A stretch of DNA of 64,000 nt, taken from contig RWJK01000216.1 of assembly GCA_004335835.1 (NCBI GenBank), positions 1-64,000 of the forward strand, given 5' to 3'. Shown one piece after another: positions 1 to 64,000 of this stretch (positions are counted from its first letter, which is position 1; each line of letters begins with the position of its first letter). The stretch is from Scenedesmus sp. ARA3. Its lineage: Eukaryota; Chlorophyta; Chlorophyceae; Sphaeropleales; Scenedesmaceae. The notes beneath the pieces were generated by a model. The model ran no database searches. It saw only the letters and a program-made list of their open reading frames with translations, and was not told the origin of the DNA. The position numbers were made by a program, and so were the translations under genes.

Positions 1-691
1 TTTTAGCACTTTTCTTGCAGCACACTGTGCCACTGCTAACAGATCAAATTGATTTAGATTCGTCGTTGAAAGCTTGACACTTATATGTAGGCCACTTGTT
101 CGCTACATTTGTACCATGCCCAGCTGACCACTGTCCCAGCGCCAGCTGGCGCTGGGACAGTGGTGTAGTTTCCACAAAACTGGATATTTTGTTCTTTTGA
201 GCGCGATACTCATGCTGATCCGAGGCAAATCCTAGGATTCAGGGCCTTCTTCAGGAGCCAGGCTTACACGTAGCTGAATTTGTGGTCACCTGCTCGGCAG
301 GGGAGGAAGGTGCCGAAGGTACAGCAGGGTTGATCGATCACGGTTTTACTTGTAAGAGAGACGACGCTGACTCAAATTCACATGTAAATTAAATCTGGAA
401 AGAATCAATTTATTCTCCAGAGCTTGGAGCCTAGCGTAGCGTGCTTTCGACAAGCACTGTGTTGCAAGTATACAACGTAGTAGGCATTCCCGCCCCTGTT
501 AGCATCGAGGCAAGAAGATTCCATGTGTGGTTTGCAACTATAGGAAGCATGCGACGCCTGAGGCTCAGGGGTTCCCAAGCTTCCGTGGTCGTCTCTTCAC
601 GTGCACGCATAGGTGGTAATTGGCGGGTTCTAGCGCCAAATCTTACGTGAGGTGTGACCTGCTCCTGATCGTCAGATCCAGATCCATCACC
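1..691. other. Upstream region of the phosphate transporter gene
   Basis: No coding exon is supported here. Open frames in this stretch are short, lack family-like sequence and overlap on both strands. The region should hold the promoter and 5' UTR of the gene that starts at 692. It contains a long perfect palindrome at 127-164. I found no convincing TATA box or phosphate-response element. Confidence 0.6.
127..164. repeat. Perfect 38-bp palindrome
   Basis: Positions 127-145 are the exact reverse complement of 146-164, with no spacer (centre AG/CT at 145/146). The arm reads ACCACTGTCCCAGCGCCAG. It would form a perfect 19-bp hairpin or cruciform. It lies about 530 bp upstream of the phosphate transporter start codon. 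Confidence 0.97.
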
Positions 692-1476
692 ATGTCTGCC
701 GCAGCGATGCCCGAGTATCTGTGGCTGGTCGTAGCGGGGGCTTTCGCTGCCTTCGGCTATGGCTGGGCGACAGGTGCGTTCCACATGTTCGGAGCAGTCA
801 TGTGTTCCTACCATCCTCTACGCACCACGTGTTGAACACCTCAATTTTGAGCCTTGCAGGTGCAAACGATGTTGCTAACGCTTTTGGAACCTCGGTAAGA
901 GCAGCCGCAAGCAGTACAGCCTGCTGGCATCAGCGTGATGCTGCAACCCAGCAAAATGCATGACATGACTAATCTCAGCCACTCACAACAAGCGCCGTCA
1001 GCAGGAGGGGCAGCATTGACTGCACAATCCTTACCAAACGTCCTCTAGCATTCTATCAAGTTCAACTTTTTATTCCTATCAATATGTGTTACTGATGAAT
1101 CGATGCTCCTGCTGGCCAGCACCTGTGCTGTGTTGCTGCTCAACCACAGCACCAAGTCCTGGATCATGCTGACTACATTGCTGCAAATCTGTGTGCAACG
1201 TCTGTTGCTGCTACCTGCGCTGTGTCCCCCAGGTGGGGTCCAAGTCCATCACCCTGCGCCAAGCTACTGTGGTGAGCAACAACCCTGCCCCATCCTGCAG
1301 TCACTGCGCCCCTGCGACTGGCAGCAACCAATAACGCGTGTTGTATGCAAGCTGCTCAAGGGCTCATGCGTATGAGTCAATCTCTCTGAAGCAGCAGGCT
1401 ACATGATATGTCTGTTGGTTTTGAATGCGATGCCAGCACATGCGCACATGCCCAAAACCCGCATGCACAGGCCAAA

Positions 1477-1510
<34 letters not shown>

Positions 1511-3851
1511 TTGCCGCAGCTTGCCGCCATCTTTGAGTTTGGCGGCGCCATGCTGCTGGGCCGCGTGGTGACCAACACCATCGCGGGAGGCATCGCAGAC
1601 CCACGCATGTTTGCGCGCACGCCCGAGGTGTATGCCTGGGGCATGGTGAGTGGAGTGGCGTGCAGTATGCTTTGTGCTGCGCCTGCCAGCTGTATGAGTA
1701 GGCCGCTTGGTGTTTGCACGCACATCTGAGGTGCACGCCTGGGGCATGGTGAGTGGAGGCGCGTGCCGTGTGCTGCACCTGCCAGCTGTATGAGTGGGCC
1801 TCTTACTGTTTGCGCGCACACCCGAGGTGTACGCCTGGGGCATGGTGAGTGGCAAGCCACATATCCGATGTAAAAACAATCATGGTTTTGAGTGTGCTGC
1901 GCCTGCCAGCTGCAATACACTTGAACGCAAAATGGTTGCCATATGGACATGTCTCTGCTGCTCCACTGGCCATGATGATTGTGATTAGCGTCTGCACATC
2001 GCCGCATCACATCCGCTAGTACTCTGCAACTGCCTAGCACAGCTGCTGCTGTAGCCTACACTGCCACAGGCTGCAGGCTTCATACAGAACATCGTTGGTT
2101 CTGCCCTGCTTGTCTCTGGCTGTCGTGCTGCGTGCAGGTGTGCGCCCTGTTTGTGGCGTTCGTGTGGCAGGGCTGGGCGTCCGGCAAGGGATACAACGTG
2201 TCTGCCACACACTCCATCAGTGAGTAAAAACCAGTCAACAACAGATGGCCTGTGTGTCAGATGTGATTCTAACGTGCATACGTACAGGATGTGCAAACTG
2301 TCTTGTTGCCCCGCCAGCGCCTGCATGGGGTGCAGTGCCTGCTGCCGTTGATCGCAGTGAGGGTGTGACAATGTTCATGCTCTGCACTCACCACCTGCAA
2401 CACACCTGTCTGCTGCCACCACAGCCGCTGCTGCTGCTGCTGTTCATAGTCGGCAGCATCATCGGCTTTGCTCTCGCCTTTGGCGGCACCGGTGCTGTCC
2501 AATGGGCCATGCCTGACCAACGCTCCTCCCCATCGATACATTGTTTGACTGCTGCTGCTGTTGCTGCTGCTGCTGCTTCTTGCAGTCGGCAGTATCATCG
2601 GCTTTGCCCTCGCATTTGGCGGCACCGGCGCCGTGCAGTGGGCGCGCCCCGACCCCCGCTCCTTCCCGCCCTACCGAGGCATTGTGCCCATTGTGCTGTC
2701 TTGGGTGGTCAGCCCCATCTTGACTGGCGCGGTAGCTGCTGCTGTGTTTGGCCTGACGCGCTGGCTGGTGCTGCGGAGGGAGAGGGCTGCCAAGCTGGCG
2801 TTCTGGGTGCTGCCGCCGGCTGTGCTCATTACCGTGATGATCAACGTCTTCTTCGTATGTGAGTACGAGTGCGGCTTAGGGGTGTGTTATATCAGATGTG
2901 CATGTTCACCAGGATCAGTGGAGATAGATACTACCGTGTGCTCGCCTGCTCTATGTAATCAGACATGATGTGTGGGTACCTCTTGGCGCAGGGCTGAGCT
3001 GACACGACACCAGACACAGCGATAGTGGAGGCAGCGATTGCTGTGCTAGCCTGCCGTGGTGTGATCAGCACTGAGCAGCTAGTAATGTATATAAACACGG
3101 GTCCCGTGCCGAGTTATTGCAACCCCATAACGTCAGCGCCAAGCCCCTCGCCCAAGATGACCCTGCATCCCCTCCACCAAACATGCGTGTTTCTGCTGTG
3201 GCCTTGCTGTATGCGCTGTATGCAGTCACTTGTGTCGCGCTCCGGTCCCTGGGTAACGACTGGTGTTTTGACCATGCATCCCCTCTGCTGCACATGTGTT
3301 TCTGCTGTGGCCCTGCTGAGTGCGCTGCAGTCACTCGTGGGGCGCTGAGGTCCCTGGGTGACGAGTGGTCTGTGGACAAGGCAGCCTGGGTGTCAGCACT
3401 CATCGCTGCCGGCACGGCAGGGTTCACGGCGGTTGTGATACTGCCGCTGATCAAGTGGCGGATGGCAAAGCAGGATGCAGAGGCAGCTGAAAAGGCGAAG
3501 GACGCCGAGTGAGCATGCTTGCGTCAAAGACTGCTGCTGCTGCTGCTGCTGCTGCTGTAATTGTTGCAATCGGCTAGGTGCCTGCATGTGCGGACTTGAC
3601 AATCTTTTCGCTAGCTGTCTCTTTGCAGCTACGCCCCACAAACAGCACCTGCTACTTTCAACACCACCAATCTCTCACTTGTCATTTGCAGGGCACAGGG
3701 CGACCTGGCCGTGGAGGTGGCAACACACAGTGACCTGGCCCTAGCCAAGGATGGTGCAGAGCCCCCCAGCTCCAACCCCTTCATGCGCCTATTCCGCTCA
3801 GCCTCGAGGGCAGCGCTGTACGGCACCTCCGTGGATGTGCACCAGGTGAGA

Positions 3852-3882
<31 letters not shown>

Positions 3883-5365
3883 CAACTAAGGAGGAGTTCT
3901 GTGCAGAGTTGGAGGATGTCAGCTGCTGTGGTGACCGCGCTCAGTGCAGTTTGCTTCACAGTCCTGCCACTGCAGCTGCAGCCTGCCCGATATAGCTTAG
4001 TGTCGCCTTGCAGCAGTCATTTGCACATCCTCCTGACCACACTACCCCAGCGCCACAAGCAGCAACTTCATGCACTCCTGAGGTAGTGCTGCTGCTGGTG
4101 CTGCTGCAGAGGCCCGAGTTCATGCTGCTGCTCTCTGCATTGCATGTTGATGCATTTCTTGCAGGTGGTAAAGGACGAGTACATCGACCTGCTGCTGCTG
4201 CTGCTGCTGCTGCAGCCGCTGCTGCCGACTTCTCTGTTGCTGCTGCCCTTCTGCCTCTGCGTGTGCTGATGATCTGCATGCAGGTCGTGATGGAGGATGA
4301 GTACATTGCGGCGCTGCACGCGCGTGCTGAGAAGTTTGACCCCCAGGCTGAGCGCACCTTCGGGTACTTGCAGGTGGGCTGCCGGCTGACACAACTGTCA
4401 TGGGATGAGCATTTGTCAGGGGATGAGCAGTTGTTACAGGGTGACCGTTTGTCATGGGATTCGCAATCGATGATTTCACCTTTGGCTACCTGCAGGTGGG
4501 TGGTGGGGTGCGGCCTGACATGTTGGCTGCAGGAGTGTTCCAGGCCTTTTTGCAAGTCCTCCCTTGGCAGGACATGCGCATGCGTGCTTTGGTTACGTCG
4601 TGCAACCAAGCTCCCTAATGCCCTGCAATGTGGTGTGCGTTGGCATGGGTGTTTATTGCAGTGCTGGTTTTCTTGCAGCTCACTCACCGGCCTAAATCCT
4701 AAGATTGCTCATCAGCACAAACAACTGGGTGCTGCCTGTGCTCGAGGTGGGCCAGATGGCGGGCCCCCTGGCGGCCTTCAACAACTCAAACACCCAATCA
4801 ACCACGCCATGCTTCCTTTGCTGTGCCTGCAGGTCTCTGCTGGGCTCTGTGTCAACCTGCACGCCTCAGAATCAAGTGCTGCTTCGACTGATTGCAGTTT
4901 TATGCTTGCAGGTCTTCTCCGCAATCTGCGTCATCTTTGCTCACGGCGCTGGCGAGGTGGGCCAGATGGCAGGCCCCCTGGCAGCAATCTATGACATCTA
5001 CAGGAATGGCTCCCTCAGCAGCAGCCTGTCGCCCGACATCTGGTGTGTGCTGGTGGGCGCGTTTGCGCTGGTGGTGGGCCTGGCAACGTATGGCTACCAC
5101 GTGACGAGGACAACGGGTGTCATGCTGGCCAAGCTGAGCCCTTCAAGGTGAGCGAGTCAGGGAGGTGGATGGGTGCGTGCTTCAGCCAACAGCGCTTGCC
5201 AAAACGTCAGTGTACACTCGTTATGAAGTGCCGGAGGAGCCAATGGCTGCTGCTGTGCACCGTTGAGTCCAGAACGCCGCATGCTGTGACAATGTTGTAA
5301 CGCCCGTGCACACGCGCCCATGTGTCCAGCTGACATGTCATAACTGACATGGCGCCAACCCCTTG

Positions 5366-5400
<35 letters not shown>

Positions 5401-7520
5401 GCAGGGGCTTTGCTGCTGAGCTGGCCACAGCCCTGGTCATCATGGTGGCTTCACAGTGAGTGGCTTTTGCACAGCAGCTGACGCAGCAACATGTTACTTG
5501 TCACTTGTTACTTGTTACTTGTGCACAGCCCTGTTCATCATGGTGGCCTCGCAGTGAGTGGCACAGCAACCAACCAGCTGCGCAGTAATAGCGTTATAAC
5601 AGTGCCTTTGCAGCATTAGAGCTGGCTGTGAAACCTGCCTCCTGAAACACGCTGCTCGCGCTCCTGTCAGCTTGCAGCAGCAGCCTGCTTGCAATCAGCC
5701 ATGGGCGGCAGCAACGCAGCTGCAACTCCGCAACTTGAGGGCACCTTTGACCAGCATGCTGGAAGCGGGTTGCTGAATAGTCGCCAGCTGCGGCTGGCTG
5801 CTGCTGTGCTGCTTTGGCTGTACAGCATGCTTACCTCCTGCTGCTGCTGCTGCTGTTGCTGCTCAGGCTGGGCCTGCCCACCTCCTCCAGCCAGTGCATC
5901 ACCGGCGGCATTGTGGGCGTGGGCATGATGGACGGCTGGAAGAACGGAGTCAACTGGAAGCTCTTCGGCAAGCAGGTGAGCATGAATCTGCTGCATGCTA
6001 CTTGCAGTTATTGTGGGCTGCTGCCTTCAGAGGGCCTGTGTCCCAATGGCCTGGGGCTGCATGATGGACGGCTGGAAGAACGGAGTCAACTGGAAGCTCT
6101 TCGGCAAGCAGGTGGGCATGAGCAGGGCTCGCAGCATGCCAGGAGTTGTGGTAGCATGCCAGGAGTTGTGTTTGCCTCTGTAGACGGCCTTTGGCCCGGT
6201 TCTATTTGTTGCATGAGGGACGGCTGCAGGAGTAGCTTGGAATGGAAGCTGTTTGGTAAGCAGGTCATGACCTGCTGCATGACAGAGCTGAGTGTTGCTT
6301 GGTACCGTGGAGCAGAACGTGTTACTGGCAGCCCAGCTTTCTTGCTTGATGAGCACGGAAAGCTGATATGCTGTATGGGTTTCCTACTCAACAACAACCT
6401 ACTCAACAACAACCCAACATGTGCTGCCTGCTGACCTGCAGTTCATCTCCTGGGTCGCCACCCTGTTCATCTGTGTGCTGGGCACAGCTGCTCTCTTCGC
6501 CATCGTGAGTGCAAAACATACCGGGCACAAGCAGCACAGACGAACCCCCTACATGTGCATTGTGTGACTTGAGCAAAATAGTGCAGCGTGCTTAGCTGCG
6601 TGGTCACCATGTTGTCTGCTATTCCTGCCATTCATGGCTGCACATGACGCTGCAGACATTCGTGTGGCAGACATATCCCTCTCTCCTGGCGCTGTGTGTA
6701 TCCTCCTCCTCTGCTGCATTTAACTAATACATCCGGTACGTCCACCTTCCATGTTCAAACCACGCAGGGAATCTACACACCTTCCAAGATCGATGGAGGC
6801 CACGTCATCGCCTACGAGAACGGCCTCTCCAACACCACTGGGACTCTGCTCAAGGGCTTCAATGAGTCGCTGCTGTCTTTTGAAGAAGCCTCAAGTGCAC
6901 GCGTGCTGGCAAACCTCAACCCTGCGCAGTGGCAGGAGCTCAACGAGACAGTGGCCAGCATTGCAGGCGACAACAGGGATGTCACCGCCACGCGCGGCAA
7001 CACCGCAAGTGAGTGAGGCCTGCACTCTATGAGAGACGCAACATTGTTTGTGTTGATGTGTTGGCCTTTGAGGCGCTTTGCAGGCGCAGGGAGACGGTGC
7101 CTGCTAAGGCGATTATTGTTAGCGCGGCGCAGTTTTAAGTTAATAGTGCTGCAGCAGCAGCAGCTGGCGGCAGTTGCCATTGTAGGTGCTAATTTAGCGT
7201 GAAGCATGCCAGTCATTGCTTGCCTGGCGCAGCCACTGCAATCTGTTGCACTACACACAACACAGCTGCCACCCTGTTACGTTTGCTGACAACCCTTTCA
7301 CCTCTTTGTGTGGTTCTGCTGCCTGATTGCTGCTGCAGTCCAACCCGCCTTCGTGATGGACACCCTTGCCCAGGCCATGGGTCTGTTCCAGAACAACAGC
7401 GTGTTCACACTCGGCCAGAACAGCGTCTTCCCGGGGGCCAAGCTCTGCAACAACAACGTCACAGCCGACATTACTGCTGGGATCAACGCGACATGCATAA
7501 CCCTGATTCTGACCAAGTAA
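692..7520 (+). CDS. PHO4/PTB-family sodium-dependent phosphate transporter
   Basis: Polytopic membrane symporter for inorganic phosphate (PiT/PHO4 family; PTB in green algae). Predicted exons: 692-773, 860-894, 1233-1271, 1520-1645, 2138-2219, 2586-2858, 3331-3508, 3692-3845, 4284-4373, 4912-5147, 5405-5455, 5867-5975, 6442-6504, 6768-7008, 7339-7520. A 42-nt exon at 6656-6697 also keeps frame and is optional. The product is about 646 aa (660 with it). Exon 2 gives the family signature GANDVANAFGTS, split across an intron. Exons 4-6 give AAIFEFGGAMLLG, ATHSIIGSIIGFALAFGG and a hydrophobic block. Exon 7 begins FTRGA, the usual F-x-T/K-GA position. The second half has AHGAGEVGQMAGPLAAIYD where many relatives have a second GANDVANA. 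The C-terminal exons encode a hydrophilic segment with several N-x-S/T sites. The start is the ATG at 692, directly before the first membrane segment. Many introns carry partial exon copies. Substrate is inferred from the family. Confidence 0.9.
1612..1858 (+). repeat. Three tandem copies of the exon-4 3' edge and splice donor
   Basis: The end of exon 4 (encoding RTPEVYAWGM, then GTGAGT at 1646) recurs at about 1713-1748 (donor 1749) and 1809-1844 (donor 1845). Periods are 103 and 96 bp. Each copy also carries intron sequence with GCCTGCCAGCTG. All three donors look usable. Only the first is consistent with the conserved protein length. Confidence 0.9.
2441..2645 (+). repeat. Duplicated 5' part of exon 6
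   Basis: Sequence encoding VGSIIGFALAFGGTGAVQWA occurs at about 2450-2512, preceded by an AG. It occurs again at 2586-2645, behind a (CTG)n-TGCAG acceptor. The upstream copy is interrupted after the W-A codons and has no nearby donor, so it reads as a decayed exon copy. Confidence 0.85.
3165..3370 (+). repeat. Duplicated acceptor and start of exon 7
   Basis: The acceptor plus exon-7 start (…GCAGTCACTCGTGG…GTCCCTGGGTGACGA) at about 3280-3370 is preceded by a diverged copy at about 3165-3262, about 105 bp away. The copy has its own TATGCAG acceptor. Only the second copy opens into the conserved frame. Confidence 0.8.
4160..4520 (+). repeat. Partial copies flanking exon 9
   Basis: Exon 9 (4284-4373) is mirrored on both sides. 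A copy of its 5' edge (coding VVKDEYID) lies at about 4164-4190, behind its own GCAG. A copy of its 3' edge and donor (coding GYLQ, then GTGGG) lies at about 4476-4500. Both run into CTG or unrelated intron sequence. Confidence 0.8.
4738..5000 (+). repeat. Partial copy of exon 10 core upstream of exon 10
   Basis: Sequence encoding EVGQMAGPLAAF at about 4741-4785 copies the EVGQMAGPLAAI stretch inside exon 10 (about 4954-4990). The upstream copy lacks the exon's own acceptor context and is not needed in the protein. Confidence 0.8.
5410..5560 (+). repeat. Copy of exon 11 3' edge and donor
   Basis: The end of exon 11 (coding TALVIMVAS, then CA|GTGAGTGGC at 5456) is copied at about 5525-5560 with the same donor, GCAGTGAGTGGC. 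Spacing is about 105 bp. Confidence 0.8.
5905..6268 (+). repeat. Three copies of exon 12 3' half
   Basis: The exon 12 end (coding MMDGWKNGVNWKLFGKQ, then GTGAGC at 5976) is repeated almost exactly at about 6055-6112 (then GTGGGC). A decayed third copy lies at about 6215-6265 (EWKLFGKQ). Spacing is roughly 137 and 153 bp. Confidence 0.9.
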
Positions 7521-7849
7521 CTGAGGCGTGCGCGACTTAGGAATTGGTGTGTGGATTGACGCGTGAAAATGACAGGAGCGTATGCTTTGGTGGCTCACGG
7601 CTGCTGCTGCTGTAGCTGAGCACTGGCAGCAGTTGAGCATCTGAAGGACCAAAACACGTGTGAAGCATGCAAACCTATTTGTTGCTGTCAACGCAACCCA
7701 GGCAACTAAACCCAATCGCTTCAGGCGTGTTTTCATGCATACTTGTATCTGGCTGAAGGTAAAGCATGCTTTTGCAGTGCAATGCATATGCCTCTTGGCA
7801 TCATATATTGCATTGCTGGTGGCAACCGGCACCACTGTGAGAGACGTGC

Positions 7850-8600
7850 AGCAGATTCTGCGCAGGACATTCAGCTGTCGAGAAAGGTGAAACACAACCC
7901 AGCCTCTGCTGTCCTGACGAGACAGCTTGATGAGATAATGCATCATATCGTCAGCTGGTTGGGTTGAGTTGTGCACAGAGTGCTGCGTTGTTTGCAGTAC
8001 ACATATTACAAGAGAGATGAAAACCCAACCAGTGGCTGCTGTCCTGCAATGTCAGCCCACTTCTGCAGACAGCATCATATTGTCAGCTGGGATCTGGGAT
8101 GTGTTGCGCATACAGTGCTGTGTTTGGCAAAACAGTTGTCGAGGGCTGAAAACACCAGTGGCTGCTGTCCTGACAGGTCGGCCCAATTATTAATTCAGCG
8201 GCGATGTAGTATTCTGTTCTTGGGAGCGTCACCACTCAGTGCTGCAAAATTACACTACTATATACTATACTATGTACTACACTACTATATACTATACTTC
8301 TTGCATTGGCTGTGGAGAGTTTAGACAACCCAACATCTGCTGCCCTGCACAGGCAGCTCATTATCAGATGCAGCATCAACGGTCTGAAGGACTTGAGAGA
8401 ATGCTGCCCACAGGGTGCTGAGTGCTGCGCATGCGGCAGTGTGTTTTGTACAGTTTGGCTGGCAGAGCTAAACACAACCATAGTCTGCGGTCCTGCAGGC
8501 CAGAATACAGACACAATCAGCGTATGTCCTGGCATCTTAGTTTCAGCCGAGAGCCAAAGTGTTGTGCACAGCGTGCTACGCATCCAGCAGAGCAGATATT
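7850..8600. repeat. Degenerate tandem repeat, unit about 135-150 bp
   Basis: Blocks containing GTGAAACACAACC…CTGCTGTCCTG…CATCATATCGTCAGCTGG…TGCGTTGTTTGCAG recur, with many substitutions, near 7878, 8015, 8140, 8310 and 8460. Each block holds a CTGCTGTCCTG-like core and an AGTGCTG(C/A)G segment. A short TACTATATACTATACT repeat (about 8247-8298) sits inside the array. Confidence 0.65.
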
Positions 8601-9772
8601 GATACGTGAAGTGTTGTGCGATGCAATGTATTCATCCGTGATGTGCATGTTTGAGCCTCCAATGCACAGAGTGTGGCAGCCGTGTACAGTTTGTACAAGG
8701 CCGTGAGCTCTTATGGAGCAAGCAAACAGCAGCTGCTGGCAGCCGGTACGGCAATTGCCTTGCACGGCGCCTCCATCAGCACCTGTGCGCCTGCTGTTGC
8801 ACAGTCAATGGTTTGTAGTATGGCCCATCGCACAGTATATGCCGCCCTCGATTGTGGTGATTTAAATCTCACCTTCCAATTGGCTGTAGTCGGCTGTGCA
8901 TGCCACTGTCGTTTACCAGCTGATAATGATGGCTTGTCTGCTCACACTGTGTTTCATTGGCTGCCCGCTTGCGTCGCGGTGGTGGCTGCTAGTACCAGCG
9001 AAGCGCTAGCAGCATTCCATCGCAGCACCTCAGTGCATTGCTTGACAAACTAGAGGGGAGGACGGAGTGCCGCACTGGCAGGCTGCCTGAATGATTGCAA
9101 GAAATTATTGATGCTGTCAAGTGGCAGCCGGATTCCTGCTAAGTTAGTTTGCTACCAGCCTGCGTTTGCCTGCCTACTTGCGAGTTTGCGCATGCGGTGC
9201 CAGCAGTTGCTGGCAGTCAGGATGGAGACATGTGTGCTGCAAGCAGGCTGCTTACAGTGCCACTTGAGTGAGAGGATGCATGTGGAAATCAGTTCGATGT
9301 AGTGACCTGGCACATCCCAGTTCATGCGGGATGCCGCCACTTCAGGGCGACGTTGTGAGGTCAGCATCATCAGCTGCGGCACCTGCACGCACGAGGGTGC
9401 TGCAGGAAACGAGGCTTTGCTGCACAGCTGCAGTTGCATGTGGACAGAGGTGTGAGGGCATCCAGTGTGTGCAAGCACATCGTCATAGTATTGGTGTGGG
9501 AGTTGGGTTGTTTGTTGGTCCAACTTCACACTCAATAGGCAATCCTGAGGGGTCGAAGTTGGCTGCAGTTGCTGCAACGGTTGAATGAGTGGTGTTGCAA
9601 GAAGCCCACGGCTGGCTGGGAACATCCAGGCTATGCTCATTTCAGCCTGGCTGGCACCAATGCGGGCCTTGTCTGTGCATGCAGCTGTCGACAACACGAC
9701 GTGCTCGTAAGTGCAGCGTTCTGTGCCTGCATGGCCGTGGGCCACGTCTTGTCAAGGTGCGCATTTTAATGA

Positions 9773-9783
9773 GGGGGGGGGGG
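9773..9783 (+). repeat. 11-base G homopolymer
   Basis: Eleven consecutive G, followed by TGAGGGG. It is a likely site of length error or polymorphism. No coding role is seen. Confidence 0.9.
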
Positions 9784-10104
9784 TGAGGGGTGGCTGCATG
9801 TCCACTGGATTGATTGTTGCACGGCACACCATCATGGTGCAGGCCGACTGGGCCATCCAACTGTGTAACCCAGTGGTACACCACAATGCCGATGCTGATG
9901 CCGGTCTTCGAGTCAATGACGCAGGCTCACTGATGCTGCAGCCAGCAGCATCGTATTGTCGGGGTTCCTTGATATGTAACAGCTCAAAAACTGCAGCCAG
10001 TGCCCACTGTACATGGCACAGCACGGACGTGTCATCATTATTAAACCACCAATAAAGCACAGCCGCGTGTCACGGTAACACTATCAAAAAAGACAGACAG
10101 CTGG

Positions 10105-10966
10105 CTATCCGCCAGCACGAAGCGCTGCCCCATACTCCCGCCGCTGCTTCACATAGTGCCGCAGCTGCAACACAAACCCTTGCAGTAGCGGAATCGACAC
10201 AGGCAGGAACAGCGGCATGTACACTCCCAGCTTGTGGCTATCAGGGAAGTTCAGCTGCGCCAGCACCGAGGGGTGCAGGAAAGCTGCCTCAGCAGCAGCT
10301 CGTGCAGCAGCTGCTGCTGCGCCTGCTGCATGGTAGTCGCCTGCTGCGATGTGCTGCCACGCGCTGCGAATGTCTGAGAGAGCTTGCTCCACCTGCACAG
10401 CGGCAGCGGCAGCAGCAGCAGCGGCGGCGGCGGCGGCAGCAGCAGCGGCAACGACAGCGGCAGCAGCAGCAGCAGCAGGGGCGGCAGCGGTGGTGTTCGA
10501 TGAGCGCTGCGGCAGCTGCTTGAAGGCTGGCCCAACCAAGCACAGCCGGCGCACGTGTTGCAGGAATCAATGCAATACAATGCAGCACCTGTATATATCA
10601 TGACAACACAACAGATTGCAATCTCTCTGTCCACAACATCAACTGCTGCAAGGCAGGGCTGCAGCTTCTGCACCATGCATAACAGAATTGCACAGCACTG
10701 AAGCTCTCAAAGCCCCTGAAGCACTGAGCAGAGCTGCATACAGCATGCACCTGCTACATCGCCTCAACAAAAAGCGCACCTGCTGCCCGATAAGGTCCGG
10801 CATCTCCAGATTTGGAAGCTGCTGCACCAGCCGCGACAGAGAGCCTAGCACCCGAGCAGCCTCCCGCACGTCTGCACCAGCACGCTGCCGCAGCAGTGCA
10901 TCCACCTGCCACTGACTAAAGCCTGCGGCTCCTGCAGGCAGCTGCTGCAGCTGTACTGCCGCTGTA

Positions 10967-10998
<32 letters not shown>

Positions 10999-13279
10999 TG
11001 GTGCCACGCCAAACAGCGCCTGCAGCTGTGCGATGACCACGGCTGCGATGTGCTGGTAGTGCTGCTGCTGCAGCGGCAGCGGCTGCCATGGTAACCTCGG
11101 CTCTCCTTCACTGTCCACCTCATCATCACAATCAATTTCTGCAGTATCTGTTGATGCAGCAGCTGTCTCATTTGCAAGGTTGAGGACCAGCAGACCTCCC
11201 CATGAGGGGATCCAGAAGCTGTTACTGCCCCTGAGCTTGCCTTTCGGCCCCAGCAGCAGCAGCGGGCTCTTGTCTGCTGCTGGCACATACACCAGGAAGT
11301 GCAGCACATGGCTTTCCAGCACTGCTGCTGCCCCTGCTGTGTTAGCAGAGGACGGCAGCATACCAGCTGTTCCACTGCTGCTGCTGGTCCTGTCGTGCTG
11401 CATGACAGCCCTCCCTGACTCGACTGCCCAATCGCTATCCACAAACAAAGGCAGCTGCGACTGCTTCACCACGAATGCGCCGTGCTTGCTGCTCCAGCTG
11501 CCTTGTGTGCGTGCTGGTGTGAAGTACAGCTGCTGGCTCTCTATGCTGATGTGGCTCACAAGAGCTAAACTGGCAGCAATAGGCGCCAGGTGCTGCTGTT
11601 CGAACGCATCAAAGTCCCAAATGTAGTGCAGCGGCTGCTGCGCTGCGGTTTCAGCTGCTGATGATGTTGAGTCCTTGTTCCTGCTGCTGCTGCTAGCCGG
11701 GGCTAGAGGGTCCGCATGTAGCAGCGAGAATGACAGCTGTGTGTGGCCAGCAGCTGATACCGGCAGGCTATTTGCTGCTGCTAATGCCGCTGCATTGCTG
11801 TGCAGTCCAAAGCAGCAGGACAGCACCCGCACTGCTGCAGCTGCGGTTGCTTGCAGCAGCTGCTTTGGATGCTGCGAGGCGCTGCTTGGCTGATAAGTTA
11901 GCCAGGCATGCCGGCTGCGGCCCACCACAACAGTGCTGCTGCTGCTGCTGCTGCTGGTGTCAGGCAGTACAAAGAGGGTGTACTGCCCAGGAGTCCCAAG
12001 TGACTGCAGCTGCTGCTGCTGCAGCCATGCGTCCAGCTGCTGTTGCTGCTGCCGCCTGCTGCCGCCGGCAACAGGAGCAGCTGACAGGTCTGGGCATGCC
12101 TGCTGTTGCACTTGCTGTGTGCAAGCGCTGCTGCTGCTGCTGCTGCTGCTGTCTTGGCTGCTGCACACACCCAGATGCCGTGGTAGCACCTGGCTGCAGC
12201 TCCCGGCTGTATTTACTGTTATGCTCAGCTGCAGGAGGCCCTGCAGCGCAAGGCGGACGGTGGGCAATGCCAAGCAGGCTGATTGCAACACGATCAGCTG
12301 CGTTGTGCAGCAGCGCCATCTGCTTGGACACAAACATGCATATGTTGCTGGCTGTGTGGCTGCCAGCACGCCTACTGTGATATATGGTAGCTGGGACAGA
12401 GGACGATTTGTCATTGCTGCTGTGGTGCTGCGACTTCCTCAACTGTACAAGAACTAGGCCCACCAAGCAGTGTTTGCTCAACCAGGTTGGTGCAAACACA
12501 CAGCAAAAGTAAAACAACGCTGGATAAATGGGTGGCCAGGCACCCAGGCCTCACTCACCTGGAGGGGCTGCGCCGCAGCAACAGCAGCTTGAACAGCTGC
12601 CAGAATCCTGTCTGGCTGCAGATCATCTGGCAGCTCTGAGCCTGCGTGCAGCAAGTTGGGGTTTTGAACGCTGGTGCTTGGTGCTGCAAGTGCATGTGGC
12701 ATGATGCGTGCAAGTTCTGCCAGGGCAGCATCACAGAGCGATGCAGTGTGCAGTGTGCAGTTCATGCATCAAGCATGCCGTACACCGTGATCGTGTACCT
12801 GCCGTCCGTTCTAGCCAGCGTTGCTACACCGTCCATACACCAAGTGTCATCTGCCGGAAAATACCGTGTGCTGTCCACTGTACCGCTTGCAGGAGGCCTA
12901 GCGCTGTTGCTTGCCACAGTACACGCACCTGCTGGCACCACCAGCACCAGCTGCAGGGCCACCGGCAGCAGCGCTGACCGGTTGCCAGCATCTGTCTCAG
13001 CTGCTGCTATTGCTTCATGCGGCAGCGGTGGGCGGTGGAGGCTTGTGGTGGCCCACCAAATGGGTACGCCAGCTGCAGTTGATCCAGGTGCAGCATATCA
13101 CAACTGCTTTGTGAGGGGCAACAGAGTAGATAGCATGGGCATGATCGCTTTGTACAGGCAGCTAGAGATGTTGAAGGTATGTTGAGGGGGTGCAGTCTCT
13201 TACCAAACAACACGTAGGCAACAACGCTGCTGATCACGCAGAGACGTTTGGTCCCAGGGGGCGTGCTGCTGTTGGCCAT
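10105..13279 (-). CDS. PIGS: GPI transamidase subunit PIG-S
   Basis: Predicted ER-membrane subunit of the GPI transamidase, which attaches GPI anchors to proteins. Exons (minus strand): 13279-13204, 13072-12929, 12641-12559, 12240-10780, 10392-10105; phases agree and the product is about 683 aa. The N-terminus has one membrane segment (RLCVISSVVAYVLF) followed by GVPIWWATTSLHRPPLPHE, matching the G-x-P-x-WW-x-TT motif of PIG-S. The lumenal part contains HFLVYVPAADKSPLLLLG, then FWIPSWGGLLVLN (family F-x-x-P-x-WGG), an ALFGVAP block and LEMPDLI. The C-terminus has FPDSHKLGVYMPLFLPVSIP, the typical second membrane helix. The start is the ATG at 13279, just before the first helix. Exon 4 carries Ser/Gln-rich insertions from CAG runs. 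The last intron ends in a long CTG/GCC run before its acceptor. The exact edges of the small third exon are the weakest part of the model. Confidence 0.85.
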
Positions 13280-14279
13280 TGCTGCCGCTGATCCCGCGCT
13301 TCACGGATAGTCAGGCGCCATACACAGCCGGCATGCGATCGATATCTTTCTGCTGTGGTGTGCAGTGGTGCTGGCCCTTAGGCAGCTCACGAGAATATGG
13401 AACGTTGAAAGACGCAGCAGTAGCAGAAACCGCGTGCCTATGTATGCGCACTTGCCCTTCTGCAATCAAATGTGTTCGGTTTTTCTTATTCTCTGGCTGG
13501 TTAAGTTGCCCACCAAGCTCGTGACCTTCGCCAGGGCTTTGCAACCCCTGCTGTAATTTTGTACTTGACTACGCCGCTCGTAAGGTGGTGCTCAACATCC
13601 AAAAGTTTGAATGCAGTTGCAACATTTTGATTCCTCCTGACACCTCCCGTACCAGTTAGCAGCTGTGCATGTTGCGGCTGGGAGTAATGCCAGGCTGCAG
13701 CCTGCCAGGCTGGCGCCAGCTTACCCTGATGCAGGTCATGCTGTCAAGGCTCTGCAAATGGATGGGAGATGGTTTTGATAAACACGTTCGTACGCACCAA
13801 GAGCAGAGTACCGCCCCTAGGCCACCTGCATATGGACGCAAGCATGCATTTCGGCCATGTGCCAGACATGCATGTGCCCAGACATGCACACGGACTGCTG
13901 CACACAAGGCTGAAGGATGCTCGTCGACTGCATAGTTTTTATGCAAAGAAGTTTAGGGCACCTACATAGCAGCTGCAGGTTGCCAAGCTGGCAGCTGTCC
14001 TGCTGTGCCGCAGTGCTGGCACACCTGTCGTCAGCCCAGCACTGCACCCTAGCGGTTCTGGAGCTCAGCAGCGAGACCTGAGGTTCTGAATGCCCCACCA
14101 TATGCTGCCATGCAGTATTACCACACACACAGGGAAGACTTTTGCTGGGACAGCGTGGCCTGCTGCACAATCACGGTCCATGCACCTGGTGCCACCGTCC
14201 GATACTGTGCTTGCCGTGCATCGTGTAAGCCAGCGCCACCCAAACCAGCACAAACCGCTCTTAACCCTCGACTCAAATC
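13280..14279. promoter_or_regulatory. Divergent promoter interval, PIG-S / LOV protein
   Basis: Exactly 1 kb separates the start codons of two genes pointing away from each other, so both promoters and 5' UTRs must lie here. No coding exon is supported. I could not pick out a TATA box or a light-response element. Confidence 0.5.
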
Positions 14280-15016
14280 ATGGTGGACCTAAGCTTACCG
14301 CCAGCAGTGAATGCGCGGTTGCAATCGCTGCTTCACAGCTTCGACTTCGCGTTCGTGGTCAGCGACTGTTCACAGCCCGATATGCCAATCGTCTTCGCCT
14401 CCTCTAAGTTCTATGAAATGACGGGTTACTCTCCGGATGAGGTAAGCCCCGTGCCCCGTGCCTACTGCTGCTGCCTGCTGCTGCTGTTCAAGCCCTGCAT
14501 GCTGCTGCTGCTGCTCCGGTATCTGTCTCAATGACATGCCTGATGACAAGAAATGTCAATTCAACGTCTTTTATATTCAGTATTCATGCTTGCTGCATGC
14601 CTGCAGGTGCTGAACAACAATTGCCGCTTCCTGCAAGGACCAGAGACAGAGCGGCGCAAGGTTATGGAGATTAGGGATGCTATCCGTGAGGACAGATGCT
14701 GCCAGGTGAGCAGCAAGCACTTCTTAAAAGTGTCTGTGTCACAGCAATGCTGTGATGCTGGCACGCAATTGACGTTGGGGAGGGTTGAGGAGTGTTAGTG
14801 TGGAGCCCGCTACTGCTGTTGCTGCAGCTACTTGACAGCATGCACCAGGCAGCGCATGCTTACTGCTACACCCCTGAAGCAATTCATCTTCTCTGTGCCT
14901 CCATGCCGCTGTTGCTGCTGCTGCTGCTGCCGCTGTGCCCTAGGTGTGCCTGCTCAACTACCGCAAGGACGGCAGCAAGTTCCTCAACCAGTTCTTCCTG
15001 TCACCCATCAAGGTGC

Positions 15017-15052
<36 letters not shown>

Positions 15053-18000
15053 AGCTGCCATGAGCAACGATAATATCCAGCTGTTGCATCTGGTTTTGCC
15101 ATTCTCATTGTATCGGCCTAGCTGGCGTGTACTGCTGGTGTACTCTGCTGTGCTCGAGGGCTTCCTGTCAATTCGCCATGCTGCACACTGGGCCAATGGC
15201 AGCTGCCATGCTCAAGTACAGCTGCCGCGGTGCTTTCTATACCATGCCTTTCGGCTTCCTGCAAAGCCTGCCTGCCTGCTGCCAGGCAGCATCAGCAGCT
15301 GATGCCCTCATCCCCTGCATGGTGTTGCGGGACATGAGGTGCAGTGCTGTGCTGCAACTCTCACCACTGCTGTTTGGTGGTGTCGCTGCTGCTGCCTGCA
15401 GGATGACCAGGGGATTGTCACACACTGTGTGTGCGCTACTGTGCTGTAACCACTGCTGTGCTGTGTTCGTGGCTGCTGCTGCTTGCAGGACGACCAGGGG
15501 ATTGTCACACACTATGTGGGCATCCAGACAGACGTCAGCAAGGCAGCAGACATGCTGCAGACACCAGGGGCGCTGCAGGAGCAGCAGGCAGCGGGTGAGC
15601 GGGCGGCAGCTGTGCAAAGCACAGGAACTGTTGACAGTTTGTTATCCTGCAGGAAACAACAGCTGGTCGCTTGTGTAAAGCTATGAGGCAGGGTTTGCAG
15701 CAGCTGCCAAGGGCAGGGTTTCTTGAAATTGCCTGTGGTCTTGCCTCCGGCATGTGGCAGCTGCACCTGTGACAACATACATGTGACCCATTATTTGCTC
15801 TGTTTCCACTGCATATGCTGACGTGCTTGTGTTTGTGTGTGCCTCCTTGTCCTGCTGCGTGTGCAGTGGCGTTTGGCCAGGCTGCTGGCTGCAGGATGTG
15901 CGATGTGCTGATGCAGCAGCAAGATGTTGCCGCACAGCTGCAGCAGCAGCAGCAGGCTGCTACACAGCAGCCGCAAGAGCAGCAGCAGCAGCCAGCTGGA
16001 GCAGCAGCGCAGCAGCAGCAGCAGCATGTGTTGTCCGAGGACGAAGATGTGGTGCAGCAGGAGGTGCAGCACGCATGTGCTATTCACGATGCAGTGCAGC
16101 AATGTGAGTGGCAAGCTGCAGGAGGAGCTGTATGCAGTTGTGGATTGCCTTTATTTGGTCTGCTGTGCAAAACACAACAGTACTGGCTGTACGTCCTCTG
16201 CCTCCATGCGGTGCAGCAGCAGCAGCAGCAGCAGCAGCTGCCCGCAGTGTGAGCGACACTGAACACACGACACAGCAATCAAGTGCGCCCCCTACCCTTG
16301 TCGCTGCCCTCTTTCTTTTCCTCCCTTGTTATACCCTCCTCAACTCACCCTCGCTTGTCCGCTGGCACGACGCGAAATATCCTCACAGTGATATGTTGTA
16401 CTGCTGCCTTTCGCAGGCCACCCTCAGGCGGCGTGCGCCCTGCCCAGCAGCCTGCTGCAGCCGCTGATGCGCATCCAGCAGGCCTTCGTGCTGGCTGACC
16501 CGCGGCTGCCAGACTGCCCCATCATACACGCCAGCCCGCAGTTCCTGCGCCTGACGGAATACAGCAGGTGCGGCGGAAGCACAGTCCCAATGTAACGCAA
16601 CGTAGCCTAGTCGCATCGCAGTAGTACCTGGCTGGTGAGGATGCAGCGTGGCGATTGTGTTGGGAGGCTGATGTGGCAGCGCAGAAGGTGTTGGTGGGTT
16701 ACAACGGGCTGGCAGTGGCAATTGCATCCAGCAGGCCTTCGTGCTGGCTGACAGTGCTGCGGCTGGTGTGCATGCACGTGCGTCTATGTGTGGTGCATGG
16801 GGGTTGGCCTCCCTAGAACCTCTTGAAGTAGGGCGCTGTTGGCAGAGCAGCGGTATGGGTTTGTGTTGCATTCTCGAGTTGCAGTGCAGTGGCAGTACAG
16901 CAGGCTGCCTTAAAAGTGTATCTCAGCTGACTCCGTATGCAACTAGCCAGCATGCGTGCCTGCGCTTATGCTGGGATGCTTGTGCTGCCGGCCATTGCCT
17001 ACAGATCATGCTTATCATTACTGTCTTGCTCTGCCTCTACTGCTGCTGCTGCTGCAGGGAGGAGGTGGTGGGTCGCAACTGCCGCTTCCTGCAAGGCCCC
17101 GCCACCAACCCGGAGCACGTGCAGCAGCTGCGCACCGCCCTCACCGCAGACCCACCCCAGGCAGTGACAGTCACGCTGCTCAACTACAGCAAGAGTGGCC
17201 GGCCCTTTTGGAATGCGCTGCATGTGGCGCCCATGCGGGATGCAGAGGGAAAGCTGGAGTACTTCATTGGCATTCAGCTGGATGTGAGTGAGGCAGCACT
17301 GCAGGAGGAGAATGGGCCTGCTGCTGCAGACGGCGTGCCGACAGGTGCGTGGCGGGGGCTACCTCGGCCGTGTATTTGCTTCTGCATTGGTTGTCTGTCT
17401 GTCGTTGTGCCTCTTTACTTCATCGGCATCTCCTGGTGGCTAGCTTTGCCTGATGTTGCTGCTGCTTTGTTTCGACTGCCCATCTTGTATGATATTCACG
17501 TATATATCAGGGTTGCACGAAACGCGTAACTGGCAATTTCGAAAACGTTCAGAACGCGTTCGGAACGCACAATACGAGACGTGAACGAAACGTTGCGTGC
17601 AAGCCTGGTATTTATGATGTCTGTCTGTAGTGCTGCACCCTCTGCTGCCTGCTGCCTTTTGTTGCTTCTGCACCCGACCTGTGTCACTGCCCCACCCCTG
17701 CTGCCTTTTGTTGCTTCTGCACCCGACCTGTGTCACTGCCCCACCCCTGCTGCCTTTTGTTGCTTCTGCACCCGACCTGTGTCACTGCTCCACCCCTGCT
17801 GCCTTCAACTGTGCCTGTACCCGCAGCGCCCCGCAAGCTGCACCTGAGCAGCCACATGTCGCACTACAGCGTCACACAGTAATCTCAATCTGCTGTGTTG
17901 CTGAACAATCCCTGCTGTCCGCACTTTTGCCCTTTTTCTGCACCCGCAGCGCCAGGCAAGGTGCACCTGAGCACGCGCATGGCGCACTACAGCGTCACAC

Positions 18001-18397
18001 AGTGCTGACATTTTCCCTGGTGTCCGCTGTTTTGCGTTTTCTTGTACCTGCAGCGCCAGGCAAGGTGCACCTGAGCACGCGCATGGCGCACTACAGCGTC
18101 ACAGGCGCGGTGCGCGTGGCCTGTCGCGGCCTCAGCGGCCAAGCCGGCGGCCTGCGCCGCTCCATGGATTGCGCGGGCCTGCCCCGCCGCGGCTACTCAC
18201 GCAGCTTGTCAATCGATGGCGGCTCTGCTGCTGCTGCTGCTGCTGGAAGGGGCGGCAGTGTGGATGGAGGCAGCAGGCGCACCAGCTCTGGCAGTGTTTT
18301 GTTGCCAGTGGCTGGGACGAGTGGCGCGAGCGCGACGGAGCTGCCTGGCAGGCGGCAGCGCAGCGCGCCGGGTGTGGATGGCCTCGGGGCGACGTGA
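14280..18397 (+). CDS. Two-LOV-domain blue-light sensor protein without kinase
   Basis: Predicted flavin-binding photoreceptor. Exons: 14280-14441, 14607-14705, 14944-15012, 15489-15594, 15867-16103, 16417-16567, 17058-17344, 18054-18397; all phases agree and the product is 484 aa. LOV1 covers roughly residues 10-130 ([43 protein letters not shown]). A Gln-rich linker follows. LOV2 is roughly residues 235-345 ([44 protein letters not shown]). Both domains keep the Cys that forms the flavin adduct and the FMN-contacting Asn and Gln, so both should be photoactive. The tail is Ser/Arg/Gly-rich ([13 protein letters not shown]) and ends at TGA. No Ser/Thr kinase, histidine kinase, F-box or bZIP segment is seen, so it is not a phototropin. 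Exons 4, 6 and 8 have partial copies in adjacent introns. The output partner is unknown. Confidence 0.92.
15400..15530 (+). repeat. Duplicated acceptor and start of LOV exon 4
   Basis: GCAGGA(T/C)GACCAGGGGATTG and the following TCACACACT(G/A)TGTG occur at about 15398-15434 and again at 15485-15521 (true exon start 15489). Spacing is 87 bp. The first copy keeps a good acceptor but diverges straight after the HTVC codons. Confidence 0.88.
17511..17605. repeat. ACG-rich imperfect inverted repeat inside LOV intron 7
   Basis: GGTTGCACGAAACGCG at the left and CGAAACGTTGCGTGCAAGC at the right are roughly inverted. Between them, AACGCGT/AACGTT words recur. The segment looks unlike the CTG-rich intron around it and may be a small inserted element. 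Confidence 0.45.
17651..18110 (+). repeat. 49-bp tandem repeats and three copies of the exon-8 start
   Basis: Three direct 49-bp units (CTGCTGCCTTTTGTTGCTTC…) fill about 17651-17797. They resemble the pyrimidine-rich run that precedes the acceptor. They are followed by three copies of acceptor plus exon-8 start, coding [17 protein letters not shown] or variants, at about 17823, 17946 and 18050. The first two copies run out of the frame; the third (18054) continues to the stop. Confidence 0.9.
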
Positions 18398-20702
18398 GCT
18401 GCGCTGCTGTGGGTTCTTATGTGCAGCTGTGTTAAGGATGGGCGCTGCTGCTGCTATTTGGGGTCCTGCTGGATGCCTTTGCTGTGGTATTGCGTTCTGC
18501 CGGCGCCTGGTGGTGGTTTGCAGTGAGCACGCACTGGCTGCCTCGTGTGGTGTGCCACTGGCGGGTGAGTGTGCAGCGCGGCACGGGTCATGGTGTGTGT
18601 GGGCCTGCGGGCATGCTTCAGTCGTGGGCCGGTTGGCTGCCTGCACTCTGAAATGCTTTGTGATGTTGCTCACTGCAGGTAAATGCCTCTGTGCTGGTGG
18701 ACATGATGCTGCTGTTGAGTGGACTGCAGTTGCTGCTCACATTGCGGCTGCCGCTGCTTAAATTGCAGCTGCAGCTGGAACATTCAGTGACAACATAAAG
18801 TGTGTTTGTTGGCTGTTCTATTTCAGTGAGTCTTTGTGTGTCTTTGTGTGTTGTGGGCAATGCACTGCTGTTTCGTGCCAGTGATGTGTGCTGCGCATAC
18901 CGACAGCAGTGATGCTGCAAACCATGCACTGAGCATGGCATGGCAGCAGCACAGGCACCCCAGCACGTGGGCTGAAGCAGTGTTTGACCATGGTCAACAC
19001 CTGGCCGCACAACAACAGCAGGATGGTGCTTGTCACAGTGCATCCTGTCGCGTATGCAGCTCGGACGTGTGTGAGGCCGCAGGCTGCCGCCTCACACAAG
19101 TTCAATCTGCCTGCGCAACAAGAAGCACTGTGATAAGCACCATCCTGCTGCTGTTGGGTAACCAGTGGTTGCAGCTGGTGTGATGTGTGCAAGTTGTGTG
19201 CTGGCGTGTTTGCTGTTGGTTACCAGGCGAGCATGCCATATGCGGGCCGCACAGTTGTAAGAGAATGTGTCCCTGATACAGCCGTGACAGCAGTGACACA
19301 ACCACCTGCTGCCTCAGCACCAATGGCAATTTGGTGCGTGTGAGGTGTTGATGGGCGTAACACTTGCCAGCTTCAACAGCCTGTGGCATGTTCTCCGACT
19401 GTATTTGTGTTCAATATGTATCTGTGTATGTGGGGAGTGCCACTGCTGTGGTGTACAGCAGGAGGTTGAAATGCCGTCATGCACTGCACTTACGGCTGCG
19501 GGCACTTTACAGCAGGCACTGCACGGGTGCTGTGGGTTCGGGCGAAGGTGCACTGGGTCGAAGCAGTTGTTGCCCCATGCATGTTGTAGCTATAATGCTC
19601 CGGCTTCTGTATGGATGGTGACATTGTCCACACAGCTGAGCTGCATGTGTGGCTCGTGGCATTTTTTTGATTAAGTCATGGGGGGTAGTTTCCCTCCAGG
19701 GCTTGGGCCGCATCAAATGGGCGTGCGGGTTGTTGATGTATTGTCCTATGTACCCATGGCTCCTGCACCACACCTCGTTCGCAGCGTGCCTCCTGTGCCT
19801 TGAAGCAGTGCTGAAATGTGTGCTGCTTGCTGTAGAGTCTGCTTCTTCTGTCAGGATGGTGGCAACTGCTGCAACTGCATAAACTGGGGTAGCATTTCAC
19901 TCTGCTACGGTATGTGTGCATGAAATCTCGAGCATGGCTGGCTGCTGATTGCACATGTTGCGCGCTGCTGGGGCTGCACATGTAACATTTGAATGTATAT
20001 GGCTCCTGGATTGCGAGGAACTGAGGACATGTCTCTTCTCTGAAGTGCTGCTGTGCCAGGCGCCGTCTGTGATAGCTGACGATGCAGGGACGCCTGACTA
20101 ACCATGGAGGTGCATTGCTGCCGGAGAATATGAAAGTGATCAGTAGGCTTCATGTCTATACCTGACGTGCAAATCACACGGGTGCATCAGCCTGAGTTTT
20201 GATGCTGTGAAGTTGCAGATGGTGTGTCAGCTTGGGGTGGTGGCGGGGCTTTGGTGTGGCAGCACACAACACATCAAAAGGTGGCGCAAGGATTGCGTTT
20301 AAGAAGCCGTTTCCTGTAGGTCACTCACGTGTTAGGCTGACTGGCGGTAAGCTGTGAGAGGAAATCCTTTAAGGCAGGTGGGCTGTGTTGCTGTCTCGGC
20401 TGCAGCACCAGCTGGTGCCCCCCGGCGCATTGACCGAGTGACCCCCTTCAACAAAGCAGCATCAGCAGCTTGTTCGTGAAGCAACAATGAGGTATCGTCT
20501 TCAAATGCTATCTTTCACGTCATTTATGTAGTGCAACAAAGCAGATAATGCAGCTGATTGAGTACGACGATAGACAAGTTCCTGCGGCTCCTTCAGTTCG
20601 TCGCAAGCAGTGACCATACTGCACGAGCTCTACGCAAACACGCACAGCCTTAGCAAGTTATTTCAGGAAGCGGCGATGCTGGGTTCTGGCTAGACAAATG
20701 AG
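18398..20702. other. Intergenic region, LOV gene to subtilase gene
   Basis: This 2.3 kb lies between two genes on the same strand. The first few hundred bases should be the LOV 3' UTR. The only structure I can support is the foldback element at about 19009-19160. No coding frame resembles a known family. Confidence 0.6.
19009..19160. repeat. Foldback (hairpin) element, about 75-bp arms
   Basis: The left arm (about 19009-19083; CAACAGCAGGATGGTGCTTG…) and right arm (about 19084-19158; …AAGCACCATCCTGCTGCTGTTG) are inverted copies at roughly three-quarters identity. They meet without a loop at GAGGCCGCAGGCTGCCGCCTC (19073-19093), itself nearly palindromic. It could be a non-autonomous foldback element or an RNA hairpin source. 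Confidence 0.8.
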
Positions 20703-23700
20703 ATGAGCAGGGCAACGGGGAGAGCAGTACGGGGAGCGCCTCCTGCTGTGCCGTGCACGTGCGCTGTGCTGTACATTTTGCTGCTTTGCAACTCGTACGC
20801 TTTTGAATTGTCGGCTGGTGAGTCCTCATTCGGCGCCAGCAAGCAGCACGGGTCCTTGCGGGGTTTGGCGCAGCTGCCCAACCCAAACGAGCAGCTGGGG
20901 ACAAAGATACTGACGCCAGGTGAACCTGGTTGAACAATAAAAAGATTTGTAGTCTGGATGCCTAAACAGAGCACGCCGCATCAGCATCAGCATCACTGCT
21001 GGTGCTGCCAGCAGCAGCAGCAGCAGCAGCAGCAGCCAGCAACTATTTGCCCAATCCCTACATTGTTTACCATCGCCATTTGGCATGTTGAAAGCACCCA
21101 ATGCCTCAAGCTTTCTCCAATCATGCTTTCGCGGTTGCTGATGCTGTCTGCTATGCTGTCTGCTATGCTGTCTGCTATGCTGGTGCAGATGCTGGCCGGG
21201 TGCTGAATGGCCGCCTTGTGGTTGTCTTCACAGCAGCAGCTGGAGATGCAGCAGCAGCAGCAGATGCCCTCGTGCAGCAGCTGCACACATCCATGGCAGC
21301 AGCAGCAGCAGCAGCGCCAGCAGCAAGTATTGCTCAGCAGCAGCTGCACCAGCAGGCAGCTGGGCAAAGCATGTCTGATGATGCAGCGCAGGCTGCAACC
21401 GTCACGAGCAACCAGAGCATAAGAGTGCTGCGGACACTGGGCAGCAGCAGATTGCCACGTCTGCAGACGTTCCATGAGTTGCCACACGATACAGCGCCTG
21501 ACAACAGCAGCAGCAGCGGCAATGTCCATGCTGATGGTGGCAGCGACAGCACTGGCGGCCTGCAGGCTGCTGTGCTGGCTGCACCTGCAGCAGCAATGCA
21601 AGCCATTCGGCAGACAGGCCTTGTGAGAGCTGTCTTCAGGGACCGTGTGATTGTCCCACAGCACCAAATAACAGGCAGCAGCAGCAGCAGTAAGTGTGTA
21701 GGCAGTGCTCAGCTGCAGGCAGGTGTGTCGAGACCAGCCAGCCCCAAAATGCAGTGGCCAGGGTGCCGCACAGGCGCAGAAACGCTTGTCTGGGTGGGTA
21801 GCACCTGCAGCCGCAACGCTGCTGATGTAGCCGGAAGCAGTGCTGGGGTAGATGCTGCAGCACCAGCAGCTGCAGCTGCTGCTGCTGCTGCTGTTTATAG
21901 TGTGGTGTACACAGCTGTGAAGGCAGTGGATGCAGCTACAGGGCAGCTGCTGGTGAGCAGTAGCGGCACACCATGCATTGCTTATGCAAATGCTGGTGGG
22001 CTCAGCCGCGGGCGCAGCAGGCAGTGGTTTGGCAGCTGCGGCAGGGCTCCAAGGTTTGCCCCAGGCCTACCCACCGCCATCTGCAGCTCTGGCAGCAGCA
22101 GCAGCAGCAGCAGCACTAGCCAGGCCGCTGCAGATGCAGATGCTGCTGCAGTGGCAGCAGGGGAGAGCCCGAGCAGCCCCGGACAGGAGCAGCAGCAGCA
22201 AGAGTCTGGTCAGCAGCGGTCAGCTGGAGGTGGCCAGCAGCAGACCAATATTGACAAACAGCAGCAGCAGCAGCAGCAGCAGCAGCCAGAGTTGGCGTAC
22301 GATCAGCCATACGATGATCAGTATAACGACGATGATGATGAGCTGCAGATGCTTCCACAAGATGACGGCGGCAGCAGCAGCAGCAGGAGCTCGTTTGACC
22401 AGCCCGCACATGGTGCAGTTGTAAAGGAGACCAGTGGCGGTCTGGTCAAACCCTACACCACCAGCAGCCCTACCAGCCCTGATGCAGTCTTGCAAAGCCC
22501 TAGCCCTAGCCCTGCTAGGCGCAGAAGGCGGCGGCGACAAAGTGTTGGGGACAACCGGGTGGCGCCCCCTCCAGCTTCAAACGATCCAAGCAAATCGAAT
22601 TCAAATTTGAATTCAAATTTTGATTTGCCGCCGGCAGCGGGGCTGCTGGGTAGGGAAGCCCTGGCTGCAGGCGAGCAGGTGCCAGTGGGTGTGGCTTTCA
22701 TCGAAGGAGCTACTGCAAATGCGGTGCCAGTTACTGGCGGCCCGGCAGTTGACAAGATGCAGCAGGTGGGCTACAGAATCATAATGCCCACCTCTTTGAA
22801 GCAGAACAGCACATATATATTTAATGCTGGTGATTGTAAGTTTCTCTGTGTCTCCTGGGTTGTGGCTGGTTGAGCTGGTGAGCAGCGTGCACATGACATG
22901 GGATGGCAGCCAACTGCAAGGACAGCTGTCTTTCTGCTGCAGACTGCTGCTTATACGCTGCACGCCTGACCAGCGCTGCTGCTTCCTCTGATTGCTGCTG
23001 CTGCTGTTGCTGCTGTTGCTGCCGGTTTATCCAGGTGACTGTGGCAGTCGTCGACTCCGGGGTCGACTCGACGCACCCGGACTTGGCGTACGCGGGAGGG
23101 CAGACGTGGGTGCGCGAGCCCTCGGAGGGCCGGCCCGGCGACATGGTCGATGCTGGCGTCGACTTTTACGGCCATGGTGCGTGCGCCAGTTGATACCTGA
23201 AGCATTACTGTTCAGGGAGCGAAGTTAAAGAAGGGCAAAGGACAGGGCCATGGTGTGTATGCCAGACATGGCCGCTTTACAAGCTTGCTGCAGCACCACC
23301 AGCTGGTGGCCTTTTCAGAACATCTGAGCGTGAGTGCTGCTGGCTACATGTTCTCATGGACTGCTGGTGTCCTGCAAGTAACTGGTGTATGCTGTGCCTG
23401 TTTGCTGCCCGCAGGCACACACATTGCAGGCATCATTGGGGCACGCAACAACGGAGCAGGTGAGCACACAGCACAATGCTGCAGTGGAGACCATCTCCAG
23501 CATCGGCCAATTCACATTGACTGCCGCAGTGTGCTGTGTACAAGCAAGTGAAGCTTGTGCAGCCAGCCAAGAGTGTGGTGCAGAGGCTTCTGCAAAGCCC
23601 CAGTGGCTATGCACAGATACAACCATGCTTGGCTGTGCTGCACAGATGCTTTAACTGCAGAGCCACTTGTTGCTGGCAATGTTTAAAGCGACTGCTGGCC

Positions 23701-24749
23701 AGATGATGAACGCGCAACACTCAGACTCACCCTGCTGCTTCTGCTGGGTGTGCTTACCACCCAACTTTGATGGCTGTGTACCAGGTGTTGTGGGCGTTGC
23801 TCCAAGCGTGCCAATCTACTCTCTTAAAGTGCTAGATGGCGCCGGGCAAGGTATGCATGCTGCTGCTGTTGTTTTGCAGCTGCTGTTGCTGCGGCTGCTC
23901 CTTCTCCTGCTGCTGCTGCTGCTGCTACATGCCAGCTTCGCCGCCTGTTGATCATATTGCCAGGTTGCAACGCCTATTGGAGCTACGCTTTGACATTGTC
24001 ACAGTGTGCCCTTGTGAAGATTTGACATTGTCACAGTGTGCCCTTGTGAAGATTTGACATTGTCACAGTGTGCCCTTGTGAAGATTTGACATTGTCACAG
24101 TGTGCCCTTGTGAAGATTTTAAAGCATGACTGAGCCAGCCTACAGCAGACATGTCACAGCAAACCTACTGACTGACTCCCGCCAAGCAGAGTGTCAGGTG
24201 CATGACGAACGTGTTGAAATCAGCTGCTGATCAGCTGCTGCCGCGTATGCCAACCCTTGCTGCGGCTGCAGGCGCACTGTCAGATGCGCTGGATGCAGTC
24301 AAGTGGGCTGCCAGCAATGAAGGACATGCCCTCAACATCAAGGTGCGCTGGTGCTGACCATCTGGCTGTCATGGTCTGGCATGCCATGGCTGCTGATGCG
24401 GTGGTAGGGTAGCGTGCATGCAAGGGCCAGCATCAAGCATTGAGCGGATCAGCGGGTTGCACATATAGCAGTTATCTGCTGCTCTGCTTTGCCAAATTTA
24501 CTGCACGTTGGTCGCCACAGCGTTCCAGTTGAATTGCTTTTGCTAAACTGGTGTGGCCATGTTGTTGCTGCTGCTGCTGCTGCTGCTGCCGCCAGGTCAT
24601 CAACCTGAGCATCGCCAGCTACGTGTCACCTGCGGAAGATGACTACAGCGACGCGCTGGAGGTGGTGTGCGACGTCTTCCAGGAGGCCTCAGATGCGGGT
24701 GGGTGCTGCGCGCTGATGCACCGTTGCTGTTGTTGATGTTGTGTTCATG

Positions 24750-24793
<44 letters not shown>

Positions 24794-25906
24794 CCGTGGC
24801 AGAGCGTTGCAACAGTGCCGCAGTGCCAGAACGATGGCATCAAAAAATGGCGCAGTGTACGCAGCTGGACGTATGCTGCTGTATCCCACCCACTCACTCT
24901 AACTTAGTGAACGCAGGCATCCTGGTGGTATGTCAAAATGCAGTTACTGCAGATCCTTGCTCAGATGCTGTGTCTGACCTACGTGTGTCCCCTTGTGTCC
25001 CATCTACGACGTTTCTTTCTGTTCAAAACAGGCATTCTGGTGGTGACGTCAGCAGGCAACTACCAAGAGTCCTGCTCAACTACCTGCCAGCAGCCTGCCC
25101 CACCGTAGCAGCAGTCACGTCAATTGACCCAGCTGCAGGCACCCCCTCAGCCTACAGCAACTGGCTACCAGCTAATGCATCTGATGCTGCGCAGGCACGT
25201 GTGATTGCGGCACCTGGCAATGGAGTGCTGAGCACAATGTCGATCCAACGGGAGGCCTCGCGCTACAGGTGAGACAGTGTTGCAGCAGCCATACCAGCAC
25301 GTGTCATGTGACCTGCCACAGTTATGGCTGGCCACTCAAAGCTGAGTCTTGTTGGTCACATACTCCACTTACCAAGGGAGTGGGACAGGCTTGCCAGCAT
25401 GCATGCTGCGCTTTGCATCCATCACTTTGACATAACTTCTTCTTTAACCCTCCCAAGTGTTCTTGCTATGTTCGTGCCTGCGCAACTGCCTGCCTGAATG
25501 CATCTGAATGAATGAATGAGCTACGCGTGGTGTGTTCACACTTAACACCTGCGTAAGTTAAGGAAGGGGACGTGTGTGGCGATGAGCATACCTCATGCGC
25601 CTCCACGCCTCCTACCATCTGAATGCATCTTGTTTACTGCTGCTGCACCACAGGGAGCTCTCCGGCACCAGCCAAGCAGCGCCGCATGTGGCTGGCATTG
25701 CTGCCACATGCATTCTGTCAGGTGCCTGCGCCTCAAACTCCACTGGCCTGCAGAAGCTGGCAGTGCTGCAGGCAGCAGCCAGGGAGCGGCTGACACAGCA
25801 GCAGCAGCAGCAGTATGGCTTTGCAGGCGACCCTGCTACGCCAAGGGGGCTAGGCAGCCAGAAATATTATGGGTACCTAGCTTGGTCAAAGTTCTGGCAG
25901 CGGTAG
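20703..25906 (+). CDS. Secreted subtilisin-like serine protease (S8), one-base frameshift in exon 8
   Basis: Predicted secreted or lumenal subtilase. Exons: 20703-20919, 21189-22765, 23035-23176, 23415-23459, 23785-23850, 24272-24342, 24596-24698, 25032-25268, 25654-25906; about 903 aa if the frame is intact. Residues 15-35 form a signal-like hydrophobic stretch (CTCAVLYILLLCNSYAF). Exon 2 holds a propeptide-like region (AGRVLNGRLVVVF … VRAVFRDRVIVPQ), then a long Ser/Gln/Ala-rich insertion. Catalytic Asp: VAVVDSGVDSTHPDL (exon 3). His: GHGTHIAGIIGA (exons 3/4). Oxyanion Asn: VTSAGN (exon 8). Ser: LSGTSQAAPHVAG (exon 9). Exon 8 reads VTSAGNYQESC in one frame and NYLPAACPTVAAVTS onward in the next, so one base is missing near 25060-25080; all other junctions keep phase. 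Algal relatives include hatching and lytic enzymes; the substrate here is unknown. Confidence 0.9.
22590..22627. repeat. AT-rich palindromic stretch within the protease exon
   Basis: GAATTCAAATTTGAATTC is a perfect 18-bp palindrome flanked by inverted GCAAATC/GATTTGC. It encodes a Ser/Asn-rich piece of the insertion and is strikingly AT-rich against its GC-rich surroundings. Confidence 0.75.
23989..24116 (+). repeat. Four perfect 32-bp tandem repeats
   Basis: The unit starts TTTGACATTGTCACAGTGTG and is 32 bp long. Four head-to-tail copies begin at 23989, 24021, 24053 and 24085. The array lies inside the protease intron 23851-24271. The perfect identity suggests recent expansion. Confidence 0.95.
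24752..24795 (+). repeat. (CTGC)n microsatellite
   Basis: About eleven uninterrupted TGCC/CTGC tetranucleotide units in the protease intron between exons 7 and 8. Confidence 0.93.
24905..25055 (+). repeat. Copy of protease exon-8 acceptor and start
   Basis: ACGCAGGCATCCTGGTGGTA at 24911-24930 copies the acceptor and first codons of exon 8 (AACAGGCATTCTGGTGGTGA, about 25027-25046). Spacing is 116 bp. Only the second copy leads into the conserved TSAGN codons. Confidence 0.78.
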
Positions 25907-26992
25907 CATGCGCTATGCAGTGCTGCTTAAAGCGTGATTACACGCAGTCCAGTGCTTGAGTTGCAATGTATTATGTTGCTAGCGTATTTACGCGCATGTG
26001 CCAGGTTGTGCTATGCTTGCAGCGAATGCCTGTGGAACGGGGCTTATTGAGAGCTGCTTTTGCATTGTTTTTCTTTGGACCAGGTTGGCAGGCGTCTGGC
26101 AAGGGACTTGCGCCGACATGACCGTTTTGTGAGTACGCAGCAGCTTGCAGCCAATTGCAGTGCGCACAAGCATGCATCATATGATGTGCTGCCTTGCTGA
26201 TGGCAGCGCCATGTTGCCGTGGTTTTGACTGAGATAGTTGCAGCTCTGAGCTGTCTGAGGCTTGCTGCACACACGTGATTAAGAAAGTAACAGGTTCCAC
26301 CTGTCAGGTACTTCGTATGGTTATATCATATGGTATTGTGCAAGCTTACACCAGAGCGCTCCGCCTGGTACCCGAAAACCAGCTGGCACCTATTTGTGCA
26401 GTCAAGTCACAAACACACAGCTGAATCAACAAAACCGACCCAAAGCTGTCGCCACTGGCTGCACACAACCTGCAAGTAAGATAGACGCTGGCCTTGTGAT
26501 AGATTCTTTTCTGGCCAATAGCGTCAACCAGGGCCATGACACAGCAGGTGACAAGTTTTGTTTAGTCCTCACACAAACAACCAAGCATATGCAGGGCTCT
26601 TGCATTGGAAGGAACAGCAGCACCCTCAACACCTCCCCTTGGTGCACAAACACGCTGCTCCGGCACCACAGCAGCTGCCTGAAGCCCCTTCTGCGCTGCC
26701 CATTGCACCGCCGCTGCTCCTGCCGCCGCTCGCATTCCAAGAACCGCCGCGGGATTGGTCGACTTGTGCAGCCGCTCAGCTGCTGCGCAACTCTGCACCC
26801 CTACTGCTGGGCTGCCGCCATTGCACCGCCGCTGCTCCTGCCGCCGCTCACATTGACAGCGCCGCCGCTGGGTCGATTGACTCGTGCAGCCGCGCAGCTG
26901 TTGCGACACCGCTGCGCCGCTTCTGCGCTCGTGTGCCTCGCCATCACAACCGCGCCGCCGCCGCTGCTCATGCCCCCGCTCGCTCATGCGGC
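25907..26992. other. Region between converging protease and EF-hand genes
   Basis: Shared 3' region of two convergent genes. About 26695-27000 is built of diverged repeats roughly 120-130 bp long. They contain CATTGCACCGCCGCTGCTCC and GACT(C/T)GTGCAGCCGC, seen at about 26700-26780 and 26818-26895, with a weaker third copy running to the EF-hand stop codon. No separate gene is supported. Confidence 0.6.
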
Positions 26993-27626
26993 TCAGAATG
27001 CCAGCGGTGCTGCTGGGTTGGGGCTCTTGTGCAGGCGGTCCAGCAGCAGGTGCAGCAGCCGTGAGAACTCACCCTTGTCGAGCCGCTGGTCGGAGCCCGC
27101 CACCTTGTTGAACACGCCCTCAATGTGTGTGTGGTGTGGCCGATCAATGCCAGCGAGATGCAGCACTTTGTCTACGCAGGCCATGATTTCGTGCGACTCG
27201 ATGAATCCGGAGTGGTCTGCATCAAAGTGCTCGAAGCCCTTGCTGATGAAGGCCTCCATGCCTGTCGGGTTGCTCAGCAGCGAGCTCACCTGCAGGAAAG
27301 TTTGCAGAAAAGCGGGCGGGTTTGCAGGAAGGGTTGCAGGACGGCATGCAGAAGCGCAGGAGCAACAAAGGACAACACGAGCAGAACAGTTCGGGATGCT
27401 GGTCAGTGGCAGCATGTGCAAAGGGCGTGCTTCCACACAAAACAAGCAGTGAAACTTCTGCTGTGCAAGTAGCATGCAGATGCGCTGGTCCGACCTGAGT
27501 CAGTTGCGTGTGGATGGACAGCACCTAGGAGGTCACGACATGTGCCATGCACAGGACTGCCATCGCAGAATGCTACAGCTTGTAGCTGCTCTTATAATGC
27601 CGCCGCTGCTGCTGCTGCTGGCAACA

Positions 27627-27674
<48 letters not shown>

Positions 27675-27847
27675 CCGGCAACATGCTGCTCCTGCTCCTG
27701 CAGCTGGTATTGCAGCTCCTGCTGCTGGGAGAACCACATTGGAAGCCCTCATCCTCATGTACATGAACATTCGATCACGTGCTCTGTCGACGTAAGCCGC
27801 TGAGCACCCAGAACGTGTCTGCTCACCTTCCTGACGATGCTAGCCAT
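26993..27847 (-). CDS. Small EF-hand calcium-binding protein
   Basis: Two exons on the minus strand: 27847-27827 (MASIVRK) and 27289-26993, joined in phase 0; 105 aa. The clear EF-hand is FEHFDADHSGFIESHEIMAC. Its 12-residue loop, DADHSGFIESHE, has Asp at 1 and 3, Ser at 5, Gly at 6 and Glu at 12, the normal calcium ligands. A second, degenerate hand (VFNKVAGSDQRLDKGEF) lacks a good first Asp and probably binds calcium weakly or not at all. No membrane segment or targeting signal is seen. The 21-nt first exon is the least certain part; it was chosen because it has an ATG, a good GTGAGC donor and the right phase. The intron holds a long CTG run on the plus strand. Its role is unknown beyond calcium sensing or buffering. 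Confidence 0.72.
27626..27671 (+). repeat. (CTG)n tract
   Basis: About 15 nearly uninterrupted CTG units inside the EF-hand intron (CAG on the gene's sense strand). Confidence 0.9.
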
Positions 27848-30800
27848 TTGATCTGCTGGCACAGGAGTGACACGCAACACGCAACAAAGCCGCTACTTAT
27901 CGGTTTATGGAATAAGTAATTAAGTAAGAGTAGAGGTCGGGAGCTGAGCTGCATGTTCCTGCAGCGATCGTTGTGCCAGGGCCGACGGACTGTACGTCCC
28001 GTCAAGGTTGACTCACCCGCCAGCACGTGTTGTCGTATGACACTCGGGCAGCACAAGCATATGAATTTGAAAACTGAGTTTAAATTTGTTTCATTTCTCA
28101 AGGTTATGAAAGGTCGGATGAAGGACAGGGCTGATCCGGCCATGTGATATGCTGCATTGGAGAGATCCTCCATTGGAGAGATCCTCCTGCCGGGCTCGTT
28201 TGGCTCAGTGATCAGGCTCGTTTGGTTATTCGAGTGTTGGCATTTGGGCAATGCAAACTTGCAAAGACAAAAGGTAAATATTTCTGGTAAGGTTATATTC
28301 GTGTGGCATGCTGGTCAATGCTTGCTAAGAATGGCGCACTGACTGGTTGGGTACTGCTGGCAGCATGGGATTTCCCTTACAGAAACTTCTTAAACCTAAG
28401 CAACTGTATCGATACAGATTACGCAAAAAATTTCAATCACATATTCTTACAACTAAACAGACGCGCCTGCTCTGTTCGGACAAATAAACGAATAGAACGT
28501 GTGACAAAAAACCCCAAACCGCTTTTCAATGGCGCTGCTGATCAATACAGGCGTCGCTGTCGGCACAATACAGTCATCGATTACAGCTGTAATTACAGAA
28601 AATTGCTTAGGTTTAGGTATCGAATTCTGGCGTAAGGGAAATCCCATGGTACTTTTGCGCTGCTGCTGTACCACAGTTAGACTGGTGACCATCACCAGTC
28701 AACACTGCTGCCACGTCAGCTGGCAATTGAAGCAGTCAGGTTACTCGGCTTGATGGTGCAGACCCTAAGTCAAAGCATTAGCATTTACCATGCATACGCC
28801 ACAATAAGCACCCACGCCGCGGCCGCCCGACCCCTACCACAGCATGCTTCTTCAGCACGCAGAGCCACATGTTCCAACTGTATGCCAGCTGCTGCCACTG
28901 CACACAATTGCATTCAACCTGCTGTTACATGGCATAGCTGCACACATTCCGGCAGCATTTGAGCGGCATACTGGGTGCACCGCTTGCCGTCACTGCTGAC
29001 TATGAAGGGTACGTGGTGACGACAACCTTACCAGGCACAACACTGTGAAGAAGGCCCCAGCAAGGACTTCTTGCACTCTGGTGCAACACCGGACATCATA
29101 CATTGAAAGACAGAACACACAGAACTGTCAAGCAGCTGGCTCAGAGCTGCGTGCTAGCTGCAGCAGGCCATAACACTGGCAGCTGTGCACTTCAACACTG
29201 GCAGCTGTGAGTGAACAGAGACAGGGCTACTAGTACCAAAAGGCTGGACACGTGAGTCCCAACTTCACCTACACATATAACACGTTATATAATGTATGGC
29301 AGAACCATGGGATGCATGTGCCAGCCATGCGCTAGGCAATTGTCTGCAAAATGCCAAACTGCGTGATACTCAAACACCACGTGTCAAGGTCCCATGGGCG
29401 CATGCGTATATAATCACAAGCCGTAGCACTGGTGGGTGCTAACTCAAAAGCATATAGGAGACAACCTCTGGGGCAGCCGGACAATGCGGTTTGGTACTGG
29501 AAAGAGTACTCCATACACGTTGCTGCTGCTGCTGCCGCAGTTCAGGGCAACTTTGCTGGCAGTACACCAGCACAAAGTAAAGTACATAACAATAGGAAAC
29601 ACGATTATGTTGCAGAGGTCTCAAGTGTTGCCTAGTCGGCGCCACGCTACATAGGCCTAACAAAAGGTGCCTAGAGTGCAAGCAGTGCACATGTAAAAGA
29701 TCTCGCAAGAGCGCAAGCACAGCATGCTATGCTGCTGTATAACGGTGTCACTGACGTGCAACACACGCATACAACGGCTAAAACAGGTAAGGCAGATATT
29801 CTGCATGACGAAAAGCAACTTCAAACCGCAGGGTGAAAGCTATCGTATTGGTATTGAGTATGGTAGATTTGACATGCGCTGAATATGATGTGAAGAGCTG
29901 GCTAGGAAACGCCAGCAATCGCAACACCTCTATGATGTAATATCTCAAGCAGACCTACAGCACAGGAACCTGTGGAAGGCGCTTTGTCTGATAGCTGAAA
30001 ATGCCTGCTGCCGCAACTGCTACGACTTAGTAGCAGCTGAGGCTACAGCTGCTACGCACGCCGTCACCTCTGAACCGCAACATGCAAGCAGCGTATGTCT
30101 TTGCAGTGCCAATGCGAAAGTGCTCAGGTTTCATGCACCACTGATGCATGTCGTGCCCTACAATCTGCAATGCAGAGCAGCAAGGCAGTGCCCCGGTGCT
30201 GCAAGTATGCAGACCACCACACACATACTGTGGTGCACACTCTGCAGGTGTATATTCAAACGCATGAAACCCCGCAACTTGTTAAACCACGACGCCTAAA
30301 ACCCCACAACGCCTAAAACCCCACAACTCGGGGCTCAGGCTTCCCTCAGAATATCGTAACAAGCTGCACTTCTAAACCACAGTTTCATCCACGCTTTGAA
30401 ACATGCTGACTGATGTGCTGACACCACATATGATATCCTGGGAGCCCTTTGGCTCACAACCCCAGATGGCGAGCCAGTGGCCCATTGGTTGTCGATTGCT
30501 GATGATGGCATGTACCATATATATAAGACGGTGTTGCTGCAAACTGGCTGCACCCACGGCACCCAAAATGCGGCGGTGCTGCACTCCAGACAGGTGCACA
30601 TAGCAACTGCGGTCAGAAGTAGATTGGTTGGTAAAGAAACTGTATCTCCTAATTGCTCAGCAGAGATGGCTACATCTTGTGAAACCGGCAACTGACAAGA
30701 CCTAACGGTAGCACGTCTCAGCCCTCATGCAGCACCATCAAAAATGCAGTACTACCTAAATCTGCCCACACCCACTTGCATGCATTTGCAGCTGCGTGCC

Positions 30801-31307
30801 AACTGCAGCAGGGGGACAACTAGGCAAGACCAACAGGTTTTGAAAGAATGTGCGCACTGCGCATTTGATGCACCTGGTGTGCTGTCTTGAGCATGCTCTT
30901 TGCATGCTATCATAGCGCCTGACCCAGCACATAACTGTTCCCCAGCCATGCAGCAGCTCTGTAGTTTAGCTCACAACACAACACACAAACCACGAATGCT
31001 TTTCATCTGTTGATGTGCACAGTCACAGCCAGGGACGCCTTTTAAAACTGCAGCAGGCGAGCACCCAACAGCGTACAGCATATTGCAAATCAGCTGACAG
31101 CTGCCTACTGCGGCCACATGACTTGCAAAATGCGCCCGCAGCGCCATGCTGCAGAAACAGCATCTGCTGAGTGTGGCCATCACATCGTTTGACTTGATAT
31201 ATCTCAACATAACATAACGGTAGCATCATAACAGAACACAAGCTGACATCGTCATTGTAACAGCCGTAACTTCCTGGCTTTTGTCTCTGGAAAATGTGCG
31301 TGTTTGT
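27848..31307. other. Gene-free 3.5 kb upstream of the EF-hand gene
   Basis: No conserved coding frame. It holds the 285-bp TIR element (28364-28648), a doubled CGCCTAAAACCCCACAA word (about 30293-30326) and several AT-richer stretches. The open frame on the minus strand around 30335-30691 has no family resemblance and was not accepted. Confidence 0.55.
28364..28648. mobile_element. MITE-like element with terminal inverted repeats
   Basis: Terminal repeats CATGGGATTTCCCTTAC (28364-28380) and GTAAGGGAAATCCCATG (28632-28648) are perfect 17-bp inverted copies. A second inverted pair lies just inside: TAAACCTAAGCAA (28391-28403) and TTGCTTAGGTTTA (28603-28615). The interior is AT-rich and has no transposase frame, as expected for a non-autonomous DNA element. 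I see no clear target-site duplication, so the exact ends and superfamily are open. Confidence 0.82.
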
Positions 31308-32380
31308 TTAGGGGCGGCGGGGTGATGGCGGCAGTGCTGATGCGTAGCCCAGCACTGGCAGCTCCACGCCTTGGGCCCTGTACTCACGGATCACACGCCT
31401 CTGCACCAGCAGCAGCAGCAGCAGTGGCAGCAGCAGCCTTGAAAAATAACACCTGCCAGTCTGTCAGGCATGCCCATGATGTCAAATGGTGGTGATTTGC
31501 CTGCCCGATGCCACATTCATGTGCAATGGTGCTGGTGCAGGTGTCTGCTGCAGTTTAAACCAAGGTGTGCAAAGGAACAGGGGTGCTGGATGCGCCAGTC
31601 AATTTCATGCCTCGCGTCATGCAGTTGGTGCATCCTGCTTTTGGTGTATCCTGCTGTTGCTGCATCCTGCTTTTGGTGTATCCTGCTGTTGCTGCATCCT
31701 CTGATCTTCTGCAATTATGTAGTCACTGCTGAGCAGAGCACCAGCGCGCCAAAGCAAGTACAAGCAGATCACATGGTAGCAGGTGTGAAGGCGCATGGGG
31801 TATCCTCATCGTCACACGCACACACCCTCCCTTGACTTACGCGGGTGGCGAGCTCTAACACACGACGCGTAGCTCATTCATTGACTCATCAGGTAACATG
31901 CTACTGCATGTCGCAAATCAGCTCACCGGCGCTCCGTGCGGGTACATTGCAATCAGCTCCTCCTCCCTCCTCACAGCCTCATCATATGCAGCCACAGCAG
32001 CCGCTGCCATCTCCTGGCGCGCCTCCCGCTGCTGCTGCTGCTCTTCATCTTCCTCCTCCTCTTCAACCAGCAGCGAGCCACACATCAGCTGGCCCCTCAG
32101 AGCCATCCTGGTGCGTGCATTTGCACCAACCTCAGGGCTAGCTGGCCTGCTGCCGGGCCTGCTGCCGCTGGGGTTGTAGCTGCTGCAGCTGCGGGCTGAG
32201 TTGGGGACTGTGGATGCTGCTGTACGTGGTGTGGGGTAGGCAGCTGCGGCCCTGCTGGGGGGCCGGGAGCGGGCAATGCTGAGGCCGTCGGAGAGGAAGT
32301 TGTCCTGGGAGGTCATGTGCTCGGGTGACGCGTGCAGCATGGCTGTCAGGTGGTCCAGCTGCATGTTCCAATACCCAGCA

Positions 32381-32418
<38 letters not shown>

Positions 32419-32773
32419 GAGGGTGTAGTGAGGCGAGTGTGCGCTTGCAATGAGGTTTGTGATGACAGCATGGCAGTCAGCTACTCCAGCTGCGATTGCA
32501 GGCCAGCGGCAAAAGCAGCAGCAGCAGCAGGGATGCAGCAAGGCGACCATGTGCGCGTGCAGATGTCCTCCGATGCATGATTTCACGTGCTGCAGCAGCA
32601 GCAGCAGCAGCCGCAGGGCGCCTCTGGCAAGCTGAGCTGTTCATAGCCGATCTGGCAAGCGGCTGATTGCCAAGGACAGCACCAAGGCCTGGCACTGGCA
32701 ACCTGCACATACCGCATGCAGTGATGATCGTGTCACAAAGGTGTGCTGCTGCTGCACAGCAGAGACACACTGA

Positions 32774-32816
<43 letters not shown>

Positions 32817-33730
32817 GCACCTTGCGCTGCTCCTCCTGCTGCTCCTCGCGCGCCTGCCGCTGCTGCAGCAGCTCCTTGTGCTCAGCCGCTGCAGCAAAGC
32901 GCTGCGGCTGCTGCTGGGGCAGCGGCTGCTCCTGCAGCTGCAGGCGCTGCAAGGCCTCCGCTGCTTTCTGTGCCTCAAATCCAGGCCTGGGCAGGGCAGC
33001 AGTGTGGCAGTGAACAAGGTTGATGTTGCTGTGATTGTGGATTGAAGTTGCTGCTGCTGCTGCTGCCACAGCAGCTGCAACGGGGCAGCGTTACGTTGGC
33101 AGGAAGCTGACCCTCATACCCAACTGGTTGCAAAGCTACCCCAAAAGGTTGATGAGTGATTACAAGCAAACTGCAACGCTGCCGGCGCCTTACCCATTGA
33201 TGCGGCGCCCCGGCTTCTCTCCTAATCCAATGGCTACAACGCCTGCAGCATAATGACCAACAACAGTGCCTATGTGAGGCCATAGACAGCACTGCATACT
33301 ATGGTGCGGCTGCGGGTGGTAGCGGCGCTGCAGCTGGCAGCCAGAGATCCACCAGCAAGTGCTGCTACAAACAGTTATGCTCTCTGCGTCAGCTGCAGGT
33401 GCCAAGTCTAGGTTGCTGGAGGGTAGCAACATGAGAGTAGCACTGTACTGCAGAGGCATTCATGTGCTGCGAGGCATGGGGAAGGCAGGAGCTTACCATT
33501 TGCGTTCTTGATCAGACCAACTTGAGGCATGCGGAAGCGAGCCTGCGGATCAACACAAGACAGGTGTGAAGAGAAGCACGTGTGGCAAGGGAGCGGCAAG
33601 CACATGTGAAGAGGCACTAAGCGCTTGCAGCATGCAGCGACACCATGTGCCTCTTGCTCCCACTGTTGCAGAGCATCGGTCAGTTGTATTTGTCTACAGC
33701 TATTTTGCCATTGCTGCTGTGGTTGCAGCA

Positions 33731-33782
<52 letters not shown>

Positions 33783-34017
33783 CTAGCAGTGGCAGTGTTG
33801 CTGCTGCTAAGCTTACTGGTGTGACGTCTGCCCTGATGGCACTGGATGGCTGCCAGTCGGCCTGCTGCTGATATTGCGACTGCTGAGAGTTCTCTCCTAG
33901 CAGATACTCTGGCCGCCACATCAAGCTGCCAGGCTCTACTGTGGAGTCTGTCCACGTAGTGGTCGAAGCCCAGGTGGCATCGGACTCCAGCGTACTGAGA
34001 GAACATATCGGCTCCAT
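31308..34017 (-). CDS. YPHG-family paralogue A, unknown function
   Basis: I do not recognise this family. Exons (minus): 34017-33817, 33542-33497, 33242-33194, 32986-32821, 32358-31927, 31400-31308; 328 aa with all phases closed. In order: exon 1 ends DWQPSSAIRADVTP; exon 2 reads ARFRMPQVGLIKNANG; exon 3 reads VVAIGLGEKPGRRING; exon 4 is a Gln/Arg/Glu-rich likely coiled coil starting PGFEAQKAAEAL and containing QRFAAAAEHKELLQQRQ; exon 5 has LDHLTAMLHASPEHMTSQDN, a Ser/Pro/Arg-rich stretch (TPRTAASTVPNSARS), ALRGQLMCGSLL, an acidic run and IAMYPHGAP; exon 6 has RRVIREYRAQGVELPVLG. No membrane segment, signal peptide or catalytic motif is visible. The same layout occurs in the three genes downstream. 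Copy A pairs best with B. A structural or scaffold role is only a guess. Confidence 0.8.
33731..33781 (+). repeat. (CTG)17 tract
   Basis: One of the longest pure triplet runs in the window. It lies in intron 1 of paralogue A, a short distance after the donor (CAG on the sense strand). Confidence 0.92.
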
Positions 34018-34515
34018 AACAGCTAATTTGTTTTTGAATATGATAAAAAGGCTTATGTGTATGCCAAGCCTACAGATGGAAGCTTCAGGAGCCTCAAGAG
34101 CAGGAGCAGTACATCAGGTAAAGCTACTCGCGCGCACCCAGCACAGTATTTCTACGACAACAATTCAACGCCTACATTTTGAAATAATCCTACATGAGTG
34201 TTATGATGCGCGTGCAAGAACAGGCCATATAGCATCAAGAGGCATACCGCCCGCCTCGCGGCGTTTCGCGCGGACTGACAACCGCGATGGCGCCATCCAC
34301 CACGCACCAGCTATGAAGCAGTTTCCGCTGCTGAACGTGTTACTTATAAACTATTTGCACTAGTTCTAGCTTAAAGCGCTCTTGCTGCAGCTGTGGGAGT
34401 GGCTGATCCGTGCAGCTGCAGCAGCAGCAGGCTGCCATACACTGCTGCCAGCAGCGACCGCAGGCTGTAATGACCGCCACAGATGCTGCTGCTTCATGAT
34501 CAGCGGCTGTACGTC

Positions 34516-34546
<31 letters not shown>

Positions 34547-37118
34547 ATTCCCATTACTTTTGGTCCTTTGGTGCTCCCATAACGAATGGCTCTCGCTTCC
34601 CAGCTCCCTGAGGTTTTTTTCGTACCGTCCCAGCTCCCTGAGTTGGACGTTGCGCTGCTGCTGAGGCTGCAGAACAGCTCCCTGACCTGTACCTGATTCA
34701 CCAGTGCAAACAATGACCTTACTTTTCATTACATTAGAGTGATTGCTTGTACCTAATTATTGATAACCACAAAAATGGGTCGCTGCTGCTATATGATCAA
34801 TGTAAAACACACTGCAGTATGGCGGAGGCAGACATGACTGCATCAAATCAAACACCCAAGCCTGGCTGAAAAGCGGCTGCAGCAAGGCAGGCAATCGTGT
34901 GATCTGTAATCACCCAGAAAGACAGAAATGTGTTAATGTTGCAGATCACCTACAGTGCTGCAGATCAGCTCACAGCAGTGCATGCGTTGGCCAAGACATG
35001 AACAGAGGACAGCAGCTGCATGCGCTGCACTGGACGCTGAAAGGAGCAACGTCCACTGCTGCAGCAGCTGCTACATTAACATGATGGCTTTCTGGACCCC
35101 AAATGTGGTTGGTTGCATTCAAAAAAAAAGTTTACTCAATCAACAACTTGGATCCAAACTGGATCCAAACTTGGATCACAGATTGACAGGAGCGTGTGCT
35201 AGGCACCAGGCACAGCCGCAGCAACAGCAACATGAAAAGCACTGGTTTTTTAATCCTGTGCCGCGCGCTGCAGTGGGCGGTGCCTATGCACTAGGCGCAA
35301 TGACAGCCAGCTTGCTTTACGTTAGCATGGCCTGCGCTGCTCAACAATCAGTTGCTCATCCACAGCCTTTATGCATCAGCTGCGTGACCAGGAGCCTCCT
35401 CAAGAAAACTAAACAGTGACGCACACAAGCAGTGCATACCGCATATCTGCTCCTGGTGCTGGGTTGCAACAACCATGGGTAAACAAGCACACAGTTTCAT
35501 GTACGCAGCAGCACAGCCGCATCCAACGGTAGCCAGGTATGCCACCAGGCATCCACCCAAAGCAGCAGTAGTACTGCTAATAGTACGCTGCTTGGCCAAA
35601 TTGGCAGTGCATGATGCTATACCACTGCCGTCATGTATGCTGGCAAGCTGCTTTGCTACATGCAGCTACATGCAGCAACATGCAGCTACAGCTGTGTGTC
35701 TCTGCCGGCAAGTCCTCAAGAGCAGGCATTGTTGCCTGATTCATGCGTATGCTTGTGTTAGCGTGATATAAACAGTATTCAGGCACTTGAAAAGCTGCTG
35801 ACATGGTCGGCCGCATCTGCTGTAGTATGCTATGCTGGCTCACGAGTAAATCACGCCACCAGTGCTACCAGTGAAAACTGTCAGCACTGCTAGATGCTCC
35901 TCAAATTGCTTGCGCAATCCCAGCTCATACATGCAAGCAATAATAAAAAGACAATGGCAAATAGCACATGCAGGAGTGTGTTGAATGTGCGAGCTGCTTG
36001 CAAAGAGCCAACGCGCCGCAACAGTGTCAAGACGTGCCTGGTGCAATGCTTGCAGCACTGTGACAACATACTGAACACAGCACACATACCTTATATGGTG
36101 CTGTGCAGCAGGATGGCTATATGGTGCAGGCTTACCCAGCTCTGTACCCAAGCAAAGCTGCTGCCTCATCTGCATTGTAATGCAATGCTGCAAGAGTTAG
36201 CAGCTGTGCTTATGGTGCCGATTGACGTCTGACACTGTCTGCAAGAGCAACATTGCTCCTTGATGTAAACAAATGGCACATATGGTAAATCACTGCTAAA
36301 TCAAAGGTATGCGTATGCATATAAAATGACGCTGCACATGTGATCAAACATTCTACAGTACATAACTGATGTTTTGTTAGCATAATGAGTATGATGATGC
36401 TATGAAAGTGCTTTGAAAACAGGTTGAGGTTGTGCTTGCAGAACTGCACTTTTGGTCGACATGAATACCAACCAAAAAGACAATGCTTCGCAGAAACACC
36501 TGCCAACTTTGTGGCACTACAACAAGCCTTGAGATTTTAAATTTTAAACACACCGCCTGCATGGCAGGATATCAGCTGAGCACATAGCCACTGTGAGGTC
36601 TGCACCCTGAGAGGACCAGTGTGCTTGGCATGACAGCAAAAAGCCACACAAAACACCTCACTGCCCGCACAACACTGGCAGTCACACATAGATACCGTGT
36701 GCATCAATCTGGCAGCAGCTGTGTGCAGCAGCAGCAGCAGCAGCAGCAGCGCCTGCAGGAATGCAGAGCACAGACAGCCGCGCCTCACAACAGCATGCCA
36801 GCAACTTAGGGACCTCTGGTCCAACCCACTAGGCACCAAAATCTCATGGTAACGAATGGCATGACATGACACAAGGTCAAACATGCCCAAAGCAGTGTGT
36901 CCACCAACTGACCCTCACTGGCCCAGCTTTGACCAATTGCTCATCATGTGCTGCCACCCCTTGACACTTCTGCCCAAATCCTCACCAGCCCAGGTGTCAC
37001 ACATGCATGCATAATACAGCTCGGTGCAAGAATTGCTGCTATGTAACGCCAGTAACGCTGTCCAGAGATTCGTTTGGAAGGGGTCGTTTGGTTTGATTAG
37101 CACTGACCTAGCCTGCAG
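34018..37118. other. Spacer between paralogues A and B
   Basis: This 3.1 kb contains the promoter of A and the 3' end of B. It holds a TA dinucleotide run (34520-34547), a doubled CCCAGCTCCCTGAG (about 34600-34643) and a doubled TGGATCCAAAC (about 35149-35170). No coding exon is supported. Confidence 0.55.
34520..34547. repeat. (TA)n microsatellite
   Basis: About 13-14 TA units, uninterrupted, roughly 500 bp upstream of the start of paralogue A. Confidence 0.93.
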
Positions 37119-39342
37119 TCACCACCGCTTGTTGAAGGAGCGGCGGGGGACAGGCGGCAGCAGCGAGGCATGGCCTAGGCTGGGCAGAGTGACGCCTTGC
37201 GCCTTGGCCTCGTTAACAACAGACCTCTGCGGCAGCAGCAGCAGCAGCAAATGCAAATGCAAATGCAGAAGATGGTGCCAGGACCCACATGTAACTATCC
37301 TCTCTCAAAAGCAAAAGCTTGGCAACATGTACAGCAGCAGGCGCATACTATCTGCACATTTCCTGCCATCACTGGGAGTTGTTCACAAGCTGCTCCAAGC
37401 CACAGCTGTGTTATACGTGTATGACATGATTGCAATGAGAGGACAGCGCAAGTACGCTCCAGTGCATATGACACCAGCAATGTAACATTTCCCCAAATTT
37501 TAACACTCACCGGTGCACCGTGTGGGTACAGATCTATCATCTGCTCCTTCAGGCGCATGGCTTCTTCATTCACATAGCCAGCAGCAGCCATCACAACCGA
37601 CCCCAGCTGCCACTGCTGCTGTGGCGGCTGCTGCTGCTGCTGCTGCGCCTGGCTTTCATCTTCCAAAGGCAACAGCGAGCCAACTGCAAGGTGCCCTCTA
37701 AGTGCCAAACGGGCCCTTGCAGCCACACCATCAGGGCTCTGGGACCTGTCAGTTTTGCTGCTGCTGCTGCTGCTGCTGCTGCCGCTGCTGCTGCGGGCAG
37801 AGCTTGGCACAGAGGAATCGGCCGTGCGCGGCGTGCACCTGCTACTGCTGCCACTGCTGTAGCAGCTGCGTGGTGTGTACCTGCTGCTGCTGGGTCGGGA
37901 TGATGTGGAGGTGAGACAGTCTGCAAGAGGGTTGTCATCTGACGTCATGTATTCTGGCCGCTGCAGCAGGCCTGCCAGTAGATCGGCCTGCACGTGGTGA
38001 GCAGCAGCAGCAGCAGTGGATGCAGCAGTTATGAGGCAGCCAACGTCAGCTGTAGAGCAACAACAGTGTAAGCAACCCGGCAATTTATTGCAGCTGTGTG
38101 CGTCATCAGCGCATGCTGATTCATGCATTGCTCTCAAAACCACCTTCTGCCCACACAGTAACAACATGACACACACAAAAGCGCGCTGATGACACATTAG
38201 AAACCAGTAGGATAACATGCCAACTGCTTTGCTTGCTTACCTTGCGCTGCCGCTCCTGTGCCTCTTCTTGTGCACGCCGCTGCTGCACCTGCTGCTCAAA
38301 CTCTGCAGCAGCGGCGTGGCGCTGCCGCTGCTGCTGCATGCACTTCGGCTCAGATGATGTGCTGTATGTCTCTTTTAAGGCTTCATATGGAGGGCTTAGG
38401 ACAGGCAGCAGCAAGCATGAGCACACACACAAAACAACAAGCCGTTTTGCAGCTTCTTCAGGGAGCAAGCGCATGTAGTGCGGTTTGTTGATGTGCATTC
38501 GTTGTTGTACTTGTCAAACTTGTGACTGCGGCAATCCATTAAACCTCGTGCGTGCATGATCGCCACATTGCAGTACCTCATATGTACTGCCAGTCCTCAG
38601 TGAGGAACACACAGAGTCGCAAAAACTACTTGTGGTGTGTGCACATAGTCATGCTCAGTCGGCGGCTGACGTGCTTTGATGTATACAGCAGGTTATGGTG
38701 ATTGCGCAGCGCAGCATTTGTGACTGCAGTGATATGAATGTAAGGTAGTTTGCATGGCTGCATAATCTCGGTATCAATTTGACCAGGGCTGTCAGATGCA
38801 GAGCAGCGTAGTGCCGTCATAGCATTGGTGTCACAGCCGCCGCAACAAGCACGTGTTTTGCAAAGCAGCGCTCACTGTATCATGCGCCGTGTGAACTTGC
38901 TGTCCAGCATCCTTGTTATGGCCCCTGCATAGCAGCAGCAGCAGATGTTGATTGCCCAATGAGAGAGTGTAAGTGAAGCTGGAGGCCAATAACTTGACCT
39001 GTTAAGTCTTGCTCTGCAGCTTTGAAAGCAGCGCAATACCGCTGGGCAGCATCCACAAGCTGCATGCAACCAGCAGCAGACACAGCGTAACGAGAAAACA
39101 CGCAACCAGGTCTGGTATGGAATGGCCTCACCACTCTCTGTGGTGAGAATGTTGGCCTTAGGCAGCTGAAAGCGATCCTGCAGAGAACACGGAACATGCA
39201 GCAGGCTTACGTGAAACAAAATTCGATTCAAGAAAGCAGAGGTGTTTGGCAGCTGTCTGATGTACCCCTTGGACTTGTACAGAATGGAACTGCAGCATCA
39301 CCTTGCATACATGGCTGCTAACATAGGTTGCAAGCGGCTGTA

Positions 39343-39389
<47 letters not shown>

Positions 39390-39639
39390 GCCCCCTCACC
39401 AGCGTAGCATCTCCCCTGAGGGAGCTGACTGGCTCCCATGTCATTGCGTGCAGCTGAGGCTGCGCATGCAGCATGGGTCTAGTGATTCGCTGCGTGTAGT
39501 GTTGCGGGCATTCTCCGATGCTGCTGCCTGCACCCCACAGCATGCTGCCTGAAGAGCAGGAGTGGGTGAAGTAAGAGTTGCTGCTGGGGGCGCAGGTCAC
39601 AACAGTGTCTAGGGAGCTACGTATCGAAGCAGGCTCCAT
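37119..39639 (-). CDS. YPHG-family paralogue B, unknown function
   Basis: Second copy of the unrecognised family. Exons (minus): 39639-39400, 39177-39132, 38723-38645, 38394-38241, 37987-37511, 37226-37119; about 367 aa. Exon 1 ends TWEPVSSLRGDATL. Exon 2, again 46 nt, gives DRFQLPKANILTTESG. Exon 4 (PPYEALKETYS … RHAAAAEFEQQVQQRRAQEE) is the coiled-coil part. Exon 5 has LAGLLQRPEYMTSDDNPLAD, a Ser-rich run with TPRTADSSVPSSARS, ARLALRGHLAVGSLLPLEDE and IDLYPHGAP. Exon 6 has NEAKAQGVTLPSLGHASLL and ends NKRW. Exon 3 is the uncertain one. The best phase-compatible candidate is 79 nt (ending YTSKHVSRRLSM), not the 49 nt of the other three copies, and its donor is less typical. Closest relative in the cluster: A. 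Confidence 0.76.
39344..39388 (+). repeat. (CTG)15 tract
   Basis: Pure CTG run in intron 1 of paralogue B, ten bases after the donor on the sense strand, where it reads CAG. Confidence 0.93.
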
Positions 39640-40206
39640 CGCGCTGGTACTTTAAGAAAGCTTTCGTGCTACGAGAGCGGGCTTTATAGGTGCGTGCAGC
39701 GACGAAAAGTATGAAGCAAGCAGGACAAGTGTAACTAGTGAGCTAGTGCGAATTACAGGTCCAGGCGCTATGCTGATTATCTAATTTTGTTTGTTTCCTG
39801 CCGTTCGTTGCTTTGGAAGACCCTCTTGGAGCGAACGCCTTGTTGGCATGGTACCGCCCGCCAAAACGCTCGCGCCGCGGGCTCGGCGCCAGTACGGGTG
39901 TATCACTGAATGGTCGCGAGTGCCATTGATGATTTTCATTCCTACCCGATTGAGTTTTATGTAACGTTTTTAATTGGTTTTCAGCGTTGCTGAAACTATG
40001 CTGGATATGCTTCACACTGACAATGCATGCCTGGCAGTCTGGCAGAGTTCGCAGAGCCTGACGACAAAAAAGGCACTAAAGCTAGTGTTGTGCGTGGAAT
40101 AAATATCGCCTATCTTCACCATATACGGCTCTTCTGCTTTTGCGTAAGGGGCTTTGCCAAAGCTTTGCCAGCTGTTGCAGCATCATAGTGCGGCCTCGCC
40201 GCGCGG

Positions 40207-40352
40207 CAAGGTGGTTGTTGTGCTTGCAAGTGCTGGCAGCACTTGCAACTGCGCGCAGTGGTTGTCGCGATGAGTGCGCTAAGTACAACCTGCCAGGCAG
40301 CTGCCTGCAGTTGCAAGTGCTGCCAGCACTTGCAAGCACAACAACCACCTTG
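40207..40352. repeat. Perfect 45-bp inverted repeat with 56-bp loop
   Basis: The left arm (40207-40251, CAAGGTGGTTGTTGTGCTTG…) is the exact reverse complement of the right arm (40308-40352). Each arm contains its own near-palindrome GCAAGTGCTGGCAGCACTTGC. Arms this long and exact, without decay, suggest a recent insertion, gene conversion or a functional hairpin. Confidence 0.97.
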
Positions 40353-40831
40353 CACCGTACCTGGAGATTTCACCCATGAAAGCTCATATCTCCTTAAATA
40401 CCGATACAGATCCTACTATTTTCGGCCTACTACACGTCACAGACGGCGGTGTATCCCCTACAGCTTGGGCGCAAACGTTTTGCACAACTTGCTAGTTGAG
40501 TGCTGCAAAACCACAGCCACCATGTTGCACTCATCACTGGTAAACATGGACCAGCAGATACCATTTTGATTGATCTTTGTTTATTCAAGCATCACACGTA
40601 TGAGGTCAGCATCACAGGTAAAGGTTTGGTATGTGTTGCTCGCACACCACAAGGGCAGTTGCGCCAAATCAGCTTCTCCAGATATCAACTATGTTCCAAG
40701 TATACCATGTGAAGGTGCACCTTCACGTATCAATTGGTTAGCATTCAACACCTTCACAACAGGCTGCGCTCGACCATTTAATGCTCAACCACAAACGCAT
40801 GCATTGCAAAACCACCTTAGCATGCTTGCAG

Positions 40832-40859
40832 AATGGCACAGCCATATGGCTGTGCCATT
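40832..40859. repeat. Perfect 28-bp palindrome
   Basis: AATGGCACAGCCAT at 40832-40845 is directly followed by its reverse complement. Allowing one mismatch, the arms extend to about 40828-40863 (GCAG…TTGC). Confidence 0.96.
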
Positions 40860-41732
40860 TTGCTTGTAGATGCGGCTGCCGTACTAACACCATAGCCTAA
40901 CAAAAACATGCGCTTTTGTGTGACGTCACCCTAGTACCTACAAATGAGACTTCCTATTTTGAACTGCTTGCAGCTCAACTCAGCACATTTGGGCCGGCTG
41001 TTTGTTGCGACCAGCTGACATTGCTAAGCGTAAAGCATTGAAGCAGTGATAACCAATAGCTGTGGTGGTAGCCTGAATACAACAAAACTATTTAAGTATG
41101 TGCAAGTTATACAGTAAATACAGTAACAAAATCACGCACCGCACTGCTGTGCAGTGTGTTCAGTAACAGTATCAGTATGAAATGTGCTTAATGATGCAGC
41201 CTGGCCAACCGCAGTATACACAAACATGCATTGCCAAAGACGCGGCCAGTAGGATACAGTGCAGCAGTGCAATGCTGCCTTATTTTTAAAGTCCCGCCCA
41301 TTCAGCCCTTGACTGCATCTGTGCTGTGAGCAAATCCACGCTGTCGACACTCTTGCAGCTTCATCCAAGCCCGCTTGCTGCTCTGCAGCTGTGGCTGCAG
41401 CTGCAGCAGCCACAGCAGCACAGCGCCGCCACACCCCAAAACTCACTGGCGCGGCACATGAACAGCATACATATAAGCAGGTTGCAGTACACGACAGTAC
41501 ATAGGCCTGCTCTGCAGGAGACGATGAAGCTCACTGCATACAAATCAGCACCCACCCAATGCCCTTTAGGAAGGCCCTCACACTCCCCACACTTTGCCCT
41601 GCAGGCACAAACAGCCACACCGCGGTTTATCTTGGGCTCAATTGCCATTTAAATAGTGGCAAAGCCGCTCCGTTTCCGCAGGCCGTGCGCATCTGCCTCA
41701 GGCTGATACACACAATACTTGCGCGCTAAGCA

Positions 41733-41922
41733 GCACATGTACTGCTTCATGTGTACTGCTTCAGGTGTACTGCCTGGAGCGTACTGCCTCAAGTGTACTG
41801 CCTCATGCATTCAGCCCCAAAGGTGTACTGCCACAGAGGTGTACTGCCTCAAGTGTACTGCCTCCAGTGTACTGCCTCACGTGTACTGCCTCAACGTGTA
41901 GTGCCGCATCTGTACTGCCTTG
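41733..41922 (+). repeat. Minisatellite, unit about 14-15 bp (TGTACTGCCTCAAG)
   Basis: About ten imperfect copies of TGTACTGCCTC(A/C)AG. One spacer (ATTCAGCCCCAAAGG) breaks the array. It ends about 7 bp from the stop codon of paralogue C, so it should be transcribed as that gene's 3' UTR. Confidence 0.9.
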
Positions 41923-41928
41923 CAGGCC

Positions 41929-42020
41929 TCAGTGGGTCACGTCAAAGGTGGCCCTGGAAGTGAAACCAAGGCCTGGCAGGGTGATGCCCTGCTGCTGCAG
42001 CTCCCTGCGGGTGCGCTTCT

Positions 42021-42060
<40 letters not shown>

Positions 42061-42861
42061 CAGCAGCAGCAGCAGGTCACACAATGTCACTTAGAACATG
42101 ATCAAAAACGCATCAGCAGTGTGCGTGTAGACATCACCAGGACATTGTCAAGCCTGGCCACTATCGCCCGCGACTACAAATCATACCACCGCAGGGTCAT
42201 CGCCTTGGAACACACATGTCCAATGTATCAGAGCTGCAGTGATCTGATCTGATCAGCCGCTCACCGGTGCACCATGCGGGTAGTCGGCCATGATCTCGCC
42301 CTCCCTGGCATACGCCTGCATGTACGCAGCCTCTGCAGCAGCCATCGCGCCCAACTGCCGCACATTTTCTTCCTCTCCTTCCTGCTGCTCCTCATCCTCA
42401 CTCTCGCTCTCATCTTCCGGCAGCAGCGAGCCGATTGCCAAATGCCCTCGCAGCGCCTTTTGGGCTTTTGCAGCGACCTCGGGGCTGTGTGGGCGCGAGG
42501 CGGGGCGGCTGCCGGCCGGTGAGGGCGGGTTGTGGGAGAGCGTGTCAGCCAGTATGTTGTCGCCTGAGGTGAGGTACTTGGGCAGCCTGTTGAGTGCAGC
42601 GGTCAGGCCGTCAACCTGCACACAAAGACAGAAACAAGATCAGGGGCAGCAGGTGAGCGTGTCAGCCAGTATGTTGTCGTCGGAGGTGAGGTACTTGGGC
42701 AGCCTGTTGAGGGCAGCGGTCAGGCCGTCGGCCTGCAAACAAAAACAAGGGCAGCAGCTCAAGTTGAGACTGGAGTGAGTTGGTGAAAAGGCAACACTGC
42801 AACAGCACCAGCACGCTTGTCATACAACAAGGCAAGCCAGAAAAAGATGTTTTTACATTCT

Positions 42862-42913
<52 letters not shown>

Positions 42914-44320
42914 CACCCTCTTCTTGGCTGCCTCCTCCTCCTCCCTTGCACGCTGCTGCTGCACATGCTGCTGGAACTCTGCTGCAGCAGCGAAGCGCTG
43001 CCCCTTGTGCTGCCCTGCCAGCAGCGCCACCTCAGCCTCGTAGTTCTCCTGAGCCTTGGCCTGCTCAAATGCCGGGCTGCAGCAGCAGATCATCAATGCA
43101 GCAAACAAAGGGGTTACATCAATGTCTGCTTGAATTGATGTCATAATGCTGCAGCAGCAGATTAGCAATGAAGCAAACAGATGGGTTACACCAATGTCTG
43201 TTTGGGTTGATGTCATAATGCCCAGAAGCTGCCAGCGTGTGTTTGTCCATGAGGCGTGGCTGCATTGGAATAAGTAGGCAGATGTGGGGCTCATGCAGTT
43301 TTGGATTTTGGACATAATTGAGCTTGCAACACGCGGCAATGTGGTGTCGATGCTGCACCAGGCACTACAGAAGCCAGAGGCCTCTATGCAGCATGTACAG
43401 GCATCAAATATGTGTTACATTTCAGGTGCTGCATGGCACTGTGTTCAAATCTCACCCCATGATGCGCAGGTGGGGCTTCTTGCTTAGGCCAATGCTGGCA
43501 ACACCTGCAGCAACCGTGCAGGAGCTGTGTAGGTCAGCACACACGCATAAGCAACAAGGGAACTAGGCAGTACAATGAACAGCACAACTTGAGCCCATAC
43601 TGTGACATGCTTGGTATACACAGCTCTGTTTGAGTAGCCACCCAAAGGGACTCAGCATGCTCCCAACAGTGGTGCTTGCAAAAGATGTTCATGGCTGTGG
43701 CTGTGTCAGTGCTGGTGACGTTACTGTACTGCAATCAAGCCCCCAGTTGCATAGGAAGGCAAGCAGCTGGATGAACCTATATAAACGATTCTCTGTTTCT
43801 GGGCTAGTTCATCAACCTCACCTCTGCCATCAACAGCCACACTTGCCTTAGGCATTGTGAACCTGTCCTGCAAGCACAAACCAGCAGAACCACAAACAAG
43901 GTGGGCCATTTGCAGGCACCTCTGCCTTGTTGATTATGGCACGACCTAAATCAAAATGCTCATACTTTCTGTGGTGCTCATGCCAGCGGTCCAGTCGTAA
44001 CACAACCTGCACCCTCCACCTGGGTGCTGCCCCTGCCCTGTGCCACTGCTGCTCCCTCTGCCTGCTGCTGCTGCTGCTGCTGCTGTTGCTGCATCGTATT
44101 GTGCTGCTGTCACATCCCACTTCTACGTCAGTACCTGTGTAGCATCGGCCCTCAGGGAGCTAGTAGGTGCCCACGTCGACTGCTGTGGCTGTCTATCTGC
44201 GTAGAGGTTTCCTTGCCACTGCAGGCACCTTGCCATTGAGGCCGAGGAGGACTGTGTGTAGTAAGTAGGCGAAGCTCCAGCCCCAGAAGACCATGAGCTG
44301 CCAGAAAACGTGTTTTCCAT
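41929..44320 (-). CDS. YPHG-family paralogue C, unknown function
   Basis: Third copy. Exons (minus): 44320-44135, 43867-43822, 43504-43456, 43076-42917, 42615-42265, 42018-41929; 293 aa with all phases closed. Exon 1 ends TWAPTSSLRADATQ. Exon 2: DRFTMPKASVAVDGRG. Exon 3 (49 nt): VASIGLSKKPHLRIMG. Exon 4: PAFEQAKAQENYEAEVALL followed by GQRFAAAAEFQQHVQQQRAR and a Glu/Lys-rich end. Exon 5: VDGLTAALNRLPKYLTSGDN, SRPASRPHSPEVAAKAQK, ALRGHLAIGSLLPEDESESE, an acidic run and MADYPHGAP. Exon 6: KRTRRELQQQGITLPGLG, ending FDVTH. The 5' part of exon 5 is duplicated about 117 bp upstream in the intron. Exon 6 is closest to that of D. Function not known. Confidence 0.82.
42531..42735 (-). repeat. Duplicated first part of paralogue C exon 5
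   Basis: The exon 5 start, coding DGLTAALNRLPKYLTS(G/D)DNI, is present at about 42537-42615 (used) and again at about 42655-42732. The upstream copy has its own CAG acceptor and an Ala/Asp variant. It could act as an alternative exon. The copies differ at only a few bases. Confidence 0.9.
42863..42912 (+). repeat. (AGC)16-17 tract
   Basis: Pure triplet run in intron 4 of paralogue C, directly after the donor (CTG on the sense strand). Confidence 0.92.
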
Positions 44321-45544
44321 TGCGTCGTGCTCGCGGGAATCAGGGCACAGGTGTGCGCGCAGGTAGGTAGAGGAAAGGAAACTCTTGGTTTGAAGCCAGA
44401 AAATATCAAACGTTCATCAAACGATAATGAAATATAAGTCAATCATGTTGTATGCTGTGTACGGTGTACACCTTTCCATGGTGCCCGCCATGTACCGCTC
44501 AACCCGCCAACGTGTCGCCTCGAAGCTCGATGCTCGCATGGACGGACACTGCGATTTACGACCACGTTTATGCTCAGTCCACGGATTAGTATAAGTTTAT
44601 ACGTTTTCGCTGAAAATTCCAACATCTGGATGTGTGCTGTGTGACTGCACTTCACACTGCTGGCGCTGACACGCACATGTGTGCCGGGAGGACAGGAATT
44701 TCACAAAGAAAGTGAAACTTTGATACCATACATGCTATCTAGGCCTTTCTGTCAGGCCGGGCACACCCCGGAGACAGCTGCCCAGAAGACAGCGCCTCAA
44801 TCTGTTTTTTGGCACCGCCGCCTACACCGCCTCTGCAAAAGGTTTCGTGGTGCTGCGACTGCATCTGAGCAACGTGCTGTGGCTCGAACATAACTGCAGC
44901 CTTGGCATAAAGCCTTGAACGTCTTGCTCACAGACCCAACACAGGTGCGACGACATTCCAAACACAGAGAAGGCCAAGCCAGCTCTCAAGGGATCACTGT
45001 ACATCACACCAGTGGTAGTACATGGACAGCAGCACCTGCCTGGTGTATACGTTGAATAGACAAACGAGGATGTCAATCGTTGTCAATCGTAAATCAATCG
45101 TTGCACAGACGTCACGAGGAGGCTCTGCTGGCCTTGCCTGTGCGCCGGACTCAGTCAGACTCAGGGGCAGGCCTGACATTCAAGATGACCCTGCAGCAAT
45201 AGTACTGTACAGCCTGCCCCACAAGATACATGTAGCACACACTGATTGATGGCCGCGCCCTGCTCACCCTTGACATCAGCCCACTCAGGCACGGCTGCAG
45301 CTGATGTGGGCAAACAAGGCATTTCATGCCACAGGATGCAGCCTCTGCAGCAAACCACCTGCTGCTGCTGCTGTAGCTGCCGCTGCTGCTGATTTTTGTG
45401 ACGCTGCTGCTGCTGCTGCCGCACCTCACAATGCACGGCAACTCAGCCGCGTCGATTGAGTTTTACATTATCATGCCAAAAAAACACGGCTGTTTGCCGG
45501 ACTGCTCCGCGGTGTACCAAGCCCAGACACTGCGCAAGCAGTGC
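44321..45544. other. Spacer between paralogues C and D
   Basis: This 1.2 kb holds the promoter of C and the 3' end of D. A short repeat of TCAATCGT lies at about 45067-45100. No coding exon is supported. Confidence 0.55.
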
Positions 45545-47386
45545 TCAGCGTGTCGAAGTGTATGCTGTCTCGCGGGAGGGCACGGTGTGAGCACAGCCAA
45601 AGCCCAGGCTCGGCAGCTGAACACCCTTCTGCTGCAACTCCTTCTGAAGGCGCTTCTGTAGCAGCAAAGGCAGCATCAGCACCAGCAGCGGCAGCAGATG
45701 AGCAACTGCCAGAAACACACAAGCGCATACAGCAAGCAACATCCCAGAACGATTGGCCAACGTCATTGTGAGTGATTACGTCTGCTGTTGCTTGCTGCAG
45801 GGCCCATGGCTGCCAATACTTGCAGCAAGTACAGTGCAGCTCCTGAACCGCCATCAGCATTGCGATGCATAGCCACTCACAGGCAGGCCGTGTGGGTATT
45901 CCAGCAGCAGCTGCCGCTCCAGCTGCTCCACCTGCTGCTGCTTCCTGCACTCCTCCGCCAGCGCTGCAGCTAGCAGCGCGCGCGCCTTCCTCAGCCTCTC
46001 TTCCTCCTCTTCATCAGCTTGGCCAGGCGACGGCTCAAGGCTGCCTGTGGTGAGGTGGCTGTGCAGGACGTGTGCACGCTGGGCCTTCTCACACAGCTCA
46101 GGGCTCTGGGGCTGTGAGATGCCTGCGTCGTTTGCAGCGCTGCTGGTGGCGGCGTCAGCGTCGGCGTCTGCGGCTGCTGCTGTCTGCGGCCGGGTGGCTA
46201 GAGGATTTGCGCTCGATGTGTGGTACTCTGGCAGCTGGTGCAGGATGCCTGCAAGGCTGTCCAGCGCGTGCTGTGCCTGCAGGAGCCGCACAGGAGCATT
46301 GACCAGCGAGCAGAGGCTTGATAGGGGTCTAAACAACAAATCCTGTCACCCTGGCTGTTAGCCAATGAGGCGTTTGTGCAGGTGACTTTGGCCTGGTGCC
46401 TGCTGCTTTGCACCATCAAGCATCGGCTTATTGAGCATGTTGGCAAGCAGCGTGCACTCCATCATGCGGGCTGCATCTGCGGCTGTGCTGGATGTGCAGC
46501 GCATTGCCGAGCCGCACCTGCTTCTCATCTTCCTCTGCGGCCTGCTGGCTGCGCCGCCGCTGGTGTTGCTGCTGCCACTCTGCTGATGCAGCAAAGCGCT
46601 GCCCCTGCGGCTTGCTGCACTGGCGGTCTTGGCTGGCACTGTTCTCCCACTTCTTATGCTGCTCAAAGTCGTGGCTGCAGCAAAGCGCCAAGCATGCAGT
46701 TGCAGGAATCAGCACCACCAAGATAGGAAGTAGGCGTCCAGCGCATGCTTGCCGGCATTCAGCTGCAGCTTGCAGAGCATGTGTTTGCTGCAAAGTTTGA
46801 GCACAGTTCTGCTGCAGCACAAAGGAAGGCTGCCAAACTTTAGAAGCAGGCTGTCATGTGCACACACCTGATGATGCGACGCGTAGGCTTTTCGTCTATA
46901 CCATATATGGCAGAGCCTGCAGAGCAACGTGTCTTGCATGTCGTGATACAGTCTGTGGATGCTACTCATGCTTCACCATGCAGTGGTGCAGCTGGCAGTC
47001 ACTTGCGGTGCGATGCACTGTGGCAGACATGCTCGTCCCTGGCACTGCTTCCTTCCTGATGGCTCACCGTTTGCACTGAGGGCTATATTTGACTTTGGGA
47101 GCTCGAAGCGCCTCTGCATGTTGTGAGACACGTACAATCATAAGCCACATGTCACAGCCTGGTACAGCATTCACTGCAGGCAGCTGCCCTGACTGCTGCT
47201 GTCTTGTTGCTGCAGCCAAGCTTGCTCTGCTACCCTGCGTGGCATGCCGCGACAGACGCCTCTTACAGTGGTAGTTTCGCCCCTTAGGCAGCTGCTTGGC
47301 TTCCAAGGTGGCTTTTCCGGCGAGCTGGCACTGCTCGGTGGTGACAGGGGCAGCACTGGCATCGTCTGCGTCTCGCACTGAGCCAT
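45545..47386 (-). CDS. YPHG-family paralogue D, unknown function
   Basis: Fourth copy. Exons (minus): 47386-47267, 47113-47068, 46916-46868, 46674-46518, 46276-45881, 45655-45545; 292 aa with all phases closed. Exon 1 ends PWKPSSCLRGETTT. Exon 2 (46 nt): RRFELPKSNIALSANG. Exon 3 (49 nt): SAIYGIDEKPTRRIIR. Exon 4: HDFEQHKKWENSASQ, then GQRFAASAEWQQQHQRRRSQQ. Exon 5: LAGILHQLPEYHTSSANPLA, an Ala/Asp-rich run, SPELCEKAQRAHVLHSHL, TTGSLEPS, an acidic/Arg run and LLEYPHGLP. Exon 6: KRLQKELQQKGVQLPSLG. The start is uncertain. I use the ATG at 47386 (MAQCETQTMP), but a short upstream coding exon near 47541 (MSDSSEH, then GTAAAG) is possible. It is the most diverged copy; the last exon is closest to C. 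Confidence 0.78.
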
Positions 47387-47750
47387 TGTCGCTGCTGTTG
47401 GTGTGCGCGAGAAGGAAAAAGTACAGAATTGTTTCAACCCGCAGCGACAATGAAGGATTGCATCCCAAGCTTGTGAGCCACACCAAGCAAAGGTCAACGT
47501 TTTGCTGTACAACTTTACATGCTCGCTGGAGTCAGACATTATAATGTGCTGCGATATATAGCCTGACATCAGCAGCATGTGCCACTCGGACAGCTACAAC
47601 CTAGTCATTACCGGCTACAGCCTGGCAGCAACTCCCGCCAATTCGTCGGGGCTTGCAATTGCACTGCAATGCAGGCTACCTCGCAGCAGTGCTAAACACT
47701 GCCAGCCACCGAAGTCATTGCAGTGCCAACATTCATGTCTGCTACACCAT

Positions 47751-50748
47751 CTAAGCACGTTGGCGGTGCTTCTTCTTCACCGGCTGTTGCTGCTCCTGCT
47801 TGCTTGGCTGCGTGTGCTGCTCCTGCTGTTGTTGCTCTTCCTGCTGCCGCTTCTGGATCAGGTGTTCCCTGAATAGCTCTACCCTCTTTGCTGACACCGC
47901 CAGCTCCAGCCGCAGCTCATTGTTGCGCCTGTACAGCTTGCTGAGCCGATACTGCTCCTGCAGCGCCTGCTCAGCCCCTTGCACATCCACAGCATCCGCA
48001 GCTGCCACTGCAGCTGCAACCACAGCAGCTTGCTGCTGCTGCCGCTGCTGCGGCTGCTGCTGCTTCCGCTTGCCATGCTGCTGCACATGCTGCTGCGGCT
48101 GCTGCTCCTCCGGCGCGTCTGCTGCTGCAATCGCGTGCTGCAGGTCCAGGCACCATGGCCGGCCAGCTGCTGCCTGCCTTGCTGCCATACCTGCTTTGCT
48201 GCTGCCAGCAACAGCCCCATTGACCCGCCCTTTACCCCTGCCTCCTGCACCGGCAGGCATCGGCGGCGCCGGCCTAAACCCTCCCAGCTTCACTGGCCCA
48301 TAAACCGCTGCCACGTCCTGCGGCCCTGAAGCGCCAGCTATCACAGCAGCTCCAACAGCAGTGCCAGAGCCAGCTGCTGCGTCAGCATCCCCACTGCCAC
48401 CAGCAGCAGCACTGCCAGCAGCAGCAGCAGCAGACCCTGATCCTGAGCCTGGTGTGAGCGTGAGCAGCATGCGCGCTGCTGCTGCAATGTGTGGGTGGTA
48501 GTGCTGGGCCAGCAGCGGCAGCTCCCACAGTGCTGCAGCCATCGCACCTGCACAGGCAGCGGTGACAGTGACAGTGACGGTTAAGGGAAAGGATGCTTGT
48601 GGAAGGTCTCTGGTAAGAGCAGATGATATGCACATGTGCTCGCCAGCAGCAGATACGCACAAGCAACTGCGTAACAAAACTCAACCGCTCTGGCATAGTG
48701 AGTGCAGGGTGCTTTGCAAGCACACGTCTAGCTGTCAAAACATGCCTTCAAACTAACCATCACAGGCTGCTGAGCACTGCACCTGCCATGAACCTCATTC
48801 CAAGGCTATGGCAACTGCAGCATGCACACGGACACCTTTTGAACAGGCACCCTTTCCAGAGCTGTGCACACAGCAGCACCTCGACCCACCTGCTTCCGAA
48901 GGGTCCGAGCAATCCGCATCAAACTGCCGCCCGCCAACAGGAGCGCCACCCTCCCATTCAAACAGGCACGTCAGCTTGGGATACCGCCGCATCAGGCGGT
49001 ACAGTAGGCAGCCACAGCCCAGCGCTTCAGGCGTACTGCTGGTGAGCATCAGCAGCGCCAGTCGCTTTGCATATGCTGCCAGCCGCCCCATGTCTGTCTG
49101 CTTCACTCCCAGCAGCTGCTGCTCCAGGCAGCGCAGCAGCAGCACTGGCGTAGGCGCTACGTCTCTGCTGCTGCTGCTGCTGCTGCTGCTGGCTCCGGCT
49201 GCAGCGCCCTTCTGCTGCTGCTGCTGCTCGGCTGCAGCAACTTCCAGCCCCAGTATGCTTGCACGCACCGCCTGCAGTGCCTGCAAGTCCTCCTGATCCA
49301 GCCACTGCTCATCTTCATCGGCAGTACCGTTCGCTGCTGCTGCAGTGCTTCCTGCAAGCTTTCCTGCAAGCTTTCCTGCAAGCCTTGCAGGAAAGTCGCC
49401 CGCCTCGTGCAGCAGCTGCAGCGGCACCAGCAGCAGCGCCTGGTACAGCTGGTTGTAGAAGGCCCGCCTGTCGATTGTGAGTGCCTCGCCTTGCCCTTTC
49501 AAGATGTCCAGCGCAGCCAGCAGCACTCCCAGCCGCTCACGCAGCGGCAGCGCACCAGCAGCCAGCAGCTGTGAGGGGCAGGCACGACAACACACGACCG
49601 CAGCGGCAGCAGCACAACGCAACGGACCAGGTTAAGTGAGCAGGCATCGGAGGACTAGGCCCATGCGGTGCCGTCAATGCAACCCAAACACGGACTAGTT
49701 TGCTGTCCACACATCAGCTGCCAGCTCGCTGTATGCTGCATGAGCAGCACACCTGGAGTAATGAGGATGCGGCAATATTCACGCATACGGCTGCGAGCTA
49801 CTGGCGACTCTGCACACCGTTCAAACATCCCACAGTCAATTTCACAAAATCTCACAAGCAAACCAAAATAATTATGATCCTTGGCAGCCTGCGCACCTCC
49901 TGCAGCACAGCCATGAGGTCATTGAAGTACTCCACACTGATGAGGTGGCTGTAGCGCCCCAGGCCCTCCAGCGCCGGCTGTAGCAGCGGGAACTTGCGCG
50001 CAACCTTGGACGCCTGCCACGGCTGCTGCAGGACGCCCTTGCTGCTGCTGTTGTCGTCTGCGGCGGCCGCTTGCGCTGCTGCTGCTGCTGCTGCCTGGTT
50101 GGAGGTTGCTGTGCTGCAGTGCTTCAGCACGCGGAAGAACACCTCAAATAGCGCCTGCAGCATACACAGTCAACGCAGGTAAGTCCACTCATCAGCATGT
50201 ACCGCTTCGTGGGATCATGGAATGAGCTGCGGCATACACAATCCCTTGCATGAAATCAGGCACAGCATGTCTTCAGGCACCAAATAGTTGACATTATCAG
50301 CAAGCGTAACATGTCAAACAAACACCAAACCAAACAAAACCAGGCAAACCAGGCACTACCACCCCACAGCGCCGCACCTCAAGCATCTGGCTCTGCAGCA
50401 GCGCCAGCGCAGCCAGGTCGAGCCCCGCCTCAGCCTCTGCCCGCTCAATTTAGAGCGGATTCATAAAAATCCAAACACACACAATGCCGCACCTCCAGCA
50501 TCTGGCTCTGCAGCAGTGCCGGCTCAGCCAGCTCACGCCCTGCCTCTGCCTTGCAGGTGGAACAATCAGCAGCATGCAGCCTGCATAGATGCCAAAACAA
50601 GCATATCACCCACGCACCTCCAGCATCTGGCTCTGCAGCAGCGCCAGTTCAGCCAGGTCAGGCCCTGCCTCCGCTTCCTCAAACTCCTTGTCCAGGTCAG
50701 TCTTGCGCTTGGCACGGCGCGCTGCCTTCTTGCCCAGCTGCAGCAGCA

Positions 50749-50799
<51 letters not shown>

Positions 50800-53700
50800 C
50801 GATAGCTCACATGAACGAACAGTTGGCGATGAGGAGCACTATTACTGTTCCACCGCTTCTCAGAAGCCTTATGTTGGCTGCTGACTGAAGTCCACTAGAC
50901 AAAACACATGCCAGCCTGACATACTAATTGCTTTCTCCTCACCTTCTTGGCTTCATATTGTTTCGCCACTTCGTAGGAGCCTATGGTTGGCTGCTGCCTG
51001 AATCACAATAGGACAAGGCACATGACAGCATTGCATCTATCTCCTCCTCACCTTCTTGGCCTTGCCGCCGCCCGCGCCCTCGCCGCCTGCGCTGACAGGC
51101 GTCACCTGCTCGAAGCGCAGCACCAGCAGGCAGCTGACCACCACGGGGGGCACGCTGCACCTGCGCGTCTTCACCAGGTCAGCCACCAGCTGCACAGCCT
51201 CAAGGGAGGACTTGCCCTGCAGGATCGAGCAGCGAAAAGGCAAACATGATACAGTAAAGCGATGATCAGGTTGCGCCATCTTCACCAGGTCAGCAACCAG
51301 CTGCACAGCCTCAAGGGAAGACTTGCCCTGCAGCAGTAGACATGGCATAACAGTTGCGGAATTCAGTTTGCAGTGCTTGCTGTTAGGGCAGGTCGGCCAC
51401 CAGCTGCACGGCCTCCAGCGAGGACTTGCCCTGCAGGAGTGTGCGTTTGAGAGGCAGGCGGGGTGCAGTGCGAACAGTGAGATGTGTACCCCATTTGACC
51501 AGGTGAGCCACCAGCTGCACAGCCTCACAGCGCAAAGTTGTTCTGCAGGAGTCGGCAGTGACAAGGCATGTGAGATGCAGTAAGGTGACCATTATTTTAA
51601 GCCGTCTTCACAAGGTCGACCACCAGCAGTACAGCCCTGTGCCAACATACGTGCCCCACCCACCTGCACGTCCTCCTGCAGCAGCTGCCGCAGCGCATCA
51701 CACGCAGCCCCCTGCACCTGCGCATCAGGCCCCAGCATCATCGGCACCAGCGCCTGCAGCAGGTCGCTGCAGTAATTAAACCCCGGCCGTGCCACTAGCA
51801 ACTGGCCCATGCAGCGCACAGCCACACGCTTTGTAGCCAGTACACTGCTGCTGCTGCTGCTGCTGCTGTGGCCTGCTGTAAGTGCGGCGTTGGGTTTTGC
51901 GGTTGCTGCTGCCAGTAGGGTTTTGAGGTAGGCTTGGTAGCCTTTGAGCAGCGCTTGCTCGAAGTCACGCAGCGCCTGCACCTCCTTGCTGACCCGCATC
52001 TGCAACCGAGAGAGAAACAGCAAGCGGCCAAACACACATATGAAGATGCTAGGCCAACCGGCAACAGCAGATTGTGTTTTGCCATGTTGACAAGCAAGAG
52101 TGACAGGCAATACACAACCCTACAGAGGCTCTAGCCCAGCTGCTGTTGATTCTGCAATGCAGTGCACAACAGGGCAGCAAACCCGTTTTACAAGCAAGCA
52201 AACCCTGTGAACCCTGCCCACCTCCTGCAGCACGATCAACAAGGCAGCAAAACCGCTTTGCAAGCAAGCATTCTATCTAAACCCCGCCCACCTCCTGCTC
52301 CTCCTCGGTCAAGCTGCGTATCCTGTAGCCAGGCAGCAGGTCCTTAAACACAGCCAGCAGCGACAGTAGTGCCAGCCGCACCACCACCCCATCCCTGTCA
52401 GCAGCACATCCCAGCAGCAGCCGCAGCCCAGGCACTACATGCTTTTCAGGCTCTGCCAGCAAGTGCTGCGCTGCCAGGGCCATCTGCTGCTTTAGGGCTT
52501 CTCGGCGCTGCTGGCTGTCCTGCAAGGACATGAGGCTGAGCAGAGCAGGAGAGAGGCCGCCCTCAGAGGGCAGTCCTGCAGCATTCAAACAACGAAACAG
52601 ACGTCAACAACAAGCAGCAAAGTCAGCAGGTGCTACGTGTGCATGTTGTAGTTCTACGACCTTGTTGTGGCTGTGTGCTGGCCAAGGGTCGGCAACATCA
52701 CAGACCACCACAGAAAAGGTGATCCTTTAGCACTCTGTCTTGACATAGCAGCACTGGTTCTGTTGACACAGAACACGTAACCTCACATGACGCCTGTAGC
52801 TGAGCTGCATGCCAAGGCAGTGAGAGCAGCATATTTGCAGCAGCCGAACCTCACCTTTCTTGGCTGCAACTTCTGCAGCAGCTGCTGCCTTCGCCGCCGC
52901 CTGCCTCTCCGCTGCTGCGGCCGCGCGGCGCTCCGCTGCCTCTGCAGCTGCCGCTTCCTTTTCCGCTGCTTTCTGCGCCTTCTCGCTCTGCAGCGTGTCT
53001 TCAACTTGAATGCCCTCCACCTGCACCTTAGCTGCTATCAGCTGCTGCTTGCGGCTAGGCTGGAAGAGCACCTCTCCTGCTGCTGTCTTCACAGGAAGAC
53101 CATACTTGCTGGCCTTGGAGACCTGCGGGGGAGCACAAAACCAAGAGATGTCAAGCAGCACCAAGTGACAGATGCACAAAGTCAGCACCGAGCTAAGCCA
53201 ATCAACGATGCAAAGTACGCCTCAAGGTGACCTTAGAGCACTCTTCGCAACCAAACACAGCCAGAAGATTCTACACTGCGCACCTGCTCGGCTGCTCTTG
53301 GCTTGCGCTCATACTCTGCTGCGCCCTCATCCTCAGAGCGGCCACCAGCCTCTGCATCACCACCATCATTGCCAGCTGCTGCTGCCGCTGCTGCTGCTGT
53401 GGCGGCGGCGGCGGCCGCTGCTTTCTGCTTGTCTTTCACGGCCCTGAGCAGCAGATGCAAATGGCGGGGTGACAGTTTGGGTGCGTGCATGCACATGAAA
53501 GTCTGCTGTGCTGCAGCACTGTCAGCAGGAAAGCACTGGTCCGGTGTGATAGACAAGCAACGACAGCGCACTGACACGCTGTGATTTGTATCTGCAAGGC
53601 TGAGCAGCAGCTTCCAAAAGATACAGCAGCGCAAGCTGCGACTTTCAACCACACTAACACTGTCACGCTCACTTGTCCAGCTGCTGTGCATCCAGGTCTC

Positions 53701-54098
53701 GCAGGAAGCCCAGCTGAGAGCCATACTGCTGCACAAACTGCAAGTCCTCCTCGCCCACATCAAGGCCCTGCTCATCTTCATCATCTGAGCCTGGCAGCGG
53801 CACATCCTGCTGCTTGCTGGAATGCGGCTTGCCCTGCAAAGGTGCAGAAGATATACCTCTAAAAGATAGTAACATGATGCTGCAGTCATGGCAGCAGCTA
53901 TTGGCCAGGCTGGCTCATTGCTGAGCAGAGAATCTTCAAACCGCACCCGTACATCTTTATATGACATACTGGTGACCATACACGCCATTGATGATTCCAG
54001 CCACTTACCTTTGGCCCCTTGCTGAACTTCTTCTTCTTGCTGCTGCTGCCGCTGCTGCTGCCAGCCTGGGCTGTCGGGGGCTTCCGCTTGTTGCCCAT
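47751..54098 (-). CDS. NOC3: Nucleolar complex protein 3 (NOC3), ribosome biogenesis
   Basis: Nucleolar factor that moves pre-60S ribosomal particles from nucleolus to nucleoplasm with NOC2, and is linked to replication licensing in yeast. Exons (minus): 54098-54009, 53833-53673, 53443-53284, 53122-52855, 52575-52292, 51999-51664, 51216-51052, 50737-50618, 50154-49897, 49568-48890, 48547-47751; every phase agrees, about 1105 aa. The N-terminus is basic (MGNKRKPP … SSKKKKFSKGPK). The middle has FKDLLPGYRIRSLTEEEQE, MRVSKEVQALRDFEQALLKG and GYQAYLKTLL, the NOC3 core. The CBF/MAK21-type region has ALFEVFFRVLKHCSTA, LEGLGRYSHLISVEYFNDLM and AALWELPLLAQHYHP. The C-terminus is Gln/Lys-rich. It is longer than usual (about 660-800 aa in yeast and animals) because of Ala/Gln/Ser runs. 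Several exon edges have intronic copies. Confidence 0.93.
50366..50690 (-). repeat. Three copies of NOC3 exon-8 3' edge with donor
   Basis: The segment coding LALLQSQMLE, then a GTGCG donor, is found at about 50616-50665 (true end 50618). Copies follow at about 50490-50545 and 50376-50430. Spacing is about 125 and 115 bp. All three keep a GTGCGG/GTGCGT donor. Confidence 0.88.
50739..50799 (+). repeat. (CAG)n tract, about 20 units
   Basis: Nearly pure run directly upstream of the NOC3 exon-8 acceptor on the sense strand, where it reads CTG and stands in for a pyrimidine tract. Confidence 0.92.
50880..51060 (-). repeat. Duplicated NOC3 exon-7 end and donor
   Basis: AAGCCAAGAAGGTGAGGA-type sequence (exon end KAKK plus donor) occurs at about 50938-50958 and 51048-51060. 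Both are preceded by a copied TTGGCTGCTG(C/A)CTGAA(T/G) intron piece. Spacing is about 110 bp. Confidence 0.75.
51165..51550 (-). repeat. Four copies of NOC3 exon-7 start
   Basis: Sequence coding GKSSLEAVQLVADLVK behind a CTGCAG acceptor occurs at about 51170-51220 (used, start 51216), 51280-51330, 51385-51435 and, more decayed, 51497-51548. Spacing is roughly 105-115 bp. The first three all have intact acceptors. Confidence 0.92.
52165..52302 (-). repeat. Duplicated donor region after NOC3 exon 5
   Basis: AACA(A/G)GGCAGCAAA(A/C)CCG…TTTGCAAGCAAGC followed by CCGCCCACCTCCTGC occurs at about 52169-52228 and 52239-52297. Only the second holds the true exon-5 end (GAGCAGGAG, then GTGGGC). Confidence 0.75.
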
Positions 54099-54414
54099 CC
54101 TGCTGATAATCTAGTCGAACTATAATTATTGCTGCGGTTGCTGCTCGTTTAGCAGCTGCAATAGAGGAGGACGAAGTACCGCCGTCGGTATGCACTGATC
54201 AAAACCTGTGCAGGATGCAGCTACGAAAGCTTGCAACTCAGGCATTGAGTTAGTCAGCAGAGACCGCGGCACAAGTGCTGTGACTGTCAGTCACTCCCTG
54301 ATAACACCCGGTACAAACTGTTTGTTTTTCCTGGCTCGCTTGTGCAATTGGACAGTGAGCAAATGCTTATTCGCTGTTTCTTCGACTGTGTTGCCATCCG
54401 CTTGACTGTGGTAC
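54099..54414. promoter_or_regulatory. Divergent promoter interval, NOC3 / ALKBH6
   Basis: Only 316 bp separate the two start codons, so both genes must share or abut their promoters here. I could not identify specific factor sites. Confidence 0.55.
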
Positions 54415-57034
54415 ATGCAGTCTGGGGACACTACGGACACCATGGACCTCAGCAGTAGCCAGGTTGGAGTGGGAATGCTGCCTACCTTGTATTACTTTCC
54501 CGATTTTATAGCTGAAGACGAAGAGCAGAGGATCATGGCAGAGGTGCATGCCTCTCAGGCCAAGTGGGTGCAGGTCAGGACCCTGCATGCACACACATCT
54601 GCGCAACTGCACTGCAGCCTGCAACACACTGAACTGTTGCTGCCACAACCCCTACTGTGCCTACTGTGCATGCATGCATGCATGCATTATCAAATCCAAC
54701 TTGGTGGCCAAATTTCTGCCAAACCTACGGAGCTTAGCACAACACCATGCCCCCAAACCAGCGTGTGTACAGTGAAGGAGCTGCCAGTTTTAGTTACACC
54801 TCATCACTCTTGCTCAGCAGCACCCCTCATCTCCACCAGTCATCCCACGTTCTTCTGCAAGCAAAAATACTCCCTACATTGTATTCTTTGTGCTGCAGCT
54901 GTCAGGCAGGCGGCTGCAAAACCACGGAGGCATCGTGCACAGCAAAGGCCTCATCCCCGCACCCATGCCACGCTGGCTGCAGCAGCTATGCAGCCGCGTG
55001 CACAGCCAGCTGCTGCCACTGTTTGGGGAGCAGCCGCCTAACCACGTGCTGATCAACTCGTACCAGCCGGGATGCGGCATTATGGTAAGCCGGCACAAGC
55101 AGCTGCTGCTTTGTGCTGCGCATCGCTGGCCGCTCTGTGCAGCTGCATGCAAGCTCTGTAGAGCTGCCAGGTCTGCAGCAGTGTGAGTTCCACTTGGTTG
55201 GGTTTGTTCTGCAAGTGTGTGCTCAGAAAGGCCCAACCCTGTTGCCGGCATCTGTCAGGCAGCTCTGGTAATAAACATCTCTTAACACCTACCATGTGTT
55301 TGACTCACGGTTTGACTGCTGCCATGTTCGACAACTGCAGCCGCACCAGGACGGCCCGCTGTACCACACCATGGTGCTCATCATGGCCGCCTGTGCTGCA
55401 AGCTCACAATAGCCTGCATAGCCATGATCCCAGCAGCTGTCTTTCTAATTTTGTACGTTTTTGAATGTGATTCCCACTGCTGCCTTGTGTGGGCTGCAGC
55501 CGCACCAGGACGGCCCGCTGTACCACCCCGTGGTGCTCATCATGGCCGGCCTGTACTGCAAGCTCACAATAGCCTGCATAGCCATGATGCCAGCAGCAGT
55601 CTTTCTACTTTTGTACGTTTTTGAAGTTTCAATTTTACTGCTGCATTATGCATGCTGCAGCCTCACCAGGATGGCCCGCTGTACCACCCCGTGGTGCTCA
55701 TCCTGTCGCTGGGCTCACCCGCAGTGCTGCGCTTCTGGCGCAAGCAGGACGAAGGTGCGCGGCCTGCAGGGTCTATGGGCCAAAACCTAGACATGTGCGA
55801 CCTCAGCTTAGCTCAACTCAGCTGAGCTGAGCTGGCTTGAGTGATGCTGAGTTGAGTTCAGTGCAGGCTGCTTGCATCAAGGTGTGTATGCGGCTTGTGC
55901 GGAGCAGAGCAAGGGGGTCAGCAACAGGGCTTTAGAGAGAATTTGCTGCTCCGTGCATCCTTCCACGTTGAACTCTTGGACAGTGCGTGCATTTGCATCG
56001 CAATACGGCTAGCGAGCAAGGTGCATGCGGCCATTGATGCAATGCTGCTGCTGCTGTGGCCGTTGCCTCGCCTCAATTTGCTGTGCTGCAGGTGGCACTG
56101 GTTATGCGCCTCCAGTCGCCTCTCTGCTGGCGATGCCTCGCAGCCTGCTGGTGTTCCGCGATGAGGCCTACCACAGCTGCCTGCATGGCATAGAAGAGGT
56201 AAGGGCATGAAGCGGCATGTAATGCGATGATGCACGCCACAGCCGCCTGCATGGCATTGAGGAGGTGAGGGGGCCCAGCCGCAACATGCACAACCCATTG
56301 CGCGCATGTCTGCTGCAAACAATATGCTGGATTGTGTGTGCTGCCTGCACTTGTCAAACAATCGACAGGTCACATGGGTGCATTGCCAGCAGCCGTGAGT
56401 GTGAACTGCCGTTCTGCTCTGGCAGCTGTTGCACGTATATGCTGCGGCACTGTAGCTGCTCAGAAGGCGTGCTGCTTACAGTTTGGCCAGTGCATGCATG
56501 CGAGTGCCTTTTTGAGGTAGCAGAGCTTGCCGCTAGAGGTCCAAAGAGTATCAAAGATTGTTTGCGTCTGTGTGTCTGGCTGTGTTTGTGTACCAGGTGA
56601 CTGAGGAGGTCTTAGATGCATCAGTAGTCAACCCCGAAGCTATAGAGCAGCAGCAGCAGCAGCATCAACAGAAGCAGCAGGAGCAACGGCAGCAGCTGCA
56701 AGCAGAGCGGCAAGAAGCACAGCATCAGCAAGAAGATCCGCAGCAAGCACAGCATCAGCAAGAAGTGCCGCAGCAAGCACTGCAGCAGCAAGCAGAGCAG
56801 CAACAACATCAACAGCAGCAGTCAGGGCAGGCACATGCTGCAGAGGTGTGCAGCCAACCTGCTGCTGCAGCGCAACATGCAGACAGCAGCGGCAAGGCGA
56901 GCAGCAGCAACGGCAGCAGCAGATGCGACAGCGGCACTGTGCCGTGCAGCGTGCCGCGTCAGGGTGAGCGCATATCCCTCACCATCCGCCGGGTGCTGAA
57001 AGTGCACAAGGCGCTGGGGCTGCTCAGGCGGTGA
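54415..57034 (+). CDS. ALKBH6: ALKBH6-like Fe(II)/2-oxoglutarate dioxygenase
   Basis: AlkB-family oxygenase, proposed to act on alkylated nucleic acids; the substrate of ALKBH6 is not settled. Exons: 54415-54573, 54899-55084, 55661-55754, 56092-56198, 56597-57034; phases agree and the product is 327 aa. Residues 20-50 read TLYYFPDFIAEDEEQRIM. Exon 2: RRLQNHGGIVHSKGLIP and NHVLINSYQPGCGIM. Exon 3: PHQDGPLYHPVVLILSLGS, with the iron-binding His and Asp. Exon 4: SLLVFRDEAYHSCLHGIEE, with the distal His. Exon 5 ends ERISLTIRRVLKV, whose Arg should bind 2-oxoglutarate. Between the last two motifs lies a Gln/Ala/Ser-rich insertion of roughly 90 residues; ordinary ALKBH6 proteins are about 240 aa. 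The first ATG of the exon is used; an internal Met ten codons on is also possible. Exons 3 and 4 have intronic copies. Confidence 0.92.
55335..55720 (+). repeat. Three copies of ALKBH6 exon-3 start with acceptor
   Basis: CTGCAG followed by codons for PHQDGPLYH(T/P)(M/V)VLI occurs at about 55337-55390, 55495-55545 and 55655-55705. Periods are about 158-160 bp. Each unit is followed by a shared CTGCAAGCTCACAATAGCCT intron piece, except the last, which opens into the rest of the exon (start 55661). Confidence 0.93.
55811..55858. repeat. Hairpin in ALKBH6 intron 3
   Basis: CTCAACTCAGC and GCTGAGTTGAG form an 11-bp stem around about 20 bases. The inner CTCAGCTGAG is itself palindromic. It may be an RNA structure or just a small foldback. 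Confidence 0.7.
56165..56270 (+). repeat. Copy of ALKBH6 exon-4 end and donor
   Basis: CCACAGC(T/C)GCCTGCATGGCAT coding HSCLHGIEE, then GT(A/G)AGG, occurs at about 56171-56204 (used) and 56238-56271. Spacing is 67 bp. The copied donor GTGAGG is intact. Confidence 0.88.
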
Positions 57035-58375
57035 TGCTGCCTGCTGGCGGCTTCGTAAGCTACCATGTTGATGAGATCAGGCTTTCAGGGCTTGTTGCGA
57101 AGGCACTTCTGTTACACTTCTGTTCACACTTGTGTCCACAGGCACGGCAGGAGTGGGGTTGGGGCTGCTCGCGAGTGCGGTGCTGAGCTATAGCTGCTGT
57201 AGCCTCAGCTGCCTGGCCATGCCGGCACAGTCACGTGGGCGAAGCGAGCGCTGGCGACACCACATTTACTCAAGCCCTGGGTTCAAAATGTGTTGGGGCC
57301 AGTGGCCACTGGGTGTACTGTTTGCACTGGTTCAGGGGGATTGGCCGTTTGCTGTCATGCATGCCACCATCTGATGGTATGGCACATATTTCCTGCATGC
57401 TAGTGCGCCGTGCTCTGGACATTATGTATAGCAGTTTGGGCAGGCGGCCTTCACACAAGATGCACATTGCATATGTAAAAACGACGAATGTAGATGTATG
57501 ACACCCCCGGGGCCAAGGACACAGTGGATTGTTTGGTTATACGACTGCCCAGATAAGCTGCTTGCAGCTGATGCGTGAAGTAACATGCAGCAGCCATGCT
57601 CTCAGGTGGTGCCTTGTGCCCATCACAAACCGAGCAGGCCCTAATCAGGGCTTTGCTGCAGGTTCTGCTGCAATGTGCCTGCAATGTGCCTGCAAAACAA
57701 GCATCCAACTGCTGCGTCGCATATGCAGCCAACTGCTCAGCGAAAACCATGCATCTCAAGGGAACAGTGTACACATCAGGTATGAAGTACAGATTCGCAA
57801 AAAGCTGATGTCTGAGGCACAGCACTACGGACGGTAGCGCACACAGAGTACGGCCACAACAGGCGTGCATGCAGCGCTAAACACGCACAGCTAGAATGCA
57901 CAACACAGCTGTACCACCAGCTGTGTGGCTACCATGCTGCTGCCAGACAAATGTGTCACAACACTAAGCACCGGTGAATATCAAGCCAAGCAAGCAACAC
58001 GCAGCACACCTTGCTAGCAGCACGCACAGGAGCGCAGCACAGCCCGCTGCACTTTCTCTCCATATGCAAATCACAGCAGATTGTCATATTGCTCAGGATG
58101 GCGCAATGATCGCCAGCGTTCAGCGCCAAACAGCCTCCGATCGAAACCGACAAGCTTGCTCCAGCTGCAACACTGAAAAGTGTGCACTGACTCCCTCCAG
58201 CTGTCTTCTGCCTGGCACTGGCAAGCCGCAGCTGCAACTGCAGCTGCTGCTGCAACTGCAGCTGCTGCTGCTACTGCAGCTGCTGCTGCTACTGCAGCTG
58301 CTGCCGCCTCAGCCTGTACTATGCCAGCCAGCTGAGTGCTGCTGCTGCTGTTCCTGCTGTCGAGGTGGGGAGCGT
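57035..58375. other. Region between converging ALKBH6 and COX7C-like genes
   Basis: This 1.3 kb holds the shared 3' flanks. CTG and ACTGCAGCTGCTG-type repeats lie at about 58230-58310, just beyond the COX7C-like gene. No further gene is supported. Confidence 0.55.
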
Positions 58376-59191
58376 TTAGCCGCTCAGCTTGCTCTGCTGC
58401 CACCACACTGCAAACAGGGGGATGCCCACGCCAGTGGTCATGATGCCGCCGATCCAGGCAGCCACCTTCCACCTACGGCCAGGCCACTGCAGTAGCAGCC
58501 ATGCAGGAGACAGCAGTACAAAGAAGGGCAGAAGAAGCTCAGCAGACATACAAGGCCTGGCTGTGGCTACTGGCAGCCCAAGAGAAAACGGTCAGCTAGT
58601 GTACTGTGCAGCAGCAGCTTGTGTCGACTAAGCGCTGCAGAAGGAGAGCGCCTGTGTACACACAAATAGTGCAACGCCTGGCCCCCATTGCAAGGTATGG
58701 TATTACGCAACACCTGCAGGCAACTGCTGCAAATGCACCGTCCTGATTGCAGAAAGTGTACATGCCACACCCAGGAGCAGCAGCAAGTGCTGCTGCTGCT
58801 GCTGCAGTGCTGGTGGCCTTGCTGCTGTGGCAAGCTGCTGCTACTGCACTGGATCTGTGCAGGTAACTAATGACGCTTCCAAAGAACTCACGTCCTGGAA
58901 GTTCAAGTAGTTTGGGCCGTGCTCATAATCCTGCAGGCACGACAAGCAACTCATCAGCTGCTGCGCTCAGCACTCCTCTAGCTTCCATCCAGACATCCTG
59001 ATTGCGTTAAAGGGCTTCAGATAAGTCGTTATGAAGACACTCGCTGCTCTAGACCAGCTGCACACCAGCTAGCTCGCAAAGGCAGCACTCACGTAGTGGT
59101 AGCGAGGAGCAGCACTGGTGCGGATGCTCCTGGCAAACTTTGGTGCCTCCCTCTGCACCTCGCGGGCGACTTGCCGCAGAGCAGCGGACAT
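58376..59191 (-). CDS. COX7C-like small mitochondrial inner-membrane protein
   Basis: Exons (minus): 59191-59093, 58930-58892, 58486-58376; all phase 0, 82 aa. The N-terminus (MSAALRQVAREVQREAPKFA) is amphipathic and rich in Arg, like a mitochondrial presequence. Then comes YHYDYEHGPNYLNFQDW, close to the YEEGPG-x-NLPF motif of cytochrome c oxidase subunit 7C. One hydrophobic helix follows (VAAWIGGIMTTGVGIPLFAVW), then a short charged end (QQSKLSG). Order, size and topology match COX7C (about 60-75 aa). If right, it sits in complex IV of the respiratory chain. Similarity outside the short motif is weak, so another small single-helix inner-membrane protein is possible. The middle exon is only 39 nt. 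Confidence 0.65.
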
Positions 59192-59592
59192 CCTGGCACG
59201 CTAGCGAGTCAGGCACTTCAGACGTGATCTGTGGCAAGAAGCTGGCAAAGCGCCTTAACACAAAGCAAACGCTGATGATCAGGCCCTTGGTGGTGCCGAA
59301 GAGTGTAGCAGCGGTCCTTTGCGTTGTCAGCACAATAACATAGGGTGGGGTTTGCGCCAGGGCACCGTCTTCGGGCTACCAGATGGCTTTCATGACATCT
59401 CAGTACCGTTTTAAAGCCACTCACGATGTGAAGGCCTTCCTGTAGACTGCGCAGCACGTGGTGACACAAGCTACCCAGAGGCAGGCCTGCTACACAAGCA
59501 GCACTGCTCTGTCTGCAGCGTTTTCCTCAAAAACCCTAGCAGGCATATCCCATACGACTTTAAAAACTTAAAACTTTCAAAAGAACAGCCCG
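59192..59592. other. Spacer upstream of the COX7C-like gene
   Basis: This 400 bp lies between the COX7C-like start and the HAD gene stop. It should contain the COX7C-like promoter and the HAD 3' UTR. No exon is seen. Confidence 0.55.
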
Positions 59593-62500
59593 TCAGCTGC
59601 ACTGATTTGGAGCTGCCTCTACAGCGCCCGCCAGCTGCTGCTGCTCCAGCTGCTGAAAGTGCTGCTGCACTGCATCCAGCATCTGCTCTGTGCCCCCGGT
59701 CCACTTCACATCAGCCACCACGAAGCGATCCGGGTGGGCGGCAACTGCTGCCTCCACAGAAGGCTGCAACAACAGACAGAGGCAGCGGCCGGAGCAGCAG
59801 CAGTGCAGATCAGGTTGGTTTGAAGAGGGCAGGCAGTAGCAACACACGCGCCACGCACTTGTGGAGGGTGCGGCAAATGCAGCATGTATTGCTGACTTAC
59901 GTTCAATAAGTGCACACGGTCAATGATACTGTCTCAGTGATGCCATGTGAGGGCCGAGTGGACATCCAAACAGCTCTGTGCAAACTCACCGCGCCAATGC
60001 TGGGCAGGAACACCTTTCCCACAGCTGCAGCCAGCTGCATTTGCTTGACCATCATGTGAGTGATACCATATGTCAGTGCCATCAGTCAGTGCTGCCGCAC
60101 CATTTGGATGACACTATACGGCAGGAGAAGGTCAGTGATACTTAAAACAGCTCTGTGCATGCTCACCGCGCCAATGCTGGGCAAGAACGCCTTGCCCACA
60201 ATCGCAGCCAGCTCCAGGTCATTGTCATCATCACACAGCAGCGCACAGCGGCCAGCAGGCACGCCAAACTTCTGCATCAGGTAAGCTGCTGCACCCTCCT
60301 TGCCACTTGCTTTGGGGTAGAAGTCAACCACACCCAGGTTGGTGCTGCTGGCAAGGCAGGCGGGCCGCGCTGCAACTGCGGCTGCCAGCTGCTCCTCTGA
60401 CTTGTTTGGCGTCTTGGTCAGCCTGTGACGACAAATCGGCCGAGGTGCACAAGCAGCAGCATATTAAGGCGTGTGTTGGCTTGGCGTGTGTTGACACAGC
60501 TTTTAAGGCATCCCTATGGCTGACCAGTACGCCAACCAAGTCGGATGAACAGCTGGCATGGAATCGCTGCCAATGTGTGCTCATGCTCCGCCTTCTTGCA
60601 GGGCAGGAAGGCTGAGTGTGACCATACATCGGCGGTCGTTTCATGCCAGCTGCTCGTCTGACTTGTTTGGCGCCTTCGTTAGCCTGTGAGATGCACGGGG
60701 CACGTCGCAATGATGAATATGTGCACACAGCAGCAAGCCAGCAAGCATGCAGTTGTGACAGGCGCCGGGCGCCTACTGGCATAACAGTGCGCAGCAGCCG
60801 CTACGGTAATGACAGTACAAGCGCTTGCACCTGCTGCCCAGAATGCGCTGACTTTCTCAAAAGTCAAGGGCCATGCCAGCAGCTGCAGCTGCAGCACCGC
60901 GGTGCCACGCACATGACCGCGAGCTGTAGCTGTTGGCACCTAGGCTCCACCTGCATAAAACTTGTTGAGGCTAGAACGCCCCCACCCTACACCAGCAGCT
61001 GCAGCTGTTGCTTTACCTGAAGGCGGGCTGTAGCTGTTGACGTCCAGGACCCTTCTGCATGCGTTCTCTTCTACCCTGTCATGCCCTGTTGGGCCCTCTG
61101 CCTGACACTGCCATCATACAACCCTCCCACCCCACCCCAAACCAGCAGCCGCAGCCGTAACCCCACCCAAGCCTCGGAGGTGCTGCAGCTATTGGAGTCG
61201 AGGCTCCCATCTGCACGCGCTTGATTCCACCCAATACCAACCCCACCCTATACCAGCAGCTGCTGTTGCTTTACTAAGCATTACGAAATCACCTGAAGGC
61301 GGTGCTGTAGCTGTTGGCGTCCAGGTTCCAGCCCTCCCGGTACAGCTGGCGGTACCAGTCCCACAGCGCACCCTGCGGCAGCAGCAGCAGCAGCAGCTGG
61401 AGTCTGCAATCCCTGCATGATGACGTCAATCAGATTCATAACTTGCTGCACACAGCAGGGACCCTCTGAAGGGTCCCAGCCTGTTGGCCGGGCTTGCACC
61501 AAGCTCATGAGCGTCACCCGAACATCATTCTTGAACATGCAGCACACTAATGCGCAAGCTGGGCCTAGCCTACAATGCATCGAGAGCAGCCGGCTTGTAA
61601 CACAGCGTGCTGCTGCCGCACCTTTCTGTCCAGTGGTGGCAGTGCGTCCTGGTCAGGCGGCCCAGCCACATCTGCCAGCTGCTGCCTCCACTGCAGGTCT
61701 TCCCGCAGCGGGCACACTGCAACAGCATTGCACACATGCGTGCACATATCAGCAGGCAATTTTGGTGACTGCTGCATGGGGAGCAGCACTGCAAGTGCTG
61801 CCAAGCGCTCCAAGTGCTGCCAGGCACTGCAAGGGGAGCAGTGCATGGCTGCGCATGGCTGCCTGCACAGGGACGCTGGAACTGCAATACAGTTATTAGT
61901 AACACTTCACAACGAGGAGGTTGCTGAACCTGAGCAGGCACAAACAATGTCTGCATCAATGTACTTTGATCGGCAGTGTGTTGCTGCTTGCTCACTTGTG
62001 AGGCCTGAAGGGTCAGGGTACCAGATGCGACCGCCTGCACCAGCAAGCGCAGCAAGCATGCTTCAGCTGAGCTTGCATACAGGTGGCGGATGTCCTGCTG
62101 CCTTGCATGCAAGTGCTTGGCTGTACCAAAGATAAGAGCGGTGCTTGCATCATTATGGCGTTGAGAAAGCGCTACCGTAAAACCATGTCCAACACCGCAC
62201 GTGCTTTGCCTCATGTACATGCAGCGCTGCTGCTAGCTGTGCCTACACGTCGTCTGCAGGGACCCTACCATTGACCACCAGAGATGCTGCATTTGCAGCT
62301 GAGCTGCTCACCGTTTTCTGCAATTATGGCGTCTGCTGCCGGCAGGTAGGGCAGCCTCTGCAGCACGGTTGATGTGCGTGCACCGGAGATGATGACCAGC
62401 GCTGCTCCTGCCTTGCGCAGCTGTGCTGCCTTTGCCAGGCTGGCCTGAGAGATGATGCCCTGTGGGATCCAACACACAAGCCATTCAGCACTTAGTGTTT

Positions 62501-63053
62501 GTTATTTTTTTGCCGTCCCAAGGGGCAACATTTTGTTTTGGCCTGAGAGGTGATGCCCTGCAGGATGCAGCACACCAATGATTTGACGCTTGCTGTTGCA
62601 TGCATGCATGCAAGCAAGCAGCTATGGTTACTCAAGGCAGTTGCAGCTTGTTGTGACACATTTCTGAGCAGATTTATGATGACAGTAGCATTACAGCTTG
62701 CATGCACTATGCAGCTGGTGTGCCTTGATATGTGTGAGGCGTGCAGGGTGTGCACCTGCTGCTGGGCACACAAGGCAGTGGCCAACTCACCAGCCTGCCA
62801 GTGCTAGACTGTGGCAGCATCAGAATGTCTCCGACAACCTGCATTCCAATGAGTCAATGAGCTATGTATACAAGCTGAGCTATGCTGCTGCTGCTTCTGC
62901 TTTTGCTGATGACGGTGATGATGTTGGGGCTGGGACCTGACAGTGCATTTCAACTGATCACACCTCCTGCAGCTGTGCTGGGTCATCCAGGTAGTGAACT
63001 AGCGTGCCATCTATGTCCGAAAAGCATATGTTTCGAAAAGAAGCGGATGACAT
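59593..63053 (-). CDS. HAD-superfamily phosphatase (Cof/sucrose-phosphatase type)
   Basis: Predicted phosphatase acting by an aspartyl-phosphate intermediate. Exons (minus): 63053-62964, 62838-62791, 62459-62312, 62034-61996, 61716-61622, 61372-61293, 60422-60167, 59763-59593; all phases agree, 308 aa. Motif I: ICFSDIDGTLVHY (both Asp present, residues about 10-16). Motif II: LVIISGARTSTVLQRLPYLP (Ser). Then IIAENGGRIWYPDPSG. The cap region carries WDWYRQLYREGWNLDANSYS. Motif III Lys: FYPKASGKEGAAAYLMQ. Motif IV: CDDDNDLELAAIVGKAF. The tail reads VVADVKWTGGTEQMLDAVQQ. The start (MSSASFRN) is the first ATG in frame, eleven residues before motif I. No clear targeting peptide. The natural substrate, probably a sugar phosphate, is not readable from the sequence. 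At least four exon edges have intronic copies. Confidence 0.9.
59985..60200 (-). repeat. Copy of HAD exon-7 end and donor
   Basis: GCTCACCGCGCCAATGCTGG and the following CA(A/G)GAACGCCTT(G/T)CCCACA occur at 60161-60200 (used) and about 59987-60025. The copy codes GKVFLPSIGA, then GTGAGT. Spacing is about 173 bp. Confidence 0.88.
60395..60690 (-). repeat. Copy of HAD exon-7 start and acceptor
   Basis: The acceptor CACAG plus codons LTK(T/A)PNKS(E/D)EQLA occurs at about 60390-60425 (used) and about 60645-60690. A weaker copy of the Ser-Asp-Glu-Gln part lies near 60535-60560. Spacing is about 260 bp. Confidence 0.8.
61000..61330 (-). repeat. Copies of HAD exon-6 end
   Basis: ACCTGAAGGCGG(T)GCTGTAGCTG followed by TTGGCGTCCAGG (true exon end at 61293) recurs at about 61015-61050. 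Weaker versions lie near 60920-60950 and 61170-61210. The intervening blocks share CACCC(T/A)ACACCAGCAGC(T). Confidence 0.75.
62440..62570 (-). repeat. Copy of HAD exon-3 acceptor
   Basis: GGCCTGAGAG(A/G)TGATGCCCTG occurs at about 62443-62463 (used) and 62540-62560. The copy has a good CTGCAG acceptor but loses the frame after GITSQA. Confidence 0.82.
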
Positions 63054-63461
63054 CGCGAGACAGGCAGGAAGAAGTTGTAGAACAAGGAGAACTTGGAGCC
63101 AGTGGGGTTGCAGCATTCAACTGTTCGCCAAACCCAGTGCAGCGTGGTGTGCACCTGCTAAAAGCACGATCCAATAGGTTTTGTTGTACGCTGAAGTCGT
63201 GTATTTCGGCGACTCATACTTCCTGCAGGTGGTAATGTGACACCTGGTTACACAGGGCTCAGGTGCTGCTTGGATGAACGAACTGCCGCACACTGAAACA
63301 ATTCGCCACCATCGTCACATCGTGTTGAACCAAAAAACGCAGCAATTGCTTGGTTCCATTCAAGCTGCTGCTCGGCTGCACTCAAACCCTTACTTGCAAC
63401 CAATTTAAACCCAGCTGCTGTGCGGGGCTTGAAACACTGCTGCTGTCTGCAGCAGAACGGT
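63054..63461. promoter_or_regulatory. Divergent promoter interval, HAD phosphatase / NCS1 permease
   Basis: The two predicted start codons lie 408 bp apart on opposite strands. Both promoters must lie here. No specific element recognised. Confidence 0.45.
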
Positions 63462-64000
63462 ATGATGCTGCAAACTCAATTATACGAGCAGCACAACGTG
63501 CTCAGCCCTAGGCTGCGTGCACACCCTCAGCGGCACTCTATCAGGCAGCAACAGCAGCACAGGACAGCAAAGCACCAGCACCAGCAGCAGTGCCACCAGA
63601 ATAGGTGCAGGCCGCCACGCAGCTTCTTGGACGATGCAATAGAAGCAGCACCTCCCTCGTCGCCTGATCCGTCACTGGTCAATGAAGGTGAACAAGCAAC
63701 GCAGCAGCTGGCACACAGCAGATGCGAAACCCTAGTCGCCCACCTGGCCTGTGTGCTGCGATCGTGCTGCCTAAGCACAAAACCCATGTGGTACCGCAGC
63801 ACCACTGTAGCTTTACACTATGTAGTGGAGCTGCAAGGGCCGTATGTGTGTGTTGTTGTACATGTGTGTGTCTGCAGACCTGCTGCCCACACCTGCCAGC
63901 AAGCGCACGTTTGCTGCCGCCGACTTTGCCGCGCTATGGGTGACGCTGGTCATCAGCATCACCACTTACTACCTGGCAGCAAGCCTGGTGGATATGGGTG
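63462..64000 (+). CDS. NCS1-family nucleobase/allantoin permease, 5' end only
   Basis: Partial gene cut off by the window end. Exon 1 is 63462-63687 and exon 2 starts at 63878 and runs past 64000; the phase closes (G then AC gives Asp). The first 70 residues are Gln/His/Arg-rich with few acidic residues (MMLQTQLYEQHNVLSPRLR), resembling a plastid transit peptide. The family core begins at SLVNEDLLPTPASKRTFAAA, followed by DFAALWVTLVISITTYYLAA and SLVDMG. This matches the N-terminal motif and first helices of NCS1 symporters (uracil, adenine, guanine or allantoin); the plant plastid member is PLUTO. Substrate and location are inferred from family and leader only. The start codon choice (first ATG of the open frame) is tentative. 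Confidence 0.83.
   Translation, partial: MMLQTQLYEQHNVLSPRLRAHPQRHSIRQQQQHRTAKHQHQQQCHQNRCRPPRSFLDDAIEAAPPSSPDPSLVNEGEQATQQLAHSRCETLVAHLACVLRSCCLSTKPMWYRSTTVALHYVVELQGPYVCVVVHVCVCRPAAHTCQQAHVCCRRLCRAMGDAGHQHHHLLPGSKPGGYG

Follow-up and report, generated by a model that had tools for sequence, protein, structure and literature searches.

Exon-edge echoes in the introns of Tetradesmus obliquus and the probable lengthening of introns by tandem duplication across splice junctions

Introns of the genes analysed here contain partial copies of the edges of neighbouring exons, splice site included, and the question is how such copies arise and what they do to the intron and to the protein. The window is the whole analysed 64-kb stretch of DNA, and the source alga is Tetradesmus obliquus. 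Units of about 118 bp straddling an exon boundary are often tandemly duplicated, so that part of an exon edge and its splice site (an echo) are left within the intron. Every one of nine curated genes has echoes, present on 28 of 258 exon sides with exons checked by homology, and the median distance to the nearest echo in these genes is 118.5 bp. The same pattern was observed in 242 kb from other parts of the genome, beyond the window. The likeliest reading, to which we assign a probability of about 0.7, is that tandem duplication tolerated by splicing ratchets introns longer.

Exact exons were obtained by aligning public proteins of T. obliquus and Scenedesmus across the splice sites, the remaining window genes being represented by predicted exons; the gene finder, the masks and the simulations were self-written. 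A self-trained version of the gene finder broke genes into micro-exons; with splice penalties and homology-curated seeds, 36 of the 45 curated exons were exact. For the PHO4 paralogues, distant proteins gave spliced alignments with too much noise, and closer proteins were used instead. The nine-gene set does not include loci L010, L012 and L013, whose exons are inexact, and eight of its nine genes belong to one family. Among the loci outside the window, L009–L018 were picked for PHO4 matches and L019–L028 lie on the same contigs, only L029–L033 coming from arbitrary places.

The gene at 692–7517 encodes a PHO4-type phosphate transporter (99% identity over 100% to the T. obliquus protein P0001; 634 of 639 residues identical in the spliced alignment). 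The first-pass annotation had listed echoes at exons 4, 6, 7, 9, 10, 11 and 12 of this gene, and all seven have one, that of exon 9 being weak:

692..7517, forward strand: PHO4-type phosphate transporter gene, 15 exons, seven with echoes
1608..1852, forward: exon 4 donor edge; source 1608–1653, echoes 1711–1758 and 1807–1852
2452..2667, forward: exon 6 acceptor edge; source 2588–2667 (starting 2 bp inside the exon), echo 2452–2531 (81%)
3158..3386, forward: exon 7 acceptor edge; source 3329–3386, echo 3224–3281, older copy from 3158
4355..4500, forward: exon 9 donor edge; source 4355–4378, weak echo 4477–4500 (score 33)
4743..4985, forward: exon 10; source 4953–4985 (starting 41 bp inside the exon), echo 4743–4775, aligned part without a splice site
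5426..5562, forward: exon 11 donor edge; source 5426–5464, echo 5524–5562
5923..6281, forward: exon 12 donor edge; source 5923–5985, echo 6059–6121 (98%), older echo 6211–6281 (75%)

In the other genes of the window, where LOV, HAD and ALKBH6 are names given earlier (the last gene has a 2OG-Fe(II) oxygenase domain), the following copies were found:

15400..15521, forward: LOV gene, acceptor edge of predicted exon 15489–15594; source 15487–15521, echo 15400–15434
16471..16752, forward: LOV gene, predicted exon 16417–16567; exon-internal source 16471–16499, copy 16724–16752 without a splice site
17816..18103, forward: LOV gene, acceptor edge of predicted exon 18054–18109; source 18043–18103, echoes 17939–17999 (97%) and 17816–17876 (87%)
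32335..32493, reverse: paralogue A, acceptor edge of predicted exon 31927–32358; source about 32335–32362, weak echo about 32466–32493 (score 36)
42535..42747, reverse: paralogue C, acceptor edge of predicted exon 42265–42615; source 42535–42630, echo 42652–42747 (92%)
47754..54098, reverse: NOC3-like gene, 14 exons by spliced alignment
50373..50642, reverse: NOC3 exon 10 donor edge; source 50613–50642, echoes 50488–50516 and 50373–50402
50843..51055, reverse: NOC3 exon 9 donor edge; tandem copy with only 4 bp exonic, period 109–113, 71–72%
51168..51636, reverse: NOC3 exon 9 acceptor edge; source 51168–51222, echoes at 51279, 51389 and 51495, remnant at 51603
52167..52298, reverse: NOC3 exon 5 donor edge; period 70, 82%
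55335..55705, forward: ALKBH6 gene, acceptor edge of predicted exon 55661–55754; source 55654–55705, echoes 55493–55544 (94%) and 55335–55385 (90%), period 161
56158..56271, forward: ALKBH6 gene, donor edge of predicted exon 56144–56198; source 56158–56205, echo 56224–56271 (83%)
59968..60216, reverse: HAD gene, donor edge of predicted exon 60167–60422; source 60145–60216, echo 59968–60039
60383..60689, reverse: HAD gene, acceptor edge of predicted exon 60167–60422; source 60383–60428, echo 60644–60689
60980..61325, reverse: HAD gene, donor edge of predicted exon 61293–61372; source 61241–61325, echo 60980–61048 and further weak copies
62441..62575, reverse: HAD gene, acceptor edge of predicted exon 62312–62459; source 62441–62477, echo 62539–62575

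The NOC3-like product shares 867 of 1042 residues with P0121, a protein of Scenedesmus sp. NREL 46B-D3, in which a copy of the exon 5 edge, 126 nt downstream, is translated. The HAD echo at 59968–60039 was called as an exon by the gene finder.

For 20 of the 21 edges that the first-pass annotation had named in these genes, a local copy was matched, and the spacing (from 70 up to about 290 bp) and the copy number (between one and four) agree with its description. The exception is protease exon 8, no copy having been found for six predicted exons of the protease at a score of at least 28 within 600 bp. Outside the transporter the earlier exon numbers could not be matched one to one, and the tally is therefore per gene: four NOC3 junctions (exon 5 donor, 9 acceptor, 9 donor and 10 donor in the new numbering), one in paralogue C, two in ALKBH6 and, by self-alignment, four in three predicted exons of HAD, three of which were recovered in the scan of 233 exons described below. 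LOV has three copies, of which two lie at acceptor edges and one is exon-internal and lacks a splice site.

The copies are overwhelmingly local. Self-alignment of the masked window (E ≤ 0.01) yielded 46 direct repeats less than 1.5 kb apart, two farther apart and nine inverted ones. In 306 kb (the window plus L009–L033) there are 171 direct-repeat matches spaced by 25–500 bp with a score of at least 40, compared to two in a Markov-resampled control, and at a score of at least 48 the spacing peaks at 80–140 bp, with a second peak near 220–260 bp. Direct repeats with a common period lie inside single genes, as in tandem (internal) gene duplication. In a scan of 233 confident exons we observed 77 echo matches on 58 exon sides, and only two matches when control flanks came from other loci, the control queries being without the 12-bp intron flanks; this control is cleaner than the nine-gene control (6 matches vs. 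38 real ones), whose flanks were mostly from paralogues. Upstream matches mostly begin at the acceptor or at most 4 bp from it (33 of 39), and downstream matches finish at the donor or at most 6 bp from it (33 of 38). The spacing within arrays is nearly constant (111, 103, 112 and 111 bp in NOC3; five copies 122–136 bp apart in L018), and, on inspection by eye, the age of array echoes is not clearly ordered by distance.

If echoes are inserted units, introns carrying them should be longer by the length of the array. Introns with an echo (n = 27, merged from two detections in the nine genes) have a mean length of 413 bp, and those without (n = 102) of 258 bp (p = 1.6e-9); subtraction of the array, spanning 172 bp on average, leaves 241 bp, and the difference disappears (p = 0.46). 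Similarly, among homologous introns of the PHO4 paralogues the echo-bearing ones are longer by a mean of 110 bp, in nine of nine comparisons. The length gained per insertion is one unit, as in tandem duplication. Of 46 echoes, 18 retain a match to the source in the intronic portion of the unit as well (p < 0.05), approximately two being expected, and 28 do not. Since the introns with echoes are longer by about the array, the echoes correspond to inserted tandem units spanning one junction. Similarity falls abruptly on the side of the intron; a reading of this as proof of exon-only copying was rejected, as an indel-rich neutral tandem model yields much of the fall and the length test shows that whole units were inserted. 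Echoes differ between paralogues, and those at the same junction are not shared beyond chance (5 pairs vs. 2.8 expected, p = 0.15). The repeated short tandem duplication across splice junctions proposed earlier is supported, with echoes turning over within the species. In the nine genes the arrays span approximately 12% of intronic bases (4,632 of 37,480).

The same proposal held that echoes could feed mutually exclusive exons, and here the data speak against it. Junction echoes copy 13–82 bp of one edge, mostly a partial exon; copies of whole exons with both splice sites are exceptions (e.g. L020 9172–9250). The shift introduced by the echo is random modulo three (0, 1 and 2 in 9, 7 and 9 of 25 cases), and the echo site, if used, would leave the frame open and in phase in only 3 of 25. 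With one echo per edge in the nine genes, codon positions 1, 2 and 3 are changed at 26/315, 18/317 and 48/319 sites, the ratio of third to other positions being 2.16 (1.44–3.25), and 2.01 (1.64–2.47) for all matches of the 233 exons, compared to 1.4–1.75 in neutral simulations; the ratio is thus at or somewhat above neutral, and there may be weak constraint on echoes. Strong selection on the echo coding sequence, seen in the first three curated genes (19/302, 16/306 and 59/311, several echoes per edge), was discarded, as the signal fell towards neutral when more genes were added. The random frame, the partial exons and the near-neutral codon changes therefore argue against mutually exclusive exons, and we consider it very improbable that the echoes are alternative exons in the making, even though they have splice sites and one such site enters a gene model: at intron 9 of L016 the T. 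obliquus model P0177 extends the exon as far as the donor of the echo, gaining 42 residues, but model P0175 of the same gene, identical to the locus at 492 of 501 residues, skips it. The other gene models keep echoes intronic, which is partly due to the construction of the count. The protein is not visibly changed by echo duplication, and the echo splice site probably goes unused. For annotation the case is a warning, an echo having been taken into the coding sequence of a public gene model.

Alternatively, the echoes could be conserved decoy or regulatory splice sites, maintained by selection as rivals of the real site and sending some transcripts to decay. The splice dinucleotides are indeed intact in 24 of the 25 edge-reaching echoes of the nine genes; the match to the real edge is approximately 0.9 over the splice motif and 0.83–0.91 over the first 12 exon bases, declining towards the intron. 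Yet at about 7% change per echo we estimate that 21–22 of 25 would be intact by chance, the wider set has intact dinucleotides in 25 of 26 donors but in 23 of 29 acceptors (four of the six failing acceptors are not aligned up to the edge), and the motif is no better conserved than the adjoining part of the exon. Given also the chance-level sharing between paralogues, selection for decoys seems quite unlikely, notwithstanding the codon ratio at or above the neutral range. Splice junctions could instead be targets of templated insertion, or of a mobile element that leaves a long target-site duplication. This would explain why a large number of echoes are short, abruptly ending blocks separated by a non-matching spacer, and spacer plus block would likewise lengthen the intron by the period. 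We regard it as distinctly improbable: young arrays repeat the whole unit, intron part included (462 bp at 87% in L018), only 11 of 77 copies in the 233-exon set stop short of the splice site, and 27 spacers (median 78 bp) compared with 306 kb, about 0.35% of the genome, gave three scattered matches at E ≤ 0.001 and no similar copies at unrelated loci of the kind expected for a mobile element. That the echoes are produced by the assembly is scarcely credible, although it consists of 1567 contigs: the copies are not identical to each other, P0177, encoded on a 5.4-Mb contig of another T. obliquus assembly, contains the L016 echo, and P0121 contains a translated copy of the NOC3 exon 5 edge.

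The closest competitor is uniform random tandem duplication followed by neutral decay, with the excess at junctions appearing only because the constrained exon copy stays recognisable for longer. It agrees with geometry, since a 118-bp unit placed wherever it is tolerated would cover a junction in 49% of cases, with 17 families of duplications of similar unit size (spacing 60–260 bp) far from predicted exons in 130 kb, and with the codon ratio and the share of echoes with a short intron part, both close to simulated neutral values. The first-pass annotation set no null, and about half of such matches are expected at junctions from geometry. Its preset comparison of exon boundaries with intron interiors nevertheless came out in favour of enrichment. 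In the nine genes, junction families outnumber intron-interior ones by 26 to 4 as called and by 27 to 3 as recounted, and in a wider set of 144 introns the junction share is 36/42, whereas neutral simulations incorporating the detection bias yield 0.48–0.66 (P from 0.01 to 9e-7, depending on the null and the count). The recount concerns intron 9 of L016, one of the four intron-only families, where the true junction had been absorbed into the gene model, so that the family was recounted as a donor echo. Among the 26 families are intron 10 of L018, with its copy at the opposite intron end, and intron 9 of the transporter, with an exon-internal copy; the six families kept as intron-only in the wider set contain two that look like junction cases. 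As uniform duplication with neutral decay generates too few junction events, we consider it unlikely in this bare form, and the core model needs an extra step.

A candidate for this step is gene conversion from the exon. Among echoes with exon identity of at least 0.93, 11 of 17 have no similarity on the intronic side of the unit, compared to 0.15–0.32 in neutral simulations, but for exon parts of at least 30 bp the observation (5 of 10 vs. 0.13–0.33) is no longer clear. The echo in intron 9 of L016 differs from its own exon at one of 35 sites, and the paralogue exon at six. As the simulation has invented indel rates, the alignments are short and the paralogue comparison is a single case, these figures weakly suggest that the junction excess may at least partly come from short exon-templated conversion tracts. 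A further-reaching variant, which we regard as possible but doubtful, is that junctions are self-templating: duplication and short conversion would prefer exon edges with a splice motif, perhaps because edge stretches stay alike or are exposed by transcription and splicing, exons would keep printing and refreshing copies of their edges, and the ratchet would largely set the intron length of the lineage.

The preferred reading, splice-tolerated tandem duplication, would thus operate as follows. The genome would often acquire short tandem duplications, typically of about 118 bp per unit. A unit that crosses an exon boundary, in either direction, would double one splice junction. As long as the spliceosome stays with the copy that is continuous with the remaining exon, the mRNA would be unharmed, and the other copy would become intronic, one unit into the intron. 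Each event would add one unit and repeated events would build arrays, hence the introns would ratchet longer. Conversion templated by the exon edge, which is under constraint, would preserve a recognisable exon part in the echo as its intron part decays. Of this scheme the data show the geometry, the size of the unit, the gain of length, the turnover between paralogues and the roughly neutral codon change.

Internal gene duplication was reportedly proposed as a source of introns by Gao and Lynch in 2009. In a review, introns originate by tandem genomic duplication of an exonic AGGT (PMC3443670). Both processes involve short intragenic tandem duplications tolerated through splicing, but there a new intron is created, whereas here the duplication affects a junction already present and lengthens its intron; of 129 introns only one has a long direct repeat at its ends (next longest 9, median 5). 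This is intron 10 of L018, whose exact 20-bp direct repeat at both ends is the signature of the AGGT process. Tandem exon duplication likewise leaves exon-like sequence in the adjoining intron, but of whole exons with both splice sites, compared to mostly one edge here; matches at 80% identity outside annotated exons cover 0.08% of exonic bases in fly and 0.06% in worm (PMC9013439), and in our nine genes a match in the neighbouring intron, no more than 400 bp away and at least 80% identical, exists for 5.13% of the exonic bases, a comparison of rough scale only because the methods differ. Repair-mediated proximal duplication in vertebrates also produces short local copies including exon/intron pieces and splice sites; that report describes two whole-exon copies tested, without constraint, lists in its table only four donors of partial exon/intron type, and removed as tandem the copies within 50 bp of the template (PMC2671141). 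In contrast, the copies here are tandem, junction-biased and of about 118 bp. Introners, too, alter the intron content of many genes at once, copying themselves among them (PMC9860276), whereas echoes are local and gene-specific. In the titles and abstract openings of the best-ranked open-licence papers, subscription journals being mostly outside this range, we found no description of the junction-echo pattern.

Intron growth without transposons is poorly tested, and here its increments are still legible as junction-anchored units of about 118 bp. The mean intron of T. obliquus, 462 bp, is the longest among five algae in a published table, the others having 230–302 bp (PMC5966456), and the echo process could help explain these long introns.

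The repeats reported beside exon edges in the first-pass annotation are real and local. In the masked self-alignment of the window, 46 direct repeats lie at most 1.5 kb apart and only 2 lie farther apart. In 306 kb of the genome we observed 171 direct-repeat matches 25-500 bp apart (score at least 40) versus 2 in a resampled control, with the spacing peaking at 80-140 bp. The DNA analysed comprises the window (56% GC, contig C133) and another 242 kb of the same genome (loci L009-L033), that is, 0.35% of the source assembly of 87.27 Mb in 1567 contigs. Since the PHO4-type transporter of the window is 99% identical over its full length to T. obliquus protein P0001 (OEZ86_007690), and 97% identical to the protein of a second T. 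obliquus gene set (OEZ85), the host is, judging by these proteins, either T. obliquus itself or very closely related to it. Other repeats in the window were the following.

23989-24119: minisatellite, 32-bp unit, 4.1 copies, 100% matches
17648-17805: minisatellite, 49-bp unit, 3.2 copies, 99%
19010-19156, 40206-40353 and 60530-60672: three hairpins, nearly palindromic, each 143-150 bp long with 76-83% self-complementarity, possibly small foldback elements

CAG/CTG-type trinucleotide runs are also abundant across the window (e.g. 33732-33781, 50735-50799, 42862-42912) and inflate open reading frames. On the minus strand, the pieces near 38.3, 43.0 and 46.6 kb of paralogues A-C (31900-46900) resemble each other at the DNA level, the one piece of paralogue C searched having no Pfam match at E<=0.01, and a predicted exon (27073-27289) has EF-hand-like matches below curated cut-offs.

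Curated exon boundaries were taken from spliced alignment to proteins, the others from a simple gene finder. In the window transporter, the NOC3-like gene and the PHO4 paralogue L018, all with exons from protein alignment, exon edges were involved in the repeats, and the few intron-to-intron matches were all within or beside exon-edge arrays. Among 233 confident exons (45 curated at that stage and 188 predicted), echoes, that is, partial copies of an exon edge inside the adjacent intron, were found on 58 exon sides (77 matches in total), versus 2 in a control with flanks of other loci. The nine curated genes, eight of which belong to one family, have 138 exons and 129 introns, every intron being GT-AG. 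Their repeat families numbered 14 at donor edges, 12 at acceptor edges and 4 within introns; echoes were found on 28 of 258 exon sides, and 898 of 17,502 exonic bases matched the adjacent intron at >=80%. The 144 introns between confident exons contained 21 acceptor, 15 donor, 1 double-edge, 3 exon-exon and 6 intron families.

By geometry alone, a 118-bp unit placed wherever it is tolerated would span a junction in 49% of cases, and therefore the first-pass impression could not by itself demonstrate enrichment. As the null, we used a simple simulation that introduced tandem duplications into the 144 introns, let them change by substitutions and indels while keeping the exon copy constrained, and then applied the detection used on the real data; of the events detected, the fraction at junctions was 0.48-0.56, 0.52-0.63 and 0.54-0.66 in three sets of simulations. 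The observed share was 36/42 in the 144 introns (single-edge plus intron families) and 26/30 in the curated genes, or 27/30 once L016 intron 9 was recounted. Thus, the suggested enrichment at exon boundaries over intron interiors holds, with P from 0.01 to 9e-7 depending on the null and count chosen. Farther than 400 bp from any predicted exon, we counted 17 families (d 60-260) per 130 kb; since the gene finder misses exons, this rate is a ceiling for DNA outside exons.

The distance to the nearest echo had a median of 118.5 bp (IQR 102-132, n = 28). Introns with an echo averaged 413 bp, of which the array spanned 172 bp; minus the array, they measured 241 bp versus 258 bp in introns without an echo (27 vs 102 introns, p = 0.46). 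Among eight PHO4 paralogues, homologous introns with and without an echo were compared, and the one with the echo was longer in 9/9 comparisons, by 110 bp on average. Each echo appears to be one whole inserted unit. Sharing at the same junction did not exceed chance among these paralogues (5 pairs vs 2.8 expected, p = 0.15), hence echoes come and go; the neighbouring paralogues L015 and L016, differing at 53/193 fourfold sites, each have echoes absent from the other.

Over 48 edges with alignment reaching the junction, the match was about 0.9 over the splice motif and 0.83-0.91 across the 12 exon bases nearest the junction, fading by 30-50 bp, and on the intron side it fell immediately beyond the motif. 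Median exon-part identity was 0.87 for acceptors (n = 29) and 0.90 for donors (n = 26), versus 0.55 and 0.54 for the intron part of the presumed unit (control, 0.52 and 0.51). A more sensitive test detected intron-part similarity in 18/46 echoes, and in the young array of L018 intron 9 the entire unit is repeated at 87%. Among echoes with exon identity >=0.93, 11/17 had no intron similarity, versus a simulated 0.15-0.32 (P = 0.006 against 0.32); with exon parts >=30 bp only, it was 5/10 versus 0.13-0.33, and the contrast is no longer clear. In L016 intron 9 the echo differs from the last 35 exon bases at 1 position and paralogue L015 at 6 (counted by eye). On this thin evidence, the exon part of an echo often appears younger than the unit it belongs to; the proposed cause is conversion over short tracts, from the exon edge onto the echo, selection being less likely. 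For the junction excess, too, conversion is weakly favoured over targeted birth and selection. The source-echo spacers were not found to form a repeat family, 3/27 matching elsewhere within the 306 kb at E<=0.001.

The best echoes per edge in the nine genes had changes at 26/315, 18/317 and 48/319 sites of codon positions 1, 2 and 3. The codon change ratio was 2.16 (1.44-3.25) there and 2.01 (1.64-2.47) over all matches of the 233 exons, versus 1.4-1.75 in neutral simulation; hence echoes appear to change about as dead copies do, with some room for weak constraint. Five stop codons occurred in the wide set and none in the curated set. If the echo site were spliced, the frame would shift at random (9, 7 and 9 of 25), with 3/25 staying open; splice dinucleotides were intact in 24/25, not clearly above expectation. 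As far as sequence tells, echoes are not exons in waiting, contrary to the earlier proposal that they could feed alternative exons.

Two public T. obliquus models of the same gene disagree at L016 intron 9 (oriented 4695-4817): P0177 reads through the echo for 42 residues to its donor, and P0175 skips it; one residue of the echo is A in P0177 and P in our assembly. The NOC3 model of Scenedesmus sp. NREL 46B-D3 has an exon-5 edge copy 126 nt downstream. Thus, such copies exist in independent assemblies. L018 intron 10 (oriented 6532-6775) has an exact 20-bp direct repeat at both ends, in which the final 18 exon-10 bases and the GT after them recur at the intron end/exon 11 start; such a repeat would be a classic sign that an intron arose, or had its ends converted, through duplication at CAG|GT; the position is also occupied in the window transporter (intron 9), there with only a 9-bp run.

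Whole-exon copies (PMC9013439) and local repair duplications (PMC2671141) have been reported, and short tandem duplication is described as a source of new introns (PMC3443670), whereas here existing introns are lengthened. The titles and abstract openings listed in searches of open-licence papers yielded no description of such junction-biased lengthening, and the novel aspect seems to be a dense, junction-biased, size-specific duplication lengthening existing introns. The mean intron of T. obliquus is given as 462 bp, the longest among five algae tabulated (PMC5966456); such long introns are in line with, rather than proof of, an intron-lengthening ratchet.
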